Part shown: in pieces, positions 1 to 64,000 of the stretch
How positions within the stretch are numbered: position 1 is the stretch's first letter
How the letters are laid out: every line of letters begins with the position of its first letter
Source: Limnomonas spitsbergensis
Taxonomy: Eukaryota; Chlorophyta; Chlorophyceae; Chlamydomonadales
Length of the DNA: 64,000 nt
Direction of reading: 5' to 3'
Assembly (NCBI GenBank): GCA_037349105.1
Contig: JAYJMM010000041.1
Span: forward strand, 6,756,501-6,820,500
The notes under the pieces: generated by a model
The model's database searches: none
The model's input: only the letters and a program-made list of their open reading frames with translations
Told to the model about the DNA's origin: nothing
Program-made: the position numbers and the translations under genes

Positions 1-48
1 AACAGATGTATCATATATGCTGCATGCTAACGACAGCGACAGCGACAG

Positions 49-190
49 CCTCTTCTTAGAGGTCTTTCCTTAGAGGTCTCTTCTTAGAGGTCTCTCCTTA
101 GAGGTCTCTTCTTAGAGGTCTCTTGTAAGAGGTCTCTTCTTAGAGGTATTTTCTTATAGGTCTTTTCTTAGAGGTCCGTTCTTAGAGGTT
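49..190. repeat. about 15-bp tandem repeat (TTAGAGGTCTCTTC-like)
   Basis: About nine imperfect copies of a 15-bp unit built on CTTAGAGGTCTCTT run in direct order. The unit carries no visible coding potential. It lies on the 3' side of the truncated kinase gene, probably within an intron of it. Confidence 0.85.
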
Positions 191-302
191 AAGACGTTGA
201 GAGCGAAGACACTAAAGACAGCCTGCAAAATCATTGACGTGGGCAGATTCTGAGAGGAGGATTTGACCTGCCGGGGTTCCATCATGCGTGGTGAAGCCCC
301 GG

Positions 303-440
303 TGTGATCAAATCCCCTCCCTCCCTCCCTCCCTCCTCCTCCCCCCTGCTCCTCCCTTCCTCCCTCCCTCCCTCCTCCCTTTCTCCCTCCCTCCCTCCCC
401 CCCTCCCTCCCTCCCTCCCTCCCTCCCTCCCTCCCTCCCT
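303..440. repeat. CCCT/CCTCC simple-sequence tract
   Basis: This is a pyrimidine tract of TCCC repeats on the + strand (purine on the other strand). It gives open frames on both strands that are only low-complexity shadows. It sits just 3' of the last visible kinase exon, in what should be the following intron. Confidence 0.9.
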
Positions 441-601
441 GTGGGGATTGAGGCCTCCATTGAGGAAAGGAGGATCGTGTTTAATCTCACAAACTCGGCT
501 CCTTCGCCCTTTCCCTGCGGCCAGTGCCTGCCCCTGGCCTCTCTTCGGAGCCCTTCTGCAGCTCCTGGCCGAAACATTACCTCCGCGGCGGTAGCCCTCA
601 C

Positions 602-2066
602 CTGAAACCGCAGGCGGAGTACTCGTAGTCGATGAACTGCATGGAGTCATCCCTGGGGCCTGCTGCTTCCTCCGCGGCGTTCTCCGGCTGCTGGAGGATG
701 AGAATGTTGCCGGACAGAAGGTCGTTGTGCGAGAAAACCACAGAGCTCTGGATGGCGTCACAAGCTGCCTTCACCTCTTTGATCTAGAAGCGAGAGCAGG
801 GAGGTGCATGTTTTAGACAGGCATGGCAATTGTGCAACAGAGTGACCAACCCAGTTTATGTTTCGGTGATTTAGCTACAGTTTAGCTACAGTTTAGCTAC
901 AGTTTAGCTACAGTTTAGCTACAGTTTAGCTACAGCCCGGCCTGTGGCTGGTAGCGATTGGTTCAGCAAGCTATGATGAATTAGCCACTGGACGTGGGCC
1001 AGTCAAGAGTGGGTCCTTATGGGCCCAGTGCTGGCTACCCGGTAGACCCCAAAGGTGGTCCAATACACACTAAGATAAGCGAAAGTGACGAGCTCGTTAG
1101 AGAATGCTGACGAGCTTGTTCGGAGATGCATGATGCATTGCCGCACCTCTCGCTTCATGGCCCCAAGGTCAAGCTTGCAGAACTGCTCTTTCTTTGCTTC
1201 GTCCTGAAAGACCAGGCTGGCAGCCATGTCTAGCCATCCCATGATAGTCGGCCAGAGCGTCGGGCTGCTGTTGTCGTTTAACGGGACGGCATGCAGCAAA
1301 CGTAGCTTCCGGGCAATGCATGGCACGTAGAGCGGATCTGCCATGTCCTGCGGCTCCAGGGTTTTCGACAGAAGGAATTCCTCTATCCTGCCGTTGGAAA
1401 ATGTACCTAGCACCTGCACATCAAGGCGGTCACACTTCCTGTCATCAGCACAAGGTAGCATCGAAAATTGTATGCCTGGGCGGCCAGCCTCACACTTTCT
1501 TTATTTCAAGCAAAAGAATGCCAGCATGGACACTAATTTGATGTCCATGTGTGCAGATCAACGGTAGTCAAATGGAGCAGCGAAGGCCAGCGAAGAGTGG
1601 TAATAAGCGTTGCATTGGACAGGTGCTCACAAACCGTTTTCAGCACAAAGTAACTCAGCAAGGAGACATAAACCCGTGCCCCCCTTCGACTTTCTACTAG
1701 CCAACATCTATGCTGCGGCATAGGAGCGAGCCCTGTGAGGAATTTGAGGAATGGACACACCTTAGCGCCAAAGCCACATGCGTTCAGCTTGATCAACGTC
1801 TGCAGCTCCAGTTCCCGGTCCACCAGCAGCTCAGTTTTCTCTCCAAACACCTTGAACACAACCGGTTTCAGAGCGCTGGAGCTTGGAGTGACCTTGACAA
1901 TGAGATTAGAGATGCCTCCAGAGATAGTGGTGATATACATGCCGTCCATTGATTCGCCCTGCCAGTCCTGCAGCAGCTTCTTGCACATGGCCTTCACATG
2001 GAGGTGCGTCTCCTCCGACCCAAAGGAAATGGTACCTGGGTCAGAAGGTGGTATTTCTAGCATCAT
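602..2066 (-). CDS. choline/ethanolamine kinase, 3' part missing at window edge
   Basis: The protein would phosphorylate ethanolamine (or choline) with ATP, the first step of the CDP-ethanolamine branch of phospholipid synthesis. I see three exons on the minus strand: 2066-1761, 1413-1147 and 783-602. All are in frame (102 codons, 89 codons, then 182 nt). Residues about 50-100 hold the ISGGISN nucleotide-binding loop, VFGEKTELLVDRELE and CGFGAK. Exon 2 starts GTFSNGRIEEFL, a family signature. Exon 3 has the catalytic Brenner motif HNDLLSGN (about residues 210-217) and the metal-binding IDYEY. The start is the first of two ATGs at 2066/2063, because the sequence after it matches the usual N-terminal helix before the GG loop. 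The C-terminal third lies left of position 1. The motifs resemble plant ethanolamine kinases more than bacterial choline kinases. Substrate choice is inferred from that similarity only. Confidence 0.88.
871..936. repeat. 11-bp repeat AGTTTAGCTAC in kinase intron
   Basis: Six near-perfect direct copies of an 11-bp unit lie in the intron between the second and third visible kinase exons. Related TTCAGCTACAG or TAGCTGAA strings recur in aminopeptidase introns near 49300, 57720, 58020 and 61970. Confidence 0.85.
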
Positions 2067-2273
2067 GCCGGTGTGGAGGACTGCAGTATTGACTCCGGCG
2101 AGGGGAGTCAATACTCTGACAGTACGACATTCTTCTTCAACCGTCCCCACCAGGGTCCCCACCCAGATTTGGGCCCCACACAAGATCGGACGTCTGCGTC
2201 TGCGTCTGGTACTCACCTGCACTGCACCAAATTATAGATTGACGTGTCTCCGACTCCCTCTATGTTCTGTTTA
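2067..2273. promoter_or_regulatory. divergent promoter between kinase and thioredoxin-like gene
   Basis: Only 207 bp separate the proposed kinase start (2066, minus) from the thioredoxin-like start (2274, plus), so the two genes very probably share a promoter region. No clear TATA box is visible. The assignment rests on gene orientation, and part of this stretch may be 5' UTR. Confidence 0.45.
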
Positions 2274-4793
2274 ATGCGTTCTCATCTATTGCTCTGTTAT
2301 GTCACTCTCGTTTGCTCGTGGTCCGTGTCTGCGTCACCTCCAACCGACGTTGTCGTTCTGAACGATTCGAACTTTGAGCATCACACACAAGCAGCTACTG
2401 GGCAGACAACAGGAGTTTGGTAAGCTGCAAATTTGAAGCTGGATCCGTTGGCTGTCACCGTCAGGTACATGGACCTGGGTCAGATCTGTTTCAGGTCACC
2501 TTCAACTGCATGGCCCCTCGTGACATGCATGTGTGACGTCACATGAGCACAGGTGTGTTCTCTTTACTTCGCCAAAGGACCGAGTGAGCCATCAGGCTGC
2601 CATATCAGCATGGGAGTACCTGGCCTCGGATGAAGATAAGGAAGTCATTTTTGCCATGATCGACCTGGACAGTAACAAGCAGGTCAGAGGCTTGACATAT
2701 TGCTCGCTATTTCACCTTTGGGGGGCCACAGGGCGGCAAATGCTGTTCTGAGGGGGACCAAACCTTGGCGGCCTTTGTTTGGTTGCAGGGCTTGCCACAC
2801 CAGGCCCCCACGGCCGCAGGCCATGATGTTGCCGAATTGCAGCCGAAGCATATGGACATAAAACTGGTGTCGGGTGCATGACATGCATATTGACATGTCT
2901 TATCTTACTGTTTTCCTTTCTGAAGTAAAAAACCAAACACGCTGCATGGAAATCCCTGTCATCCTGTCTGCAAGCCGAGGGAAGCTTCCTGTGAGAAAGC
3001 CATCTGATCCTTCCAATAATCCAGTCTCAGGCCGTGCACAATCGTTGCTGCTGCTCTGTCAGGTGGCTCAGAGGTTTCAAGGAGTAAAGCCTCCAACCGC
3101 TGTTTTGCTGAAAGGGCGTTCGGTGAGCCACTGATCATGCCCTGTGCCTGTCTTGCTGAAAGGGCGTTCGGTGAGCCACTGATTATGCCGAGTGCCTGTG
3201 GATACAAGCAATGATAGTCCCCAGCAATGGCATAGGTCAGAAGACTTACCTGACTCTCACAACTTTCTTCTTCAGATGTACACTTATGCAGTTCCAGACA
3301 GCGACGATTGCCATGAGCACATCCTTGGCTTTGTTTCAGGCAGTTACGCGCTCCTGGTACGGGGGCAGCGGGATATCTTTCAATGAGATGTTTGCCTGTT
3401 CAAATCATGGTTTGGAGACCCCGAAATCTCCCTGAGGCTGTGCCACCGGTATACCCAACTTCCCTGGTATTTTAGAATAACCGTACATGGAAGGCTGAGA
3501 TGTAAGGCTTGCCACTCTCACACGCTCCTGCCACCCTTCCCAGCCTCGGCAGGAGGTTCCACCTGAGAGCGCAGGAAAGTTTGTGTCTCTAGGACAGGTG
3601 AGCTTCAATGTGCACGACGGGGATTCTACGTGATGATTAAATGAGTAACTGCCAGGGGGACCCTGGTTCAAAGCAGCGGTATGAACTCCCAAGCTCTTTT
3701 CAATATGCCAGCTTCTGATATCGCTGTTCAGTTGTAATCATGATGGACTCTTTAATTGGTATTGCACGATGCATTCACAGCAGTGCTGTGCAATTGCGCT
3801 GTAATTCAGAAATCTTGTTAGTACTTACGGTCCCTTACTGGTAAAAGTACCTGAATTTGTCTTGGAATTACTCAGCTACTCAATTACTCAGCTCCATTCA
3901 GCCACCGTAAGGACCATAATCGGCACAGCACTGATTCACAGGATGGCTGGCAGCTCGATGAAGCGAACACCAGCAGACTCAAATGGGCCCTCGTGCTTTT
4001 GGCTGTGGTGAGTGCTTGGTTTTGTTGGGATGGGAGGGTGGCAAAGAGGCGAGGGGTGTGCCACTGTGCTGGCAAAAAAACTGGTGCCTGGGCTTGCAGC
4101 CTTGCACTAGACCTTACTTCAAGGCTCTGAGATCTGAATTAGCCTGAATTATATCTGAACTAGATCTGAACTGGACAGCCGCTAGACTGCTGCACCCTGT
4201 ACCCCTGATCTCCTGCAAGGTGCCTGCTGGATTTCCGCTGGGCTTGCTGGATTTCCGAATTGGTTTCAATTGCTGCTAAAATCTGGTGCCTTGCATGGAT
4301 GGCCTCTGCTTCACACCTTTCAGATCTGGACTCATCTGCTGCACTCCTGATCTCCTCATGGTCCAGGGTTGAGGGTATTGGCTTTAAACCTAAACCCTAG
4401 ACTCCTGATCTCCTCATGTTCCAGGGCACGTTCACTCATATCAGATGCCTGACGTGTGCATCTGTTGCTTCTGTCCTGTGCCATCACACCTTGCTCGGAT
4501 GGTGTGCTGCTCAGGGCGTCCTCTTCAAATGCTTTCTTTACTCCACGTCAGCCTCGAAGGGCAGTGGGACAAAGCCGAAGGAGGTGCAGGGCCAGCCCAA
4601 GGCCAAGAGGGTGCGGATGGAGCATGCAGGGAAGGCGGATGAGACCACGGCCAAGGCAGAGCATGCAGTGAAGGAGGACGGGGCCAAGACCAAGGCGGAC
4701 AAAAAGGTCCCGGCCAGTAGCATCAGCAAGCCAACAAGGCCATCGACGGGGGATTCGGCTGGAAAGCAAGGGAAGGCAAAGAAAGAGACATAG
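2274..4793 (+). CDS. TMX/PDI-like membrane thioredoxin-fold protein lacking the CxxC
   Basis: Seven exons: 2274-2419, 2553-2682, 3063-3122, 3276-3356, 3544-3597, 3942-4007 and 4515-4793. They join in frame to 271 residues. Residues 1-21 are a signal peptide (MRSHLLLCYVTLVCSWSVSA). Then DVVVLNDSNFE and TTGVW match the start of PDI-family domains. After WCVLFTSP, where the family has YAPWCGHC, this protein reads KDRVSHQ, so both catalytic cysteines are gone. VAQRFQGVKPPTAVLLKG (residues 93-110) supplies the rest of the fold, with the cis-proline at P103. A hydrophobic segment at about 170-188 is followed by a Lys-rich tail. The likely place is the ER membrane, with the thioredoxin domain in the lumen; the role would be binding or chaperone-like, not redox. 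The domain call is strong and the function is inference. A 48-bp duplication copies the end of exon 3 with its donor. Confidence 0.8.
3105..3200. repeat. 48-bp tandem duplication of exon 3 end plus donor
   Basis: Positions 3105-3152 and 3153-3200 are nearly identical. The first copy holds the last 18 nt of exon 3 (LLKGRS codons) and its donor GTGAGC. The second is an intronic replica with an intact donor. Using the second donor would insert 48 nt, but that insert contains TGA (just after the first GTGAGC), so it would end the protein. Confidence 0.9.
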
Positions 4794-5728
4794 CTGGAGG
4801 CAAGTGTTGTGCGTGGCTGACCATGGGTCATGGGCTGTTTGAATGGACGGTGCGTGCATGTAAAGTCGTGCTCGTTGTGTGTGGCTGACCATGGGTCATG
4901 GGCTGTGTGTTAACGGTGCGTGCATGCTTTGTCATGCTTGCTGTGTATTATGGGAGCATGCATGGAACAATGCATCACACTTGTATGGCTCATAGGCCCC
5001 AAAATTGACACCTCTGAAAGTTTGTCACAGTTGTATCGGACCTCCCATGCCGTGACCACGATTGTTTGCAGTTGGCTCACAATATTTGTATATCCTATAG
5101 GAAATTCCCCCTCCGCCCAAATCTCTGTTTGCCATTGGTGTGGGCACTTTTGGATGAGCTTTGTATGGAGGGGCTACTGGCCTAGAAATGTTGCCAGTAC
5201 CTGGTGGTGCTGTTTTTTGCAAGGGTAAGATATCATAGGAGTTGTTGAGCCACAGCAGTTCTCGCGGCTCAGAGGCAACAAGGGAGGGAAAAACAAGGTA
5301 TGAATCAGCCGGGTTCATCCATTACTTTCTTCCATGTTTGGCATGGCAGGTACATTTTAACGGCATGCTTACAACGAGCATTCATGTGGATTATAATAAG
5401 TTTTGCTTGGAAACAACTCTTGAATCCTTATTCAGTCCCTGGCCTGTTCACATGGTAGCACAATACGGCACAGGTTATGACCGATTCTACTACCAAAGTG
5501 CCACAATACGGCACAGGTTCAGCCGGATTGTGCTACCATGCCTGTTCAGCATGATCCACAGACATACATGCAAATGTTCTCTGTTGGGCGCCGTTCTACT
5601 AGCAGGGCAGGTGCAACGGCATTAAAATGCTTATCCGGTTCAGATCTCATGACGCTACATGGGAGGTATGATGCTAGCACGCAACAAAAACAGGGGCTGC
5701 ATGGAACCATTTTGAGATCAAGTAAGGT
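4794..5728. other. intergenic, no gene seen
   Basis: Apart from the small TIR element at 5451-5540 and a duplicated CTGACCATGGGTCATGGGCTG string near 4818 and 4886, I see no exon with coding character. The open frames here lack recognizable domains and plausible splice partners. Confidence 0.6.
5451..5540. mobile_element. 90-bp hAT-like MITE with 8-bp target duplication
   Basis: A 19-bp terminal inverted repeat begins CATGGTAGCACAATACGGC at 5451-5469 and closes at 5522-5540 with one mismatch. The element is flanked directly by the 8-bp direct repeat CCTGTTCA (5443-5450 and 5541-5548). An 8-bp target duplication is typical of hAT transposons. It has no coding capacity, so it is a non-autonomous element. 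Confidence 0.8.
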
Positions 5729-5744
5729 GGTGTTAAAAAACACC
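5729..5744 (-). terminator. histone-type 3' stem-loop of H2B
   Basis: On the minus strand GGTGTT-TTTT-AACACC forms a perfect 6-bp stem with a 4-nt loop, 45 nt after the H2B stop. Size, loop and position match the 3' processing signal of replication-dependent histone mRNAs, and H2A has the same element. Confidence 0.82.
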
Positions 5745-5789
5745 GGTTATGAGGTTTGATGGGATCGGGAATGGTGCCTGGTGAAGTGC

Positions 5790-6173
5790 TTAAGCCGACG
5801 TGAACTTCGTGACAGCCTTGGTGCCCTCAGAGACAGCGTGCTTGGAAAGCTCTCCTGGCAGGACCAGGCGCACAGCGGTCTGGATCTCACGGGAGGTCAT
5901 TGTGGGCTTCTTGGAATAGCGGGACAGTCGGGCAGCCTCGGTGGCGATCTTGTCGAACATGTCGTTCATAAGGGAGTTGAGGATGCTCATGGCCTTGGAG
6001 GAGACGCCAGTGTCGGGGTGGACTTGCTTGAGCACCTTGTAAAGGTAGATCTTGTAAGACTCCACTGTCTTGTTGGATTTCTTCTTCTTCTTGCCATCGG
6101 TGCTCTTGACAGCGACCTTCTTCGCGACCTTCTTCTCCGTGGGCTTCTTCTCAGCGTTCGCCTTAGGTGCCAT
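5790..6173 (-). CDS. H2B: histone H2B
   Basis: An intronless 127-residue core histone that pairs with H2A in the nucleosome. The N-terminal 40 residues are a Lys-rich tail. The histone fold follows, with [39 protein letters not shown], the SRYSKKPTM loop, [20 protein letters not shown] and [13 protein letters not shown], which is the full family length. The ATG at 6173 gives the normal start MAPKA. It is divergent from H2A with 211 bp between the start codons. Expression is probably S-phase linked, given the shared promoter and the 3' stem-loop at 5729-5744. Lack of introns beside intron-rich neighbours is usual for replication-dependent histones. Confidence 0.97.
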
Positions 6174-6384
6174 TTTATTGACTGGGGGATACTACAAGTT
6201 AAACGATTGATGTGATGCATTTTGGTAATCGCGAGGCGTTTATGTAGTGTTCATTTGTTGACGATCGGATCAGCAGACATCGACAGCTGGTCTGCTGATC
6301 CGACCTCCAAGTCGTCTATTTAGACAGACATGGTGACGTAGGAAGTCACAACCTTCAATCTGTACTCGAACCTAAGTCGATAAC
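6174..6384. promoter_or_regulatory. bidirectional H2B/H2A promoter with 13-bp inverted repeat
   Basis: The 211-bp spacer contains a perfect 13-bp inverted repeat, CGGATCAGCAGAC at 6266-6278 and its complement at 6290-6302, with 11 bp between. Weak TATA-like strings lie on either side: CTATTTAGA near 6315 for H2A, and ACATAAAC on the minus strand near 6240 for H2B. The palindrome lies between them and suits a shared activator site. The regulatory role is inference. Confidence 0.75.
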
Positions 6385-6789
6385 ATGACAGGCAAGACAT
6401 TATCCGCTGGTGGGGGTCGCGGCCAGGCCGCTGGAGGCAAGAAGGCCGTTTCGCGAAGCGCAAAGGCCGGTCTGCAGTTCCCCGTGGGCCGCGTCGCCCG
6501 CTATCTGAAGAAGGGCAAATACGCTGAGCGTATCGGAGCTGGCGCCCCGGTGTACCTGGCTGCAGTCCTTGAGTACATTGCTGCCGAGGTGCTGGAGCTA
6601 GCTGGCAACGCTGCCCGTGACAACAAGAAGAACCGCATCGTCCCACGCCACATCCAGCTGGCCATCCGTAATGATGAGGAGCTGAGCAAGCTGTTAGGCA
6701 CTGTCACCATTGCTTCCGGTGGTGTTCTGCCCAACATCCACTCGGTCCTTCTGCCCAAGAAGAGCAAGAAGGAGGAGGAATCCGCCTAA
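6385..6789 (+). CDS. H2A: histone H2A (canonical type)
   Basis: An intronless 134-residue core histone. The N tail ([19 protein letters not shown]) is followed by [20 protein letters not shown], the acidic-patch region [39 protein letters not shown] and [20 protein letters not shown]. The C-terminus ends [10 protein letters not shown] with no SQ(E/D) motif, so this is not an H2A.X form. The divergent partner is H2B. The 3' UTR carries a stem-loop at 6834-6849. Confidence 0.97.
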
Positions 6790-6833
6790 TCACTCTTCAG
6801 TCATCATCCCCTCCAAGCTACTCAAACCAAACC

Positions 6834-6849
6834 GGTGTTTTTCAACGCC
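6834..6849 (+). terminator. histone-type 3' stem-loop of H2A
   Basis: GGTGTT-TTTC-AACGCC forms a 6-bp stem (one T-G wobble) with loop TTTC, 44 nt after the stop. It matches the H2B element base for base except for the loop end and the compensated wobble, and both are preceded by AACC. Confidence 0.85.
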
Positions 6850-7746
6850 AACAAACATCCAGCATCATTGACCCGGGCAGAAAGCAACGCCCTAGATAAA
6901 ATCAGGACTCGTTGTGATGATCTCAACTCGGAACTGCCCAATGTCCTCGCCCCCTTCAAGATGCCAGCCCTACTCAAACAGTATCGACGAGGGTCGACTT
7001 CAGACCGCTTAGGACCCATGGCTGGGCTGATATCAGCCTTGGTCAAGGCTTCTCCTTCCGAATTTTTAATGTACAGAGTGCATACTGGCATGACATTTGA
7101 TTCACGGGCCAGTTGCCCATAACTCTGCATTCAAACAAATACACCAGGATGACTAGTGGCCTCCTTGACTGCCTACTGAAAAGCAACCACGATGTAGCAC
7201 ATGTCAAGGCCTATTGGCCCTTCTCATAAAGTCTCCAGTTGGATGAAAACTATGGACAAGCCAGAAAGCAGCGAGAAGTTAAGGCCTCCTAGAAAAAGGA
7301 AATGTCATTGACATAACACCTCTGAGCCATGCTGAAAAAGCTCGTCCACATGGGCGCCTGACGGTGAGGTCGTGAGATGAAGAAGCTAAAGGAGAGAGAA
7401 AAGGGAGTCCGATTCCCCAGCCCCACCACGCAGCCCCTTCTAAAAGTCTGATTCCTCAACCCTTTGAGCCATCGGCACTGTCAGACCACAGTGGTGTAGT
7501 TATCAACCTTGTAACGGTAATGCAGAACCACAACTGCTTGGCTTTTTGCCATAACCCCCCCTGTCGTAAACGGTCTATTTCCGTCTGGTGTGAGGGTAAC
7601 ACCTACACGACCTAAGGCTGAGTTTCCATCAATGGTGATGTAGCCACCAGCCCACCAGCCCTCTGGCTTGATGTCAGGAAATGTAAGACAGCAACCAAGG
7701 GCAACACCTCTGTACTGGTATTCTCCCCCCAAACTTGCCGAAGCTG
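6850..7746. other. intergenic, no gene seen
   Basis: One 95-codon open frame at 6835-7122 overlaps the H2A stem-loop and shows no family signature. The remainder has no exon I can support. Confidence 0.55.
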
Positions 7747-8909
7747 CGAGGGGGGGGCAAAAACAAGTTAAACACCCCATTTAGAAAAAATTGTCTAACG
7801 ACCCCTGGCTACCCCCCCCCCCACCTCCGAAACCTAGTAAATACTTCATTTCTCAGCCAAAAAATCAGAATTGAAGGAAGGGAGCGTGGTCAATTTCAAT
7901 CAGCTCATCAGTGCGCTCCTAATGGTGTCGATAAATGTACATGGCTCACAAATGTCAAGCGGTGAAACAATCGAGCAAACCATTGCTTTAGCTATCACCT
8001 GCCAGCTACCTATCCTCGCTAGACCACGACTCTCCAGAAACGAGAGGACTCACGCATGAGTGGCATCAAACTAGCATCTAACCTGAGCGGATGTGCTGCT
8101 TCAGAAGCCTGGTCTTCTGCTTCTTGGGGAGCTCCTTGCTCACCACCCCCTTAAACTCCTCAGCGCTGATGGCATATCTCGTCACATCTGCCTCCGTTAG
8201 CTCGACAGCTCCTGACCAGGGTGGCTGACTCCCATGTGATCTAGGAAGTGATAACTCAGACATATGGGTGGATGGTACCCGCGATGCTCCTGCAGATGGT
8301 GCAAGCCACTTGTCTGTTGGTGCAAGAATTGTTGGCAGAACCCCTCTCAGCCGCTTCGTCGAATTCTCCCAGCCGCTTCGTCGAATTCTCCCAGCTTCTC
8401 AGCTCCTCTCTTGCACTTTTACACCTGTTGGTGATTCCTTAGGGCCACTGGGTTGTCTGACAATGTTAAGATCTTCAAACTAAGCTCACAACAGGTTGTC
8501 ATTGCTTAATTCAAAGCAACTATCAATGCAGCTACACCGTGTGTGTCCATAATGGGTATACGCACAACGGAGCATGTGGTTCCGGAGCCATGGCAGCCCC
8601 CCATGCAATACTTGCATGCCAAGAGGGGTCTGGTATTCTGTGCGGGATGTCTTATGATGTATATATGTAGCAAATGACAGTGGGAATGCAACGGTGTAGG
8701 TATCGCCTCAATCTGATGTTTGAAAAAAAAGAATAGATTTTCCAAAAAGTCGTTTGTTTTTGTTACCCCCTCCCCCCCCCACTTTGACCCTCCATATCTC
8801 CCAGCCCCCTGGGCCAAAATAATTTTAAGACCAGATATGGAAAGCTCTCGTCAAGCTCTGCAACTTTCGAGGGTGGGGTGTTTTATTTGTATTTTTGCCT
8901 CCCCCTCAC
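7747..8909. mobile_element. TIR element with 7-bp target duplication, copy 1
   Basis: The left end CGAGGGGGGGGCAAAAAC and the right end (TTTTTGCCTCCCCCTCAC) are inverted copies. GAAGCTG occurs directly outside both ends (7740-7746 and 8910-8916). About 200 bp at the left end and about 150 bp at the right end recur, in inverted orientation and the same order, at 60681-61285 in the aminopeptidase gene. No transposase is seen, so it is non-autonomous. Confidence 0.68.
8083..8211 (-). other. exon-like fragment inside the TIR element
   Basis: On the minus strand a 129-nt block is bounded by CAG and GT (TCAG|GTTAG). It encodes VELTEADVTRYAISAEEFKG followed by a Lys/Arg-rich stretch (KELPKKQKTRLLKQHIRS). 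Composition looks coding, but no partner exons are visible. I do not recognise the family. It may be a captured piece of a host gene. Confidence 0.35.
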
Positions 8910-9971
8910 GAAGCTGTGCAAGAAAATAGTGCTAGCACCTCATCGAAACCCAGGATGAAGATACCGGTCTAAAGGGAACTGGTGTTTGGCCGGCGAGAGA
9001 CAGCTCCTGGCAGCTCCAAGGTTTGGGCGGGGAGCACCGGGGGCGGGGAGGGAGAAATGTGGCAATAATGTACCGGTAGGATAATGTATGGGAAAATAGC
9101 CCGCTACCGGTACTCGCTGAATTGGTTATATTTCAGCCAAATCCTTAAGCGAGGACGAATCATTAAATTATTGAAAGCTGTGCGACACTTCAAAGTTTAA
9201 CTATTCAGGCGTTAATAGGTCCGTGCTGGGCAATTAACATTAACCGGTTCGAGGCAAAGGACGTCTATTGTATTATTTGCGTGGCAAAACTGCGCAAGTG
9301 ATCAGGGCCATGGATTTCAGTGCATGATTTTCTTCACAAGCCAGGACTGCATGAATGGTCAATGCCAGATCAAAGGATTTCGTAATATTCTTCACTAGGG
9401 GCATCTTGACATGGCGTGAATTTGAGATACAGCATCCAGGTCAGGTCAGGTTTGGATTTCATGATACGGCACTGTCTTTTGCCTTCACGTGAGGCAATTA
9501 ACAAATTTGTTAACCACTGACGTGGTCAAAAAGTAGTGATTATAAATTTTAGCCGCGCGACATAATTAATTCATTAGCGGCGTGGTACACTCAGGCACTC
9601 GAAGGCAAAGGATGTCGACAGTATTCTTCTATGACGTTACACCTCTGGGCCCCTTCTTCTGTACAACACCATGAGCAGACAACCCTGGTGCAAACCAGCG
9701 CGCGCGCAGCCCTAGGCAGGGGAAAGTATTAACATGCCCAATATTCCAGCCAATGAGGAGGCATCTAATTTTCCAGCCAAACAGGCAGCATCATGTCCAA
9801 ACAAAATAATACCGGTCCGGTGAACTCTACATCTGAATCAAGCAGACAAGCTCAAAACTCTGAATAACAACACAAAAACGCTAAACATGAGCAATCAAAG
9901 GGTACATATTGATTGCACAGAGGTTGCCGATGGGCTACCTCCGTTCGCACTAACCGGCTAGGACGCACTGT
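8910..9971. other. intergenic, no gene seen
   Basis: AT-richer sequence with no supported exon. The string GACGTTACACCTCTGGGCCC at 9633-9652 is a short match to the LINE 3' tail seen elsewhere in the window. Confidence 0.6.
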
Positions 9972-12900
9972 CTAGATAACGGTTCCGTCGCGAATTGTGG
10001 TCCCGTTGTTGATGACGACGATCCCGCTGCGGATGTAGACGCCCTCTGACTCGCGAGTGGCCTCAGTCACACCCTGCACACAAATAGTTGGTTAGCATCA
10101 GCGCCACTTTTAAGCAAGTTACTTGATAATGCCTGAGGTACAACAGAGCTGTAACATGGCCTACAGCCGCGGAGGCCAGATTCAGCACACCCTACAGCTA
10201 GGGACACTAGGCGTAGGCCGGTCAAGGTGTTATCACTATTGGACTAAGGTCAAAGGTTTAGGGTTTGAGTTACCGGCCTGCTGAAGGTGGTCAGGTGTGG
10301 CCCACGAATTACATTGCCGGCTCCCCCCTTAACCTCCTCTTTGAGAGTCTGGACGCTGCCATCACGTAAAGAAAGAAAGCTACACCCTACTGGGGCTTGG
10401 AGGTTCAGGAAACAAAGCAGCTGAGCCCTATACCACACTCCCACATGGGCCATCAGCCACTCCTCTCCTCTGTTAACAAATTGGATGTTAACCTTTCCCC
10501 CCCACCCCTGACATTCTTTTAGTTAATCTTAACGTTACAACCCCAACATCCTTTATGCTAATCTTAACGTAACCCCCAGTGCGAAGAAATCAGCGCTACC
10601 GATATGCTGACAAATCCTCTGCTGAAATCAGGATCCCAGCTCACCACGTTGTTCAAGACCTGCACGCTGTCTCCCGCCCCCATTTAAAATACAGGTTTCC
10701 TCCGCAAAGTTGATACAAAAGTCTGTGCTGTTGATCTGGACCGCCCCCCCCTCACACCACCTTCATGATAATCTAGATGCTGCCCCAACTCAGGGGGAAA
10801 ATGCTCGGTGCACTGATATCTCTAAAACAGCTTGCTGCATATCTTGAACCCAAGCTCACCTCCTTGTTGCAGATCTGCACGTTCAGGGTTGATGGTTTAA
10901 ACCATACAACCCTTCATTAGGTTTGCTGCTAATCTCGACCCCAAGCTCACCTCCTTGTTGATGATCGGCACGTTCAAGGTTTAAGGCTTAAACCCTACAA
11001 CCCTTAACTAGGTTTGCAGCTGATCTCGACCATAAGCTCACCTCCTTGTTGCAGATTTGCACGTTCAGGGTTAAAAGGGTGTAAACCCTACAACCCTTAA
11101 CTAGGTTTGCTGCTAATCTCGACCCCCAGCTCACCTCCTTGTTGATGATCTGCACGTTCTTTCCAACGCGCGAGTTCTTGTCTACAATCGCATTCATGAT
11201 CCTGCAGTTCTCCCCGATGCCGATGGGGATGCCTCCCGCGGCGAGCACCGCCTGCTTCTGGTCCTTGCTCTCATAGTAGTCGGCACCCATAATCATGGCG
11301 TCCTGCGAAACGGATTCAAACCAGGAGGACATGATATCATTGTGACAGGAGAGCATACCAGGAGGACTTGTCATGGTAACAGGACATCAAACCAGGAGGA
11401 TATGATCTTTGTGACAGGATATCAAACCAGAGGGATGTGATTGTTGTGACAGGAGAGCATACCAGCAGGGTATAAAAAAATACAGGAGGCAGGATGGACG
11501 AGCGGGACAAACAGGAGGCGGAATGGGCACCAAGGACCACAGTGTTTTGGTTTTGGCTGGACGGGATCGGTACGTGGCAGCCCAAGGCAGGATGAACGAA
11601 CATCTACTGATATTTGATACCGGTAGTTCTATGCGGGTGAGAGAAAGAAGGATCCAAGCTTGCCTATGCCCCCCATCGTGATGTTCAGCACACTGGGGGG
11701 CATGGTTTTCGCTCTCTGTCCTAGCGTATCTAGTGCCTGTACCGGTTTACGGGCACAAGTCCCATGCATCAAATGTGATGCCCCATTGGACTGAAAAAAC
11801 TTCACAAATTTCGAACTCAAGCTACCCCGCAGCTAGGTCCCAGCCTGAGGCCAGGGAGCCAGGTGCAGCTCGCCAGGTTTCCTATCCCCCGGCCTCCCGC
11901 TCATCAAGTTTGTGTCCCAATCCGCGCTCTGGTGGGCACACGGCCGCCACACATGGGTAGTCTGGGGAACACAACAAGCAACTCCTGTGCCACACCGCCC
12001 CCAAAAGGCTCGAAACCCGGGCCTGAACCCCAGGTGGAGGGTGCCCTTGCCAATGGGTTCAAGGTGTAGCCTGGTGTTTAGTCGCCATCAGGACGGTGCA
12101 TCCCTTTTCCAAGGTGCGGCATTTACCTGGATGGTGCATCCCTTTCCAATGGTTGCGCGCAGGCCGATGACGGCGTTGTTGATGGTGCTGTTGGACACGC
12201 TGGCGCCCTGGGCGATGATGGCGTCCATGATCTTGCTGTCCACGATCGTGGCGGGGGGCAGCACGCGGGGGGAGGTGTAGATCGGGCTCTGGGGGTCGTA
12301 GAACTCAAAGTCAGCCGGCTGCAGAGGAAAGGGCGCATGGAGAGAGGGGGGTCAGAGAAAAGGGCGGACGGAGAGAGGGGGGTCAGCGTATGAACCTATC
12401 AACCTTGAATACAGGTATAGGATTTTCAAGCAAACAAAGTTTTTGTAGCAGAGGAAGTACTTCAGGCAGAGTGGGACAGCCTGTCACGGTCAGCAGGGAC
12501 ATAGGTGAGAGCGCAGCACCTTTGTGCAGACCAGCTTCAAGCAGAAAGGGACACAGCCTGTCATGATGCTAACACTTGTGAGCGAAACATGCTTTCTCAG
12601 CATAAACATGCCAGAGATTAAGCATCAGCTGGGAGGAAGGGATGCCCGCTCAGCCTGAGCCGCTGCTGAGTGACTGGGATCCCCAGCGGGTAACCCCGCT
12701 GTCCGATCGGCTGTGATCGGCCATAGGGAGCATCTGCATGAGATAAAAGTGATCTGGTAACCACTTGAAGAGGTTTGTACAACAGCCCTGCCAAGCTCAA
12801 AATCCTAATTCCGACCCACTCCATACGGGCAGCATGCACACCTGTCGCAACATGTTCAGCATCCTCGATCCTCAGCCCTGCACTGAAACCTGCCTGTCCT

Positions 12901-15900
12901 GCGTGCCTTACACTACACCCCACCCCACCCCGCCCGCCCTAATCCCACACAGCCCCGCTCAGGCAATCACATGGCCCACCCAGCCGAATTTGCACGTCGG
13001 CAATTATGCAGTTCATGAACTTGTACATAATTTCCTGCCCCCCTCCCCTCCCCTGCTGCCCTGCCCTGCACACTCACATGGCGGCACAGCTTGAGGTTCT
13101 CCTCGAAAAAGGACTTAATGGTACCGATGTCTTCCCAGTAGCCGTAGAAGGGGTATGCAATCACGTTCATCTCCTTGGCGGCCAGGGGGATGATCTCGCC
13201 ACCAAAGTCATTGGCGAGGGGGAACTTCTGCTCAGGGAGGAGAGGAAAGGAAGGGCGCGTATGCAGGACAGTTAAGATACGTCGCAAGGTGCACAGGGTC
13301 ACAGTTCAAAAAAGCAGGCCACACATGGAAACGAATTTGGAAATTGGTGAGGCACATGCGGGAGAGCTAAATATGCAAGGCACGCTCAGTAAAGGCAACG
13401 GTTGAAAGCAAGACGGGAAATCAGGGGCACTAGGGCATAAATATTGTACACTTTCTAGTAATGTGAAGCCGGAGACGGGGTCATGTGGAGGTTAGTGAAG
13501 CCGGAGACGGGGATATGTGGAGGTAAGTGAAGCCGGAGAAGTAGGGGGTTCCAAGTGGCGATCCGAGTCAAGCCTGCCTCCCTGCTTTCCTAGCCTCCCA
13601 CCTTGGTGAGCAGATGAATGACCCTATACCACGTCGGTGGGCAGATACCCAAACCCTAAACCACCTTGGTAAGCAGATCAATTAGGACTTGCTTCTTGAA
13701 GACGTAGATTCCCATGGAGGCGATGTACGGCTTCTCGTCAGCCTCCTCGGGTGTCAGGCCTGCCGGTACGGGGGGAGGAAGACCAGGGCATTGAGGTCTG
13801 GGGGGCAGTGTGGTGTATAGCTATGTTTCTGGCTGAACGTGGAGCATAAGGGTGGGAAGTCAATAACGTTACACATCTGGGCCCGCTCAAAGCTCGGCCG
13901 CGTGGGCGCCCAACTGTTCAGAAGGGAGTAAGGAAGGAACTAAAAGGAAAAGAGGGGGAAAGGAACAAAAGGAGAGGCCGGGAAGGCAACGAAGACCAAG
14001 TCCGACACCTGAGTTCCACTAGAGACTAACCCTCAACAAAGCCTCTACACACAAAAAAATCCAGAAAAGCAAGGGTGGGAAGTGGGCACCCCATGTTGTG
14101 ATGGATAGCAAGCTTCACACACGATGTGTCAGATTGAATCAGCGACAAGCAGCCGGGAAAGCTCACCGAGCACTGTTGTGTCCACCCTCATCTCAGCGAG
14201 CGCCTCATCTGTCTTGGGCTTCTCTGAGAAGTCCTATGAATGTAGGGGGGATGAATAAGATATTACGCACAAGGACTGGCCTGGGGTGGGCAGCGCCAGG
14301 AGGAGGGGTACTGACAATTCTTATTATTCAGAGGCTGGAGGACGTCCGCGGGGCCACCTATGGTGCTGGAGACCCTGTGGCACATTGCTTGTTGGGGTGC
14401 TCAAGATTGGGAGGGTAAGGGCCTGTGGCATCGGCGTCGGGTCGGTAAATAAAGACTCGGACACACAAAGATGTGCTTTCCAGCATGCCGGTAGTCATGG
14501 GGATGGTGCGCAGAAGTGGGGTGTGGAGGCATGGACACAGAAATAAGGCCAATGTAGTCTATCATGGCCTCCTGGAACATGCATGCATGGCAGCTGTCAA
14601 AACTTGAGAGAGCCTCTCTGGCTCGATGAGTGAATTCTGTATCACAATTTAAGAGATTTAATACTTGATATCCACTCCAAGATCACCACAATGCGACCGT
14701 TATCCTCTCTGAGGCTAACAGCGGCTACAAAGCTACTAGACCCATGAACAGCTTTCATGTGGAGCTCACCAGTGTTGCAACTGTCTTCCCTGGCTTAGAG
14801 AGAGCTAGACCAGATATTTCCAGCTGTTTCTTCCTTAGGCTCACAACCTTTCAGAGGTTGTCCTCTGATTCTTAGAGCAGGGCTGTTCACTGCTTTACTT
14901 CTATGCAGACTGCGGAGCTTCTCAACGTGCGGCACATTTCCTCACCGACTTCAAAAGAGAATATCACAGCTGCTTTCTGTTTTTACTGCGTTGAGAGCTC
15001 ACCACAATGCGGCGGTTGTCATCGATTTTCATGAGGCCAAAGTCCTTGGCACGGTCCTTGCTATTGGGGATGCATCCGACCGTGATGTCGGCATTCATCT
15101 CGCGGTGGTAGTTGACGAACTTCATGTAGTCCATGCGGTACCTGCCGGTGCATGGCTCTTCAGTTCAGCATGGGGTCACCGAAGCCGCGCATGGGTTTGA
15201 TATTCAAAATGCGTGGGATCATCAGTGAGATCATGGGCGCACAAAGTGTGCGCACGCACCGGAGCTGAAGCATGCGTGCTAGGCATGCCTATCGATGGGG
15301 GTCTCTGGGTTTTGCGAATGCACCATGCTCCTCACAGATGGTCGCCGGACAGGATGATGACGTCCTCAATCACACGGTTCTTGATGTCGCTGAGCATCCA
15401 GGTGTATTGCCTCACGGCATCAGCCGTACCCTGGAACCACTGCCCATCCTTGTTGGAAGGCGTCTGGGTCGCTGCCAGCACCTCAACAAAGCCCTCGCCA
15501 CCGAACCTAACCCCAGATCCCATGTTGTAGGCGCGGCCAAGGTGGCGGTTCAGGGAGGTGGAGTTGAACTGTGTCAGGATGTAGATCTTGCTGATGCCGC
15601 TGTTGATGCAGTTGCTCTGCATGTGCACGCAGTGTGTGGCGGGTCAGGCAACAGACGTGTCGGGAGGTGTTGACAAAACGGTCCGAAGACCTCGTGTCGG
15701 AAGAAACGAATATTCGTCTTAGAATTCTCACCATGGGGACATCGATCAGGCGGAAAAGGCCACCGATGGGGACTGCGGGCTTGGCGCGGGTCTTGGTGAG
15801 GGGGAACAGTCGGGAGCCAGCTCCACCGCCCAAGATGATCGCTGCGCAAGTAAAGCAGACCATCAGCTGCCAATTGGCTATAAAAATCTGGTCGCAATAT

Positions 15901-16312
15901 CTATCGGAATTGAATCCAGCAGAAGCTGAATGTCATCAACACTCCGGGACTTTACTCACACAGCACGGAAGACGTCTTTGCCTTTGAGCTGGGCTCGTAT
16001 CTGAGAGACGGGGCCTCGACGACAGCCTTAACTGTCTGGACGCATCGAGACCTGCAGGAAACAGTTAATAAGTTGATAAGCTGATTTACGATCCCCATAA
16101 TCCGTTCGTTACGATCGTAAAGATAAGGTCTAGTTTCGCAGCATCTCATTGTACCTGCTGCTCATGGAGACGCTGGCACCAGTCTTGGACTTTCCCAGCA
16201 TCACTGATCGCCCGCTGACAGATCGAAGGGAGCCAGGCATGGCCAACCCACGGACCTCCCTGGACCGATCTAGCTGAGCGCCTTTGCTGCGAAGTCCCTG
16301 GATCTGTGACAT
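9972..16312 (-). CDS. APL: glucose-1-phosphate adenylyltransferase (AGPase), large-subunit type, plastid
   Basis: Makes ADP-glucose from glucose-1-phosphate and ATP, the committed step of starch synthesis. Eleven exons: 16312-16155, 16051-15960, 15841-15732, 15616-15336, 15141-15003, 14233-14167, 13759-13665, 13227-13078, 12318-12127, 11302-11135 and 10073-9972. They total 1554 nt and 517 residues. The first 60 or so residues are Ser/Arg-rich, like a plastid transit peptide. The catalytic domain has [66 protein letters not shown] and [12 protein letters not shown]. The beta-helix part ends in [38 protein letters not shown] and the ending place it with large subunits. It keeps the Arg and Lys of GGAGSR and RAKPA that are lost in some land-plant large subunits, so it may still be catalytic. 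The intron before the last exon holds copies of an exon end. Confidence 0.95.
10638..11150 (-). repeat. tandem copies of AGPase exon 10 end plus donor
   Basis: The true exon 10 end is at 11135. Copies of its last 25 or so nt with the GTGAGCT donor recur in the intron at about 11034, 10943 and 10852, spaced 93, 91 and 91 bp. A more diverged copy lies near 10638. Each carries an intact or near-intact donor and a shared AAACCCTACAACCCTTAACT-like spacer. Confidence 0.88.
11716..11815 (+). repeat. dispersed ~100-bp repeat, copy A
   Basis: From CTGTCCTAGCGTAT through TGATGCCCCATTGGACTG this matches 42139-42230 with few changes. The frame [10 protein letters not shown] is kept in both, which suggests a piece of a mobile-element protein with a Cys pair. 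It lies in the AGPase intron between exons 9 and 10. Confidence 0.8.
13604..13680 (-). repeat. copies of AGPase exon 7 end plus donor
   Basis: CACCTTGGTGAGCAGAT (13601) and CACGTCGGTGGGCAGAT (about 13632) are replicas of the true exon end CACCTTGGTAAGCAGAT at 13661, on the minus strand giving LLTK|GTG donors. Two further 33-bp repeats (GTGAAGCCGGAGACGGGG) lie at 13462-13540. Confidence 0.7.
13860..14080 (-). mobile_element. solo LINE 3' tail copy
   Basis: From AACGTTACACATCTGGGCCC through the A/G-rich block to AAAGCAAGGGTGGGA this matches 33565-33770 and the 3' end of the LINE fragment at 40565-40780. The orientation is the same, with the element on the minus strand. It lies in an AGPase intron. 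Confidence 0.75.
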
Positions 16313-16827
16313 TCTTGATTATTGTTGTGAATACCCCGATTGAATCGTGGAATACATGAAACGTCTCGCGTTTCAACTTGGTGACAGTGTGAAACTCACT
16401 CCCTGCCAGGTTAGGGCTTTGGGCAGAGGAATTGGCCACAGGATTAGTCGCAAACCTTACCTTTAGGGAGGAGTACATACGATGTTGGCGAACACTGGTA
16501 CCAAATATGCCTGCACAGGGAAGCCTGCTAGCCGAACTTTCTTCCGGTCCTCGCACGCAAGAGGTCTCCCTTCCAGCGTTAGAGCTATCAGGCGTATTGC
16601 TGAGCCAGCTTATTTTCAGGTAAATTAGGGCTGAACTTGGACTTTCACATTGTCAGTGCTTTGAAGGCTTCGATTGCTCGCAGGACATATTCGAGGGCGC
16701 AGCAGATCGAGTAGTGAACCAAGCAGGGGCCCTAAAGCGCGAGGAGGTGGGTGCCGTGCATGCTCTACGCCGACCTCTGTGACGCGTCAACAAACTTTCG
16801 GAACCCTCTCTGTATCACTCCCCCATC

Positions 16828-17536
16828 ATGCAGGCCGTGATGCTTGTGGAATCGGTTTCGTCCATGGAGCAAGCATTCAAGGCGCTGGAGCTTATTGTGC
16901 GCCATATAGAGAACAGGGAAGGAACAGAAGTCAATGATTGTGAGTCCCAAAGCCATGTGCTCTTCCGTCTGCAATCAAGGTTAGCCTTTGCAACCATTCA
17001 CAACAGTGGCCCTCTTTCCTTCTTAAATGAATTCATTATTTTGTTCCATGCATGCTGTGTCATTGCCATTTTCGGTCATCTGATGCACACCATGCACATC
17101 CTGCGCAGGGCATCATCGGAAGAAGTACTTCATGAGGTTGTGTGAGAAGACGGGGAAATTAGGGCGGCCAGAGGTGGCCTTGGCGATCTTTGGAAACATG
17201 CAGCGTTTCCAGGTGTCCACGTACTTCGGAAAGGAGGTCATCATAGCACTGGGAGCCCTCGGAATGAACCCTGCAGTGCTACTGCGCATCGCGGAGCTGT
17301 GCAAGATGCAGCGAGGCCCTACGGACAAGGGCGTGCGATCTGCGTATGCGGAGGTGGTAGATGTGCTGCAGTCTCGAGGCTTGCCAGGGGATTTGGAGCT
17401 GCTGCCCAAGGCCAAGGCTGACAGGAAGGCAGTCATGTCTTCAACAGTTAAGCTGGCCCCTGGTGCACCTCCGGCAGCGACGGAAGCAAGGGCTGAGACG
17501 ACTGCGGAACCAAGCATTGTGACCAGTTCTGCTTAA
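16828..17536 (+). CDS. unidentified 179-aa helical protein
   Basis: Two exons, 16828-16939 and 17109-17536, join in phase through a split TGG codon (VND-W-HHRKKYFMR). The intron has GTGAGT and GCGCAG ends. The protein is mostly helical and positively charged: MEQAFKALELIVRHIEN, RLCEKTGKLGRPEVALAIF and VIIALGALGMNPAVLLRIAE. The last 45 residues are Ala/Thr/Glu-rich. The regular helix pairs recall helical-repeat proteins such as PPR/TPR, but no repeat consensus is clear, so I assign no function. It is divergent from the AGPase gene, with 515 bp between starts. An upstream exon cannot be excluded. Confidence 0.6.
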
Positions 17537-18139
17537 CCTCGTCTTTGCCCGCTCGGACAAGTTATTACACAGACTTGCAGATGGGTCTGTCATTACCAAA
17601 GTTTTGCCCCAGCCTAGCTTCAGTTGTAATTTGTGGGCTAGGCACTAGGCAGTAAAGATTACACCCCTGTCCACGCCAGGATTGACTTCCACCTTAATCA
17701 TACCGATCCCGAAAATGATGTCGGGGAGGATTTATTTCTGGACATCCAACTCTCCTACAATTTCATTTTGCCCATCATTGTGTTATTCTCTAGCCAATTG
17801 CATGAACCAGATTTTTCGCCATCACTGGAGGTTCCACCTGAAGCGATCATAACCAGTATGTCCTGGAAAATATCGGAAAATATTTAGTACCATAATGATT
17901 TTTTCAGGCTAGCTGTCTGGGTGATGATGAGCTAATAACGAAAAGAGCTGGGATATTTTAACCGATTGGTTGTTGGATGGATCGGTTTAAAATTTGAGGT
18001 TGTATTGCTGAGTACCAATAGCTTTGCTTGAAGGTGTGGCTATGACGCAAATTTCATCTGGTGGCAGAACGTACCAAGGTTTGAAACTGACCTGGGGGGA
18101 GCACACACCGCATGGCGATAATTGGGCCCATCAATTGTT
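17537..18139. other. intergenic, no gene seen
   Basis: No exon-like block is visible between the stop at 17536 and the histone H3 remnant. Confidence 0.6.
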
Positions 18140-18155
18140 GGTGATGAAAAAACCC
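18140..18155 (-). other. decayed histone 3' stem-loop
   Basis: On the minus strand the string ACCGGGTTTTTTCATCACCA lies 34 nt after the H3 pseudogene stop. It has the same 16-nt spacing, TTTC loop and CCAACAA tail as the H2A element, but several stem pairs are broken. Confidence 0.6.
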
Positions 18156-18189
18156 GGTTTGAAGAAGTGATGGTTAAGGCAGGGTCAAC

Positions 18190-18594
18190 TTAGGCCCTTT
18201 CACCACAGATGCATGTAGCGAGCTGGATGTCTTTGGGCATGATGGTTATAACCTTGATGTGGATGGCAGCCAGGTTGGTGTCTTCAAATAGGCCGACCAG
18301 GTAGCCTCAGCTGCCCCCTGTGGCGCCAGCACGGACTTGAAACGCAGGTATGTCTTGCAGTCCTGGGCAATCTCACGAACCAGCCGCTGGAAGGGCAGCT
18401 TGCGGATGAGCAGCTCAATGGACTTCTGGTACTAGCGAATCTCTTGCAGGGCGACAGCGCCCGTGAGGTAGCGATGGGGCTTCTTCAAGCCCCACGTGGC
18501 AGGGGCGCTCTCACGAGCAATTTGGTGGCCAGCTGCTTCCTGGAGGCCTAGCCCCAACAGTGGACTTGCGGGCAGTTTGCTTGGTACGGGCCAT
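18190..18594 (-). pseudogene. H3: histone H3 pseudogene
   Basis: The minus strand from 18594 reads [14 protein letters not shown], then loses frame and resumes with recognizable H3 pieces: [17 protein letters not shown], a TAG stop where H3 has Lys, [20 protein letters not shown] and [11 protein letters not shown]. After another frame change come [20 protein letters not shown] and GERA-stop at the normal end. Length is 405 nt against about 411 for an intact gene, so it is a nearly full-length copy with a nonsense change and at least two indels. A decayed histone stem-loop follows, which argues for DNA duplication of a histone gene, not a polyadenylated retrocopy. No H4 partner is visible upstream. 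Confidence 0.92.
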
Positions 18595-18599
18595 TATAG

Positions 18600-19809
18600 A
18601 TTGTGTAATGTTTTTAGTGTGGGCTGAGATTGGGATATGAGCGTGCCAGTGTCCACTCTAGTACCGATCATTTTTGAATTGCGCACTATATCGCATGAAG
18701 GGGCTGGCTGGCACCTGAGCCACTTGGGAGCAAACATGATCTGACCTACGGCCTTAGACCCAAGAAACAAGACATGTTGCAAGAGGCCCCACAGCGGCAT
18801 GCCGGGACGAATGTAGCTGGAGTGTAGCTGAACATGACCCGCCTAGTGCTTGTGGCTGATGGTAAACTAAGCTCAAAAGAGAGAGGAATGGCTTGAGCTT
18901 GAGTGGAATTCACGATTCCCTTGAATAACAAAACTGCAGAATCCAGCAAAAATCTACAATTTCCCAGCAAAACCTGTATGTGTCGGTTTGTGCAAGTAGT
19001 TTTGAAGCACTGGTGGATACAATTCAAACCGGTACTCTACAAAGATGAGAAAAAGTGGATGCATGCAGTCCCGGAGCCTTCCATGCTGTCACACCTTGTA
19101 ACAGTAATTAGAAGAAGGCCAATTGTTCCCACCAAAGTGGCAACAGCGATTAACTTTGCACTGCTCATACCCCCAAGCAAACAAAGACCCCCTGTTGACA
19201 CCTATCGTGCGAAGTGATGTTTATAAAGTCACATATGAACAATGACAAAGCACAACAGGTAAATACTTCAATGATCATAATCGTACAAAGGTCAGATACC
19301 GTACTCAGATGTCATACAAATTGCATTATTCATTTATAATACCGCCATACATGATACCGGTAAGCATATAATACATAATGATATGCATGTATACAGCAGG
19401 GAGTGGATCCAGCACGAAGCCAGGGGTTGAGGAAGCGCCACATGGGATAAGGGGGGCCTCATAAGTAGTAACGCATTAACGTTGACGCACTTAGTAGCAT
19501 GGCTGCCTAGCTCTCCATGCTTGTCCCATGGGGACAGCACACCGCTACATGAGTTTGAAGACGAACATAAGAAAATATTCGAATATAATGCCTATAAGGA
19601 ACAGTCCCGCCATTGTCCCTTGTTCTGCCATTCCACTTCCTCCTCCTCAACTGCACCCGACTGCATATTGTCAAGGTAGCACGATACGGTACAGGCTTAT
19701 CCGGACTGTGCAACCAATGTAGCACAATATGGCACGACACGGCAAAGGCCTGCTTAGCTGCATTGTGCCACCCTGCTAAGTAAGGCTGCTGCCCCTACCC
19801 GCCATGCGA
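18600..19809. other. intergenic, no gene seen
   Basis: No supported exon. Positions 19674-19780 contain diverged GGTAGCACGATACGGTACAGG sequence related to the 5451-5540 MITE. Confidence 0.55.
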
Positions 19810-20312
19810 CTACAAGCCAAGCTGCATGACCCAGGCCTCATAGCGCTTGACGATACCCGCCTTGACCCTCCCCTCTGCCTTCAACTCCTCCACCTTGGCC
19901 TGCATAATGTGCAGCCGCGCTGCTCCCTCATCAATCCTCGCACTCAGGCCAACCGCCGACACACGTGGGAAGCTTGACCGCATCTCTATGCCGCGCATCA
20001 CCTGTGCAGCCCTCTTGCGCTTGAGGGCCACATCCCACTGTTCTGACAGACGGAACCAGCGAACATGGCAGTCGACAAAGCTCACAGTCACATCCCTGCC
20101 CTCCTCCATGTCGTTCTCCCCGAAAGGTGACTGCCGGTGTGCTGCACTTGCTACCCTCTGCTCAAGCTTCCAGAAATGGTTGCACATGCTGAAGTTTGCA
20201 TCACCTAGCGCAGCCACACCCTTGATGAACTTTGCGCTCTCATCTTGCAGCAAGGTAAGCTGCTTGCTGAGGACGGCCGGATCGACAGCGTGCAATGAGC
20301 CCAGATGAGGAC
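19810..20312 (-). CDS. 3' exon of an unidentified gene
   Basis: An open exon from an acceptor (TTCAG at 20313) to the stop at 19810 codes about 167 residues: HAVDPAVLSKQLTLLQDESA, FIKGVAALGDANF, MCNHFWKLEQRVASAAHR, SFVDCHVRWFRLSEQWD, RIDEGAARLHIMQAKVEEL and YEAWVMQLGL. It is helical with heptad-like spacing, so a coiled coil is likely. I do not recognise a family. It may be the last exon of the gene whose other piece lies at 20633-21405. Confidence 0.5.
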
Positions 20313-20632
20313 CTGAACAACATGCAGATGTTCATCAGATTAGAGCATGTCAGTACGGTAGCATATGGACTCTACATTGTGGAGCTGTTGTATCGTGTCT
20401 GTAGCTTTTGGGAGTGTCAACAGTCAAACCCCCTCCACGCCTTAAAAGGACAACACAATAATGCATTGAAGTACCGTACTCAGACTCGCTTTGTAACGCA
20501 TTTCACAAAAGACAATCACATATCAAGAAGCAAAGCGAGGGCAAGGGCGGGGGCGGGGGCGAGGGTAGGGCCATGGGGGGACCTAAATGGTGGGGCCGCA
20601 TCACCGGGGAATCGTGCCGCACCCAACAGTGC

Positions 20633-21405
20633 CTACAGCCAAGAGGGAGAGCAAGATCTATCCTTTGAACTGAGGGGCTTACTAGAATCAGTCCACGGCA
20701 CAAGAAGAGAGGCGGCAGACAGCACTTCCAGCGGTTGCGACGAGGGAAGCTGAGCAGCACCAAACTGCAGCAGTGGCGGCTCAGCGGCAGCAGCGGCAGG
20801 GACGCTGCTGTCCACCAGCAGCTGGACAGTGTTGCGGCTGTCCAAGCTGAGCTCTCTGTATCTGAGCATGGCCGGCAGCTGCTCAGGCAGTATGACATCG
20901 GTGCAAGTGCTGCCGGCTGAGCAAGCCAGATCCTATGAGATCGTGCGCACCATCACGTCTTCAGCAACCACGGGATCAGAGGCGGGGAGGAGGACGAAGG
21001 GCTTGACAACAGCAAGCACAGGATCAGAAGCGGGGAGGAGGACGGGTGGCTTAACGACAGCAACCACAGGATCAGAGGCGGGGAGGAGGACGGGAGGCTT
21101 GACGACAGCAACCACAGGATCAGAGGCGGGGAGGAGGACGGGAGGCTTGACGACAGCTACCACAGGATCAGAGGCAGGGAGGAGGACGGGAGGCTTGCCG
21201 ACAGCGTTGATGCTGTTGCTGCTGATTTTGACACTGCTGTTGAAAGCTTGCTGAAGCTTGGCCCAGCGCTTCCGGTCCTTCTTGCCCGAAGGGATGTGTT
21301 GCTGCAGCCGATTGGTCTGCATCAGCTGCTGAGCAAAGGCCTGGCGTTCCTCGCTTTTAGCAGCAGCAGCCGCTCGTTCCAGAGACTCTATTGTGGCCGG
21401 AGGAC
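20633..21405 (-). CDS. repeat-containing exon with an in-frame TAG
   Basis: After an acceptor at 21406 the frame reads TIESLERAAAAAKSEERQAF, QTNRLQQHIPSGKKDRKRWA, then five 16-residue repeats of VVKPPVLLPASDPVVA. It meets TAG at 20933-20935, and the same frame continues for 100 codons (DLACSAGSTC, ILPEQLPAMLRYRELSL, VQLLVDSSVPAAAAAEPP) to a stop at 20633. The sequence after the TAG looks coding, so this may be a nonsense allele, a pseudogene or an unrecognised intron. No family is recognised. Confidence 0.4.
20960..21205. repeat. 48-bp coding repeat, five copies
   Basis: The unit GATCAGAGGCGGGGAGGAGG plus 28 nt repeats five times with few changes. Being a multiple of three, it keeps the minus-strand frame and gives the 16-residue KPPVLLPASDPVVAVV repeat. 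Confidence 0.9.
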
Positions 21406-21723
21406 CTGAACAGCATAACACATTCAAAGGCAGGTGAGGACCATACCATGCGGAAAATATGGGCATGCAGTTGCTTTGCAGTAGCCGATGGAAATGCCAA
21501 CAGGCAGCTGCCTTGCTTGCGTACGGAAATGCTAGGCAGACTGAGCAGGGAGGGGGGAGCAGGACAGGCTGAGCAGGGTGGAGGCATGACATGCTGACAG
21601 CCAGTATTGTGTGAGGAGCTGATGGACTGCTGAAAAGAATGAACCCCATAGTGCAGAAGATAAGCCCCAGTCATAAAACTTGACGTGGGTGCAATAGAGT
21701 TCGGTTGAGCACCACCTAGAGAA

Positions 21724-24700
21724 TTAGGGGGGAGACGGGGGATTTGGCAAAGTTTTGAGATGATTCTCTCTTTTCATCATACACTGAAAGATAAAACAAC
21801 CAACTTTCTTCCAGAACACATATGCAGAATCCGCTGCATTTAGTTTGCCGCACACTCCATTTGCGTACCGTTTCATGGCCTCATCCTCGTCCTCTAGGAA
21901 ATTATGGAAAGTAAGGTTTAACTGGAAACGAAGGTCTGTATAGAACGGACAGTAAATCATGTGAAGCTCATCCTCCCGACATTTAAGATTACAACATCTA
22001 CAAATCCTCTCGCTACGAGGCACACAGGGTTTCTCTAAGCGCCCTGTCTCAACATTCAGCCAATGCAACCCCATCCGATACCGGGCTACAGCGAAAATAA
22101 TATTAGGCTTACTCAAATTGTACCAGAAAGTCTCCTTCACATCACGCTTAATTTGGAACCACTTAGAGAACGTAAACAATTTGAACCCCGAGCGTTCTGA
22201 GCCAGGAGTAGCACGTACTAACAGGGCCGTACGTGGCATGTCCCTGGAAATTTTGGAAAGCCACTGATCCCTAGCTGAATTCACAACGACCTCAATATCC
22301 AAAGAGGTAATGGCTGAAGCAGTCAATAAATCAATACCCAGAGTCATCAATATCGTAGACAGAAAACCAGCCCAACAAAGTGAAGTGCCAGCCTTCGCCA
22401 AATCACAACTTTCCTGCATAGCCATTTTCACAAGGTTATTGTCAGGCCTCAGATTAATTATATTCCAAAAACTCAGGGTCTGCTGAAAAAGACTTAAGAT
22501 AAGGGGTTCACGGTGCAGTTCACTCATGAGAACATACTCGGCCACAGACTTGCGAAGACCCAGACACTGCCTAAGGAAACCCTTGTGAATTACCTCCAAA
22601 TCTCTAGAGAAACCAGTATCTGTCAAGCCGAATCCTTTCGCAAGGAGACCTGGTCCCCAAATTTCACACCCATAAAACAGAATAGGCTTCACCAAAGAGT
22701 AAAAAATATGACATTTAATGTGAACATTGTGTATGTCAAGCTCATGACATCTCCGGACCATGGCATACAAAGCTGCCCTCCCTTTGTTGACACAACGTCT
22801 GCCTGCTCTCTTCATACCCTCTGCCTCATCAAATAACATACCCAAGTAGATGAAAAGGGCTTAATATCAAGAACGCTTCCGTCATAAGACAGAGATGCCA
22901 AATGACTGCAATATTTCTGGTTAAAAACAACTGCTTCAGATTTTTTATATTGACTGTCAAGGCATTGTGGCGACACAAAATATGTAGAGCATCAAGAAGT
23001 TTTTGCAGATCATCCGGCGATTCAGCGAATAACACCAGATCATCAGCATAAAGTAAAACTCTGACCAAAACATGCATGTGAAAGACGGGCGCCAATATCA
23101 GGGCACTCACTTGCGACAAACTTCTCGAAACGGTCGATAAACAGGCCAAACGATAGAGGGGACAGCGGTTCTCCTTGTTTAACACCCATAAAAGAGGAGA
23201 AACTTTCTCCCAGTTTACCACCAACCCGTACACGGATTTTTACATCCTGATACATCTCCTTCAAACTTTCTAAAATCCGGCCGTGCACGCCCATGCTCTG
23301 TAAACTCCGCCACAGTAAATCTCTGTCAATGCAGTCATATGCCTTCCTAAAATCAATGAAAGCAGCAAAAACCGTTTTTTCCTCCGAATGGTATTTTTCA
23401 ATAATGTGGTTTAGAATGAAAGCATTATCAGGTGTTCCCCGTCCATGCCGAAAACCTGCCTGGCCATCGGCTCTGAAACCCTGACTTCCTGCCCAAGAAT
23501 CAAGACGTTGCAATAAGACGAGGGAATATAATTTGGAAAGGGCAGTTCCAACGGCAATACCCCTATAATCGTCTTTGATTGCAGGACTGCCCTTTGGCTT
23601 GGGTACCGGAACGAGTGCTCCGATGCCCCACTCCTTAGGGTAACCGTCTGCCAAAACTTTATTAAACAAAAACGTAATTTGATTTGCCAAAACATACTGC
23701 CGCTTCTCTTGAGAAAAAGCTCCCCTAGGAGTTACAATAACCGCGTGTTTCAAAAACTCCATAGGGACACCATCAACACCCGCAGACTTTCCATTCACAG
23801 TCTTTTCCAAAGCTTTCACAATCTCGGCTTCCGTAAAAACACAATTTAGGTGCTCTGATTGAGAAAGATGAACTTCTAAAGGAAGAGGAAATAAACATGC
23901 CTGAATAGTCTCATCCCCAGCTTTGTGGCAAGGCACATGCTCTGAAGGTTCAAACAGCTTTTTAAAGTATTCAGTCCAATCCCCCACATCTGTGAGGGGG
24001 CTGATCTTCCTGTTACTGCCATAAGCCGACCAAAAGATCTGACAGTAGATCCGCTGCTCGTACACCCTCCCATTCACGCTTGATAGCCTGAGTTATACGT
24101 CGATATTCCCTAATGGCTAACTTAACCTCTCCTGAACCAGCACCCCAAAACTGGGCAGCCACTAAAGAAGTTTTCCTAGCAGCTTTGCACCGGTCATCAT
24201 ACCAAGTATTGCAAGGCCTATCCTGCTTGATAACTTAAGAGTCATTGGGATAGCAAGCAACTTTACCCTGTGATTTATGTAAATCCATAAGGGCACACTC
24301 AATTGCGCGGCTTAAGTTTTGGGAGACTTCATGTACTGATGCAGAAGGGTGATACAAGGCTCCAAAATATTCCGCCACCGAGGCAGACGTACATAAATTT
24401 GCAACGTAAAAGTCCCTACTATCCGGGTTCCATCTGTAAACTACGTCACGAGCCTGCTTCATAGTCACATCGTTTCCCTGCAAGGTTCCTTTTTCCCTCC
24501 TAGCAAACGCGGTTGGCTCCAAGGCGGGCCGGCTAACAGTAAGGAAAATAGGAACATGGTCAAACCTACCCCCATCAGCACGTGCAGGGGTACAAGCACA
24601 TTGAGATACCTGCATATCACATCCAGGCTTGATGGCCCCTGTCATATCAAAAATAAGGGGCGGGGTTGATATGAAATAGTCAATGGCACTGCAAGCAACA

Positions 24701-24932
24701 GCATTCTTGCCATGTTGGAAATAGGTAAAAGTACCTTCAATATCCCCAGACAACCTTCCATTCAGGATAACCAAACCTTGATCTTTGCACATCTCAATCA
24801 AATTTTCCCCATGAGGATTAACCACCCCGTCCTCATTATGTCTAGGCGGGACAGCGCGCGCACACACATGCAAATTAATGGCGTCACACGGAATTGGCTG
24901 GGCCCATACCCTCCCATTCATGCATGTCTATG
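21724..24932 (-). mobile_element. degenerate non-LTR retrotransposon (LINE)
   Basis: The order on the minus strand is endonuclease end, reverse transcriptase and C-terminal Cys/His domain. The endonuclease part (24921-24235) has SAIDYFISTPPL and FDHVPIFLTVS. It then reads through a TAA into WYDDRCKAARK. RT blocks are GALVPVPKPKGSPAIKDDYR, AGFRHGRGTPDNAF, AFIDFRKAYDCIDRDLLW, GVKQGEPLSPLSFGLFID and YADDLVLFAES (YADD at 23050-23039). The C-terminal part (to 21724) has a CRCC-x5-C-x4-H-x4-C cluster. Frame changes near 24060, 23090 and 22850 and the TAA at 24235 show that it is dead. The 5' part (ORF1 and the endonuclease start) is missing. It sits upstream of the 19810-21405 exons and could lie in an intron of that gene. 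Confidence 0.9.
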
Positions 24933-25706
24933 ATGTCGCAGCGATCATCAAAACATGCAGTCCTAGCGTATGTTCGATGAGCTTGATATTGTTGTTTGGA
25001 AGTTAAACTTTCCTTCCTTTTATGCCTTCTCCCATCCATTTCCTAGCTAAATTTGTGTTTGCTGACGTGGCCGTGCTTTATTCAAGCAGGGCCTTGAGGT
25101 GGAACGTCATGAACTGATGAACATGTTCAGTAATGTGATTCGTTTACGCAATATTCCATCCATGTTTCATCAGGAGTGTCACAGGGGTCTCTAGGGTCCT
25201 CAACCGTCACAAGATTCTCTTACATGTTCATAGATGTGTTTCGTGGAAAAGATTAACACAAAATTCCATCCAAGTTTCATCAAGCCCGTTGCAAGGCCAG
25301 TCAATTGCCGAGGAACCCAAGAGGTCCAACCAGGCCAGAAAGCTATCTATTCTATAAGGAGGCCAATTGTCTATTTTCATCTAAATGGTCGCGAGGGGTG
25401 CCCTCATTCACAAACCAGGGCGCCATTCTCAAAGCAGCCTAGCGACTGCAGCAGGCTGCAGCCCCTGTCCTTGGATCATGCGTCTGCCAGACACAATTTA
25501 TGCAGCAGCAACCTTAACCTGCAGTTTCAGAAGAGAGGGCAATGCGGTCACATATATCATTGGCAAGTCACATATATCTTCAGGCAATACCCTACAGACA
25601 ACCATGGCGGCTAACCCAAGACACAGATTCAAGATACGCAGTGGAGACCTCATGCATCTAGCCTGCTATAATGGGCAGGATCACAACCACATCTGGAGCC
25701 TCTACC
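24933..25706. other. intergenic with LINE-tail match, no gene seen
   Basis: Positions 25005-25115 match 34318-34425 in + orientation and end in GGGCCTTGAGGTGGAACGTCAT, the LINE 3' tail. Nothing else here is supported as coding. Confidence 0.55.
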
Positions 25707-28700
25707 CTAACTACACACCTTGGCAACAATCTCGGTCTGGATGTTAGGTGGCACCACATCGTAACGTTCCAACTTCATGGAGTAGTTGGCGCGTCCCTTG
25801 GACATGCCGCGCAGCTGTGACACGTACTGGAACATCTCGGCCAGGGGCACGAACGCAGCCACAACCTTCATGCCACCGGGCTTGTCGTCCAGCTTGTCAA
25901 TGAGGCCGCGGCGCGAGTTGAGGTCGCCAATCACATCGCCCATGTGGTCCTCGGGCGTAATGACCTCAACCTGATTCAGGCAGGGCAGCAAACAGATAAA
26001 AGTTAAGGCAGAGCAGGCAGAATATTGAGGGTGTGAAAGCGGGTTTCATCATTTCGCACAGCATCAGGTGTGTGGATAAGATTGCCAGGGATGTGTCTCG
26101 AGGTTATTAATTAAGACAGGCGAGGGCATCAAAGGTTGTGACATATCAGTCTGCGTGCTGTCTGAAACGCTGATAGTCCAGTATACCCTGCTACGTGGTA
26201 TGGTGGCCAATGTAGGCCCCTAGTACCTGAAGTACAGCAGAGGCACCTAAATATTCTGCTCAAGTCAACAGAATTACACAAATCAGGACGGATATATTCA
26301 CACCTTCATGATGGGCTCCAGCAGCCGGGCGCCCGTCTTCGTCATGGCCTCACGGAAGCATGCGCGTGCCGCAATCTGGAACGCCAGCGCCGAAGAGTCC
26401 ACATCGTGGTAGGAGCCATCGTACAGGGAGCAGGTCACATCTACCACGGGGAATCCGGCCTGGGAAGGGAGGGACGAGGGCAGGGGAAAATATTGCAAGA
26501 GATGGACCAAGGAAGGGCATTTGAAGGAATCACGCTGAAGGGTCAGAAACTGATCCATCAGATATGCAGGGTTCTACCTGGAGTCTAAATCTTTTAACCT
26601 CACATACCTATGGACTGTTACCGCGCACTCACGCAGGCAAAATAGAGGTGCTACAAGCTTTCTCAGCAATATTTATTACCCTCCTCCAAGTCTCAAGACC
26701 CTACCTCACAGTGCGCTGAAGGTGGACTCATTTTCCAGGGGGATGGATTTAGGCTGGAGAGCTCCTGGACAGTCAGACTCAGCAAACCTCCTCCAAACCG
26801 AATCCTTGCTCAGCTCTACCCCACACGAGGGATGTACTCCTTAGGCTCAGAGCCTCCCTTCATAATGTTCTTGAACCCAAAACCATAACCCTGCCTAGAT
26901 TAGATTCACCCTAATGACTCACCAGCGAGCCGCTGCCCATCATCTCCTCGAGGCCCTTGAGCACACCGGGGATGTACTCCTTGGGGACGGTTCCTCCCTT
27001 GATAATGCTCTTGAACACAAAGCCAGAGCCGGGCTCGCCAGGCTCGAAGCGGATGGCAACGTCAGCAAACTGTCCAGAGCCTCCAGACTGCTTCTTGTGC
27101 ACGTACCGGACCTGCCCAGGAGGACATGGGACGCGTTAGGGCAGCAGCTGGCAGGTAGCTGGCTGGGACTGTCCCTCACAATTTATGTTGAGACATCGGG
27201 GCAGCAGCTGGCAGGTATAGGGTGAGGAATACATGAGTTCAAGGAGGCTGCATCAAGCCTAGCAGCTGCAGAAAAGCAGTGCATCACACACATGAACTGA
27301 ACAACACACTTCCTGATCACAAGCTTTTCCCCAGAGACTTCTGGTCGGCAACACCATCGTAAGTCAGTAACCTAACAGCAAGACACAAAACCACAGCCCC
27401 GCCTTCACACAGCTTTAAACTTTGCCTGACCAGCCCAGCCCTCTCACCTCCGCCGGCCGGGAGATTCCCTCGCGGTAGTTGACCTGGGGTGCGCCGACCT
27501 CGCACTCCACCTTGAACTCACGTCGCAGCCTGTCGACAATAATCTCCAGGTGCAGCTCGCCTGATGAAAGAAGGCACACCGGGTCACAAAAGAGTCAGGC
27601 AGGCAGGGCTACATGCTCCAGAACCACGCAATCCAATTAAAAATCAGGGCTTGTCCAATGACATGAATCCCGCCACACTACCCATAGCAAGGATGGTCCT
27701 TCGTTTAATTACCTCCAAAACTTAATAAATGACACATAAAATCCATCACATCTAATCAATTCGCTCATCGCATACAGGAAAACATGTTCAAATCTGCCCC
27801 CATTGATCCCTCACCCATGCCCTCAATGACGGTCTGGTTGGTCTCCTCATCTCGGCTATAGCCAAAGGAGGGGTCCTCCTGCGCTAGCTTGTTGAGCCCC
27901 ATGCCCATCTTCTCCAGGTCTGCCTTAGACTTGGGCTCGATGGCAATCTTGATCACAGGGTCGGGGAAGTCCATCTTCTCCAGAATGATGGGGTTCTTCT
28001 CATCGCAAAGAGTCTCACCTGATGAAGGGAAGGGAGAGGGGTAAGGGCAGCAGGGGGTGGGCACACCATCTGAGGATGAGGGGTGAGGGGTAGGGGAGGA
28101 ATGGGGGGAGAGGGGGGGGGCAAGATCAGAAGGGGAGAACAAGCAGGGGGCAGGTGCAGACAAGAAGGCTGGTGGTGGGCACGGGAGAAGGACTGCCACC
28201 ACAAGTGTAGTCCACCCCTCTGGCTCACCAGTGATCACATCCTTGAGGCCGCCGATAGCCACAATGTCACCAGCGAACGCCTCCTTGATATCCTCTCGGT
28301 TGTTGGCATGCATGAGCATCAGGCGCCCAATGCGCTCCTTCTTGCCCTTGTTGGCATTCAGCACAAACGTGCCGGCGTCCATGCGCCCAGAGTAGATGCG
28401 GCAGAACGTCAGGGAGCCAACGAAGGGGTCCGTGGCGATCTTGAACGCCAGGGCCGAGAAGGGCGCCGAGTCAGAAGCGGGGCGGGAAAGAGCTAGCTCT
28501 GGGTCCGAGATGTCAACGCCCTGGACCTCACCCCTGTCCAGAGGAGAAGGCAGGTACCTGCACAAAGAAGAGACAAAAGGAGAGGGTCGGTGTCTGCAGC
28601 AGCTGAGGTTGGGGGGCAGACCAGGTCCTGCCGTCAAGGGTGATGACCACATCACCCTGAGCCTACCCAGCAGCGTTCCAATTTCTCCGTACCTACCCGG

Positions 28701-31700
28701 CCAGGCCTAAACAGATCCCCCTTGATGGTATCACAGATACACATGTGATGACAGGGGAGCACATATTTTGCGGATTCCGTGCAGAGATTGAATTCAAGCA
28801 GGCCCTGGTTGCCCAGTTGCACCTTCGCATGTAGCCCACAGTCTACACAGTAGTAATCACACTTGGCACAACCACAATCAGATACAGCCACAATGACAAA
28901 TGACACAGCTGCATGCACACTTTTTACAGAGGTGTTACGTCATTGACACTTTCTACACCTGCAGTCACACTTGCAGCACACTAATCCAGGTGCACTCACG
29001 CAGTGACAGCGTCCAGCAGTGTCTGCACTCCCTTGTTCTTGAAGGCTGTGCCGCACACCATGGGCGTGAAGACGCGGTTGATGCAGCCCTTCCTGATCAA
29101 GCGCACAATCGTCGCATCATCGGGCATGGTGCCCTGCAGCAGGCAGGAGTGTGCTGTGAGTGGCAGGAGCAGGGGGAGGTGGTGCAGGCCTTCCTGATTG
29201 GGTTGAGGAGGGGGAGGAGGAGGTGGTACAGGGAGGAGGTGGAGGAGGAGGAGGAGGTGCAGGTGGAGGTGGAGGAGGAAGTGCAGGGATGAGGAGGGGG
29301 CGAGACAGTGCAGGCCATCCTGATTGGGATAAAATCTGTCCTCAGGCAAGTGCCAAGCAGCAGCAGACAGCAGAGGAGGGCAGAAGGGAAGGGGCATGGG
29401 GTCGCCAAGTCTGCAGAGAGCGCGACTTCTCATCTAGATGCGGCCAGGCATACTGCCCTGGCGTTCAAACTTTGAGTCTAGAAGGATGGATAAAAGGCGA
29501 AATTCTGCTTCCTACCTGCTATAGCTTGATCCTCAGACCCAGGTCATGCATCCCTACCACAACATCGTGTGGACATATTCACAACCCTGCACAGACGCAC
29601 ACACCTCGAAGTAAGCTGCCAGCACATCATCGTCCTGTTCCACGATCTGGTCAATCATCTTCTCGCGATACTCCAGCGCCTGCGCCTTCCACTCCTCAGG
29701 GATCTCAATCTCGTCAAACTTGGCGCCCAGCTCCTCACCTGGGCAGCAAAACGTGGCATAAGGAGTCATAATCATTTCCGAGTGTTCTGATTATGTTCAG
29801 ACAGGCTTCCACTTTCATCTGGGGAGCTTGGGCAGAGGACACTAGGTCAAGCAAGCAGCACGCATGACAGGCGGGCCACAAGTAGGGCATAATGAGTCAA
29901 GCCAACCGCATAGGGGGGACGGGCTTAGGTGTCATCAATGTCGCTCTTTTCAGCTTCAAGTTTGCCAGAAGCAGATTCCACCTACAACCTGCAACCAAAG
30001 GTGGGTGGCTGATCACACTTAGGGCCGGAGGAAGTGTAGCAGACATGTACACCAGTCTCTAGCACAAAACGAAGTCTCAACTGGGGGGCTCGACTATTAG
30101 CCACGCAAATTTAACACCATCTCTTTCACCAGGCTAAAGCGCTGCGCTTCAAAAGGTCTATGGAGGGCCAGACCTATCCTCTGCTGATTGAGGCACACGC
30201 CCAATCCCATTGGGCAAGCCGCTGGGTGACCAGGACTGGGCCTACAGAGACCAAGCCTTAGCAAGCATTCAAGTGTGGTGCAAAGCAGCACAACTTGCTG
30301 CGCCAGGCCACCTCCATATAAGTCCGCAGCCCTGATGTATCATAGCTGAAGGGCCCTATAATAAACAGGACTGCGCAACCGAGGCAGCAGCGTCACCTGG
30401 CAGCTGGCATTGGTCTCACCATTCCACACAAAAGTCTTCATCTTAACAGAGTCCACGATTCCCTATTTTCTGGTTTAGTGTGTTAGGGATAAGGGGTTAA
30501 GAGCCCGTATTACTTAGTCTCACTATTCCACACAATGGACTTCATCTTGACCAGGTCCACAATACCCTACTTGAAGGTTAAGGGTTTTAGGGATAGTTTT
30601 AGAGTCCTGTTGTTCAGTCTCACCGTTCCACACAATGGACTTCATCTTGACCAGGTCCACGATACCCTGGAAATTCTCCTCAGAGCCCATGGGCAGCTGG
30701 ATGACCAGCGGGTTGGCGCCCAGGTTGGCAATGACCATCTTAATGCAGTTGAAGAAGTCAGCACCGGTGCGGTCCATCTTGTTCACGAAGGCAATGCGGG
30801 GCACCTGCATAAGCACAGGGGTGCGGAGAGGGATAAGGGGGCGGTTTGAGGGAAGGAAGCCACAGGGGAGGGAGAGGGCCAGGTCTAACACCACCAACAC
30901 ATATTCTCTGGCTGGCTGGGTTATGGCGAGCCCAACAGGGTCTTGCAGGCAGGGTATCCGCCAGCCGGCTGACCAGTTGGACAGTATGGGGGCAGCCAGC
31001 AGCAGTTGCACAATACACCATGTCTGCACAAAGAGCGGCCCAAGCTTGCCTGCTTTAGCCTGAATGATTTTCCAACATATTCGCCTGTAAGGCTTCCTAA
31101 GAGATTTGATAAAGATTCACATTGCTGGCAAGACCTTGGCCATGCTGTCATCTTCGGCCACACGCTTGTTTTGATTTTAGGCCCTTGCTGCTTCTCACAT
31201 TGTACTTGTCAGCCTGGCGCCAGACAGTCTCAGACTGAGGCTCCACACCAGACACGGCATCAAAGACTGCAACGGCACCATCCAGCACACGCAGGGCACG
31301 CTCCACCTGCACACAAGCAGAGGCAAGGTCATTCTTTTGGACAAGGTCCTTCTTCTGGATAAAGGCGTGTGGCCGTGCCGTCAGGGCGAACAGGAGGCTC
31401 CACCAGCACACATGCCAGGGCCGCTGGGATAGGACGTCATTTTGGTGCCAGGTCAGCGCTGGGGCCAGGTTGGTATTTGAAAAACAGGAACCGGATAGTG
31501 CCTCACAGATGCCCGGCGTGAAATTCAGCATCATGTGCAGTTCTTTTACTGCTGTCACCTTCAATCCATTAAGCCTGTAAGTGATGGCAGAGGCATTACA
31601 CTAAACCACTCCTTAGGACGTTTGTGTTGATTGATGCATGGATGTCGCTAGGCCCTAAACGCATGGAGACCGCTAGGCCCCATGGCCATGCTGTGTTAGC

Positions 31701-32693
31701 CATGCAATCTCACCTCCAAGGTGAAGTCCACGTGGCCTGGGGTGTCAATGATGTTGATGCGGTGATCCTTCCAGAAGCAAGTGGTGGCAGCGGAGGTGAT
31801 GGTGATGCCACGCTCCTGCTCTTGGACCATCCTACATTGGTGTGGACAAGAGGAATCCCCATATCACTAGTCAAGCTTCAGCCTTACTGGTCATTCGTGT
31901 CTCATGTAGCAAGATTTATCGGCAAATCAAAGGCATGTTGGCCAGTTAATTATGTAAGTATGGATATTTTGAGCGCACTCACCAGTCCATGGTGGCAGTG
32001 CCTTCATGCACCTCTCCAATCTTGTAGCTCTTTCCGGTGTAGAACAGAATGCGCTCAGTGGTTGTGGTCTGTAGGTAGCAGCCACGGGTCAGGATAAGAC
32101 ACGAACGGCCGGATGGGTCCTGCCATGGTCCGACAGGAATACGGCTGGAGTGCAAGAGGGGTATTTTCTTTAAGAGTGCCTACCTTTCCAGCGTCGATGT
32201 GCGCCATGATACCAATGTTGCGGTACATGTCCAGCGAGATCTCGCGCTTGCCTAGCTCTGCAACAGTGAGGGAAAGCGGCACGGTCAGCTGTTGTTGCCA
32301 GAGGCCTTGACGGTGATGGTGAAGACGGCAGAGGTCGTGGAGAGAATTCAAAGAAAACGCTATCGGGTCTCACTTACCAACAGCGGCAGATGTGATGACG
32401 GACCCCCGAGTGGGAGCACGACCATTGCTGGAGGTGCTGATGCCCTTGCCGGCCTGAACGTCCAACGCGCAGTCATGGGTCAGCAGAGAAACCTTTTAAT
32501 CCTAACAGTAATTGTCGATGATGCAGGTGTGGATACGCACAGTGAAGGCGCCCTCAATGGCCCTGCCGCTGTGCGCCGCAGGGGCAACGCATCGCTTGGA
32601 GCTCACGGGGGCGGTGAGGCTGGCCACATGCGTGGCGACAGCCTGCTTGCTACCCACACGGGAAGGCGCTGCTGTCTTCGCGTTGAGAGACAT
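25707..32693 (-). CDS. fusA: elongation factor G, plastid type
   Basis: GTPase that moves tRNAs and mRNA through the organelle ribosome after each peptide bond. Fifteen exons: 32693-32541, 32453-32378, 32257-32184, 32068-31983, 31831-31714, 31306-31199, 30804-30624, 29738-29605, 29133-29000, 28557-28229, 28018-27815, 27560-27448, 27111-26923, 26459-26304 and 25970-25707. Total 2319 nt, 772 residues, close to plant plastid EF-G. The first 75 or so residues are Ser/Ala/Arg-rich, like a transit peptide. G1 AHIDAGKTTTT is split by an intron after Lys 101. [33 protein letters not shown] and [11 protein letters not shown] are G2-G4 regions. Later domains show [36 protein letters not shown] and [20 protein letters not shown]. 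The stop follows IVAKVCS. Plastid rather than mitochondrial targeting is inferred from family resemblance. Confidence 0.95.
26822..27025 (-). repeat. copy of EF-G exon 13 segment in the next intron
   Basis: Positions 26822-26886 repeat exon 13 at 26962-27026 with about a dozen changes (GATGTACTCCTTAGGCTCAG against GATGTACTCCTTGGGGACGG). The offset is 140 bp. Confidence 0.85.
30412..30672 (-). repeat. tandem copies of EF-G exon 7 end plus donor
   Basis: The true exon 7 end at 30624 (GTCTCACCGTTCCACACAAT on the + strand) is repeated in the downstream intron near 30515 and 30412, spaced 101 and 103 bp. Each copy includes about 50 nt of exon and a GTGAGAC-like donor (the 30515 copy has GTGAGACT). 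Confidence 0.9.
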
Positions 32694-33564
32694 CTTTCAG
32701 GATCAGACCGAACCTCGGCGCTTGAGTGGCTCGGGGATAAGACAATTCATACTTTCTCCCACACAAGCCACACGTGTGGCCATGTTCGGGTCCTGATTTT
32801 GTGGCCTCAGACCGCTGGACGGGACGGTGGGCGGATGGCGATGCTCATGATCGATCGACTGTGGACAGTCTAATTTATCCATTGGCGAAAAGGTCGTGAT
32901 TATTATGTTCATCATTTACTCGTCTGGCGGTTGGAAAGTTGGCGCGTGGGGGGGAATGGGATAAGAAATAACGGCAAAATGGATGCCTGCCAAACGGTGT
33001 ACCGTACATGATTGAGTCAAGGAGCGAGGGTAAATTACGGCAGTTGTTTTCTGGAGAACCTTCAAATGGTCATTCCATGGAATTCGAAGAGGTCATTAGA
33101 TAAAATGACAATTGTATCATGAGCAACTTATATTTTTAGTTGGTGGCACTTTGGTCTTTGGGCACTTACAAATTTTCAGGATTGCTTGAAGCGATTAATT
33201 AGTTAAATGACAGGTCTCCAAGCAGCAACTAATATTGTTTGGTTTGTTAAATTTACACATGTGCAATCAAGCATATAATGTATGCTGCTGACGTCTAGAG
33301 AGTTCTTGTCTCAAGTGTATTGCATGCTCCTCAAGTGCGCGGCTGTAGACGCTCGCATCATCAAGGTAGCACATTCAATAATGGTTATTCATGCAGGGCC
33401 GCTAAACGTCCGATATGAGTCTTTGGAACCCAGATGGTGCCCCTGCCAACTCCCAAATTAGCACTTTCCACTCAACAGGTACATGTTTACATGTGTATCT
33501 CGTTTGCCTTTCCGGCCTTCCCATTTGGTCCTTTTGTTTGCCCCCTCTTTGTTTCTTTATGTCA

Positions 33565-33840
33565 ACAATGTTACACCTCTGGGCCCGCTCAAAGCTCGGC
33601 CCCGTGGGTGCCTAACTGCTCAGACGAAAAAAAAAGGGGAAAAAAAGGAAGAGGGGGGAAAGGAACAAAAGGAAAGGCCGGGAAGGAAAAGCAGACCAAG
33701 TCCGACACCTGAGGTCCACTAAAGACTAGCCCTCAAAAAAGCCCACAAAAGCAAGCGTATCCCACCCCTGCTTGGCCGCGAGGGCGCCCCAATAATCAGA
33801 AGGGAGAAGAGAATAAACTAAAAATGGGGCAAAAAAGGAA
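33565..33840 (-). mobile_element. solo LINE 3' tail, one and a half copies
   Basis: TGTTACACCTCTGGGCCCGC, AGCTCGGCCCCGTGGGTGCC, a poly-A/G block and GACCAAGTCCGACACCTGAG follow the order seen at 13860-14080. A partial second copy begins TTGGCCGCGAGGGCGCCCCA at 33771. Confidence 0.75.
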
Positions 33841-34461
33841 GAAAAGGACACGGTGATATGTGTGCTACCGGTATCTTAATACGAGAGATGTACCTTACCA
33901 GCAAGCAGGACTGTTGGGCTTCGTTACCACTCCTTGTTTCGGCTCGTGAGTTTTGCTTCTGTGTATGAACACCTTGATGTTACCCATGTCTCTACACATA
34001 GCAACGCTTTGGCGTTTTTCAGACTGATACTCACACCAGCCTGCCAAGTTCTTCATCATGCCACACTCTCTTGCTTTCAGGGGCGGGGACCTTCAGTCCG
34101 CCTTTCCGTTCTTGGGAGGGGGGAGGTCTGTCCTTTATGCTCCTCTCTGACTTTCCTCTAGCCCTCAGTTCCTTTTTCCTCCCTACGAGGGACGAACTAG
34201 GATACCGGTAGCTCACAGGCAGGAGTGGGAGGCCCTGTTTTTGTGGTTGAGTTTTTTTTAGGCTAGTTTCTTCAGGGGCAGGGGATCCAGTGAGCCTTTT
34301 AATGCTCTCGTTGTTTGGTAGGTGAATTTCCTTTCTTCGTGTGCCTTCTCCCTAGACTTTATTTTGCCGACGTGCCCGAGATTTATTTCGACAGGGCCTA
34401 GAGGTGTAACGTCACTAATTCTTTGGGGCTACAGAACGAGCCCACAAAATTGTATAACGGT

Positions 34462-35040
34462 GCATACCTGCTGGGCCCTGCTGAAAGTTCGGCCAAGTGG
34501 GGCTGGTAGGGAATGCCTTAGCTCAATTCCAGCTGCCTGGGCCATGGTGAAGCCATGCCATCCTCCTGTGAGGGGGCAGGAATATGGAGCCCAGCGTTCT
34601 AAATGGGGGGAAAGAGAGGATACTGTGGCGGGTTCGATCGCTCAACCATTGGGTATGGATGCCACCAGTGTTGTACCACTGGACAATTACCCTTCCCCCA
34701 CATAATTAAATATGGTAGAAGCTTCCGAACGTGCACCATAGATTCAGGCAGAATTAAGCAGGATAAACCAATGTGGTAAAAAAACTCTGTCGAGGTCATA
34801 CTGATGATACCAATGAGGCTCAAACTAAATAATCCTGTTCCCATCCATTGCTGACAGCACCACCCTAGCGAATGCCGCATTGAGCATTCGAGTGTGTCGA
34901 ACTCCACCAGACGATTCGAGAAGCTACCTAAACGCACGGTGGGTCTGGCATTGCAGCGCCGCATGGTAGCTGGAATTGAGCTTGCTCATCCCCTACCAGC
35001 CCCACGCGGCCGAGTGTTTAGCAGGGCCCAGCGGGCATGC
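34462..35040. mobile_element. inverted-repeat (foldback) element, about 580 bp
   Basis: The left arm from GCATACCTGCTGGGCCCTGC to AGCTCAATTCCAGCT (34462-34535) pairs with the right arm 34968-35040 at roughly four in five positions. No coding sequence is seen. The arm ends resemble the LINE tail core (GGGCCCTGCTGAAAGTTCGG), so it could be two inverted tail copies and not a DNA transposon. Confidence 0.6.
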
Positions 35041-35183
35041 TTCGCTCTAAACATTGCAGCGCCGCATGGAGTGAACAAGCAGCTTGGCCTTGACACAGGC
35101 AAACAGACAACAAAGGGCTTATAACCACAGAGCCTCCTCGACCTGCACAGGTGTACACATCCCCATATCCCCCTCGCCGCCAT

Positions 35184-38100
35184 CTATGCCAGCTCTTCCG
35201 CCGCAGCCACCTCCTTCTTCTTGTTCTTCTTCACCGCGACCACCTCCTTGAAGCCATCCGACGCCGCCGCCAAGGCAGCCTCAGCGGGCGTAGGCTCGCC
35301 ATCATCCACAGGCGCGACAGCCTGGACTCGGCCCCACTGCTTTGGAGGCGGGCCTGCAGGCCTGGGAGGCCCCGCGGGGGCAGGAGCGGGAGCGCTGACC
35401 ACAGCGGCTGCGGCAGCGGGGGCAGCGGCAGCGACCGGTACGGTCGTCGGCCTCGTGTGTGACGCATTGGCACCGGCCGGCCTTTTTGTGCCCGCTTGCC
35501 CGTTGGCGGCCGCAGGGCCCCGCCTCTCCGACTGCGGCCGCGGCACAGGGATGACCTCAACTAGGGGGGCGCGGTACGAGACCTGCACGTTGTCGTAGGC
35601 GGACCGGACTTGGGCGTTCAGCGCGTCCACCGCGCGCAGCGCCTCTGCAGCAGCGTCCGGGCCTCGCGAGATCACGTCATACCTCTGATTCAGGTCACTC
35701 ACGACCTGTGTGTTGCGGGAAGAGTGGAGTGATATGCCAGGTTAGCAGTCTGGGTGCGAGAGCATCATTGAGGGCACACAAGTATGGCAGGCTCGCCATG
35801 TCCCTACTGTTATGAAAATGAATTACGGAAGTGCCCTTTGATAGAGGCCACCAGGAAAGAGAAGTGGAAGTAATTCCTGGGTCAACATATCCTGTTGCGG
35901 CGCCCATTTTGAGCGCAGCCTCGAGACCCTCCCTTCTCCTTCCATGCACCCTCCCATCTCCCTGCACACTTGCGAGCATTTCTTCATCACCCTCTCCCTC
36001 CTCCTTCCGCTGCACCCTCTGCCTCCCTACACAAGCCCCCATTCCTTCATCAAGCCCTTATTTTCATTCTTATGCAACCTTCATCTCCCTGCACACCTGC
36101 ATGCAGTTCTTCACCACCCCCTCCCTTCTTCTTCTTCTTATGCACCATTTATGTCCCCGCACACTTGCCCCCATTCCTTCATCAAGCCCTCCCTTCTTCT
36201 TCTTGTGCACCCTCCATCTCCTTACACACTTGCTCGCATTCCTTCATCACTACCTCCCTTCCCCTGCACCCTTCATCTCCTTACACACTTGCCCGCATTT
36301 CTTCATCACGCCCTCCCTTTCCCTCCCTCTTCCTGCACACCTGTATGCAGTTCTTCATCAGCTCCTCAGCGCTCCTCATGTAGTCCGCTAGCAGCTTCTC
36401 CGCCTCCTCCTTCTTGGCCGCGCTGGCCACGGCCCCCAGCGCCATCAGCTTGTCCGCCTGGCTCATGCGCTGCTTGCAGAAGGTCAGTCGGTTGGGCAGC
36501 TCCACCAGAGATGCGACCGCAAGCTCCAGGTAGCAACTCCCGCTAGCCACGTAGTCCAGCGGGGCGTGGGCCTGCAGGTTGGAGGCCAGGAGGTTTGGCA
36601 TTTAAGGAACACGCACGTGACAAATGCGACAAAGCATTTAAGAGACACACAAGAGACAAATGCGACAAACAGGGGGGCAGTGGCCTAAGATAGAACACTA
36701 GAAAAGGCGGGGAGACAAAAGTGGGCAGAGGTGCGTGACACATGCACTTCAAGCCCAAACAGGAAGCCTCGAACCCTGAGCCTCAAGGACAAGGTGGATG
36801 GGAATATCTGAATATGAGATGCAAGTTTGCTGGTAGAGATGGGGTACATAAATGATTGCTGGACAGGCGAAGTAGTGTGTCACACTGAGTCTGCCGCATG
36901 AGTGCATTCTGACCATGTGACACACATGGGTCTGCTGCATTAGTGCATGCTGTCCCAGTGACACACGTGGGCCTGCCGCATGAGTGCAAGCTCACGAAGT
37001 ACCGCACCTGGGTCTGCTGCATGAGTGCATGCTGCCCATGTGACACACGTTGGTCTGCTGCCTGAGAGCATGCTCACGAAGTGCCGCACCTGGGTCTGCT
37101 GCATGAGTGCATGCTGCCCATGTGACACACCTTGGTCTGCTGCCTGAGAGCATGCTCACCATGTGCCGCACCTGGGTGTGCTGCATGCGTGCATGCTGCC
37201 CATGTGACACACATATGTCTGCTGCCTGAGAGCATGCCCACCATGTGCCGCACCTGGGTCTGCCGTATGAGTGCATGCTGACCATGTGACACACATGGGC
37301 CTGCTGTATGAGTGTATTCTGACCATGTGCCGCACCTGGGTCTGCTGCATGCTGACAATGTGCACTGGAGAGGATTGCTGGCCCGGGCTCAGCAGCTCAT
37401 CTAGGGCCTGGATCACGGCCATCTCGTCACGGTAGTGAGAGGCAGTCAGTCGGCCGCCCTGTTCAATGGTGGGCCAGGGGCAGGCTTCAGAGGGGAAAGA
37501 GCCATGAGGGAGGATTTGCTCAAGGGCCTTGGAGGAGGACTTGCTTCAGAGCCTTGGAGGAGGATTTGCTTCAGAGGGGACAGAGCCTTGAGGAGGATTC
37601 GCTTCAAGGGGGGCAGAGCTTTTGGAGGGGGGGTGCTCAAGGGCTGTTGAATAGGACTTGCCTCAGAGCCTTAAGGGAGGATTTGCTTCAGAGGGGACAG
37701 AGCCATGGGGGAGGGTTTGCTGGCAGGGCTTGGAGGCTCCGGCAGCATTACAAATATAGAGCGTTCACCTATATCTACCATCTCATTTATGTTTCTGGAT
37801 TCAGGGCTTGTTCTTGTCCAGGGGGTGGAATCCACAATCCCCGGTGGATCCCTCACCTCCACCAGATTTTAATCGGGAACCGAGGTTTTTGACGATTTTG
37901 TAACTTGAGGAGTGCAGCATGGAGGGAAATAAATAATTCATACCCGAGGGAAGGCGATTCAAATTGATGGTGCCCTTGTTTAGATTCCTCCCCCCCCATT
38001 GAGCCACCAATGCCAAGACATTCACAGCATCAATTACAAGCAAAACCCCACCGACAAACCCCATAACTGTCATCAGCTACAGTAGGTCCTTCCGCGTTTG

Positions 38101-39906
38101 CACTCACCCCCGCCTTATTCGAGCCCGCTGAGTCGCCCACGGCGCGGGATTGCTTCTGCAGCTGTGCCTTCCTGTCCTCGAGCTCAGTCTGCTTTGACTT
38201 GAGCGCACGCAGCTGCGCCTCGAGGGTGCGCATCTGCGCGGCGACGGCAACCGCCTCCTGCGTCACGATGCTCTCCTCCCGTCTGTAAGCTGCCATTGTC
38301 TGCAATCGCTGCGCCTCGGCCGAGCTGCTTTTTCCCTTGGCGCTGTCCTCCAGCAAACTCGCATCCTGCAATGTCACAGTGTGGCACAGGTGGTTCATGT
38401 ATCGAATTTTATAGGCACCCGTCCAAGGGCATCCGTAACCAAGCGGGGCACCTCCATGCGGCGAACAGACTATCGAAAGTGAAAGAGCTTTGTTCTCAGC
38501 CTATGAAGAATGCTCAAAAAATATGTATGGTTTCATAGCTTGCCTACATTCATGCTACCATATGGACTCCAGTTTAAGGCCACAGGCACAGCCAGCCATG
38601 CTGCTTGGGCCTGTGTTCTGTAAGCCTGTCAAGGTTTGTCCCAATCGGTCCTTTGGGGGCCATGGGGAGGCCGGCCAAAGGTGAGCCCAACCCGAAAATA
38701 AAATGTTGCCCTTACCCCACCTTGAGATGATGGTCCACTACCCCCTTCAGCTCTGCCAATGCCTTTGAGGTGGCGTCTGCGGGTCCAGATGCAGGCTTCA
38801 ATGAAGGCAGGTTCTCCGTCTGCAGCATGTTGAACTTCTCCTCCGAAAGCTTGTACACTGCCTTGGCACAGCTCAGCTGCTCCCTGGATAACAGGAAAAG
38901 GATAGGGATGAGTTGCATGCCCATGCAGGTGGAGTGAGAGATCTGAGCTGCTTAATTTGCCCACGCAAGGAGGGCTGAGGTCTGAGCTGTTCACTTTGCC
39001 CATGCAACGAGAGAGAGATCTGAGCATCTTACTTCGTCACGACGCCTCCATTGGTGGCCGCAAGCTTCTGTAGCAATCCCTGCTGCCTTCCGATGTCCTT
39101 GTCGACGGCCTCGATTCGCGACAGCCACCCCGAAGCTGCATCCGTCTCCCCGCCCGGCTGACCACTCACGGCCGATTTCAAAGCTGCTACGACGCTGTGA
39201 ACAGCTCTCTGTGCAGCACCCAAAGTATCAGGTGCCTCTCCCAGTAGAAGCCCTGCCAGGCGGACTAACTGCGTCGTCAGAGCTTGAGGAATGTTTCCGC
39301 TGGAGGGAAAAAATACCGTCAGCAATTGCACCAGGCTCTCGTGGTGCTCGTGGGTCAGTCCCGCCACCAGGGAGCTTTCAATGCTGATCTCCAAAGCCTT
39401 GCTGCGCACAAGGACCTGTAAAAATATAGTTTGTAAGACTTTCAACTACCAGATCTTTGTCACCGGGAGATTGAGAGTCTACGAACCTGTTTGAAATCCA
39501 GCATTACATCGTCGCTTGATTTGTATCTGATTCCCTTTCCGCTTCGGTCCGACCCCTGTTTCAAAATGTTGGTGAGCACAAAATTGTTGAGGAGTTTAGG
39601 TGCACACTCATTTACCTGACGAGCCCAATCTTTCCACAGCTTGCACTTGTCACTGATGGATCTGGCTTCACGGGCAGCCCGCTCAAGAATTGCAGTGGCC
39701 TCATAGGCGTCGACCACAGCAGTGACATCTGCCTTACTATGGCCGTTCGAATAGGGGGCAGGGACATCAGCAGGCTGCAATTCAGCGCTGGCGATAACCT
39801 TCTGCTCGGTCTGTTTGGATTTGTTTTTGTTCTTCTTCTTGCTGACAGATCCCTGTGCCTCTCCTGCTCCTAGGAGGGCCGCGAATGCGTTCGCTACGTT
39901 TGCCAT
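35184..39906 (-). CDS. unidentified 699-aa coiled-coil protein
   Basis: Seven exons: 39906-39487, 39415-39033, 38883-38721, 38365-38108, 37458-37336, 36571-36341 and 35705-35184. They total 2100 nt in one frame. It begins MANVANAFAALLGAGEAQ, followed by a basic stretch KKKNKNKSKQTEQK. Residues 60-320 are helical (KCKLWKDWARQVNE, GWLSRIEAVDKDIGRQQGLL). Residues 345-400 form a strong coiled coil (QMRTLEAQLRALKSKQTELE). Residues 450-560 continue helical (KKEEAEKLLADYMRSAEELM). About 560-660 is Ala/Pro-rich and probably disordered, and the end is KKNKKKEVAAAEELA. I do not recognise the family. The plan suggests a cytoskeletal, vesicle or scaffold role, but that is a guess. The introns after exons 5 and 6 are built from copies of those exon ends. 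Confidence 0.72.
35955..36345 (-). repeat. tandem copies derived from exon 6 end of the 699-aa gene
   Basis: The true exon end reads CTGCACACCTGTATGCAGTT on the + strand (36334). Copies such as CTGCACACCTGCATGCAGTT (36094) and more decayed CTGCACACTTGCGAGCATTT (35960) and TTACACACTTGCTCGCATTC recur every 55-85 bp through the intron. Confidence 0.75.
36880..37355 (-). repeat. tandem copies of exon 5 end plus donor of the 699-aa gene
   Basis: The true end CCGCACCTGGGTCTGCTGCA (37330) recurs near 37247, 37167, 37084 and 37003, spaced about 80 bp. Half-period relatives (ACACACATGGGTCTGCTGCA) lie between. Minus-strand copies keep the CAG|GTGCGG donor. Confidence 0.88.
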
Positions 39907-40564
39907 CTTCAACTCGGACTACGCACAAACTCAACTCTCTGCCTTTTGTGGATTGCCGGTTTGGGTTGTACGGGACAGACCGAACGAACACGGTGACTCG
40001 TCACACCAGGAGTGTGACACTCCCGGTCACACTAATAGTTGACCGACAGCTCCGCAGGCACTCTCCTGGCTGATTGCCACGCAGGTGCTGATAGGGTTTT
40101 TATGAGGCCAAAGTTTGCTGCAGATCATGCAAGTAGATTATCCCCACATTAGACAAGTCTGACTAGCGAAGCAGTGACATGTCAATGACGTTACACCTCT
40201 GGGCCCGCTCAAAGCAGTGACAGGTGCAGCCTTTTCGCTTTTCAGACATGTTCAACCGGCAAGCATCCAAGCAGGAGGAATGCAGGGCAGCTGTCACTAC
40301 CGGTACCTGAGCTATTGTACTCGAATAACCTGATTCCATGGGGCGTATCTACAATCAGGCTACGGTATTCCAGCACTGAAGCTTGGTCTGTCAGGTCACA
40401 TACCAGAGTCGCATGACTGCATGAGCACGGCAAGCAGTGAAATCCATACCGGTATATATGCTGACCGAGTCAGCATGATAGGAGAAGTTTGTTGTTATGA
40501 TGCTCAATAGTAATACCTGGTGCAAGTGCAGCGCTCTGCTATCACGTTGCACAAGGATTACAGT
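39907..40564. other. intergenic, no gene seen
   Basis: A short LINE-tail core (TGACGTTACACCTCTGGGCC) occurs at 40184-40215. No exon is supported. Confidence 0.55.
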
Positions 40565-41770
40565 CAATGACCTTAAACCTCTGGGCCCTGCTCAAAAAAG
40601 GCTCGGCCGCGGGGGTGCCCAAGTGAAAGGGGCAGAAAAAAAGAGGAAAAGGTTTAAAAAGTGATGGGACAGACAAAAGGCTGGAAAGGAAAGGCAAAGG
40701 AAGTTCCAGTCTCTGAGAACGTCTACGCCTCAACCATTTCTACCAAGTCTTCCACGAAAGCCAAGGCATCCCACCCAAGCTTGCCCCGCTACAACTAGCA
40801 CCGTTCGAAGGACCTGCCCATCCCGCTCCCTAAGTTGATCCTGCATGCTGGGGCATTGAAACCAAGCATGCAATGCGTCCTCCACATGCTCGCCGTCTCC
40901 CCGCAGCCTTAGTTTGTGCGCACGCAAGCACTCCCTTTGGCTGGTGCGGCCCCTGGCCTGCAAAAAAAACGCCCGCCGTAGGCTGGAACAAGGCGCGTTA
41001 GGCGGCCGCAGGCCTGTGTTTCGTGGCAGGATCTCTGGGGTCCCCTCTGCCAGCTGCATCCAGTTGTGCCCGCTGGTATGCTGCATCAACTAACGCTAGC
41101 ACCTCTGTGACAGGTTGCGGCTGCAGGTCAGTCGCTGTCTGACGCAGTTTGGGGACGGCTGATCCCAGCTCCAGCTCCTCCACAGCACCTAGCAAATCAC
41201 AACACCAATAGTGCCCTCCGGTGCCCTGCTTGTCAGCGAGCTGCATGTCGGCCGCCATGGCTGCCGCCATGAGTGGACTGTCTTGCTGTGCTGCTGGTGT
41301 TACCGCTGTAGAAGCGAAGTACATGCTGCCACCAACCTCGCTGTAACAGCTGGATCTGCAACTCCCTCATGACACCCCAGCAGGTAGCAGGCAGCCTGGC
41401 GCAGATGCTGGAGGAATCTGGACTGCATCCTGCTGTTGAGGCAATGCCGCGGCCTGAAGTGATCGGTGGCCCACACCACATCACCGTAGTTGGCCGCAGA
41501 CGCTACATAGGCAGATGATGCATGAGGTGCACCTTGGCGGCCATGCGGTGGACACGGTGCAACACGGCAGCCAAAGGCACCTCTCTACCTTGCATGGCCG
41601 CCCTCATGCTGCCGCTCTCATGCTGAATGATGCCCAAGAACTTGTAATCCTGGACACGCTTCAGCACTATCCTATCGGGGCCATAAACTCAAGTATGGGC
41701 TGACTGCCGGCGCTGCGCAGCTAAGCGGCTTCCAAACTCCAATATCTCTGTCTTGCTAACGTTGACTTGG
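40565..41770 (-). mobile_element. 5'-truncated LINE, reverse transcriptase C-terminus and 3' tail
   Basis: The minus strand from about 41766 reads VSKTEILEFGSRLAAQRRQ, VLKRVQDYKFLGIIQHESGS and HRMAAKVHLMHHLP, then (shifted frames) RMQSRFLQHLRQAACYLLG. It continues with CLRAHKLRLRGDGEHVEDAL and HAWFQCPSM, a typical Cys/His end of LINE ORF2. Stops and frame changes break it. The 3' end is the GGGCCCAGAGGTTTAAGGTC tail that occurs alone elsewhere. It differs in sequence from the 21724-24932 LINE, so two families are present. Confidence 0.82.
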
Positions 41771-42138
41771 AGCTGCCTGACCGCCACAGTGAAATTGCCG
41801 CGCCTTATTCATTGGCGCAGTCCTGTCAGTGTCTTTTCAACATACAATACAATGTCCATTATATACATGTGTACAACATGTACATCTGTATATCCTTGGA
41901 CTCAGTAGCATCTAGGGACGCTACAACACAATTGGGGGATTTCACGAATTGTAAAATTTCACTTGAGCATTCTTGTTTCCTCTCAATTTTCCTAGGAGGC
42001 GCCTAACCGATCTTTTGTGCACCCACATCATGTTTTATGGCTGGGGCTAATCTTCCGCACGACGGGGTTCATTCCCACGCTACTGCTTGGTGGTTGTCTG
42101 TTGGTTGCTTGCCCAGGGGGGTCACTGGTCTTCACTCG

Positions 42139-42230
42139 CTGTCCTAGCGTATTTAGTGCCTGTACCGGTTTACGGGCACAAGTCCCATGCATCAAATGTG
42201 ATGCCCCGCTGGACTGTAAAACTTCACATT
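42139..42230 (+). repeat. dispersed ~100-bp repeat, copy B
   Basis: This is the partner of 11716-11815, in the same orientation. Both contain TACCGGTTTACGGGCACAAG and the frame [12 protein letters not shown]. Confidence 0.8.
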
Positions 42231-42239
42231 TCTTGTAAC

Positions 42240-43969
42240 ATACGGTAGTAACCGCCTGTCCTGACATTTTTACAGTACTTGCAGTACATGTTATTGTTGA
42301 CAGATGTCTTGTCTTTCTGGAACACTAATAATTTTACGATTTGGATAACATCTGAGCACTGTTCATGTGGTGGATATCAGAGTGCACTTTGGTTCCCTCT
42401 AGAGGGACCATATGCAAGGTGAAAGCAGTTAAGCGGAAGGGCTTACTGCGGAAGGAAGTTTTACGCGGAAGTAAGTCGAACTCCAAGTGGAACACTCGGG
42501 ACTTGAACCCGACGCAGGCCTAGGACCTGGTACTTTGGGCGGAAAGCGTAAGGTTTGGCTGAAGGGCCAAACTCTGCACGACAGTCCTGAAATGGAGTTT
42601 AAGTACTCCACGTAAAAGGGTGAAAAGGATGAAAGAAATTCGAATACGCCAGAGTGCGCATCGAAAGGAGTGAAGCCTGCGAGAGGCAGGGTAGTGGCGC
42701 GAAATGCACTACACTGGAAGTAGCGCTGCTACAGACCAGCTTGCCCAGGACTAACATAAACAATGCCTCCTATGAGAATAAGTGTATCTGCCGACATGCA
42801 GCTGGTTTGCTGGGTCGCCAATGCATTGGGCTGGGCTGGCAGGATCCGGATCTGACGGCCTTATTCGCTTGCTTTCATCACTGGCACCTGGTATCTATTA
42901 GAGTTTGCCTCAGCCCACATTAGACAAGTCCTCCAGGGCAGCCACCACTGGGCCGTTGGGGACCTAAGGACCTAACCATAACGACCAACTGCTGGTGGCC
43001 GGCTCAGGTAAGGGATGGAGCATTAGGGGCAGCATGGAGTTTTCGTTTTGCCTCATGGTTTACTGACTTCCCCTTGAAGAATGGCTTGGACTTACCCAGC
43101 ATGGGGGGGCGCTAGCAGCCTAGCACTGTGACTCTGTCAGACCTAGGGACGCAAAAGTCCAGGTGGTGGCGTACTTGGTGGTGAGAAGAACGAAGGCAAA
43201 GAAAGTTGGTGCCATGTGCAGGTAGCGTGTATTGGGAAGGGGAGATGGGAGATACGAATGCAAAGGGCGGTGCAATATATGCTGGCAAGTCTAAGGTGTG
43301 GTGCGCACTGCGCTATTGACACACATGGCAGTGTTATTTTTAGTTTGCACCAATTGGGCTGCCGGTGCCGATCTGCCCAGTCTGTTTTACTGCACCAGTT
43401 TCTCCTGGCTGCCGCGGGCCTGAATATAGCTGAAGATTGCGCACAACAACACTGAAGAAGGGTAGCATGTCTGGTAGCATGGGTCATGGGACACGATTTT
43501 AGAGCAGTGCTCCGTCGCCCTGAGGCCAGGTCCGTCTTACGGGGCAAGCTCGTGGCATATTCTTCTTGTGATTTCCCGATGCTGCTCGCACGAGTCAACG
43601 TCGTCGCCTCCCTGCGCCTGGAGACGCCATGAACAATCAGCGCTGTCTTTAAGTTTCAGGCGGAAAAGGGAAACGTCAAGACTTGGATGGCGGATTTCTG
43701 TCGTTATGGTCACGGCTTGCAATTGATGGACTCGAATGATAAATTGATCATCAGACTCTGAGAGGGCGATCATACATTTGGTATATCGAAATTTCAAAAT
43801 AGTTAGATGCTCACAACTGTAATTCACACTGATTATTTCGTGACGTGATAGACAAGTACCGGTAGTTTACCCATTGCTCGCCCCTAATCACCGTGTTCAT
43901 GAAGCCAAGCTGCAGCTATTTTGCATCCTTTATTTCCAGTGTGGGATGCCCTGATCGGCAAGTGCAGAT
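42240..43969. other. intergenic, no gene seen
   Basis: 42428-42470 has short GCGGAAG repeats. 42480-42620 holds small palindromes. No exon is supported, and a T-arm-like hairpin here was rejected as a tRNA. Confidence 0.55.
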
Positions 43970-46900
43970 ATGCAAAGCTTAGAGATCGGAGCGCGACAAG
44001 GCTATCAATCCTTTGGCACAAATGACCCTCGCTGGAATGATTCGGAAGACGTCACTGATTCGCACAAGCGCGAGCCCGTCCGCCTGCTCCGCTGCGACAG
44101 CCCCTGGTGGAACTCCCTCAGCCCCCGACAGCAGAAGATCGGATGGATCGTCATCTGGACCGTCTCAGCCTTCACCCTCCTGATGCTCATCTTCGTCCTC
44201 CCTGCAGTCCTCACCCGTCCACCCCAATCCCCACCACCCATGCCCCCCATGCCCCCGCCCATGCTGCCTCCCAGCCCACCCCCTATTCCGCCCCCCACTC
44301 CCCCGCCCACCCCCCCTCCGACCCCCCCTCTTCTGCCTCCTCCAATGATCCTAGAGCCTCCCGCGCCCCCCCAGCCTCCAGTCCCCCCGGCATCGCCCTC
44401 TCCCCCGCTGCCTCCTCTCCCCCCGGGGCCCCCCAAAGCCCCCCTGCCCCCGCCCCACCCCGTGCCCCCGCCGCCTGCGCCCTGGATCCAGCCCCTCAAC
44501 GACTCACTCTGCTCCTGGGGCTCGTTTCATCTGCCGGCAGGGGCCATCCAGCCGCTGCAGTATGACCTGCACCTCGAAGTATCAAACTCGGACTGGCAGC
44601 CCGGCACGCCTGCCAATACATCTGACATGGTGTACGGCCACGTGGCAATCTATGTCAATGTGGGCCTGCAGCCGACACTGTGCATGGTGCTGCATGCGGC
44701 TGGCATGGACATCACCACGATCATGTATGAGTGGCGAGGGCAAGAAGTACCAGGTGAGGAGGGCGCAAGACTGCATGCGCCGGTCATTTTTGTTTCCTTC
44801 CCTTTTATTGTCTGGGGGGAATTCAGGGCATCCCTCCGACCAGGTGCTGGATCCCTCAGCCATGAAGCAGAAAACCTCGCACATTCCCAATCTCGCACAT
44901 CCCAGATAATCTCGCACATCCCCAATCTCGGACATCCCAGAGAATCTTGCACATCCCAAATCTCGCACATCCCAGAAAATCTCGCACGTCCCAACGGAGA
45001 GAAAGAGGTCGGGAGGGGAGTACATATTTTCTTACAAAACTTATCAATCGCTAATGTCCGAACGGCCTCATGCGAGGCGGCCTGGCGGCTGTACACTGGC
45101 CCATCAAGCCACATGCTGCATTCAATGGGACGGAACCTGATCACTGAATCAGATACCCCTAACTTCAAAACCTGAGCCTTGAACCCAAACCCTAAATTCC
45201 CAAACCTGAGCCTTGAACCCAAACCCTAAATTCACAACCCTGAGCCTAAAACCCAAACCCTAAACTCACAAACCTGAGCCTTGAACCCAAAACCTAAACT
45301 CACAAACCTGAGCCTTGAAACTAACCCCCTAAACCTCGAGCTGCTAAGAATGTTCCTCCTAAAGCACTTTGAGGAATGCTAATAACGCTCCTCCTTGCCT
45401 CCTTGCCCACAGGCCGTGTGTTGCATGCCCATGAGGTGCATGAGCAGGTGGTGCTCCAGTTCCGGCAGCCCCTCCCAGTCCCCACTGGGCTGGGAAACAG
45501 CAGCCAGGGAATGGAGGAAGAGATGGTGGTGCTGCACTTGGACTTTCAGTACCCGCTGCTGGAGGGGCTGGAGGGGCTGTACAGGAGCTGGTACCATGGT
45601 GAGGGAAAGGGGGATATGTGAGAGAAGGGAGTATGCGAGAGCTAGTCCAATGGCGTGGGAGAAAGGATGGATTTGAGGGGTATACAGTTGTTACAATGTT
45701 GAGGGAGAGGGGGTATGAGAGAGGGAAGCATGAGAAGAGCTAAACAGGTGGTTTGAATGATGTGGGAGAGGGGGGAGGGAGAGAGGGGAGTATGAGAGGG
45801 ACCAAACAGGTAATTGAAATGATGTGGGAGAGGGGGGAGTGAGAGAAGGGGGCATGAGAGGGACCAAACAGGTAATTGAAATGATGTGGGAGAGGGGGGA
45901 GTGAGAGAGGGTGCATGAGAGGGACCAAACAGGTGGCTGAAATGATACGGGAGAGGGGGGAGTGAGAGGAGGGGGCATGAGAGGGACCAAACAGGTAATT
46001 GAAATGATGTGGAAGAGGGGGGAGGGAGAGAGGGGAGTATGGGAGGGACCAAGCAGGTGGTTGAAATGATGTGGGAGAGGGGGGAGTGAGAGAAGGGGGC
46101 ATGAGAGGGACGAAACAGGTAACTGAGATGATGTGGGGGAGGGGGGAGTGAGAGAGGGGGGCATGGGAGGGACCAAACAGGTAATTGAAATGATGTGGGG
46201 GGGGGGAGTGAGAGAGGGGGGCATAAGAGGGACCAAACAGGTGGTTGAAATGATATTGGGGAGGGGAGAGTGAGAGAAGGGGGCATGAGAGGGACCAAGC
46301 AGGTAATTGGATGATGTGGGAGAGGGGTGCGTGAGAGAGGGGGGCATGAGAGGGACCAAGCAGGTGGTTGAAATGATATGGGAGAGGGTTGCGTGAGAGA
46401 AGGGGGCATGAGAGGGACCAAGCAGGTAATTGAAATGATATGGGAGATGGGGGAGTGAGAGAGGGGGGCATGAGATGGACCAAACAGGTGGTTGAAATGA
46501 TATGGGAGATGGGGGAGTGAGAGAAGGGGGCATGAGAGGGAACTAGCAGGTAATTGAAATGATGTGGGAGATGGGGGGGTGGGAGAGGGGGGCATGAGAG
46601 GGACCAAGCAGGTGGTTGAAATGATATGGGAGAGGGGTGCGTGAGAGAAGGGGGCATGAGAGGGAACAAGCAGGTAATTGAAATGATGTGGGAGAAGGGG
46701 GGAGTGAGAGAAGGGGGCACGAAAGGGACGAATTAGGTAATTGAAATGATGTGGGAGAGGGGGGATTGAGAGAGGGGGTATACAGGAGCTAGTGTAATGG
46801 TGTGAGAGAGGGGGCATGAGGGGGGATATACAGGAGAGTCCGGACCAAATCTGGTCCTATGGTGAGGGTTTAGGGTTTATTACAGGATGGGCAACACTGG

Positions 46901-49900
46901 GGATGATACAGAGTGAGAGAGGATGGGTGAGAGAGGATGGGTGGGTGGGTGAGTGTGGGCATGGATGCAGATGTTTGTGTGTGTGTGTGCATGCCAGTGC
47001 AAGATAGAAGAGGATGCGTTTTTATGCATGCTTACGAAATCTATCATTTGTGTCTCTATGCTTGCTTTAGGGGGGATGGCCTGTAAGTTTGAGGACTGAG
47101 GAGGGGTTGGAGATTGAGACCTTGAGCATGAAAGGCTCCCTTCCTCCCTCCCTCCCTCCTTCCACACACCTCCTCCCTATCATCTCCCCCCCCCCACACA
47201 CACACCTCCTCCCTCCCTCCTCCAAACCTGTACGACACAGCCAGGAGCATCGTATCCACTCAGTCTGAAGCCCTATCATCTCCCCCCTTACGGCCTGACC
47301 TCCCCCCACAACCTCCTTCCTCCCTCCCTCATCCAGACCTGAACGGCACAGCCCGGAGCATCGTGTCCACTCAATCCAAGGCCCTATTCCCCCCATCTCT
47401 TCCCTCCCTCCCTCCCTCCCTCTTCCAGACTTGTACGGCACTGCCAGGAGCATGGTACCAACCCAGCCTGAGGCCCTAACCCTCCTTCCTCCCTCCCTTC
47501 TCCAGATCTGAACGGCACAGCCCGGAGCATCGTATCCACTCAGTTCGAGGCCCTGGCAGCTCGCAAGGCCTTCCCATGTCTTGACGAACCGCACCTTAAG
47601 GTGTGGGCGGCTCCGATTTAGTAAAAGGCAAGATAAAAAGTAAGGTGCTTCACTGCTCCAGCTACAATTCAGCTGCATCCAGTATGCGGGCTGGTGCTGC
47701 AAGCCCTGCTGCTTTGGCCACCGGCCCTGGAGGGGTTGCCTAGAAACTGTCGATGTGCTACATACTGTAGATTTGCTTTGCCTTCCCACATAGTCAACAT
47801 TGTTTGGGGTTGAGGGATCCATGAAGGTACGAATTCTCGATTGTCGACGCCAGTTTTCAATCAGAAATCGAGAGGTTTGTTCAAAGGTTTGCCCTGATGG
47901 CAGCATTAACAAATATGATTGTTCATGCCCGAGGGAAGGTGAATCAAATGTACGGTACATACAATATATAATGTACTGCCTGGTACATACTGTACATCGA
48001 CGGGCATATACTATGTACTGCCGATGCCTACAAATGTGGTATAGAGTGGTCTGATGAACAGGTGGTTTGATGCACAGGCTGGCACCGTTCACACTGTGTT
48101 ACTTTATGGTTGTGTGATGTAGCTGAATTGTAGATGAAGCACGCTGAAAAACAAATACTATATAGAGTGCAAAGTGTGTTGAGAAGTCCGGGCTAAGCTC
48201 CGGGCATGAAACTAGCTTAAGGATAGTGTCTAAACCAGGACGGGGGGCCACAAGGGGTGGACCTGCAAATATTTCCGGGGCTTGGCCTAAAATGGGCGGA
48301 ATTCTCTTTATTGAACCCTAAGTTGGGCGGAATTGTCTGTATTAAACCCTATTATGGGTGGAACTATTTTTATTAAACCCTAATATGGGTGGAACTCTCT
48401 TTATGAAACCCTAATATGGGTGGAACTCTCTTTATTAAACCCTTATATGGGTGGAACTCTCTTTATTTAACCCTAATGTGGCGCTAATATGGATGAAATT
48501 GTCTTCATTAAACCGTCATATTCATAGAATTATCTTTAACAAACTAGCTTACAGGCAATGTCTAGACTTGAGGCATCCCTCAAGTACCAGTCCTCCAGAT
48601 TCGCTATCCAGGCCCGCCTCAACATTAGCAGGGCTCCCAAGGTCTCTCTTTGCCATGCTCAGCAACCAGATAAAAATATTATTCCCACCAGGCCCGCTTC
48701 AACATCACCGTCGGCACGGCCCCGGGCCTGTCCTCCGTGCTCAGCAACATGCCGGAGCTACCACCCTCGCACAACCATATTTGAATGTATGACTCTATTG
48801 ATGCCATATGCCTTATTGATGAAACCTCATGCTGCTGCCCACCAGGCCCGCTTTAACATCACGGTGGGAACGACCCCAGGCCTGTCCGCCGTGCTCAGCA
48901 ACATGCCGGAGCTACCACCCTCGCACAACCAGACTTGCGTTACTTACCATCTTGATGAAACTTTCTACTCCTTCCCGCCAGGCCCGCTTCAACATCACCG
49001 TTGGAACGGCCCCGGGCCTGTCCGCCGTGCTCAGCAACATGCCGGAGCTGCCCTCCGCGGGCAACCAGACGGCTGCAGGCGTTGGCCACCGTCTGACGGA
49101 GGGCGCTGACCTGGCGTTCCACACTTTCGACATAACGCCGCCCATGAGCACATACCTGGTGGCCATTGTGATGGGGGAGCTGCAGGGCATTGGCAGCGAG
49201 TGCTCGGCGGGGGAAGTGGACGGGTCGCTCACAACGGTCCGGGTCTGGGCCACAGCCAGGAGGTGGGTACCATGTCACTTAATGTTTAGGCGCGCTTCAG
49301 CTAAAGTTCAACAACAGTTCAGCTACAGTTCAGCTGCACTTCAGCTATGGTTCAGCTACAGTTCAGTTGCAGTTCAGCTACAGTTCAGTTGCACTTAAGC
49401 TACAGTTCAGGAACAGTTCAACGACACTTCAGCGACACTTCAGCTACATCCCGGCCTACGGTCGGGGGGGCTTGGTGCTGCAAGAGACGGCGCATTGCAA
49501 TGAACTGCTTAGCTTATGTTTAAGGGTCAACAGGTAAGGGTTAAGGGCTGCAAGAGACGGGGCATCGCAATGAACTGCTCCGCATCGGCTGCTGGCAGTG
49601 ACGAGGTGCAGCTTGCGTTGACAACGGTCCGGGACTGGGCCACAACCGGGAGGTGGGTTCCACGACACTGTTTATCAAGGTTTCAGCTAAATGTCAGCTG
49701 CATATCAGCTACATATCTGCTACATCCCGGCCTATCGCCCGGGGGGCCTAGGACGGAAGAAGCCGGACAGGTGCAGGGCATTGCCAGGAACTGCTGAGCG
49801 TCAGAAGGCGGCAGGGAAGGGGTATATAAGTATATACGACACAATACAGCACGACACAGCACGATACGGCACAGGTTGAGCACAGGTAACGCACAATACG

Positions 49901-52900
49901 GCACGATACGGCACAGGTTGAGCACAGGTAACGCACAATACGGCACGATATGGCACAGGTTGAGCACAGGTAACGCACAATACGGCACGATACGGCACAG
50001 GTTTAGTCGGAATGCGTTCCCACAGTCATCTCTTCCTCCTCCCTTGATGATTCCGCAGCCAAGGCCAGCTCAACACAGCTTTGGATGTCGCCTGTTCGGC
50101 ACTGAGCACCTACTCCTCCAGCTTTGGAGTGCCATACATGTGGGTAGGGGGGGGGAATGTTTTTGCCTGGGCAATAGGGTTTGTCAGTAGGTGTTCATGG
50201 GGGGTGGGGGGTAGGTTAATAGGCATCCATATCATGTGTTCATGATGGTGTGGGGTGTAAGTGATGATGGCCATTGTCGGTAGGTGTTCATGGGGGGTGG
50301 AGGGTATGCATTTCCTGGGTAATGGGCATCCATAGAATGTGTTCATGGGGGGTTGGGGTCCAACAGGCTTTGTGGGCATTCTCAGGCTTTCAAGGGGGTG
50401 TCGGGAGGGGGGGGAGGTTGTATGGACATCCTCAGTCTGTGATCAAAAGGAGGTGTCAGGGGGGGAAAGGTTCCGTGAGCATTTTCAGCCTACCTTAATA
50501 GGGGTCATCAGTGCTGTGCTGCTGTGCAATTACGCCATCATTCAGAAATCATGCACGCACGCCTTAGCAGTCCCTTGCTGCTGGAGGAAATCATGCACGC
50601 CATAGCGGTCCCTTACTGCTGGAAGAAGTCAAATGTGCCTCGTGCTCACCGTGGCTGGAACTCAGCCGATCAATTCAGCTACTGTAGAGATCGTGGGCAC
50701 ACGTTTCAGCTACAACTCAGCTCTCAGCCTCCCCCCCCCTGCTCCCCTTCTGCCCCCCCCCCCCCCCTTGCTCCTCTTCTGCTCCCCCCACACCCCTTGT
50801 TCCCCTTCTGCTCCCCCCTGTTCCTCCCCTAGCCCTCTCTTCTGCTCCCCCCTGCCCCTCCCCTAGCCCCCTCTTCTGCCCCCGTCCCCTAGCCCCCTCT
50901 TCTACCCCCCCCTGCCCCTCCCCGAGCCCCTTCTTCTGTCCCCCCCCTGCCCCTCCCCCAGCCCCCTCTTCTACCCACCCCCCTGCCCCTCCCCTAGCCC
51001 CCTCACCCTGTCCCTCCCCTCATTCCTGCCCCTCCCCTCGCCTCCTCCTCTGCTCACCCCCTCCCCCTCCCCCGGTCCCTTGCCCTGGTAGGCTCCCCAA
51101 GCTGGACCTAGTGGGAATTCCCAGCTTCAGTTCAGGCGCCATGGAGAACTGGGGCCTCATGACATTCAGGTGAGGACAGAAGGCAGGGGGGGCAAGGGGG
51201 AGGGAGGGGGGAGGAGGTGCAGGGGTGTGGACAGTGTGAACTGGGGTCTTAAAGCGTTCAGGAAGCAGCTCGCACTACATGAGCTCATGCAACAATATCA
51301 TACTGCTCCCTCATGATCTGGGGCCGCATTCCATTCAAGCAGGCAACAGCGCCAGTGTAGGAAGTCTCTCATACATTACACTTTTATGACATTGTTACTG
51401 TATATGTGCTCTGCCTTCTCTCATCTCAACTTTTTCCATACCCGAGGTAAGGCAAATTAAATCGAAGGCATCATATCTTATTACACTTTGATTTTAATAA
51501 TTTTAATAGCTATGAACTACAGCAGCATTCAAAACATCCTGTGTGGCGCATTTGCGTACTCAATCAACGTGCATACGGAGCTTTTGGAGTGCTTGCACCT
51601 TGGGACCAAGCACAACTGACGAGGCGGGACACATGTGCACCCGGGCTGTTTTTGTGTGTTAGCATCGCAGGGTTTAGGGTTTAGTGTCCCAGGTTTCAGG
51701 GTTAAGGATTTAGGTTTGGGAGGCCTCCCACTTTGTGAAGTCCAAGCAAAAGAAGTACGGCTCTGACAATCTGTCGCTGATGTAAGCTACCACCACCACC
51801 ACCGCCACCACCACCACCACCAGCCTAGTGCCCTTGGAGCATAAAAACAATTGCTGGTGTGCTGGACACGACCGCGCTCTTATGGGGTGATGGCCTGGCT
51901 GCTTTGTTCCCTGATCCTCTGATGCTGATCCTCTGATGCTGATACTCTGATGCTGGTGTGCAACTGCTGATGTGGCACGGCCTCGCTCTTATGGGGTGAT
52001 GGCCCGGCTGCTTTGTTCCCAGCGTGAAATCCAAACAATAATTAAACGCTCTGCACCACCTTCTTTGCACGACCCACGCATGGCGGAATTTAAAGAGCAG
52101 TGACACTTCTTAAGAGCACAGTAGGTAGAAAAATCTGCGTTGCAAGGAGTCTGCACTTGTTGTAGAGTTGAGGGTTGCGACATGCCACCGCCACCTGCAG
52201 TATCTGTTCTTGGGGTACCAGTGCCAAGTGGCCACGACCCCTCCCAGTATCTGTTCTTGGGGTACCAGTGCCAAGTGGCCACGACCCCTCCCAGTATCTG
52301 TTCTTGGGGTACCAGTGCCAAGTGGCCACGACCCCTCCCAGTATCTGTTCTTGGGGTACCAGTGCCAAGTGGCCACGACCCTTCCCAGTATCTGTTCTTG
52401 GGGTACCAGTGCCAAGTGGCCACGACCCCTCCCAGTATCTGTTCTTGGGGTACCAGTGACAAGTGGCCACGACCCCTCCCAGTATCTGTTCTTGGGGTAC
52501 CAGTGCCCAGTGGCCACGACCCCTCCCAGTATCTGTTCTTGGGGTACCAGTGCCAAGTGGCCACGACCCCTCCCAGTATCTGTTCTTAGGTGGGCCGGCG
52601 GGTGGGTTGTGCAGGAAAGCCACGTTCCCTGCGTGAAATCCAAACATAGCAGCTGCTGCCTTACAAGGCGTCTGCACTTGTTGTAGGGTTGAGGCTGCTG
52701 CTTGACCCGGCTGAGGCTGCTGCTGACCCGGCTGAGGCTGCTGCTTGACCCGGCTGAGGCTGCTGCTTGACCCGGCTGAGGCTGCTGCTTGACCCGGCTG
52801 AGGCTGCTGCTTGACCCGGCTGAGGCTGCTGCTTGACCCGGCTGAGGCTGCTGCTTGACCCGGCTGAGGCTGCTGCTTGACCCGGCTGAGGCTGCTGCTT

Positions 52901-55900
52901 GACCTGGCTGAGGCTGCTGCTGACCCGGCTGAGGCTGCTGCTTGACCCGGCTGAGGCTGCTGCTTGACCCGGCTGAGGCTGCTGCTTGACCCGGCTGAGG
53001 CTGCTGCTGACCTGGCTGAGGCTGCTGCTTGACCCGGCTGAGGCTGCTGCTTGACCCGGCTGAGGCTGCTGCTGACCCGGCTGAGGCTGCTGCTTGACCC
53101 GGCTGAGGCTGCTGCTTGACCCGGCTGAGGCTGCTGCTTGACCTGGCTGAGGCTGCTGCTTGACCCGGCTGAGGCTGCTGCTTGACCCGGCTGAGGCTGC
53201 TGCTTGAACTGCCTGAGGCTGCTGCTTGACCCGGCTGAGGCTGCTGGTTGACCCGGCTGAGGCTGCTGCTTGACCCGGCTGAGGCTGCTGCTTGACCCGG
53301 CTGAGGCTGCTGCTTGACCCGGCTGAGGCTGCTGCTTGACCCGGCTGAGGCTGCTGCTTGACCCGGCTGAGGCTGCTGCTTGACCCGGCTGAGGCTGCTG
53401 CTTGACCTGGCTGAGGCTGCTGCTGACCCGGCTGAGGCTGCTGCTTGACCCGGCTGAGGCTGCTGCTTGACCCGGCTGAGGCTGCTGCTTGACCTGGCTG
53501 AGGCTGCTGCTGACCTGGCTGAGGCTGCTGCTTGACCCGGCTGAGGCTGCTGCTTGACCCGGCTGAGGCTGCTGCTGACCCGGCTGAGGCTGCTGCTTGA
53601 CCCGGCTGAGGCTGCTGCTTGACCCGGCTGCGGCTGCTGCTTGACCTGGCTGAGGCTGCTGCTGACCCGGCTGAGGCTGCTGCTTGACCCAGCTGAGGCT
53701 GCTGCTTGACCCGGCTGAGGCTGCTGCTTGACCCGGCTGAGGCTGATGCTGACCTGGCTGAGGATGCTGCTTGACCCGGCTGAGGCTGCTGCTTGACCCG
53801 GCTGAGGCTGCTGCTTGACCCGGCTGAGGCTGCTGCTTGACCCGGCTGAGGCTGCTGCTTGACCCGGCTGAGGATGCTGCTTGACCCGGCTGAGGCTGCT
53901 GCTTGACCCGGCTGAGGCTGCTGCTTGACCCGGCTGAGGCTGCTGCTTGACCCGGCTGAGGCTGCTGCTTGACCCGGCTGAGGCTGCTGCTTGACCCGGC
54001 TGAGGCTGCTGCTTGACCCGGCTGAGGCTGCTGCTTGACCCGGCTGAGGCTGCTGCTTGACCCGGCTGAGGCTGCTGCTTGACCCGGCTGAGGCTGCTGC
54101 TTGACCCGGCTGAGGGTGCTGCTTGACCCGCCTGAGGCTGCTGCTTGAACTGCCTGAGGCCGCTGCTTGACCCGGCTGAGGCTGCTGGTTGACCCGGCTG
54201 AGGCTGCTGCTTGACCCGGCTGAGGCTGCTGCTTGACCCGGCTGAGGCTGCTGCTTGACGCGGCTGAGGCTGCTGCTTGACCCGGCTGAGGCTGCTGCTT
54301 GACCTGGCCGAGGCTGCTGCTTGACCCGCCTGAGGCTGCTGCTTGACCCGGCTGAGGCTGCTGCTTGACCCGGCTGAGGCTGCTGCTTGACCTGGCTGAA
54401 CTGCTGCTTGACCCGGCTGAGGCTGCTGCTGACCCAGCTGAGGCTGCTGCTTGACCCGGCTGAGGCTGCTGCTTGACCCGCCTGAGGCTGCTGCTTGACC
54501 CGGCTGAGGCCCCTGCTTGACCATCTACGTCTATTAATCTATGAAGGCCTTAGACACTCCTACTCGCAGGGCGTCTGCTCTGGTGACAAACAACCAGGCT
54601 AGGGGGGGGATGTTTGCTGGTGAAAGGACTTGAATCCATCTATTTATATTCATCCATGAAGCCGTCGCATACGCTTTCTTGCAGGGAGTCTGCTCTGCTG
54701 ATCACCAGTTTAGAACCCGAAACCCTAAGCTACACGATAGGCGGTGATGAGAGGACTTGATTCCATTTATTTATATTCATCCATAAAGCCGTTGGACTCG
54801 CCCTCTTGCAGGGAATCTGCTCTGTAGATATTTCGTCTTAACCTTAAACCCTCAACCCTAAGCTTGACGATATATGCTGATGAGAGGACTTGATTCCATT
54901 TACTTTGATCCATGAAGCCGTTGGACACGCCTGCTTGCAGGGAGTCTGCTCTGCTGCTTGACCCAGCTGAGGACGATATCATGCAGCATCTGTGGATAGC
55001 AACGGTAAGGACACAGATTTGTGTTGTTTGAGATTTTATTTTCACCACGGATTCTAGTTGATAGTGTTGATTATAGTTTCCAGTACCGATCCAGTACCGA
55101 TCCAGTACCGATCCAGTACCGATCCAGTACCGATCCAGTACCGATCCAGTACCAATCCAGTACCGATCCAGTACCGATCCAGTCCCGATCCAGTGCCGAT
55201 CCAGTCCCGATCCAGTGCCGATCCAGTCCCGATCCAGTGCCGATCCAGTACCGATCCAGTACCGATCCAGAACCGATCCAGTACCGATCCAGTACCGATC
55301 CAGTACCGATCTAGTACCGATCCAGTACCGATCCAGTACCGATCCAGTACCAATCCAGTACCGATCCAGTACCAATCCAGTACCGATCCAGTACCGATCC
55401 AGTACGGATCCAGTACCGATCCAGTACCGATCCAGTACCAATCCAGTACCAATCCAGTACCGATCCAGTACCAATCCAGTACCGATCCAGTACCAATCCA
55501 GTACCAATCCAGTACCGATCCAGTACCCATCCAGTACCGATCCAGTACCGATCCAGTACCGATCCAGTACCAATCCAGTACCGATCTAGTACCAATCCAG
55601 TACCGATCCAGTACCGATCCAGTACCGATCCAGTACCGATCCAGTACCAATCCAGTACCGATCCAGTACCGATCCAGTACCGATCCAGTACCAATCCAGT
55701 ACCGATCCAGTACCGATCCAGTACCCATCCAGTACCCATCCAGTACCGATCCAGTACCGATCCAGTACTGATCCAGTACCGATCCAGTACCGATACAGTA
55801 CCGATACAGTACCGATCCAGTACCGATCCAGTACCGATCCAGTACTGATCCAGTACCGATCCAGTACCGATCCAGTACCGATCCAGTACCGATCCAGTAC

Positions 55901-58900
55901 CGATCCAGTACCGATCCAGTACCGATCCAGTACCGATCCAGTACCAATCCAGTACCAATCCAGTACCAATCCAGTACCAATCCAGTACCAATCCAGCACC
56001 AATCCAGTACCGATCCAGTACCAATCCAGTACCAATCCAGTACCAATCCAGTACCACTCCAGTGCCGATCCAGTACCAATCCAGTACCAATCCAGTACCA
56101 ATCCAGTACCAATCCAGTACCAATCCAGCACCAATCCAGTACCAATCCAGTACCAATCCAGTTCCAATCCAGTACCAATCCAGTACCAATCCAGTACCGT
56201 ACGGATTCTTGCTTTCTGTACGGATTCTTGCTTTCTGTACGGATTCTTGCTTTCTGTACGGATTCTTGCTTTCTGTACGGATTCTTGATTTCAGGACGGT
56301 TTTCAGTTGTCAGTTCAGATTTTAACAATTTAGTTCTACCGGTATGGCTTTCCAGATCTGCAGTGCAGTCTTCAGTATAGTTTTCATTACATATATCAGT
56401 TTCAAGTCCGATCTCAGATTGGCAGCCCAGATTCAGATTTTGCAGTAGTCCAGATTTGGGGGTCACGGTTTATGGATCGGGGTATAGGATGGTACGGGAG
56501 GTAGCAAGGTGGTGGCGAGAGGGTACGGGGGTGACACGGGAGTGGTGGTGGGGGGGAGGGGGGGGGGAGGTAACGGGAGGATGGCGGGATGGTACGGGGG
56601 ATCTAATGCGGTGCTGGCAGGAGGGAGGGGATGGTTTAGGGTTCAAGTTTTTTGGGTTTAGCACCTTAAGCCCTGACCCATATACCCTGAACCCTAAGCC
56701 ATGATCCCTAAACCCTGCAATTGAAGCCCTGACACATATACCCTGAACTCTAAGCCCTGGCCCATATACCCTGAACCCTAAGCCCTGGCCCATATACCCT
56801 GAAGTCCTGAACCCTAAGCCCTGATCCCTTAACCCTATACCCCAACCCCGCACTCCCCCATTCCAGGTGGTGTGTCACGAGATTGTTCACCAGTGGTTTG
56901 GAAACCTGGTCACCCCCAGGGACTGGAACGAGCTGTGAGTCGTGGAGGGTGGGGGACGGGATGAACCTGGCTGGCTGGCTAGTTGGCTGGCTAGTTGGCT
57001 GGCTAGTTGGCTGGCTTGTTGGCTGGCTGGCTGGCTGGCTGGTTGGCTGGCTGCCTAGTTGGCTGGCTGGCTGGCTGTCGTTTTGGCAAACAAATCCGTA
57101 TTGTATTGTATCGTATTGTATTGTATTGCATCGATACGGTCCACTTCGGTGCACCGACTGGTAACCCACACTTGTGTCCCGTATTGGCAAAAAATATCCC
57201 GTATGGTACCGTTTTGTATTCCCATATTCCGTATCCTGTGTCCCTGGCCCTGGCCCTGGCCTGTGGGGAGCAATGCAATAGAAAGCGGCAGGCGTAGTGT
57301 AATGTCTTGTTTTAGTGTGTCAAACTACTTTTGGGGGGGGGAGAGTTAAGTTCACTGCTGGTTTTCTGGGCAGCATACCATGATTGACCTACAGCTGGTG
57401 GCCCAAGCACCATGACGTGCTGCGCCAGGCTTCCTGGTGGTGGGCTAGGGTTTTAGCAGCTAGGGTTTCAGCAGCTAGGTTTTCAGCGTAGTGTTGTTTA
57501 GGTCCATGACGTTACACCTCACGTTACACGTGTTGCTTAGGTGTAGGTTAAGCGCGCTAAGCTGGGACAGCTTCCACCGGGCAAGTGGTTTTGAATGAAA
57601 GCTTTGCAGCCTTATTCAAAAACCTTAAACCCTAAACCCTAAACCCCAAACCCTGAACCCTAAACCCTAATTCAAAAATCATAGGAGTGCCTCCAGGGCT
57701 TACGTCTATGAGACATGTAGCTGAACTCTAGCTGAATGATAGCTGGATTGTAGCTGAGTTATAGTTGGACTGCAGCTGGACTGCACTCAATACTTGTCCA
57801 TTGCGTGTAAGTGGCTGATAGACGGCTTTGCAGCCTGCTTTGAAAATTTGGGGGCCCAGGCATACCATGGCGACTTTGGCCTCTGTTACCTGTCCACCTG
57901 TGGCTGAAGGGTAGCTGAAGTGCAGTGACGAGGGTACTGAAGAGTTGTTTATGAGCCATGCAGGCGGCTGATAAAAGGCTTTGACTGGTTTCGAGAACCT
58001 GGGGTCCCAAGCGCACCACCGAGACTTTGGCCGCTGGTACATGTAGCTGAATAATGGCTGACATGCATCTACATGTAGCTGAATATTGTGGCTGACATGC
58101 ATCTTCAAGTACTATTTTTGAACCGTGCAGGTGGCTTAAAGAAGGCTTTGCGACCTACTTTGAGAACCTGGGGGCCCAGGCGTACCACCGAGACTTTGGC
58201 GTGTGGGATCTGTACTTCACTGACGGTACATCAGCGGCTCTGCAGGACGACTCCATGCTGTCATCCCGTCCTCTGTCCAGGGTGAGGGGTACAGAGTCAG
58301 GGTGCAGGGTACAGGTTGAGGTTTAAGGCCAGGAGGACTCCATGCTGTCGTCCCGTCGATCCCGCCCTGTCGAGGGTGAGGACGGCGGTGCGGGTCTCTG
58401 CTTAGGGCGAAGGGTACAGAGGTAGGGTTCAAGGCCAGGGTCGAGGGTAAGGGGGGGGGTGCTTGCTTGCATAGGGTATGGGGTACAGAATCAAGTTGTG
58501 AGGTCAGGGTTCAGGGTGAGGCGGTGGTGCTGGTCTGTTGTGTGCATTTGGTGTTAACTTCCCTCTGGGACGAGCGCCATTGCTGCGATATTGTTGCTGC
58601 TACTGCTACTGCTGCTGCTACTGCTACTGCTACCGCTGCAGCTACTGCTGCTGCCGTTCCTCTTGCTGCTACTGCTACTACTGCTACTGCTACTATGGCG
58701 GTGGGGGTGGCTACTGCTACGCCTTCTCTCTCCTGCTTCAGTCACAGCGGCGTCAACGGCTGTGACGCTTCTCACCTGCCCACCCGGCCGCTTTCTTTGG
58801 CAGGCCACGAAGCGCCTTCCCGCTTGGGTTTAGTGCTAACATCCTCTCAACCCCAGACCACTAGGTGCCTTTCTCGCTTGGCTGGCGGTGGCGTCTGTTC

Positions 58901-61900
58901 CTTTCTTTGCACCACACTGTGTCTGGCTGATGGTTCGATGGGGTCTTAACCTGGAGAGCCTGATCTTCTGTCGGTGACCTACCGGTAAGCACAGGGCACC
59001 CAGCCTCCCCAGTCGTAAGCCGTGGCATGCGTACTGCCCCCCCTGCCTTGCCCCATCCCCCATCCCCCCTTTGCCTCCCTCCCCTCCGTCTCTCTTGTGT
59101 CAGCTGAACCCCATCCAATACTCCAAACCCTGAGCCCTGACTGCTGCCTCTTCTCCCTCCTCCTTACCTGTGTCAGCTGAACCCCATCCAATACTCCAAA
59201 CCCTGAGCCCTGACTGCTGCCTCTTCTCCCTCCTCCTTACCTGTGTCAGCTGAACCCCATCCAAAGTCTTAATTTTTAATCCCTGGACCTTGCCTCCTTC
59301 CCATCTGCCTTTCCTGTGTCAGCTGAACCCTGACTGCTGCCTCTTCCCCCTCCTCCTTACCTGTGTCATCTGAGCCCCATGTAAAGCTTGAACTCTGAAC
59401 CCTGAACTCTGAATCCTGAAACCTGAACCCTGAACCCTGAACCCTGAACCCTGAACCCACTCCCTCTGCCTCTCCTGTCTCAGATGAACCCCATCCAATA
59501 TTCCTAACCTGAACCCTGAACCCTGCCTCCACTCCCTCTGCCTCTTCTGCCTCAGATGAACCCCATCCAATATTCCTAACCCTAATCCCTGAACCCTGCC
59601 TCCACTCCCTCTGCCTCTTCTGCCTCAGATGAACCCCATCCAATATTACCAACCCTAATCCCTGAACCCTGCCTCCACTCCCTCTGCCTCTCCTGCCTCA
59701 GATGAACCCCATCCAATATTCCTAACCCTAATCCCTGAACCCTGAATCCACTCCCTCTGCCTCTCCTGCCTCAGATGAACCCCATCCAATATTCCTAACC
59801 CTAATCCCTGAAACCTGCCTCCACTCCCTCTGCCTCTCCTGCCTCAGATGAACCCCATCCAATATTCCTAACCCTAATCCCTGAACCCTGCCTCCACTCC
59901 CTCTGCCTCTCCTGCCTCAGATGAACCCCATCCAATATTCCTAACCCTAATCCCTGAACCCTGCCTCCACTCCCTCTGCCTCTCCTGCCTCAGATGAACC
60001 CCATCCAATATTCCTAACCCTAATCCCTGAACCCTGCCTCCACTCCCTCTGCCTCTCCTGCCTCAGATGAACCCCATCCAGAGCCTCTCCGAAGTGGAGA
60101 GCATGTACGACAGCCTCAGCTGTGAGTCATGCTCAGTAGGGGGGGGGGGGGGGGCAGGGCAGAGGCAGGTACGCTAATGTGCAGCAGTACAGGATGCTCC
60201 CCAACCCCTGAACCCTATGTGCAGCTGTGAGTCATGCTCAGCAGGGGGAGGGGGGCAGGGCAGAGGCAGGTACGCTAATGTGTAGCAGTACAGAATGCTA
60301 CCCAAACCCTGAACCCTATGTGCAGCTGTGAGTCATGCTCAGCGGGGGGGGGGGAGGGACAGGGCAGAGGTAGGTACGCTAATGTGCAGCTTAGTGCAGG
60401 GTGCCGGTATGGCCTTTACATGAAATTGCAGTACAGGGCAGCACAGGGCACAGGCAGAAGCTAATGTGCAACTTGGTACAGGATTCCGGTATGGCCTTTA
60501 CATGAAATGATTCTTGTTTAACGAAATGGGTGAAGTGCAGGAAGACATGTGAGTCGTATTCGAGCGCTGTTTTTTATATATTTGTGGATCCACCTGGTCT
60601 AGTGCGGTACCGCGGTACTGTTACGGTATAGTGCTGGACGGTACCGTATATTACCTTTTCCATCAAATACAGCGCACACCCGAGGGGGGGGCAAAAACAA
60701 ACCAAAAAATCGGCCCCATCCTGCTTTTTGTAGAGCTTGACGAGAGCGTTCCATAGCTTTTTTTTTTTAAGTTTTTGGGCCCAGGGGGGTGGGAGATATG
60801 GAGGAGCAAAGTTGGGGTGGGTGGGTGGGTGGGTGGTCCCCCAAAAATCCAATAGTTGTTTTTGTTTCCAAACTTCGTACTATTTTCCCTGTAGGTCTGT
60901 TGAGGCTGGCAGCGGCACCTATGTGTTCTCCTTGCCAACATGAGTTCATTTACATCCTAAAATGTTGCTTGAAGTACCACATGACCCCCTGCCCCCCCAT
61001 ACTGAGGGTTTGGCTCCATTGGACACACCCCGAAACCAGCTGAGTCATTCTTAGTTGACTGTTGGCATGTCATCACCTAACGAATTGAAATATACCATTA
61101 GAAGCGCCTTGCTGAGCTGATCAAAAAACACCACTTGCCCTGTTATTTTGAATTTTGACTGAGATATTTCAATTTCAATGGGTTCCGGAGGCAGGGGTGG
61201 GTGGGGTGGGGGTAGGCTCGTTGGGTGCTCGTTTTGGGGGGGGGGGCATGGGGTCCCTGGCATTTTTTTTTGCTCCCCCCTCGCGTGCACCCCTTTGTTA
61301 ATGTTTCAAAATGCTGCGTGTGGTTCGTCCAGTGCCTCATGGAGAGCTCGTGCGTGCGTGTGAGTAACGCTTGGTGGATGGTGCTGAGGCAGACGAGGGG
61401 CGGCAGCAGCAGGGCATCACCTTCTGTTTGAATTAATGACACTTTTTGTTTGAATTAAGGACACACTTTGTTTGAATTAAGGACACACTTTGTTTGAATT
61501 AAGAACACACTTTGTTTGAATTAAGGACACACTTTGTTTGAAGTAAGGACACACTTTGTTTGAATTGAGTACACACTTTGTTTGAATTAAGGACAAAGCC
61601 CCTGGACCATACCATGACCTGCCAACAGCCCTTGAGACGATCGTCAGGGCTTGCTACTGTACCATACCCCTTTTTCATTCAAGCTTAGCACAGCTTGTTT
61701 ATTTCACAAGTCTGGGGTCCGGTATGTTCAGCATTGAGGCTAATCTTTGAGATTCTTTCCATACGAAATCTCCGCATAAAAACAAAGGCTCATATGCACG
61801 TGTAAGGAACGCTCAGCGGACGGGGCTGAGGCAACAGGTGGCAGCAACAGGGTATCGCCTCTTGTTGGAGTTGGGGACCCTACCCTTGACCGGCCGGGAG

Positions 61901-62832
61901 CTCAGGGAACAGGGCTGCTCCAGTCCTCCACGGCCGCAGGCTTTGGCGTAGCTGACCTTAAGCAGAATTATAGCTTAACTGTATCTGAAATGTAGCTGAA
62001 TGATAGACTTCTGCCTCCTCCCTGCTCCCAGCTGACAAAAGGTGCGCTGCCCATCTGGCCGCAGGCCACGAGGTAGCTGACATGTAGCATAACTGTAGCT
62101 GAATGGTAGACGCCTGCCTCCCCCCTGCTCCCAGACGACAAGGGTGGCGCCGCCCACTCGGCTGTGGGCCAGGAAGGAACTGAAATGTAGCTGAATCGTA
62201 TACGCCTGCCTCCTCCCTGCTCCCAGACAACAAGGGTGGCGCCGTGCTCCGCATGCTGCGCGCCTACCTGGCCTTCACGCAGCCCGACCCGCCTGCGCCC
62301 GCGGTGATCGACCCCGATACCATCGAGATGCAGCTGCCCATGAGGAGGCGCTCCAGCAGGCGGCGGCGGCGGCGCCGAGGCCGAAGCTTGCAAGACGCGG
62401 AGCAGCAGCAGCAGCAGCTCAGCAGGCAGAAAGGGCAGGGGAGGGAGCAGCAGTTTAGCGGGCAGCAAGGGCAGCAGCAGCAGCTCAGCGGGCAGGAAGG
62501 GCAGGGGAGGGAGCACATGAGAGGCTCCCGCCTACCTGAGCTCGGCGAGCGCGCCCTGGCCGCGCAGTCTGATGAGCTGGGGCAGGAGTGGGAGCAGCAG
62601 GGCGCTTATCGCCTCCCTCCCCCCGGGCGCGCCCTGGCCGCGCAGCGGGAGGAAAGGCTCAGCGGGCGCGCCCTGGCCGCGCAGCCGGAGGATCGGCTCA
62701 GCCGGCACGCCCTGGCGTCGCAGCCGGACAAGCGAGACCCCCTGTTGCAGGCGCTGACGGTATTCCTGCTTCAGCACCAGTACGGCAGCGTGTCCTATAC
62801 GGACCTGTGGCAATCTCTCTCCAACACAACAG
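43970..62832 (+). CDS. M1-family aminopeptidase, type II membrane protein (3' end beyond window)
   Basis: Zinc aminopeptidase that removes N-terminal residues from peptides, with its active domain outside the cytosol. Exons: 43970-44753, 45413-45598, 47506-47600, 48982-49262, 50059-50139, 51092-51169, 54941-55004, 56867-56934, 58131-58281, 60067-60121 and 62227-62832. That is 816 residues so far, in frame throughout. There is one membrane span at residues 58-81, then a Pro-rich stalk at about 84-170. The M1 N-domain follows ([53 protein letters not shown]). GAMEN is at 491-495. [13 protein letters not shown] starts at 527, and the third zinc ligand Glu 550 lies in WLKEGF, giving the exact HExxH-x18-E spacing. 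[12 protein letters not shown] is split over the exon 10/11 junction. Exon 11 then has a 150-residue Arg/Gln/Ala-rich insert before [16 protein letters not shown]. Introns are packed with copies of exon ends. The remaining C-domain must lie right of 64000. Confidence 0.92.
45170..45335. repeat. ~35-bp repeat, CCTGAGCCTTGAACCCAAAC
   Basis: About five direct copies in aminopeptidase intron 1, with CCCTAAA strings inside. The array lies about 80 bp before exon 2. Confidence 0.85.
45634..46830. repeat. ~60-bp minisatellite derived from exon 2 end
   Basis: Roughly 17-18 copies of a 58-63-bp unit (GGGACCAAACAGGTAATTGA, ATGATGTGGGAGAGGGGGGA). The edge copies (GAGAGCTAGTCCAATGGCGT at 45634; CAGGAGCTAGTGTAATGGTG at 46784) link the unit to the true exon end CAGGAGCTGGTACCATGGTG at 45582. 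The minus strand gives a 391-residue open frame that is not a gene. Confidence 0.85.
47227..47550 (+). repeat. tandem copies of exon 3 start plus acceptor
   Basis: Before the true exon 3 (acceptor CCAG at 47505) stand three replicas beginning near 47227, 47335 and 47427. Each has a CCCTCC pyrimidine tract and carries GGCACAGCCCGGAGCATCGT-like exon sequence for about 45 nt; the second and third keep an intact CCAG. Confidence 0.9.
48280..48545. repeat. ~31-bp repeat, AACCCTAATATGGGTGGAAC
   Basis: About eight direct copies with a TCTCTTTATTAA spacer, in the intron before exon 4. The source sequence is not obvious. Confidence 0.85.
48609..49071 (+). repeat. tandem copies of exon 4 start plus acceptor
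   Basis: Three replicas starting near 48609, 48687 and 48841 precede the true exon 4 (48982). Each has a CCAG acceptor or its relic and up to 85 nt of exon (GGCCCGCTTCAACATCACCG, CTCAGCAACATGCCGGAGCT). The third is over 90% identical to the exon. Confidence 0.93.
49485..49800 (+). repeat. copies of exon 4 end plus donor
   Basis: CTCACAACGGTCCGGGTCTG with the AGGAG|GTGGGT donor (49228-49270) is repeated at 49616-49660, keeping GAGGTGGGTTCCA. Pieces of the preceding GGGCATTGGCAGCGAGTGCT segment recur near 49495, 49560 and 49775. Confidence 0.8.
49820..50005. repeat. ~43-bp repeat, GGCACAGGTTGAGCACAGGT
   Basis: Four direct copies including GCACAATACGGCACGATACG. The core resembles the ends of the 5451-5540 MITE. 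Confidence 0.85.
50720..51080. repeat. C-rich tract, CCCCTGCCCCTCCCCTAGCC
   Basis: A long pyrimidine stretch of about 35-bp irregular units leading to the acceptor of exon 6 at 51091. No exon copies are recognised inside. Confidence 0.8.
52196..52590. repeat. 47-bp tandem repeat, eight copies
   Basis: The unit AGTATCTGTTCTTGGGGTAC plus CAGTGCCAAGTGGCCACGAC plus CCCTCCC repeats head to tail with almost no divergence. Relics of exon 7 start (GGAGTCTGCACTTGTTGTAG, GGCGTCTGCACTTGTTGTAG) flank it at 52146 and 52667. Confidence 0.93.
52690..54523. repeat. 22-bp satellite copied from aminopeptidase exon 7
   Basis: About 80 copies of GCTGAGGCTGCTGCTTGACCCG. The true exon 7 contains CTGCTGCTTGACCCAGCTGA (LLLDPAE) at 54951-54970. 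The unit equals that stretch with A changed to G and the ends joined. Since 22 is not a multiple of three, the array is open in several frames and gives an 804-residue minus-strand shadow. Confidence 0.93.
54541..54960 (+). repeat. tandem copies of exon 7 start plus acceptor
   Basis: Three replicas at about 54541, 54657 and 54778 precede true exon 7 (54941). Each has ATGAAGCC or its relative, a CGCAGG or TTGCAGG acceptor and GAGTCTGCTCTG-like exon sequence. Spacing is 116-130 bp. Confidence 0.92.
55078..56196. repeat. 11-bp satellite CCAGTACCGAT, about 100 copies
   Basis: A near-perfect array in which most units are CCAGTACCGAT or CCAGTACCAAT. The two forms occur in long mixed runs, with CCAAT units grouped at the right end. 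It gives open frames on both strands, up to 470 codons, that are artefacts. Confidence 0.95.
56200..56290. repeat. 19-bp repeat TACGGATTCTTGCTTTCTG
   Basis: Five direct copies directly after the 11-bp satellite. Confidence 0.9.
56650..56850. repeat. ~30-bp repeat, CCATATACCCTGAACCCTAA
   Basis: Six or so imperfect copies with CCCTAA strings lead up to the acceptor of exon 8. Confidence 0.85.
56970..57077. repeat. GGCT/GGTT tetranucleotide tract
   Basis: GCTGGCTAGTTGGCTGGCTG-like tract starting 35 bp after the exon 8 donor. Confidence 0.9.
57600..57672. repeat. interstitial CCCTAAA (telomere-like) repeat
   Basis: AAACCCTAAACCCTAAACCC and variants, the plant/algal telomere motif, inside an aminopeptidase intron. 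It is too short and varied to be a real telomere. Confidence 0.75.
57800..58160 (+). repeat. tandem copies of exon 9 start plus acceptor
   Basis: Replicas near 57808 (AAGTGGCTGATAGACGGCTT) and 57958 (GCAGGCGGCTGATAAAAGGC) precede true exon 9 at 58131 (GCAGGTGGCTTAAAGAAGGC). Each continues through about 70 nt of exon. Another copy of the exon end follows at 58331-58380. Confidence 0.9.
59100..60066 (+). repeat. tandem copies of exon 10 start plus acceptor
   Basis: About a dozen units of roughly 73-75 bp, each with CTGCCTCAG or TGTGTCAG and then ATGAACCCCATCCA (or CTGAACCCCATCCA), the first codons of exon 10. The nearest units are almost identical and the distant ones diverge. True exon 10 begins at 60067. 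Confidence 0.95.
60110..60405 (+). repeat. copies of exon 10 end plus donor
   Basis: GCAGCTGTGAGTCATGCTCA recurs at 60222 and 60324 after the true donor AGCTGTGAGTCATGCTCAGT at 60118, in units of about 102-105 bp with a G-run and CAGGGCAGAGGCAGGTACGC. Confidence 0.92.
60681..61285. mobile_element. TIR element with probable target duplication, copy 2
   Basis: The ends CGAGGGGGGGGCAAAAAC (60681) and TTTTTGCTCCCCCCTCGCG (61267) are inverted. Outside stand GCACACC and GCACCCC, one mismatch apart. The interior matches the two ends of the 7747-8909 element in inverted order. It lies in the intron before exon 11. Confidence 0.65.
61432..61605. repeat. 22-bp repeat ACACTTTGTTTGAATTAAGG
   Basis: About seven direct copies, right after the TIR element. 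Confidence 0.92.
61975..62240 (+). repeat. tandem copies of exon 11 start plus acceptor
   Basis: TGCTCCCAGCTGACAAAAGG (62023) and TGCTCCCAGACGACAAGGGT (62127) precede the true start TGCTCCCAGACAACAAGGGT (62218), spaced about 104 and 91 bp. Each is preceded by GTAGCTGAA repeats. Confidence 0.92.
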
Positions 62833-62919
62833 GTGGGGCCTGTCTAAATGTGGAACTGGTGTGGCATTGGTGTATAAATGTATAACTTGTGTGGAACAGG
62901 TGTGGAAGAGGTTGGGGAC

Positions 62920-63960
62920 TATGTTCCTGCTGCAACACCAGTATGGTAGTGTGTCCTACACGGACCTGTGGAACTTCCTCTCCAACACGACAGATGGGGC
63001 CTGTGGAAGTGTGGCACAGGTGTGTAAAATCTGTGAAATTTTTGTGTTGTTGTTGCCGCAGAACCAGTACTGCAGCGTGTCCTGTCTGGACCGTTGGGAC
63101 TCTCCCTGCAACATGACATGTGGGGCATGCCTAAGTGTGGAATAAGTGTTGAATATGTGTTGAATATGTGTTGAACAGGTGGGGAGGATGTGTTTCGGTG
63201 CATCACCAGAGTGGCAGAATGTCCTGCGCAGACCTGTGGGACTCTCCAACTAGTCATGTGGGGCCTGCGTTAGTGTGGGATATGTGTGGAATATGTGTGG
63301 AACAGGTGGGGAGGGTGTGTTCCGAAGCAGCACCTGAACGGCAGCTCGACCTATGCAGACCTGTGGACAATGCTGTGCCAATTACAGTCCTTACGGTGGC
63401 TGAATTCCGTAGCTGGGTTTCTGTAACCCTAATGTCAAGGCAAATTCAGCTACTTTTACCAGCTACTTTTACCAGTAAGGGGCTGTATTTCCTTCCACGA
63501 TTTCTGAACTAAGGCGCAGTTGCACAGCACAGCCTGTGGGACTTGCCAACACGGCAGGTGGGACCTGTCTGAGGGGAAGGGAGGTACAGGGCAGGGGCGG
63601 GGGAAGTGTGAACAAAATGTGGACCAGGTGTTCCTGCTGCAAGACCAGAATGGCCGTGTGAGTGCATGTTGGTCGCATGCGCCTTTCCTGTTCCTGCTTG
63701 CCTTTTCTCAGCTGACGATAAGGGCCACATGCGCACCTTGGCTGTATTTTTTTGTGTTGGCATCTCGGGTTTTGTAGGGTTGGGCAGCCGGCCTCCCACT
63801 TTGTTCAGTCCAGGCAAAAGATAATGGCAGCGTGTCCTGTCTGGAAGTATGGACCTCAGTCGGCGACAGATGGGGCCAGTCTGAGTGTGGATTAAGTGTA
63901 GAATATGTGGAGGGGAGGTGTGGAACAGTCAAAGGGGATGTGTGGCACAGGTAGAGGAGA
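62920..63960 (+). repeat. tandem copies of exon 11 end, several with donor
   Basis: The true end TTCCTGCTTCAGCACCAGTA to CAACACAACAG|GTGGGGCC (62763-62840) recurs near 62927, 63046, 63196, 63328, 63500, 63628 and 63820. Spacing is about 100-190 bp, and divergence generally rises with distance. Between copies are TGTGGAAC(A)GGTGTGGA strings. Confidence 0.9.
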
Positions 63961-64000
63961 GGTGTTGAACAAGTGGGGGGAAGTGTGGATCAGGTAGGGG

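Follow-up and report, generated by a model that had tools for sequence, protein, structure and literature searches.

Zhuo et al. (2007) and Gao and Lynch (2009) reportedly described intron gain by exonic tandem duplication. In the Rogers model, as related by Ma, Lan and Niu (2016, PMC4974935), an intron is gained through tandem duplication of exonic sequence containing a proto-splice site; Lehmann et al. (2010, PMC2891723) also deal with this route. The locus described here is similar in that exonic sequence has turned into intron after tandem duplication, and differs in that the birth signature of that model is found in none of 50 introns. In a potato RdRp gene, a tandem genomic duplication extends over an intron-exon boundary (Ma, Lan and Niu 2016, PMC4974935). 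As here, the unit contains the intron end, the acceptor and the exon start and is inherited at the DNA level. The potato case, however, concerns one gene in which a new intron arose, whereas here many junctions are involved, with no sign of a new intron and up to 14 alignable copies per edge. In human genes from segmental duplications, exon-intron boundaries carry internal tandem repeats (De Grassi and Ciccarelli 2009, PMC2812944), which alter gene structure as do the repeats in this study. There, repeat number varies between recent paralogs and transcript evidence is given; here, older and younger copies occur in apparently ordinary genes and are known from DNA alone. In mammals, telomeric repeats are inserted at double-strand breaks (Nergadze et al. 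2007, PMC2246262). That study describes interstitial telomere-type tracts, a minority with flank duplication, similar to tracts considered below, which differ in that only an association with duplications is seen. Single boundary-crossing duplications are already published; a comparable genome-scale series was not found in the literature searched.

Copies of exon edges in adjoining introns

We analysed a stretch of 64,000 nt (the window) from a genome of the green lineage; all coordinates refer to this stretch. For seven multi-exon genes, with 50 introns and 100 exon edges, we built the exon maps anew, GT-AG at all 50 introns being imposed by the construction of the gene models. The identities of the EF-G, M1 aminopeptidase, choline/ethanolamine kinase and AGPase genes are backed by Pfam or NCBIfam. 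No Pfam match was present for the thioredoxin-like gene, a 16.5-kb gene, or the gene that an earlier note on this DNA had given 699 aa, which encodes 679 aa in the rebuilt model. A 20-kb gene whose model contains stops was left out when edges were counted. Local repeats were found by an offset scan, which replaced a BLAST self-comparison because the latter is blind to near-diagonal repeats and recovered none in the thioredoxin-like gene. A junction was regarded as spanned when a local direct duplication included at least 8 exon nt and at least 3 intron nt. In a second, own-intron test, the score of an exon edge against its own intron had to exceed that of every edge from other genes.

The repeated copying of exon ends and splice sites into adjoining introns was confirmed as real. 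Local direct duplications crossed 16 of the 100 junctions, with exon and intron copied in register, and 20 of the 100 edges passed the own-intron test, where by our own arithmetic about 1 is expected by rank. The test was also passed by 15 of the 16 spanned junctions, the exception being the donor of AGPase intron 5 (score 22 against an other-gene maximum of 26). Within a gene, edges that do not adjoin the intron scored 25 or less. The window contained 1,482 local repeat pairs, versus 3 and 1 in two block shuffles, and swapping exon edges gave matches in 1 of 552 cases. At all 16 spanned junctions the best-scoring partner lay wholly within the intron. The earlier note had claimed that introns carry copies of their own exon edges and that the copies lie on the intron side; these claims were borne out, and all five genes that it named have junction-spanning copies. 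Its further claim that the copies include the splice site held at the 16 spanned junctions and failed at EF-G 26822, where exon sequence was copied without the donor. No junction-spanning copies were found in the kinase and the 16.5-kb gene (5 introns, 10 edges). The copies are as follows.

3100..3199 (+), thioredoxin-like gene: 48-bp duplication over the exon 3063-3122 donor, with the copy lying at 3148-3199; the duplicated piece has 23 exon nt and the donor
10635..11164 (-), AGPase intron 10: 91-bp units repeating the donor of exon 11135-11302; 5 alignable copies, each holding 17-30 exon nt, GT intact in 5/5
13598..13682 (-), AGPase intron 7: single donor copy from exon 13665-13759, 18 exon nt and GT
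14680..15023 (-), AGPase intron 5: weak donor copies from exon 15003-15141, 28 nt at 82% and 52 nt at 73%
26822..26842 (-), EF-G intron 13: partial copy of exon 26923-27111, 21 nt at 90%, without donor; outside the 16
30410..30668 (-), EF-G intron 7: last 45 nt of exon 30624-30804 and donor, two copies in units of about 100 bp
35927..36376 (-), 679-aa gene intron 7: donor edge of exon 36341-36571, five alignable copies
36885..37352 (-), 679-aa gene intron 6: 41/82-bp array copying the donor edge of exon 37336-37458; nine alignable copies, GT intact in 9/9
45571..46834 (+), aminopeptidase intron 2: copies of the donor edge of exon 45413-45598; contains a 62-bp, 17.5-copy satellite, edge identity 67-81%, GT intact in 4/14
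47148..47562 (+), aminopeptidase intron 2: acceptor edge of exon 47506-47600, three copies
48682..49070 (+), aminopeptidase intron 3: 136-bp unit carrying the acceptor edge of exon 48982-49262 with as many as 89 exon nt
49616..49669 (+), aminopeptidase intron 4: donor edge of exon 48982-49262, one copy, 37 exon nt
52690..54522 (+), aminopeptidase intron 6: 84-copy satellite with a 22-bp unit
54941-55004, aminopeptidase exon containing one satellite unit: the 22-mer at 54951 recurs exactly at 53677
54615..54956 (+), aminopeptidase intron 6: acceptor edge of exon 54941-55004, three copies
57804..58213 (+), aminopeptidase intron 8: acceptor edge of exon 58131-58281, 2-3 copies, up to 83 exon nt
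58271..58453 (+), aminopeptidase intron 9: donor edge of exon 58131-58281, two copies
59071..60086 (+), aminopeptidase intron 9: 73-bp array in which the acceptor edge of exon 60067-60121 recurs as 13 alignable copies
60117..60390 (+), aminopeptidase intron 10: 101-bp, 2.6-copy array beginning 5 nt within exon 60067-60121; below the 8-nt exon threshold and excluded from the 16
61932..62244 (+), aminopeptidase intron 10: acceptor edge of exon 62227-62832, two copies
62833..64000 (+), 3' of exon 62227-62832: donor edge, six alignable copies; this donor is not among the 100 edges, the next exon lying beyond the window

The unit of the 84-copy satellite in aminopeptidase intron 6 is derived from the exon, its commonest form differing from the exonic 22-mer by one base. 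In the acceptor array of intron 9, the five copies nearest the exon are identical across the aligned 42-44 nt.

Recurrence at other loci

In 20 other 10-kb stretches of the 260-Mb assembly, 28 of 318 predicted edges, falling in 11 of the 20 stretches, passed the own-intron test against 1.1 expected, and 30 of the 318 had junction-spanning duplications; both fractions are only approximate because some copied edges were called as exons by the gene finder. Beyond the window, exons were predicted de novo; the gene finder recovered 39 of 45 known exons exactly, these being its own training data, and predicted 53 exons in those regions. The earlier note's view that local exon-to-intron duplications recur and enlarge introns was upheld, and they are present at further loci of the genome. 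About one exon edge in ten (16/100 in the window, 30/318 among those predicted elsewhere) has a recognisable copy in the adjacent intron. Intron growth can therefore be read against the exon as a fixed reference, and its rate, direction and age would become measurable.

In one of these stretches (L013) an acceptor at a coding motif is copied, giving five near-identical acceptors, and in another (L020) a 44-bp array repeats a donor at a coding motif. Site choice would be put to the test by the long donor array of L020 and by the acceptor arrays (13 alignable copies beside one exon in the window, five at L013), as a correct protein requires that, among near-identical sites, the acceptor closest to the exon or the foremost donor be used.

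Properties of the copies

Between a copy and the exon edge, divergence ranges from 0 to 33%. Nothing pointed to assembly errors as the source of the copies, and this range and the recurrence of the pattern on other contigs make such an origin very unlikely. In 15 of 17 pairs from 13 junctions, the exon part of the copy was more similar than the intron part (ungapped means 0.90 vs 0.68). The statement that copies nearest the exon are most alike did not generalise: among ten arrays with at least three copies, identity clearly rose toward the exon in one (aminopeptidase intron 9 acceptor, rho -0.87), one displayed the opposite trend (rho 0.47, P 0.04) and eight were without trend. At the 19 edges examined, 74 of the 93 copies listed, with no more than 20 per edge, cover the junction. 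Copying from mRNA was rejected on this count, as it predicts exon without intron. Aminopeptidase intron 6 holds 17 of the 19 listed copies that do not cover the junction, most of them within the exon-derived satellite.

It could be supposed that the copies are retained as spare or regulatory splice sites, since GT or AG is intact in 57 of the 74 junction-covering copies listed. By our own arithmetic, however, sites decaying at the same pace as the surrounding sequence would leave about 50 intact, given a mean identity of 0.825, and copies in one array are not independent. Use of the copied site would moreover shift the frame or add a stop in 72 of the 74 copies listed. Retention for such a role is therefore very improbable, and the spare splice sites proposed in the earlier note would seldom serve as such. 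Nor did we see signs of intron gain by duplication, which had also been raised: the Rogers signature, similarity of the intron start to the downstream exon start and of the intron end to the upstream exon end, was found in 0 of 50 introns at a score of at least 20 on either side, with 0.07 expected per side. Most exonic repeats keep the frame, the array period being divisible by 3 in 4 of 5 exonic versus 10 of 45 intronic arrays; two of the four frame-keeping exonic arrays sit in predicted coding sequence outside the exons of the seven mapped genes.

Random and junction-directed duplication

We simulated random duplication with exons protected and introns diverging freely, at settings of our own choice tuned to repeat coverage. 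Coverage-matched random tandem duplication gave means of 12.2, 14.9 and 13.8 spanned junctions (SD about 3), and 3, 10 and 6 of 20 runs per setting reached 16, in agreement with the 16 observed. At the other loci, 24-27 edges were spanned under one parameter set and 34-42 under another, versus 30 in the real sequence. In a gapped test, the real count of 14 in the window was at the top of the range of eight simulated runs (6-14), and that at other loci was 27 versus 28-29 in three simulated runs. The exon share of the unit in this gapped test was indistinguishable between real and simulated sequence (KS P 0.50, 0.16). A bias in exon share from the ungapped measure (below simulation; KS P 1.6e-5, 5e-4, 9e-5) was gone with gapped alignment and indels. 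A first simulation with all growth by duplication (coverage 0.65-0.87, means 21-35 spanned, 3 runs per setting) was dropped because its coverage was too high; its two settings nearer real coverage gave about 16.

The earlier note had favoured a recurrent process that makes duplications begin in the exon and end in the intron. Such a process would be directed at junctions, for example through a link to transcription or splicing. An array-level test points in this direction, with 16 of 48 arrays straddling a junction versus 5.2 expected in its first variant, 6.7 at present intron lengths (P 9e-5) and 11.1 with duplications removed (P 0.037), although this test is cruder than the simulation and exon anchoring inflates detection. 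Aiming half of the duplications at junctions, on the other hand, raised the simulated means to 25.9 and 26.8, with 0 of 24 runs at 16 or fewer, and sixty circular shifts of the real repeats gave 20.8 (SD 3.6), above the observed 16. We thus regard a directed process as improbable; given the array-level excess, mild junction targeting may occur. In the window, duplication density was 0.445 in introns and 0.082 outside genes; a bias toward transcribed regions was not confirmed elsewhere (denser in 6 of 11 loci, P 0.28).

Taken with these results, the copies are probably explained by frequent random local tandem duplication that only the intron side tolerates. Duplications of about 10 to 400 bp would arise frequently, with placement not detectably biased toward splice junctions. 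One lying wholly within an exon would be removed unless it kept the frame, and one lying wholly within an intron would presumably be neutral and decay. A duplication straddling a junction would be tolerated because the outer splice site, presumably the one used in vivo, still joins the exons correctly, and the extra exon edge and splice site would turn into intron. Coding constraint and the reading frame would thus account for copies being confined to the intron side. Selection would hold the exon copy fixed while the intron copy decays, and exon-anchored copies would therefore stay detectable longest. The net effect would be a one-way flow of sequence from exon to intron, sometimes amplified to satellites.

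Telomere-like tracts beside copied junctions

An alternative to random tandem duplication is that break repair inserts telomere-like filler, resembling the genome's own CCCTAAA repeat, into introns and duplicates the flanking edge, with slippage then multiplying the unit. CCCTAAA arrays were present at 5 of 14 contig ends sampled, and a telomere-like run occurred in 30 of 180 duplication arrays versus 1-14 for 19 permuted units. A tract lay beside the junction at 10 of 46 copied edges versus 16 of 372 others (P 1.4e-4), the two groups being scored over unequal stretch lengths, and 11 permuted units gave only 0-5 of the 46. In the 10 cases, the tract was positioned near the copy boundary (one-sided KS P 1e-4, block placement P 0.018), but a circular-shift test gave P 0.32 and splice signals may keep tracts out of the opposite end. 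Furthermore, 36 of the 46 copied edges are without a tract, and by eye the tract in EF-G intron 7 seems to belong to the duplicated unit and not to be pure filler. We therefore consider filler insertion unlikely as the source of the copies. A shade more doubtful still is the broader idea that intron growth is fed by break repair that adds filler and duplicates flanks, with exon edges as standing seeds for intron DNA and exon-derived satellites, and donor and acceptor arrays as a natural experiment on site choice by the spliceosome.

Enrichment of tracts beside copied junctions is not predicted by plain slippage. In nine young two-copy duplications, the median microhomology excess was 2 nt.

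Copies of exon edges within their own introns

Rebuilding the exon maps of seven multi-exon genes from the window gave 50 introns, all modelled as GT-AG; the genes are:

choline/ethanolamine kinase, Pfam support
thioredoxin-like gene, zero Pfam matches
AGPase, NCBIfam support
gene at 16.5 kb, zero Pfam matches
EF-G, Pfam support
'699-aa' gene, 679 aa in the rebuilt model, zero Pfam matches
M1 aminopeptidase, Pfam support

An eighth gene, at 20 kb, did not enter the edge counts, as its model contains stops. Up to 60 exon nucleotides at each of 100 exon edges were compared with the adjacent intron, the edges of other genes serving as the null. At 20 of the 100 edges, similarity to the own intron exceeded that of every null edge (about 1 expected by rank). 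In addition, an offset scan of the window detected 1,482 local direct repeat pairs, whereas the two block-shuffled versions gave 3 and 1. A junction was considered spanned when a repeat pair crossed it in register with at least 8 exon and at least 3 intron nucleotides. This was the case at 16 of the 100 edges, and at all 16 the best-scoring partner was wholly intronic. Fifteen of them were also among the 20 edges identified by similarity, the exception being the donor of AGPase intron 5. As judged by spanned junctions, all five genes for which the earlier note had claimed exon-edge copies in introns were indeed affected, and none was found among the mapped edges of the choline/ethanolamine kinase and 16.5-kb genes. 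Two arrays lie outside these counts:

60117-60390, aminopeptidase array, only 5 nt into the exon (outside the 16 spanned junctions)
3' of exon 62227-62832, array whose downstream exon is beyond the window (outside the 100 edges)

Local duplications covered 44.5% of intron sequence in the window versus 8.2% outside the mapped genes; at other loci this contrast was present in 6 of 11 and was not significant.

Recurrence elsewhere in the genome

The assembly holding the window comprises 260 Mb in 124 contigs. We sampled 20 stretches, each 10 kb long, surrounding translation-GTPase matches and picked without regard to repeats, and predicted their exons with a gene finder for which the window had served as training data; it exactly recovered 39 of its own 45 training exons. 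Predicted edges beating every edge of other loci numbered 28 of 318 (1.1 expected), in 11 of the 20 stretches, and 30 of 318 were spanned; both counts are approximate because certain copied edges had been predicted to be exons in their own right. Two stretches provide independent examples at coding motifs. In L013, an acceptor and exon start occur in five near-identical copies, the last of which appears to be the real one. In L020, one donor is copied many times within a 44-bp array. Duplication of this kind is already known, as the matched portions of two reports describe one across an intron-exon boundary in a potato gene (PMC4974935) and repeats at exon-intron boundaries of human paralogs (PMC2812944). 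No comparable genome-scale series was found among the matches listed in open-licence literature; what is new as a variant is the frequency, together with an exon-derived satellite described below. By eye, the donor repeated in the L020 array (8880-9800) belongs to a predicted IF-2-like gene, and a motif across it was read 18 times.

Random or junction-directed duplication

Such copies could arise from random local tandem duplication or from duplications aimed preferentially at junctions. Circular shifts of the real repeats (n=60) predicted 20.8 spanned junctions (SD 3.6), against 16 observed. Counting arrays, conditional on intact exons, hinted at the reverse, with 16 of 48 straddling a junction where 5.2 were expected from a short unit estimate, 6.7 from present intron lengths (P 9e-5) and 11.1 after removal of the duplications (P 0.037). 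The array-level test omits the longer recognisability of exon-anchored copies, which a forward simulation takes into account. In this simulation introns gained sequence through random tandem duplication as well as other insertions, and decayed by substitution, while exons were protected; settings were picked to match the observed repeat coverage. Under random duplication, spanned junctions averaged 12.2, 14.9 and 13.8 (SD 2.8 to 3.0), with 3, 10 and 6 of 20 runs per setting reaching 16. When half of the duplications were aimed at junctions, the means were 25.9 and 26.8 and none of 24 runs gave 16 or fewer. With gapped alignment and indels, the 14 real spanned junctions lay at the top of the simulated range (6-14, 8 runs), and other loci gave 27 versus 28-29 (3 runs). 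Two parameter sets for other loci gave 24-27 and 34-42 spanned edges versus 30 real. Under this model, strong targeting is excluded, a conclusion that does not extend to mild targeting. An earlier ungapped comparison had hinted at exon shares shorter than simulated; this was absent with gapped alignment and indels, where exon share of the unit agreed with simulation (KS P 0.50 and 0.16).

Placement, reading frame and splice sites

Were a copy to be added on the exon side, the protein would gain inserted sequence, which would account for the intronic placement of copies. Periods were divisible by 3 in four of five exonic arrays, versus 10 of 45 intronic arrays; the fifth exonic array is a proline-rich low-complexity run. 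The four, in known or predicted coding sequence, are:

20962-21205, period 48
4620-4696, period 39
62410-62515, period 36
62624-62728, period 39

Two of them sit in predicted coding sequence outside the exons of the mapped genes. The same duplication process is thus visible in exons mainly where frame is kept. Of 17 pairs at 13 junctions, 15 were more alike in the exon part than in the intron part (ungapped means 0.90 versus 0.68), the pattern expected with one side held fixed.

Copies were tallied at 19 edges, with up to 20 listed for each. The earlier note had held that copies nearest the exon are most alike, that they supply spare splice sites and that duplication may generate introns. None of these was borne out: a clear gradient occurred in one of 10 arrays with at least three copies, one being reversed; 72 of the 74 listed copied sites, if used, would cause a frameshift or introduce a stop; and an intron start like the downstream exon start combined with an intron end like the upstream exon end was seen in 0 of 50 introns. 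GT or AG was intact in 57 of the 74 listed sites (about 50 expected from a mean identity of 0.825; copies sharing an array are not independent).

Exon-derived satellite and telomere-like tracts

Aminopeptidase intron 6 carries a satellite (52690-54522) with 84 copies of a 22-bp unit that is present in the next exon (54951-54972). The satellite contains a single exact match to the exon 22-mer, and its commonest unit differs from that 22-mer by 1 base; no other exon had an exact match longer than 12.

Short degenerate CCCTAAA-like tracts were seen to concentrate in duplication arrays, both in window introns and in the sampled stretches (L009-L042). CCCTAAA was confirmed as the telomere repeat at 5 of 14 sampled contig ends. 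Telomere-like runs occurred in 30 of 180 duplication arrays, versus 1 to 14 for 19 permuted units, and near 10 of 46 copied edges versus 16 of 372 others, the stretch lengths scored being different. In 10 cases tracts lay near the copy boundary as judged by KS (P 1e-4) and block placement (P 0.018), but not as judged by circular shifts (P 0.32). The matched portion of a study on mammals (PMC2246262) describes telomeric repeats inserted at breaks, flank duplication accompanying a few percent of the insertions. We regard the link between tracts and duplications as a lead, not a result.

Other features of the window, recognized by eye, were:

~22000-24900, minus strand, retroelement reverse transcriptase-like, YADD-type motif near 23040
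5797-6172 and 6385-6789, divergent pair resembling histones H2B and H2A
~13860, 33570, 40190 and 40570, dispersed repeat starting near 'gttacacctctgggcccgctcaaagctcggcc', in an intron and between genes
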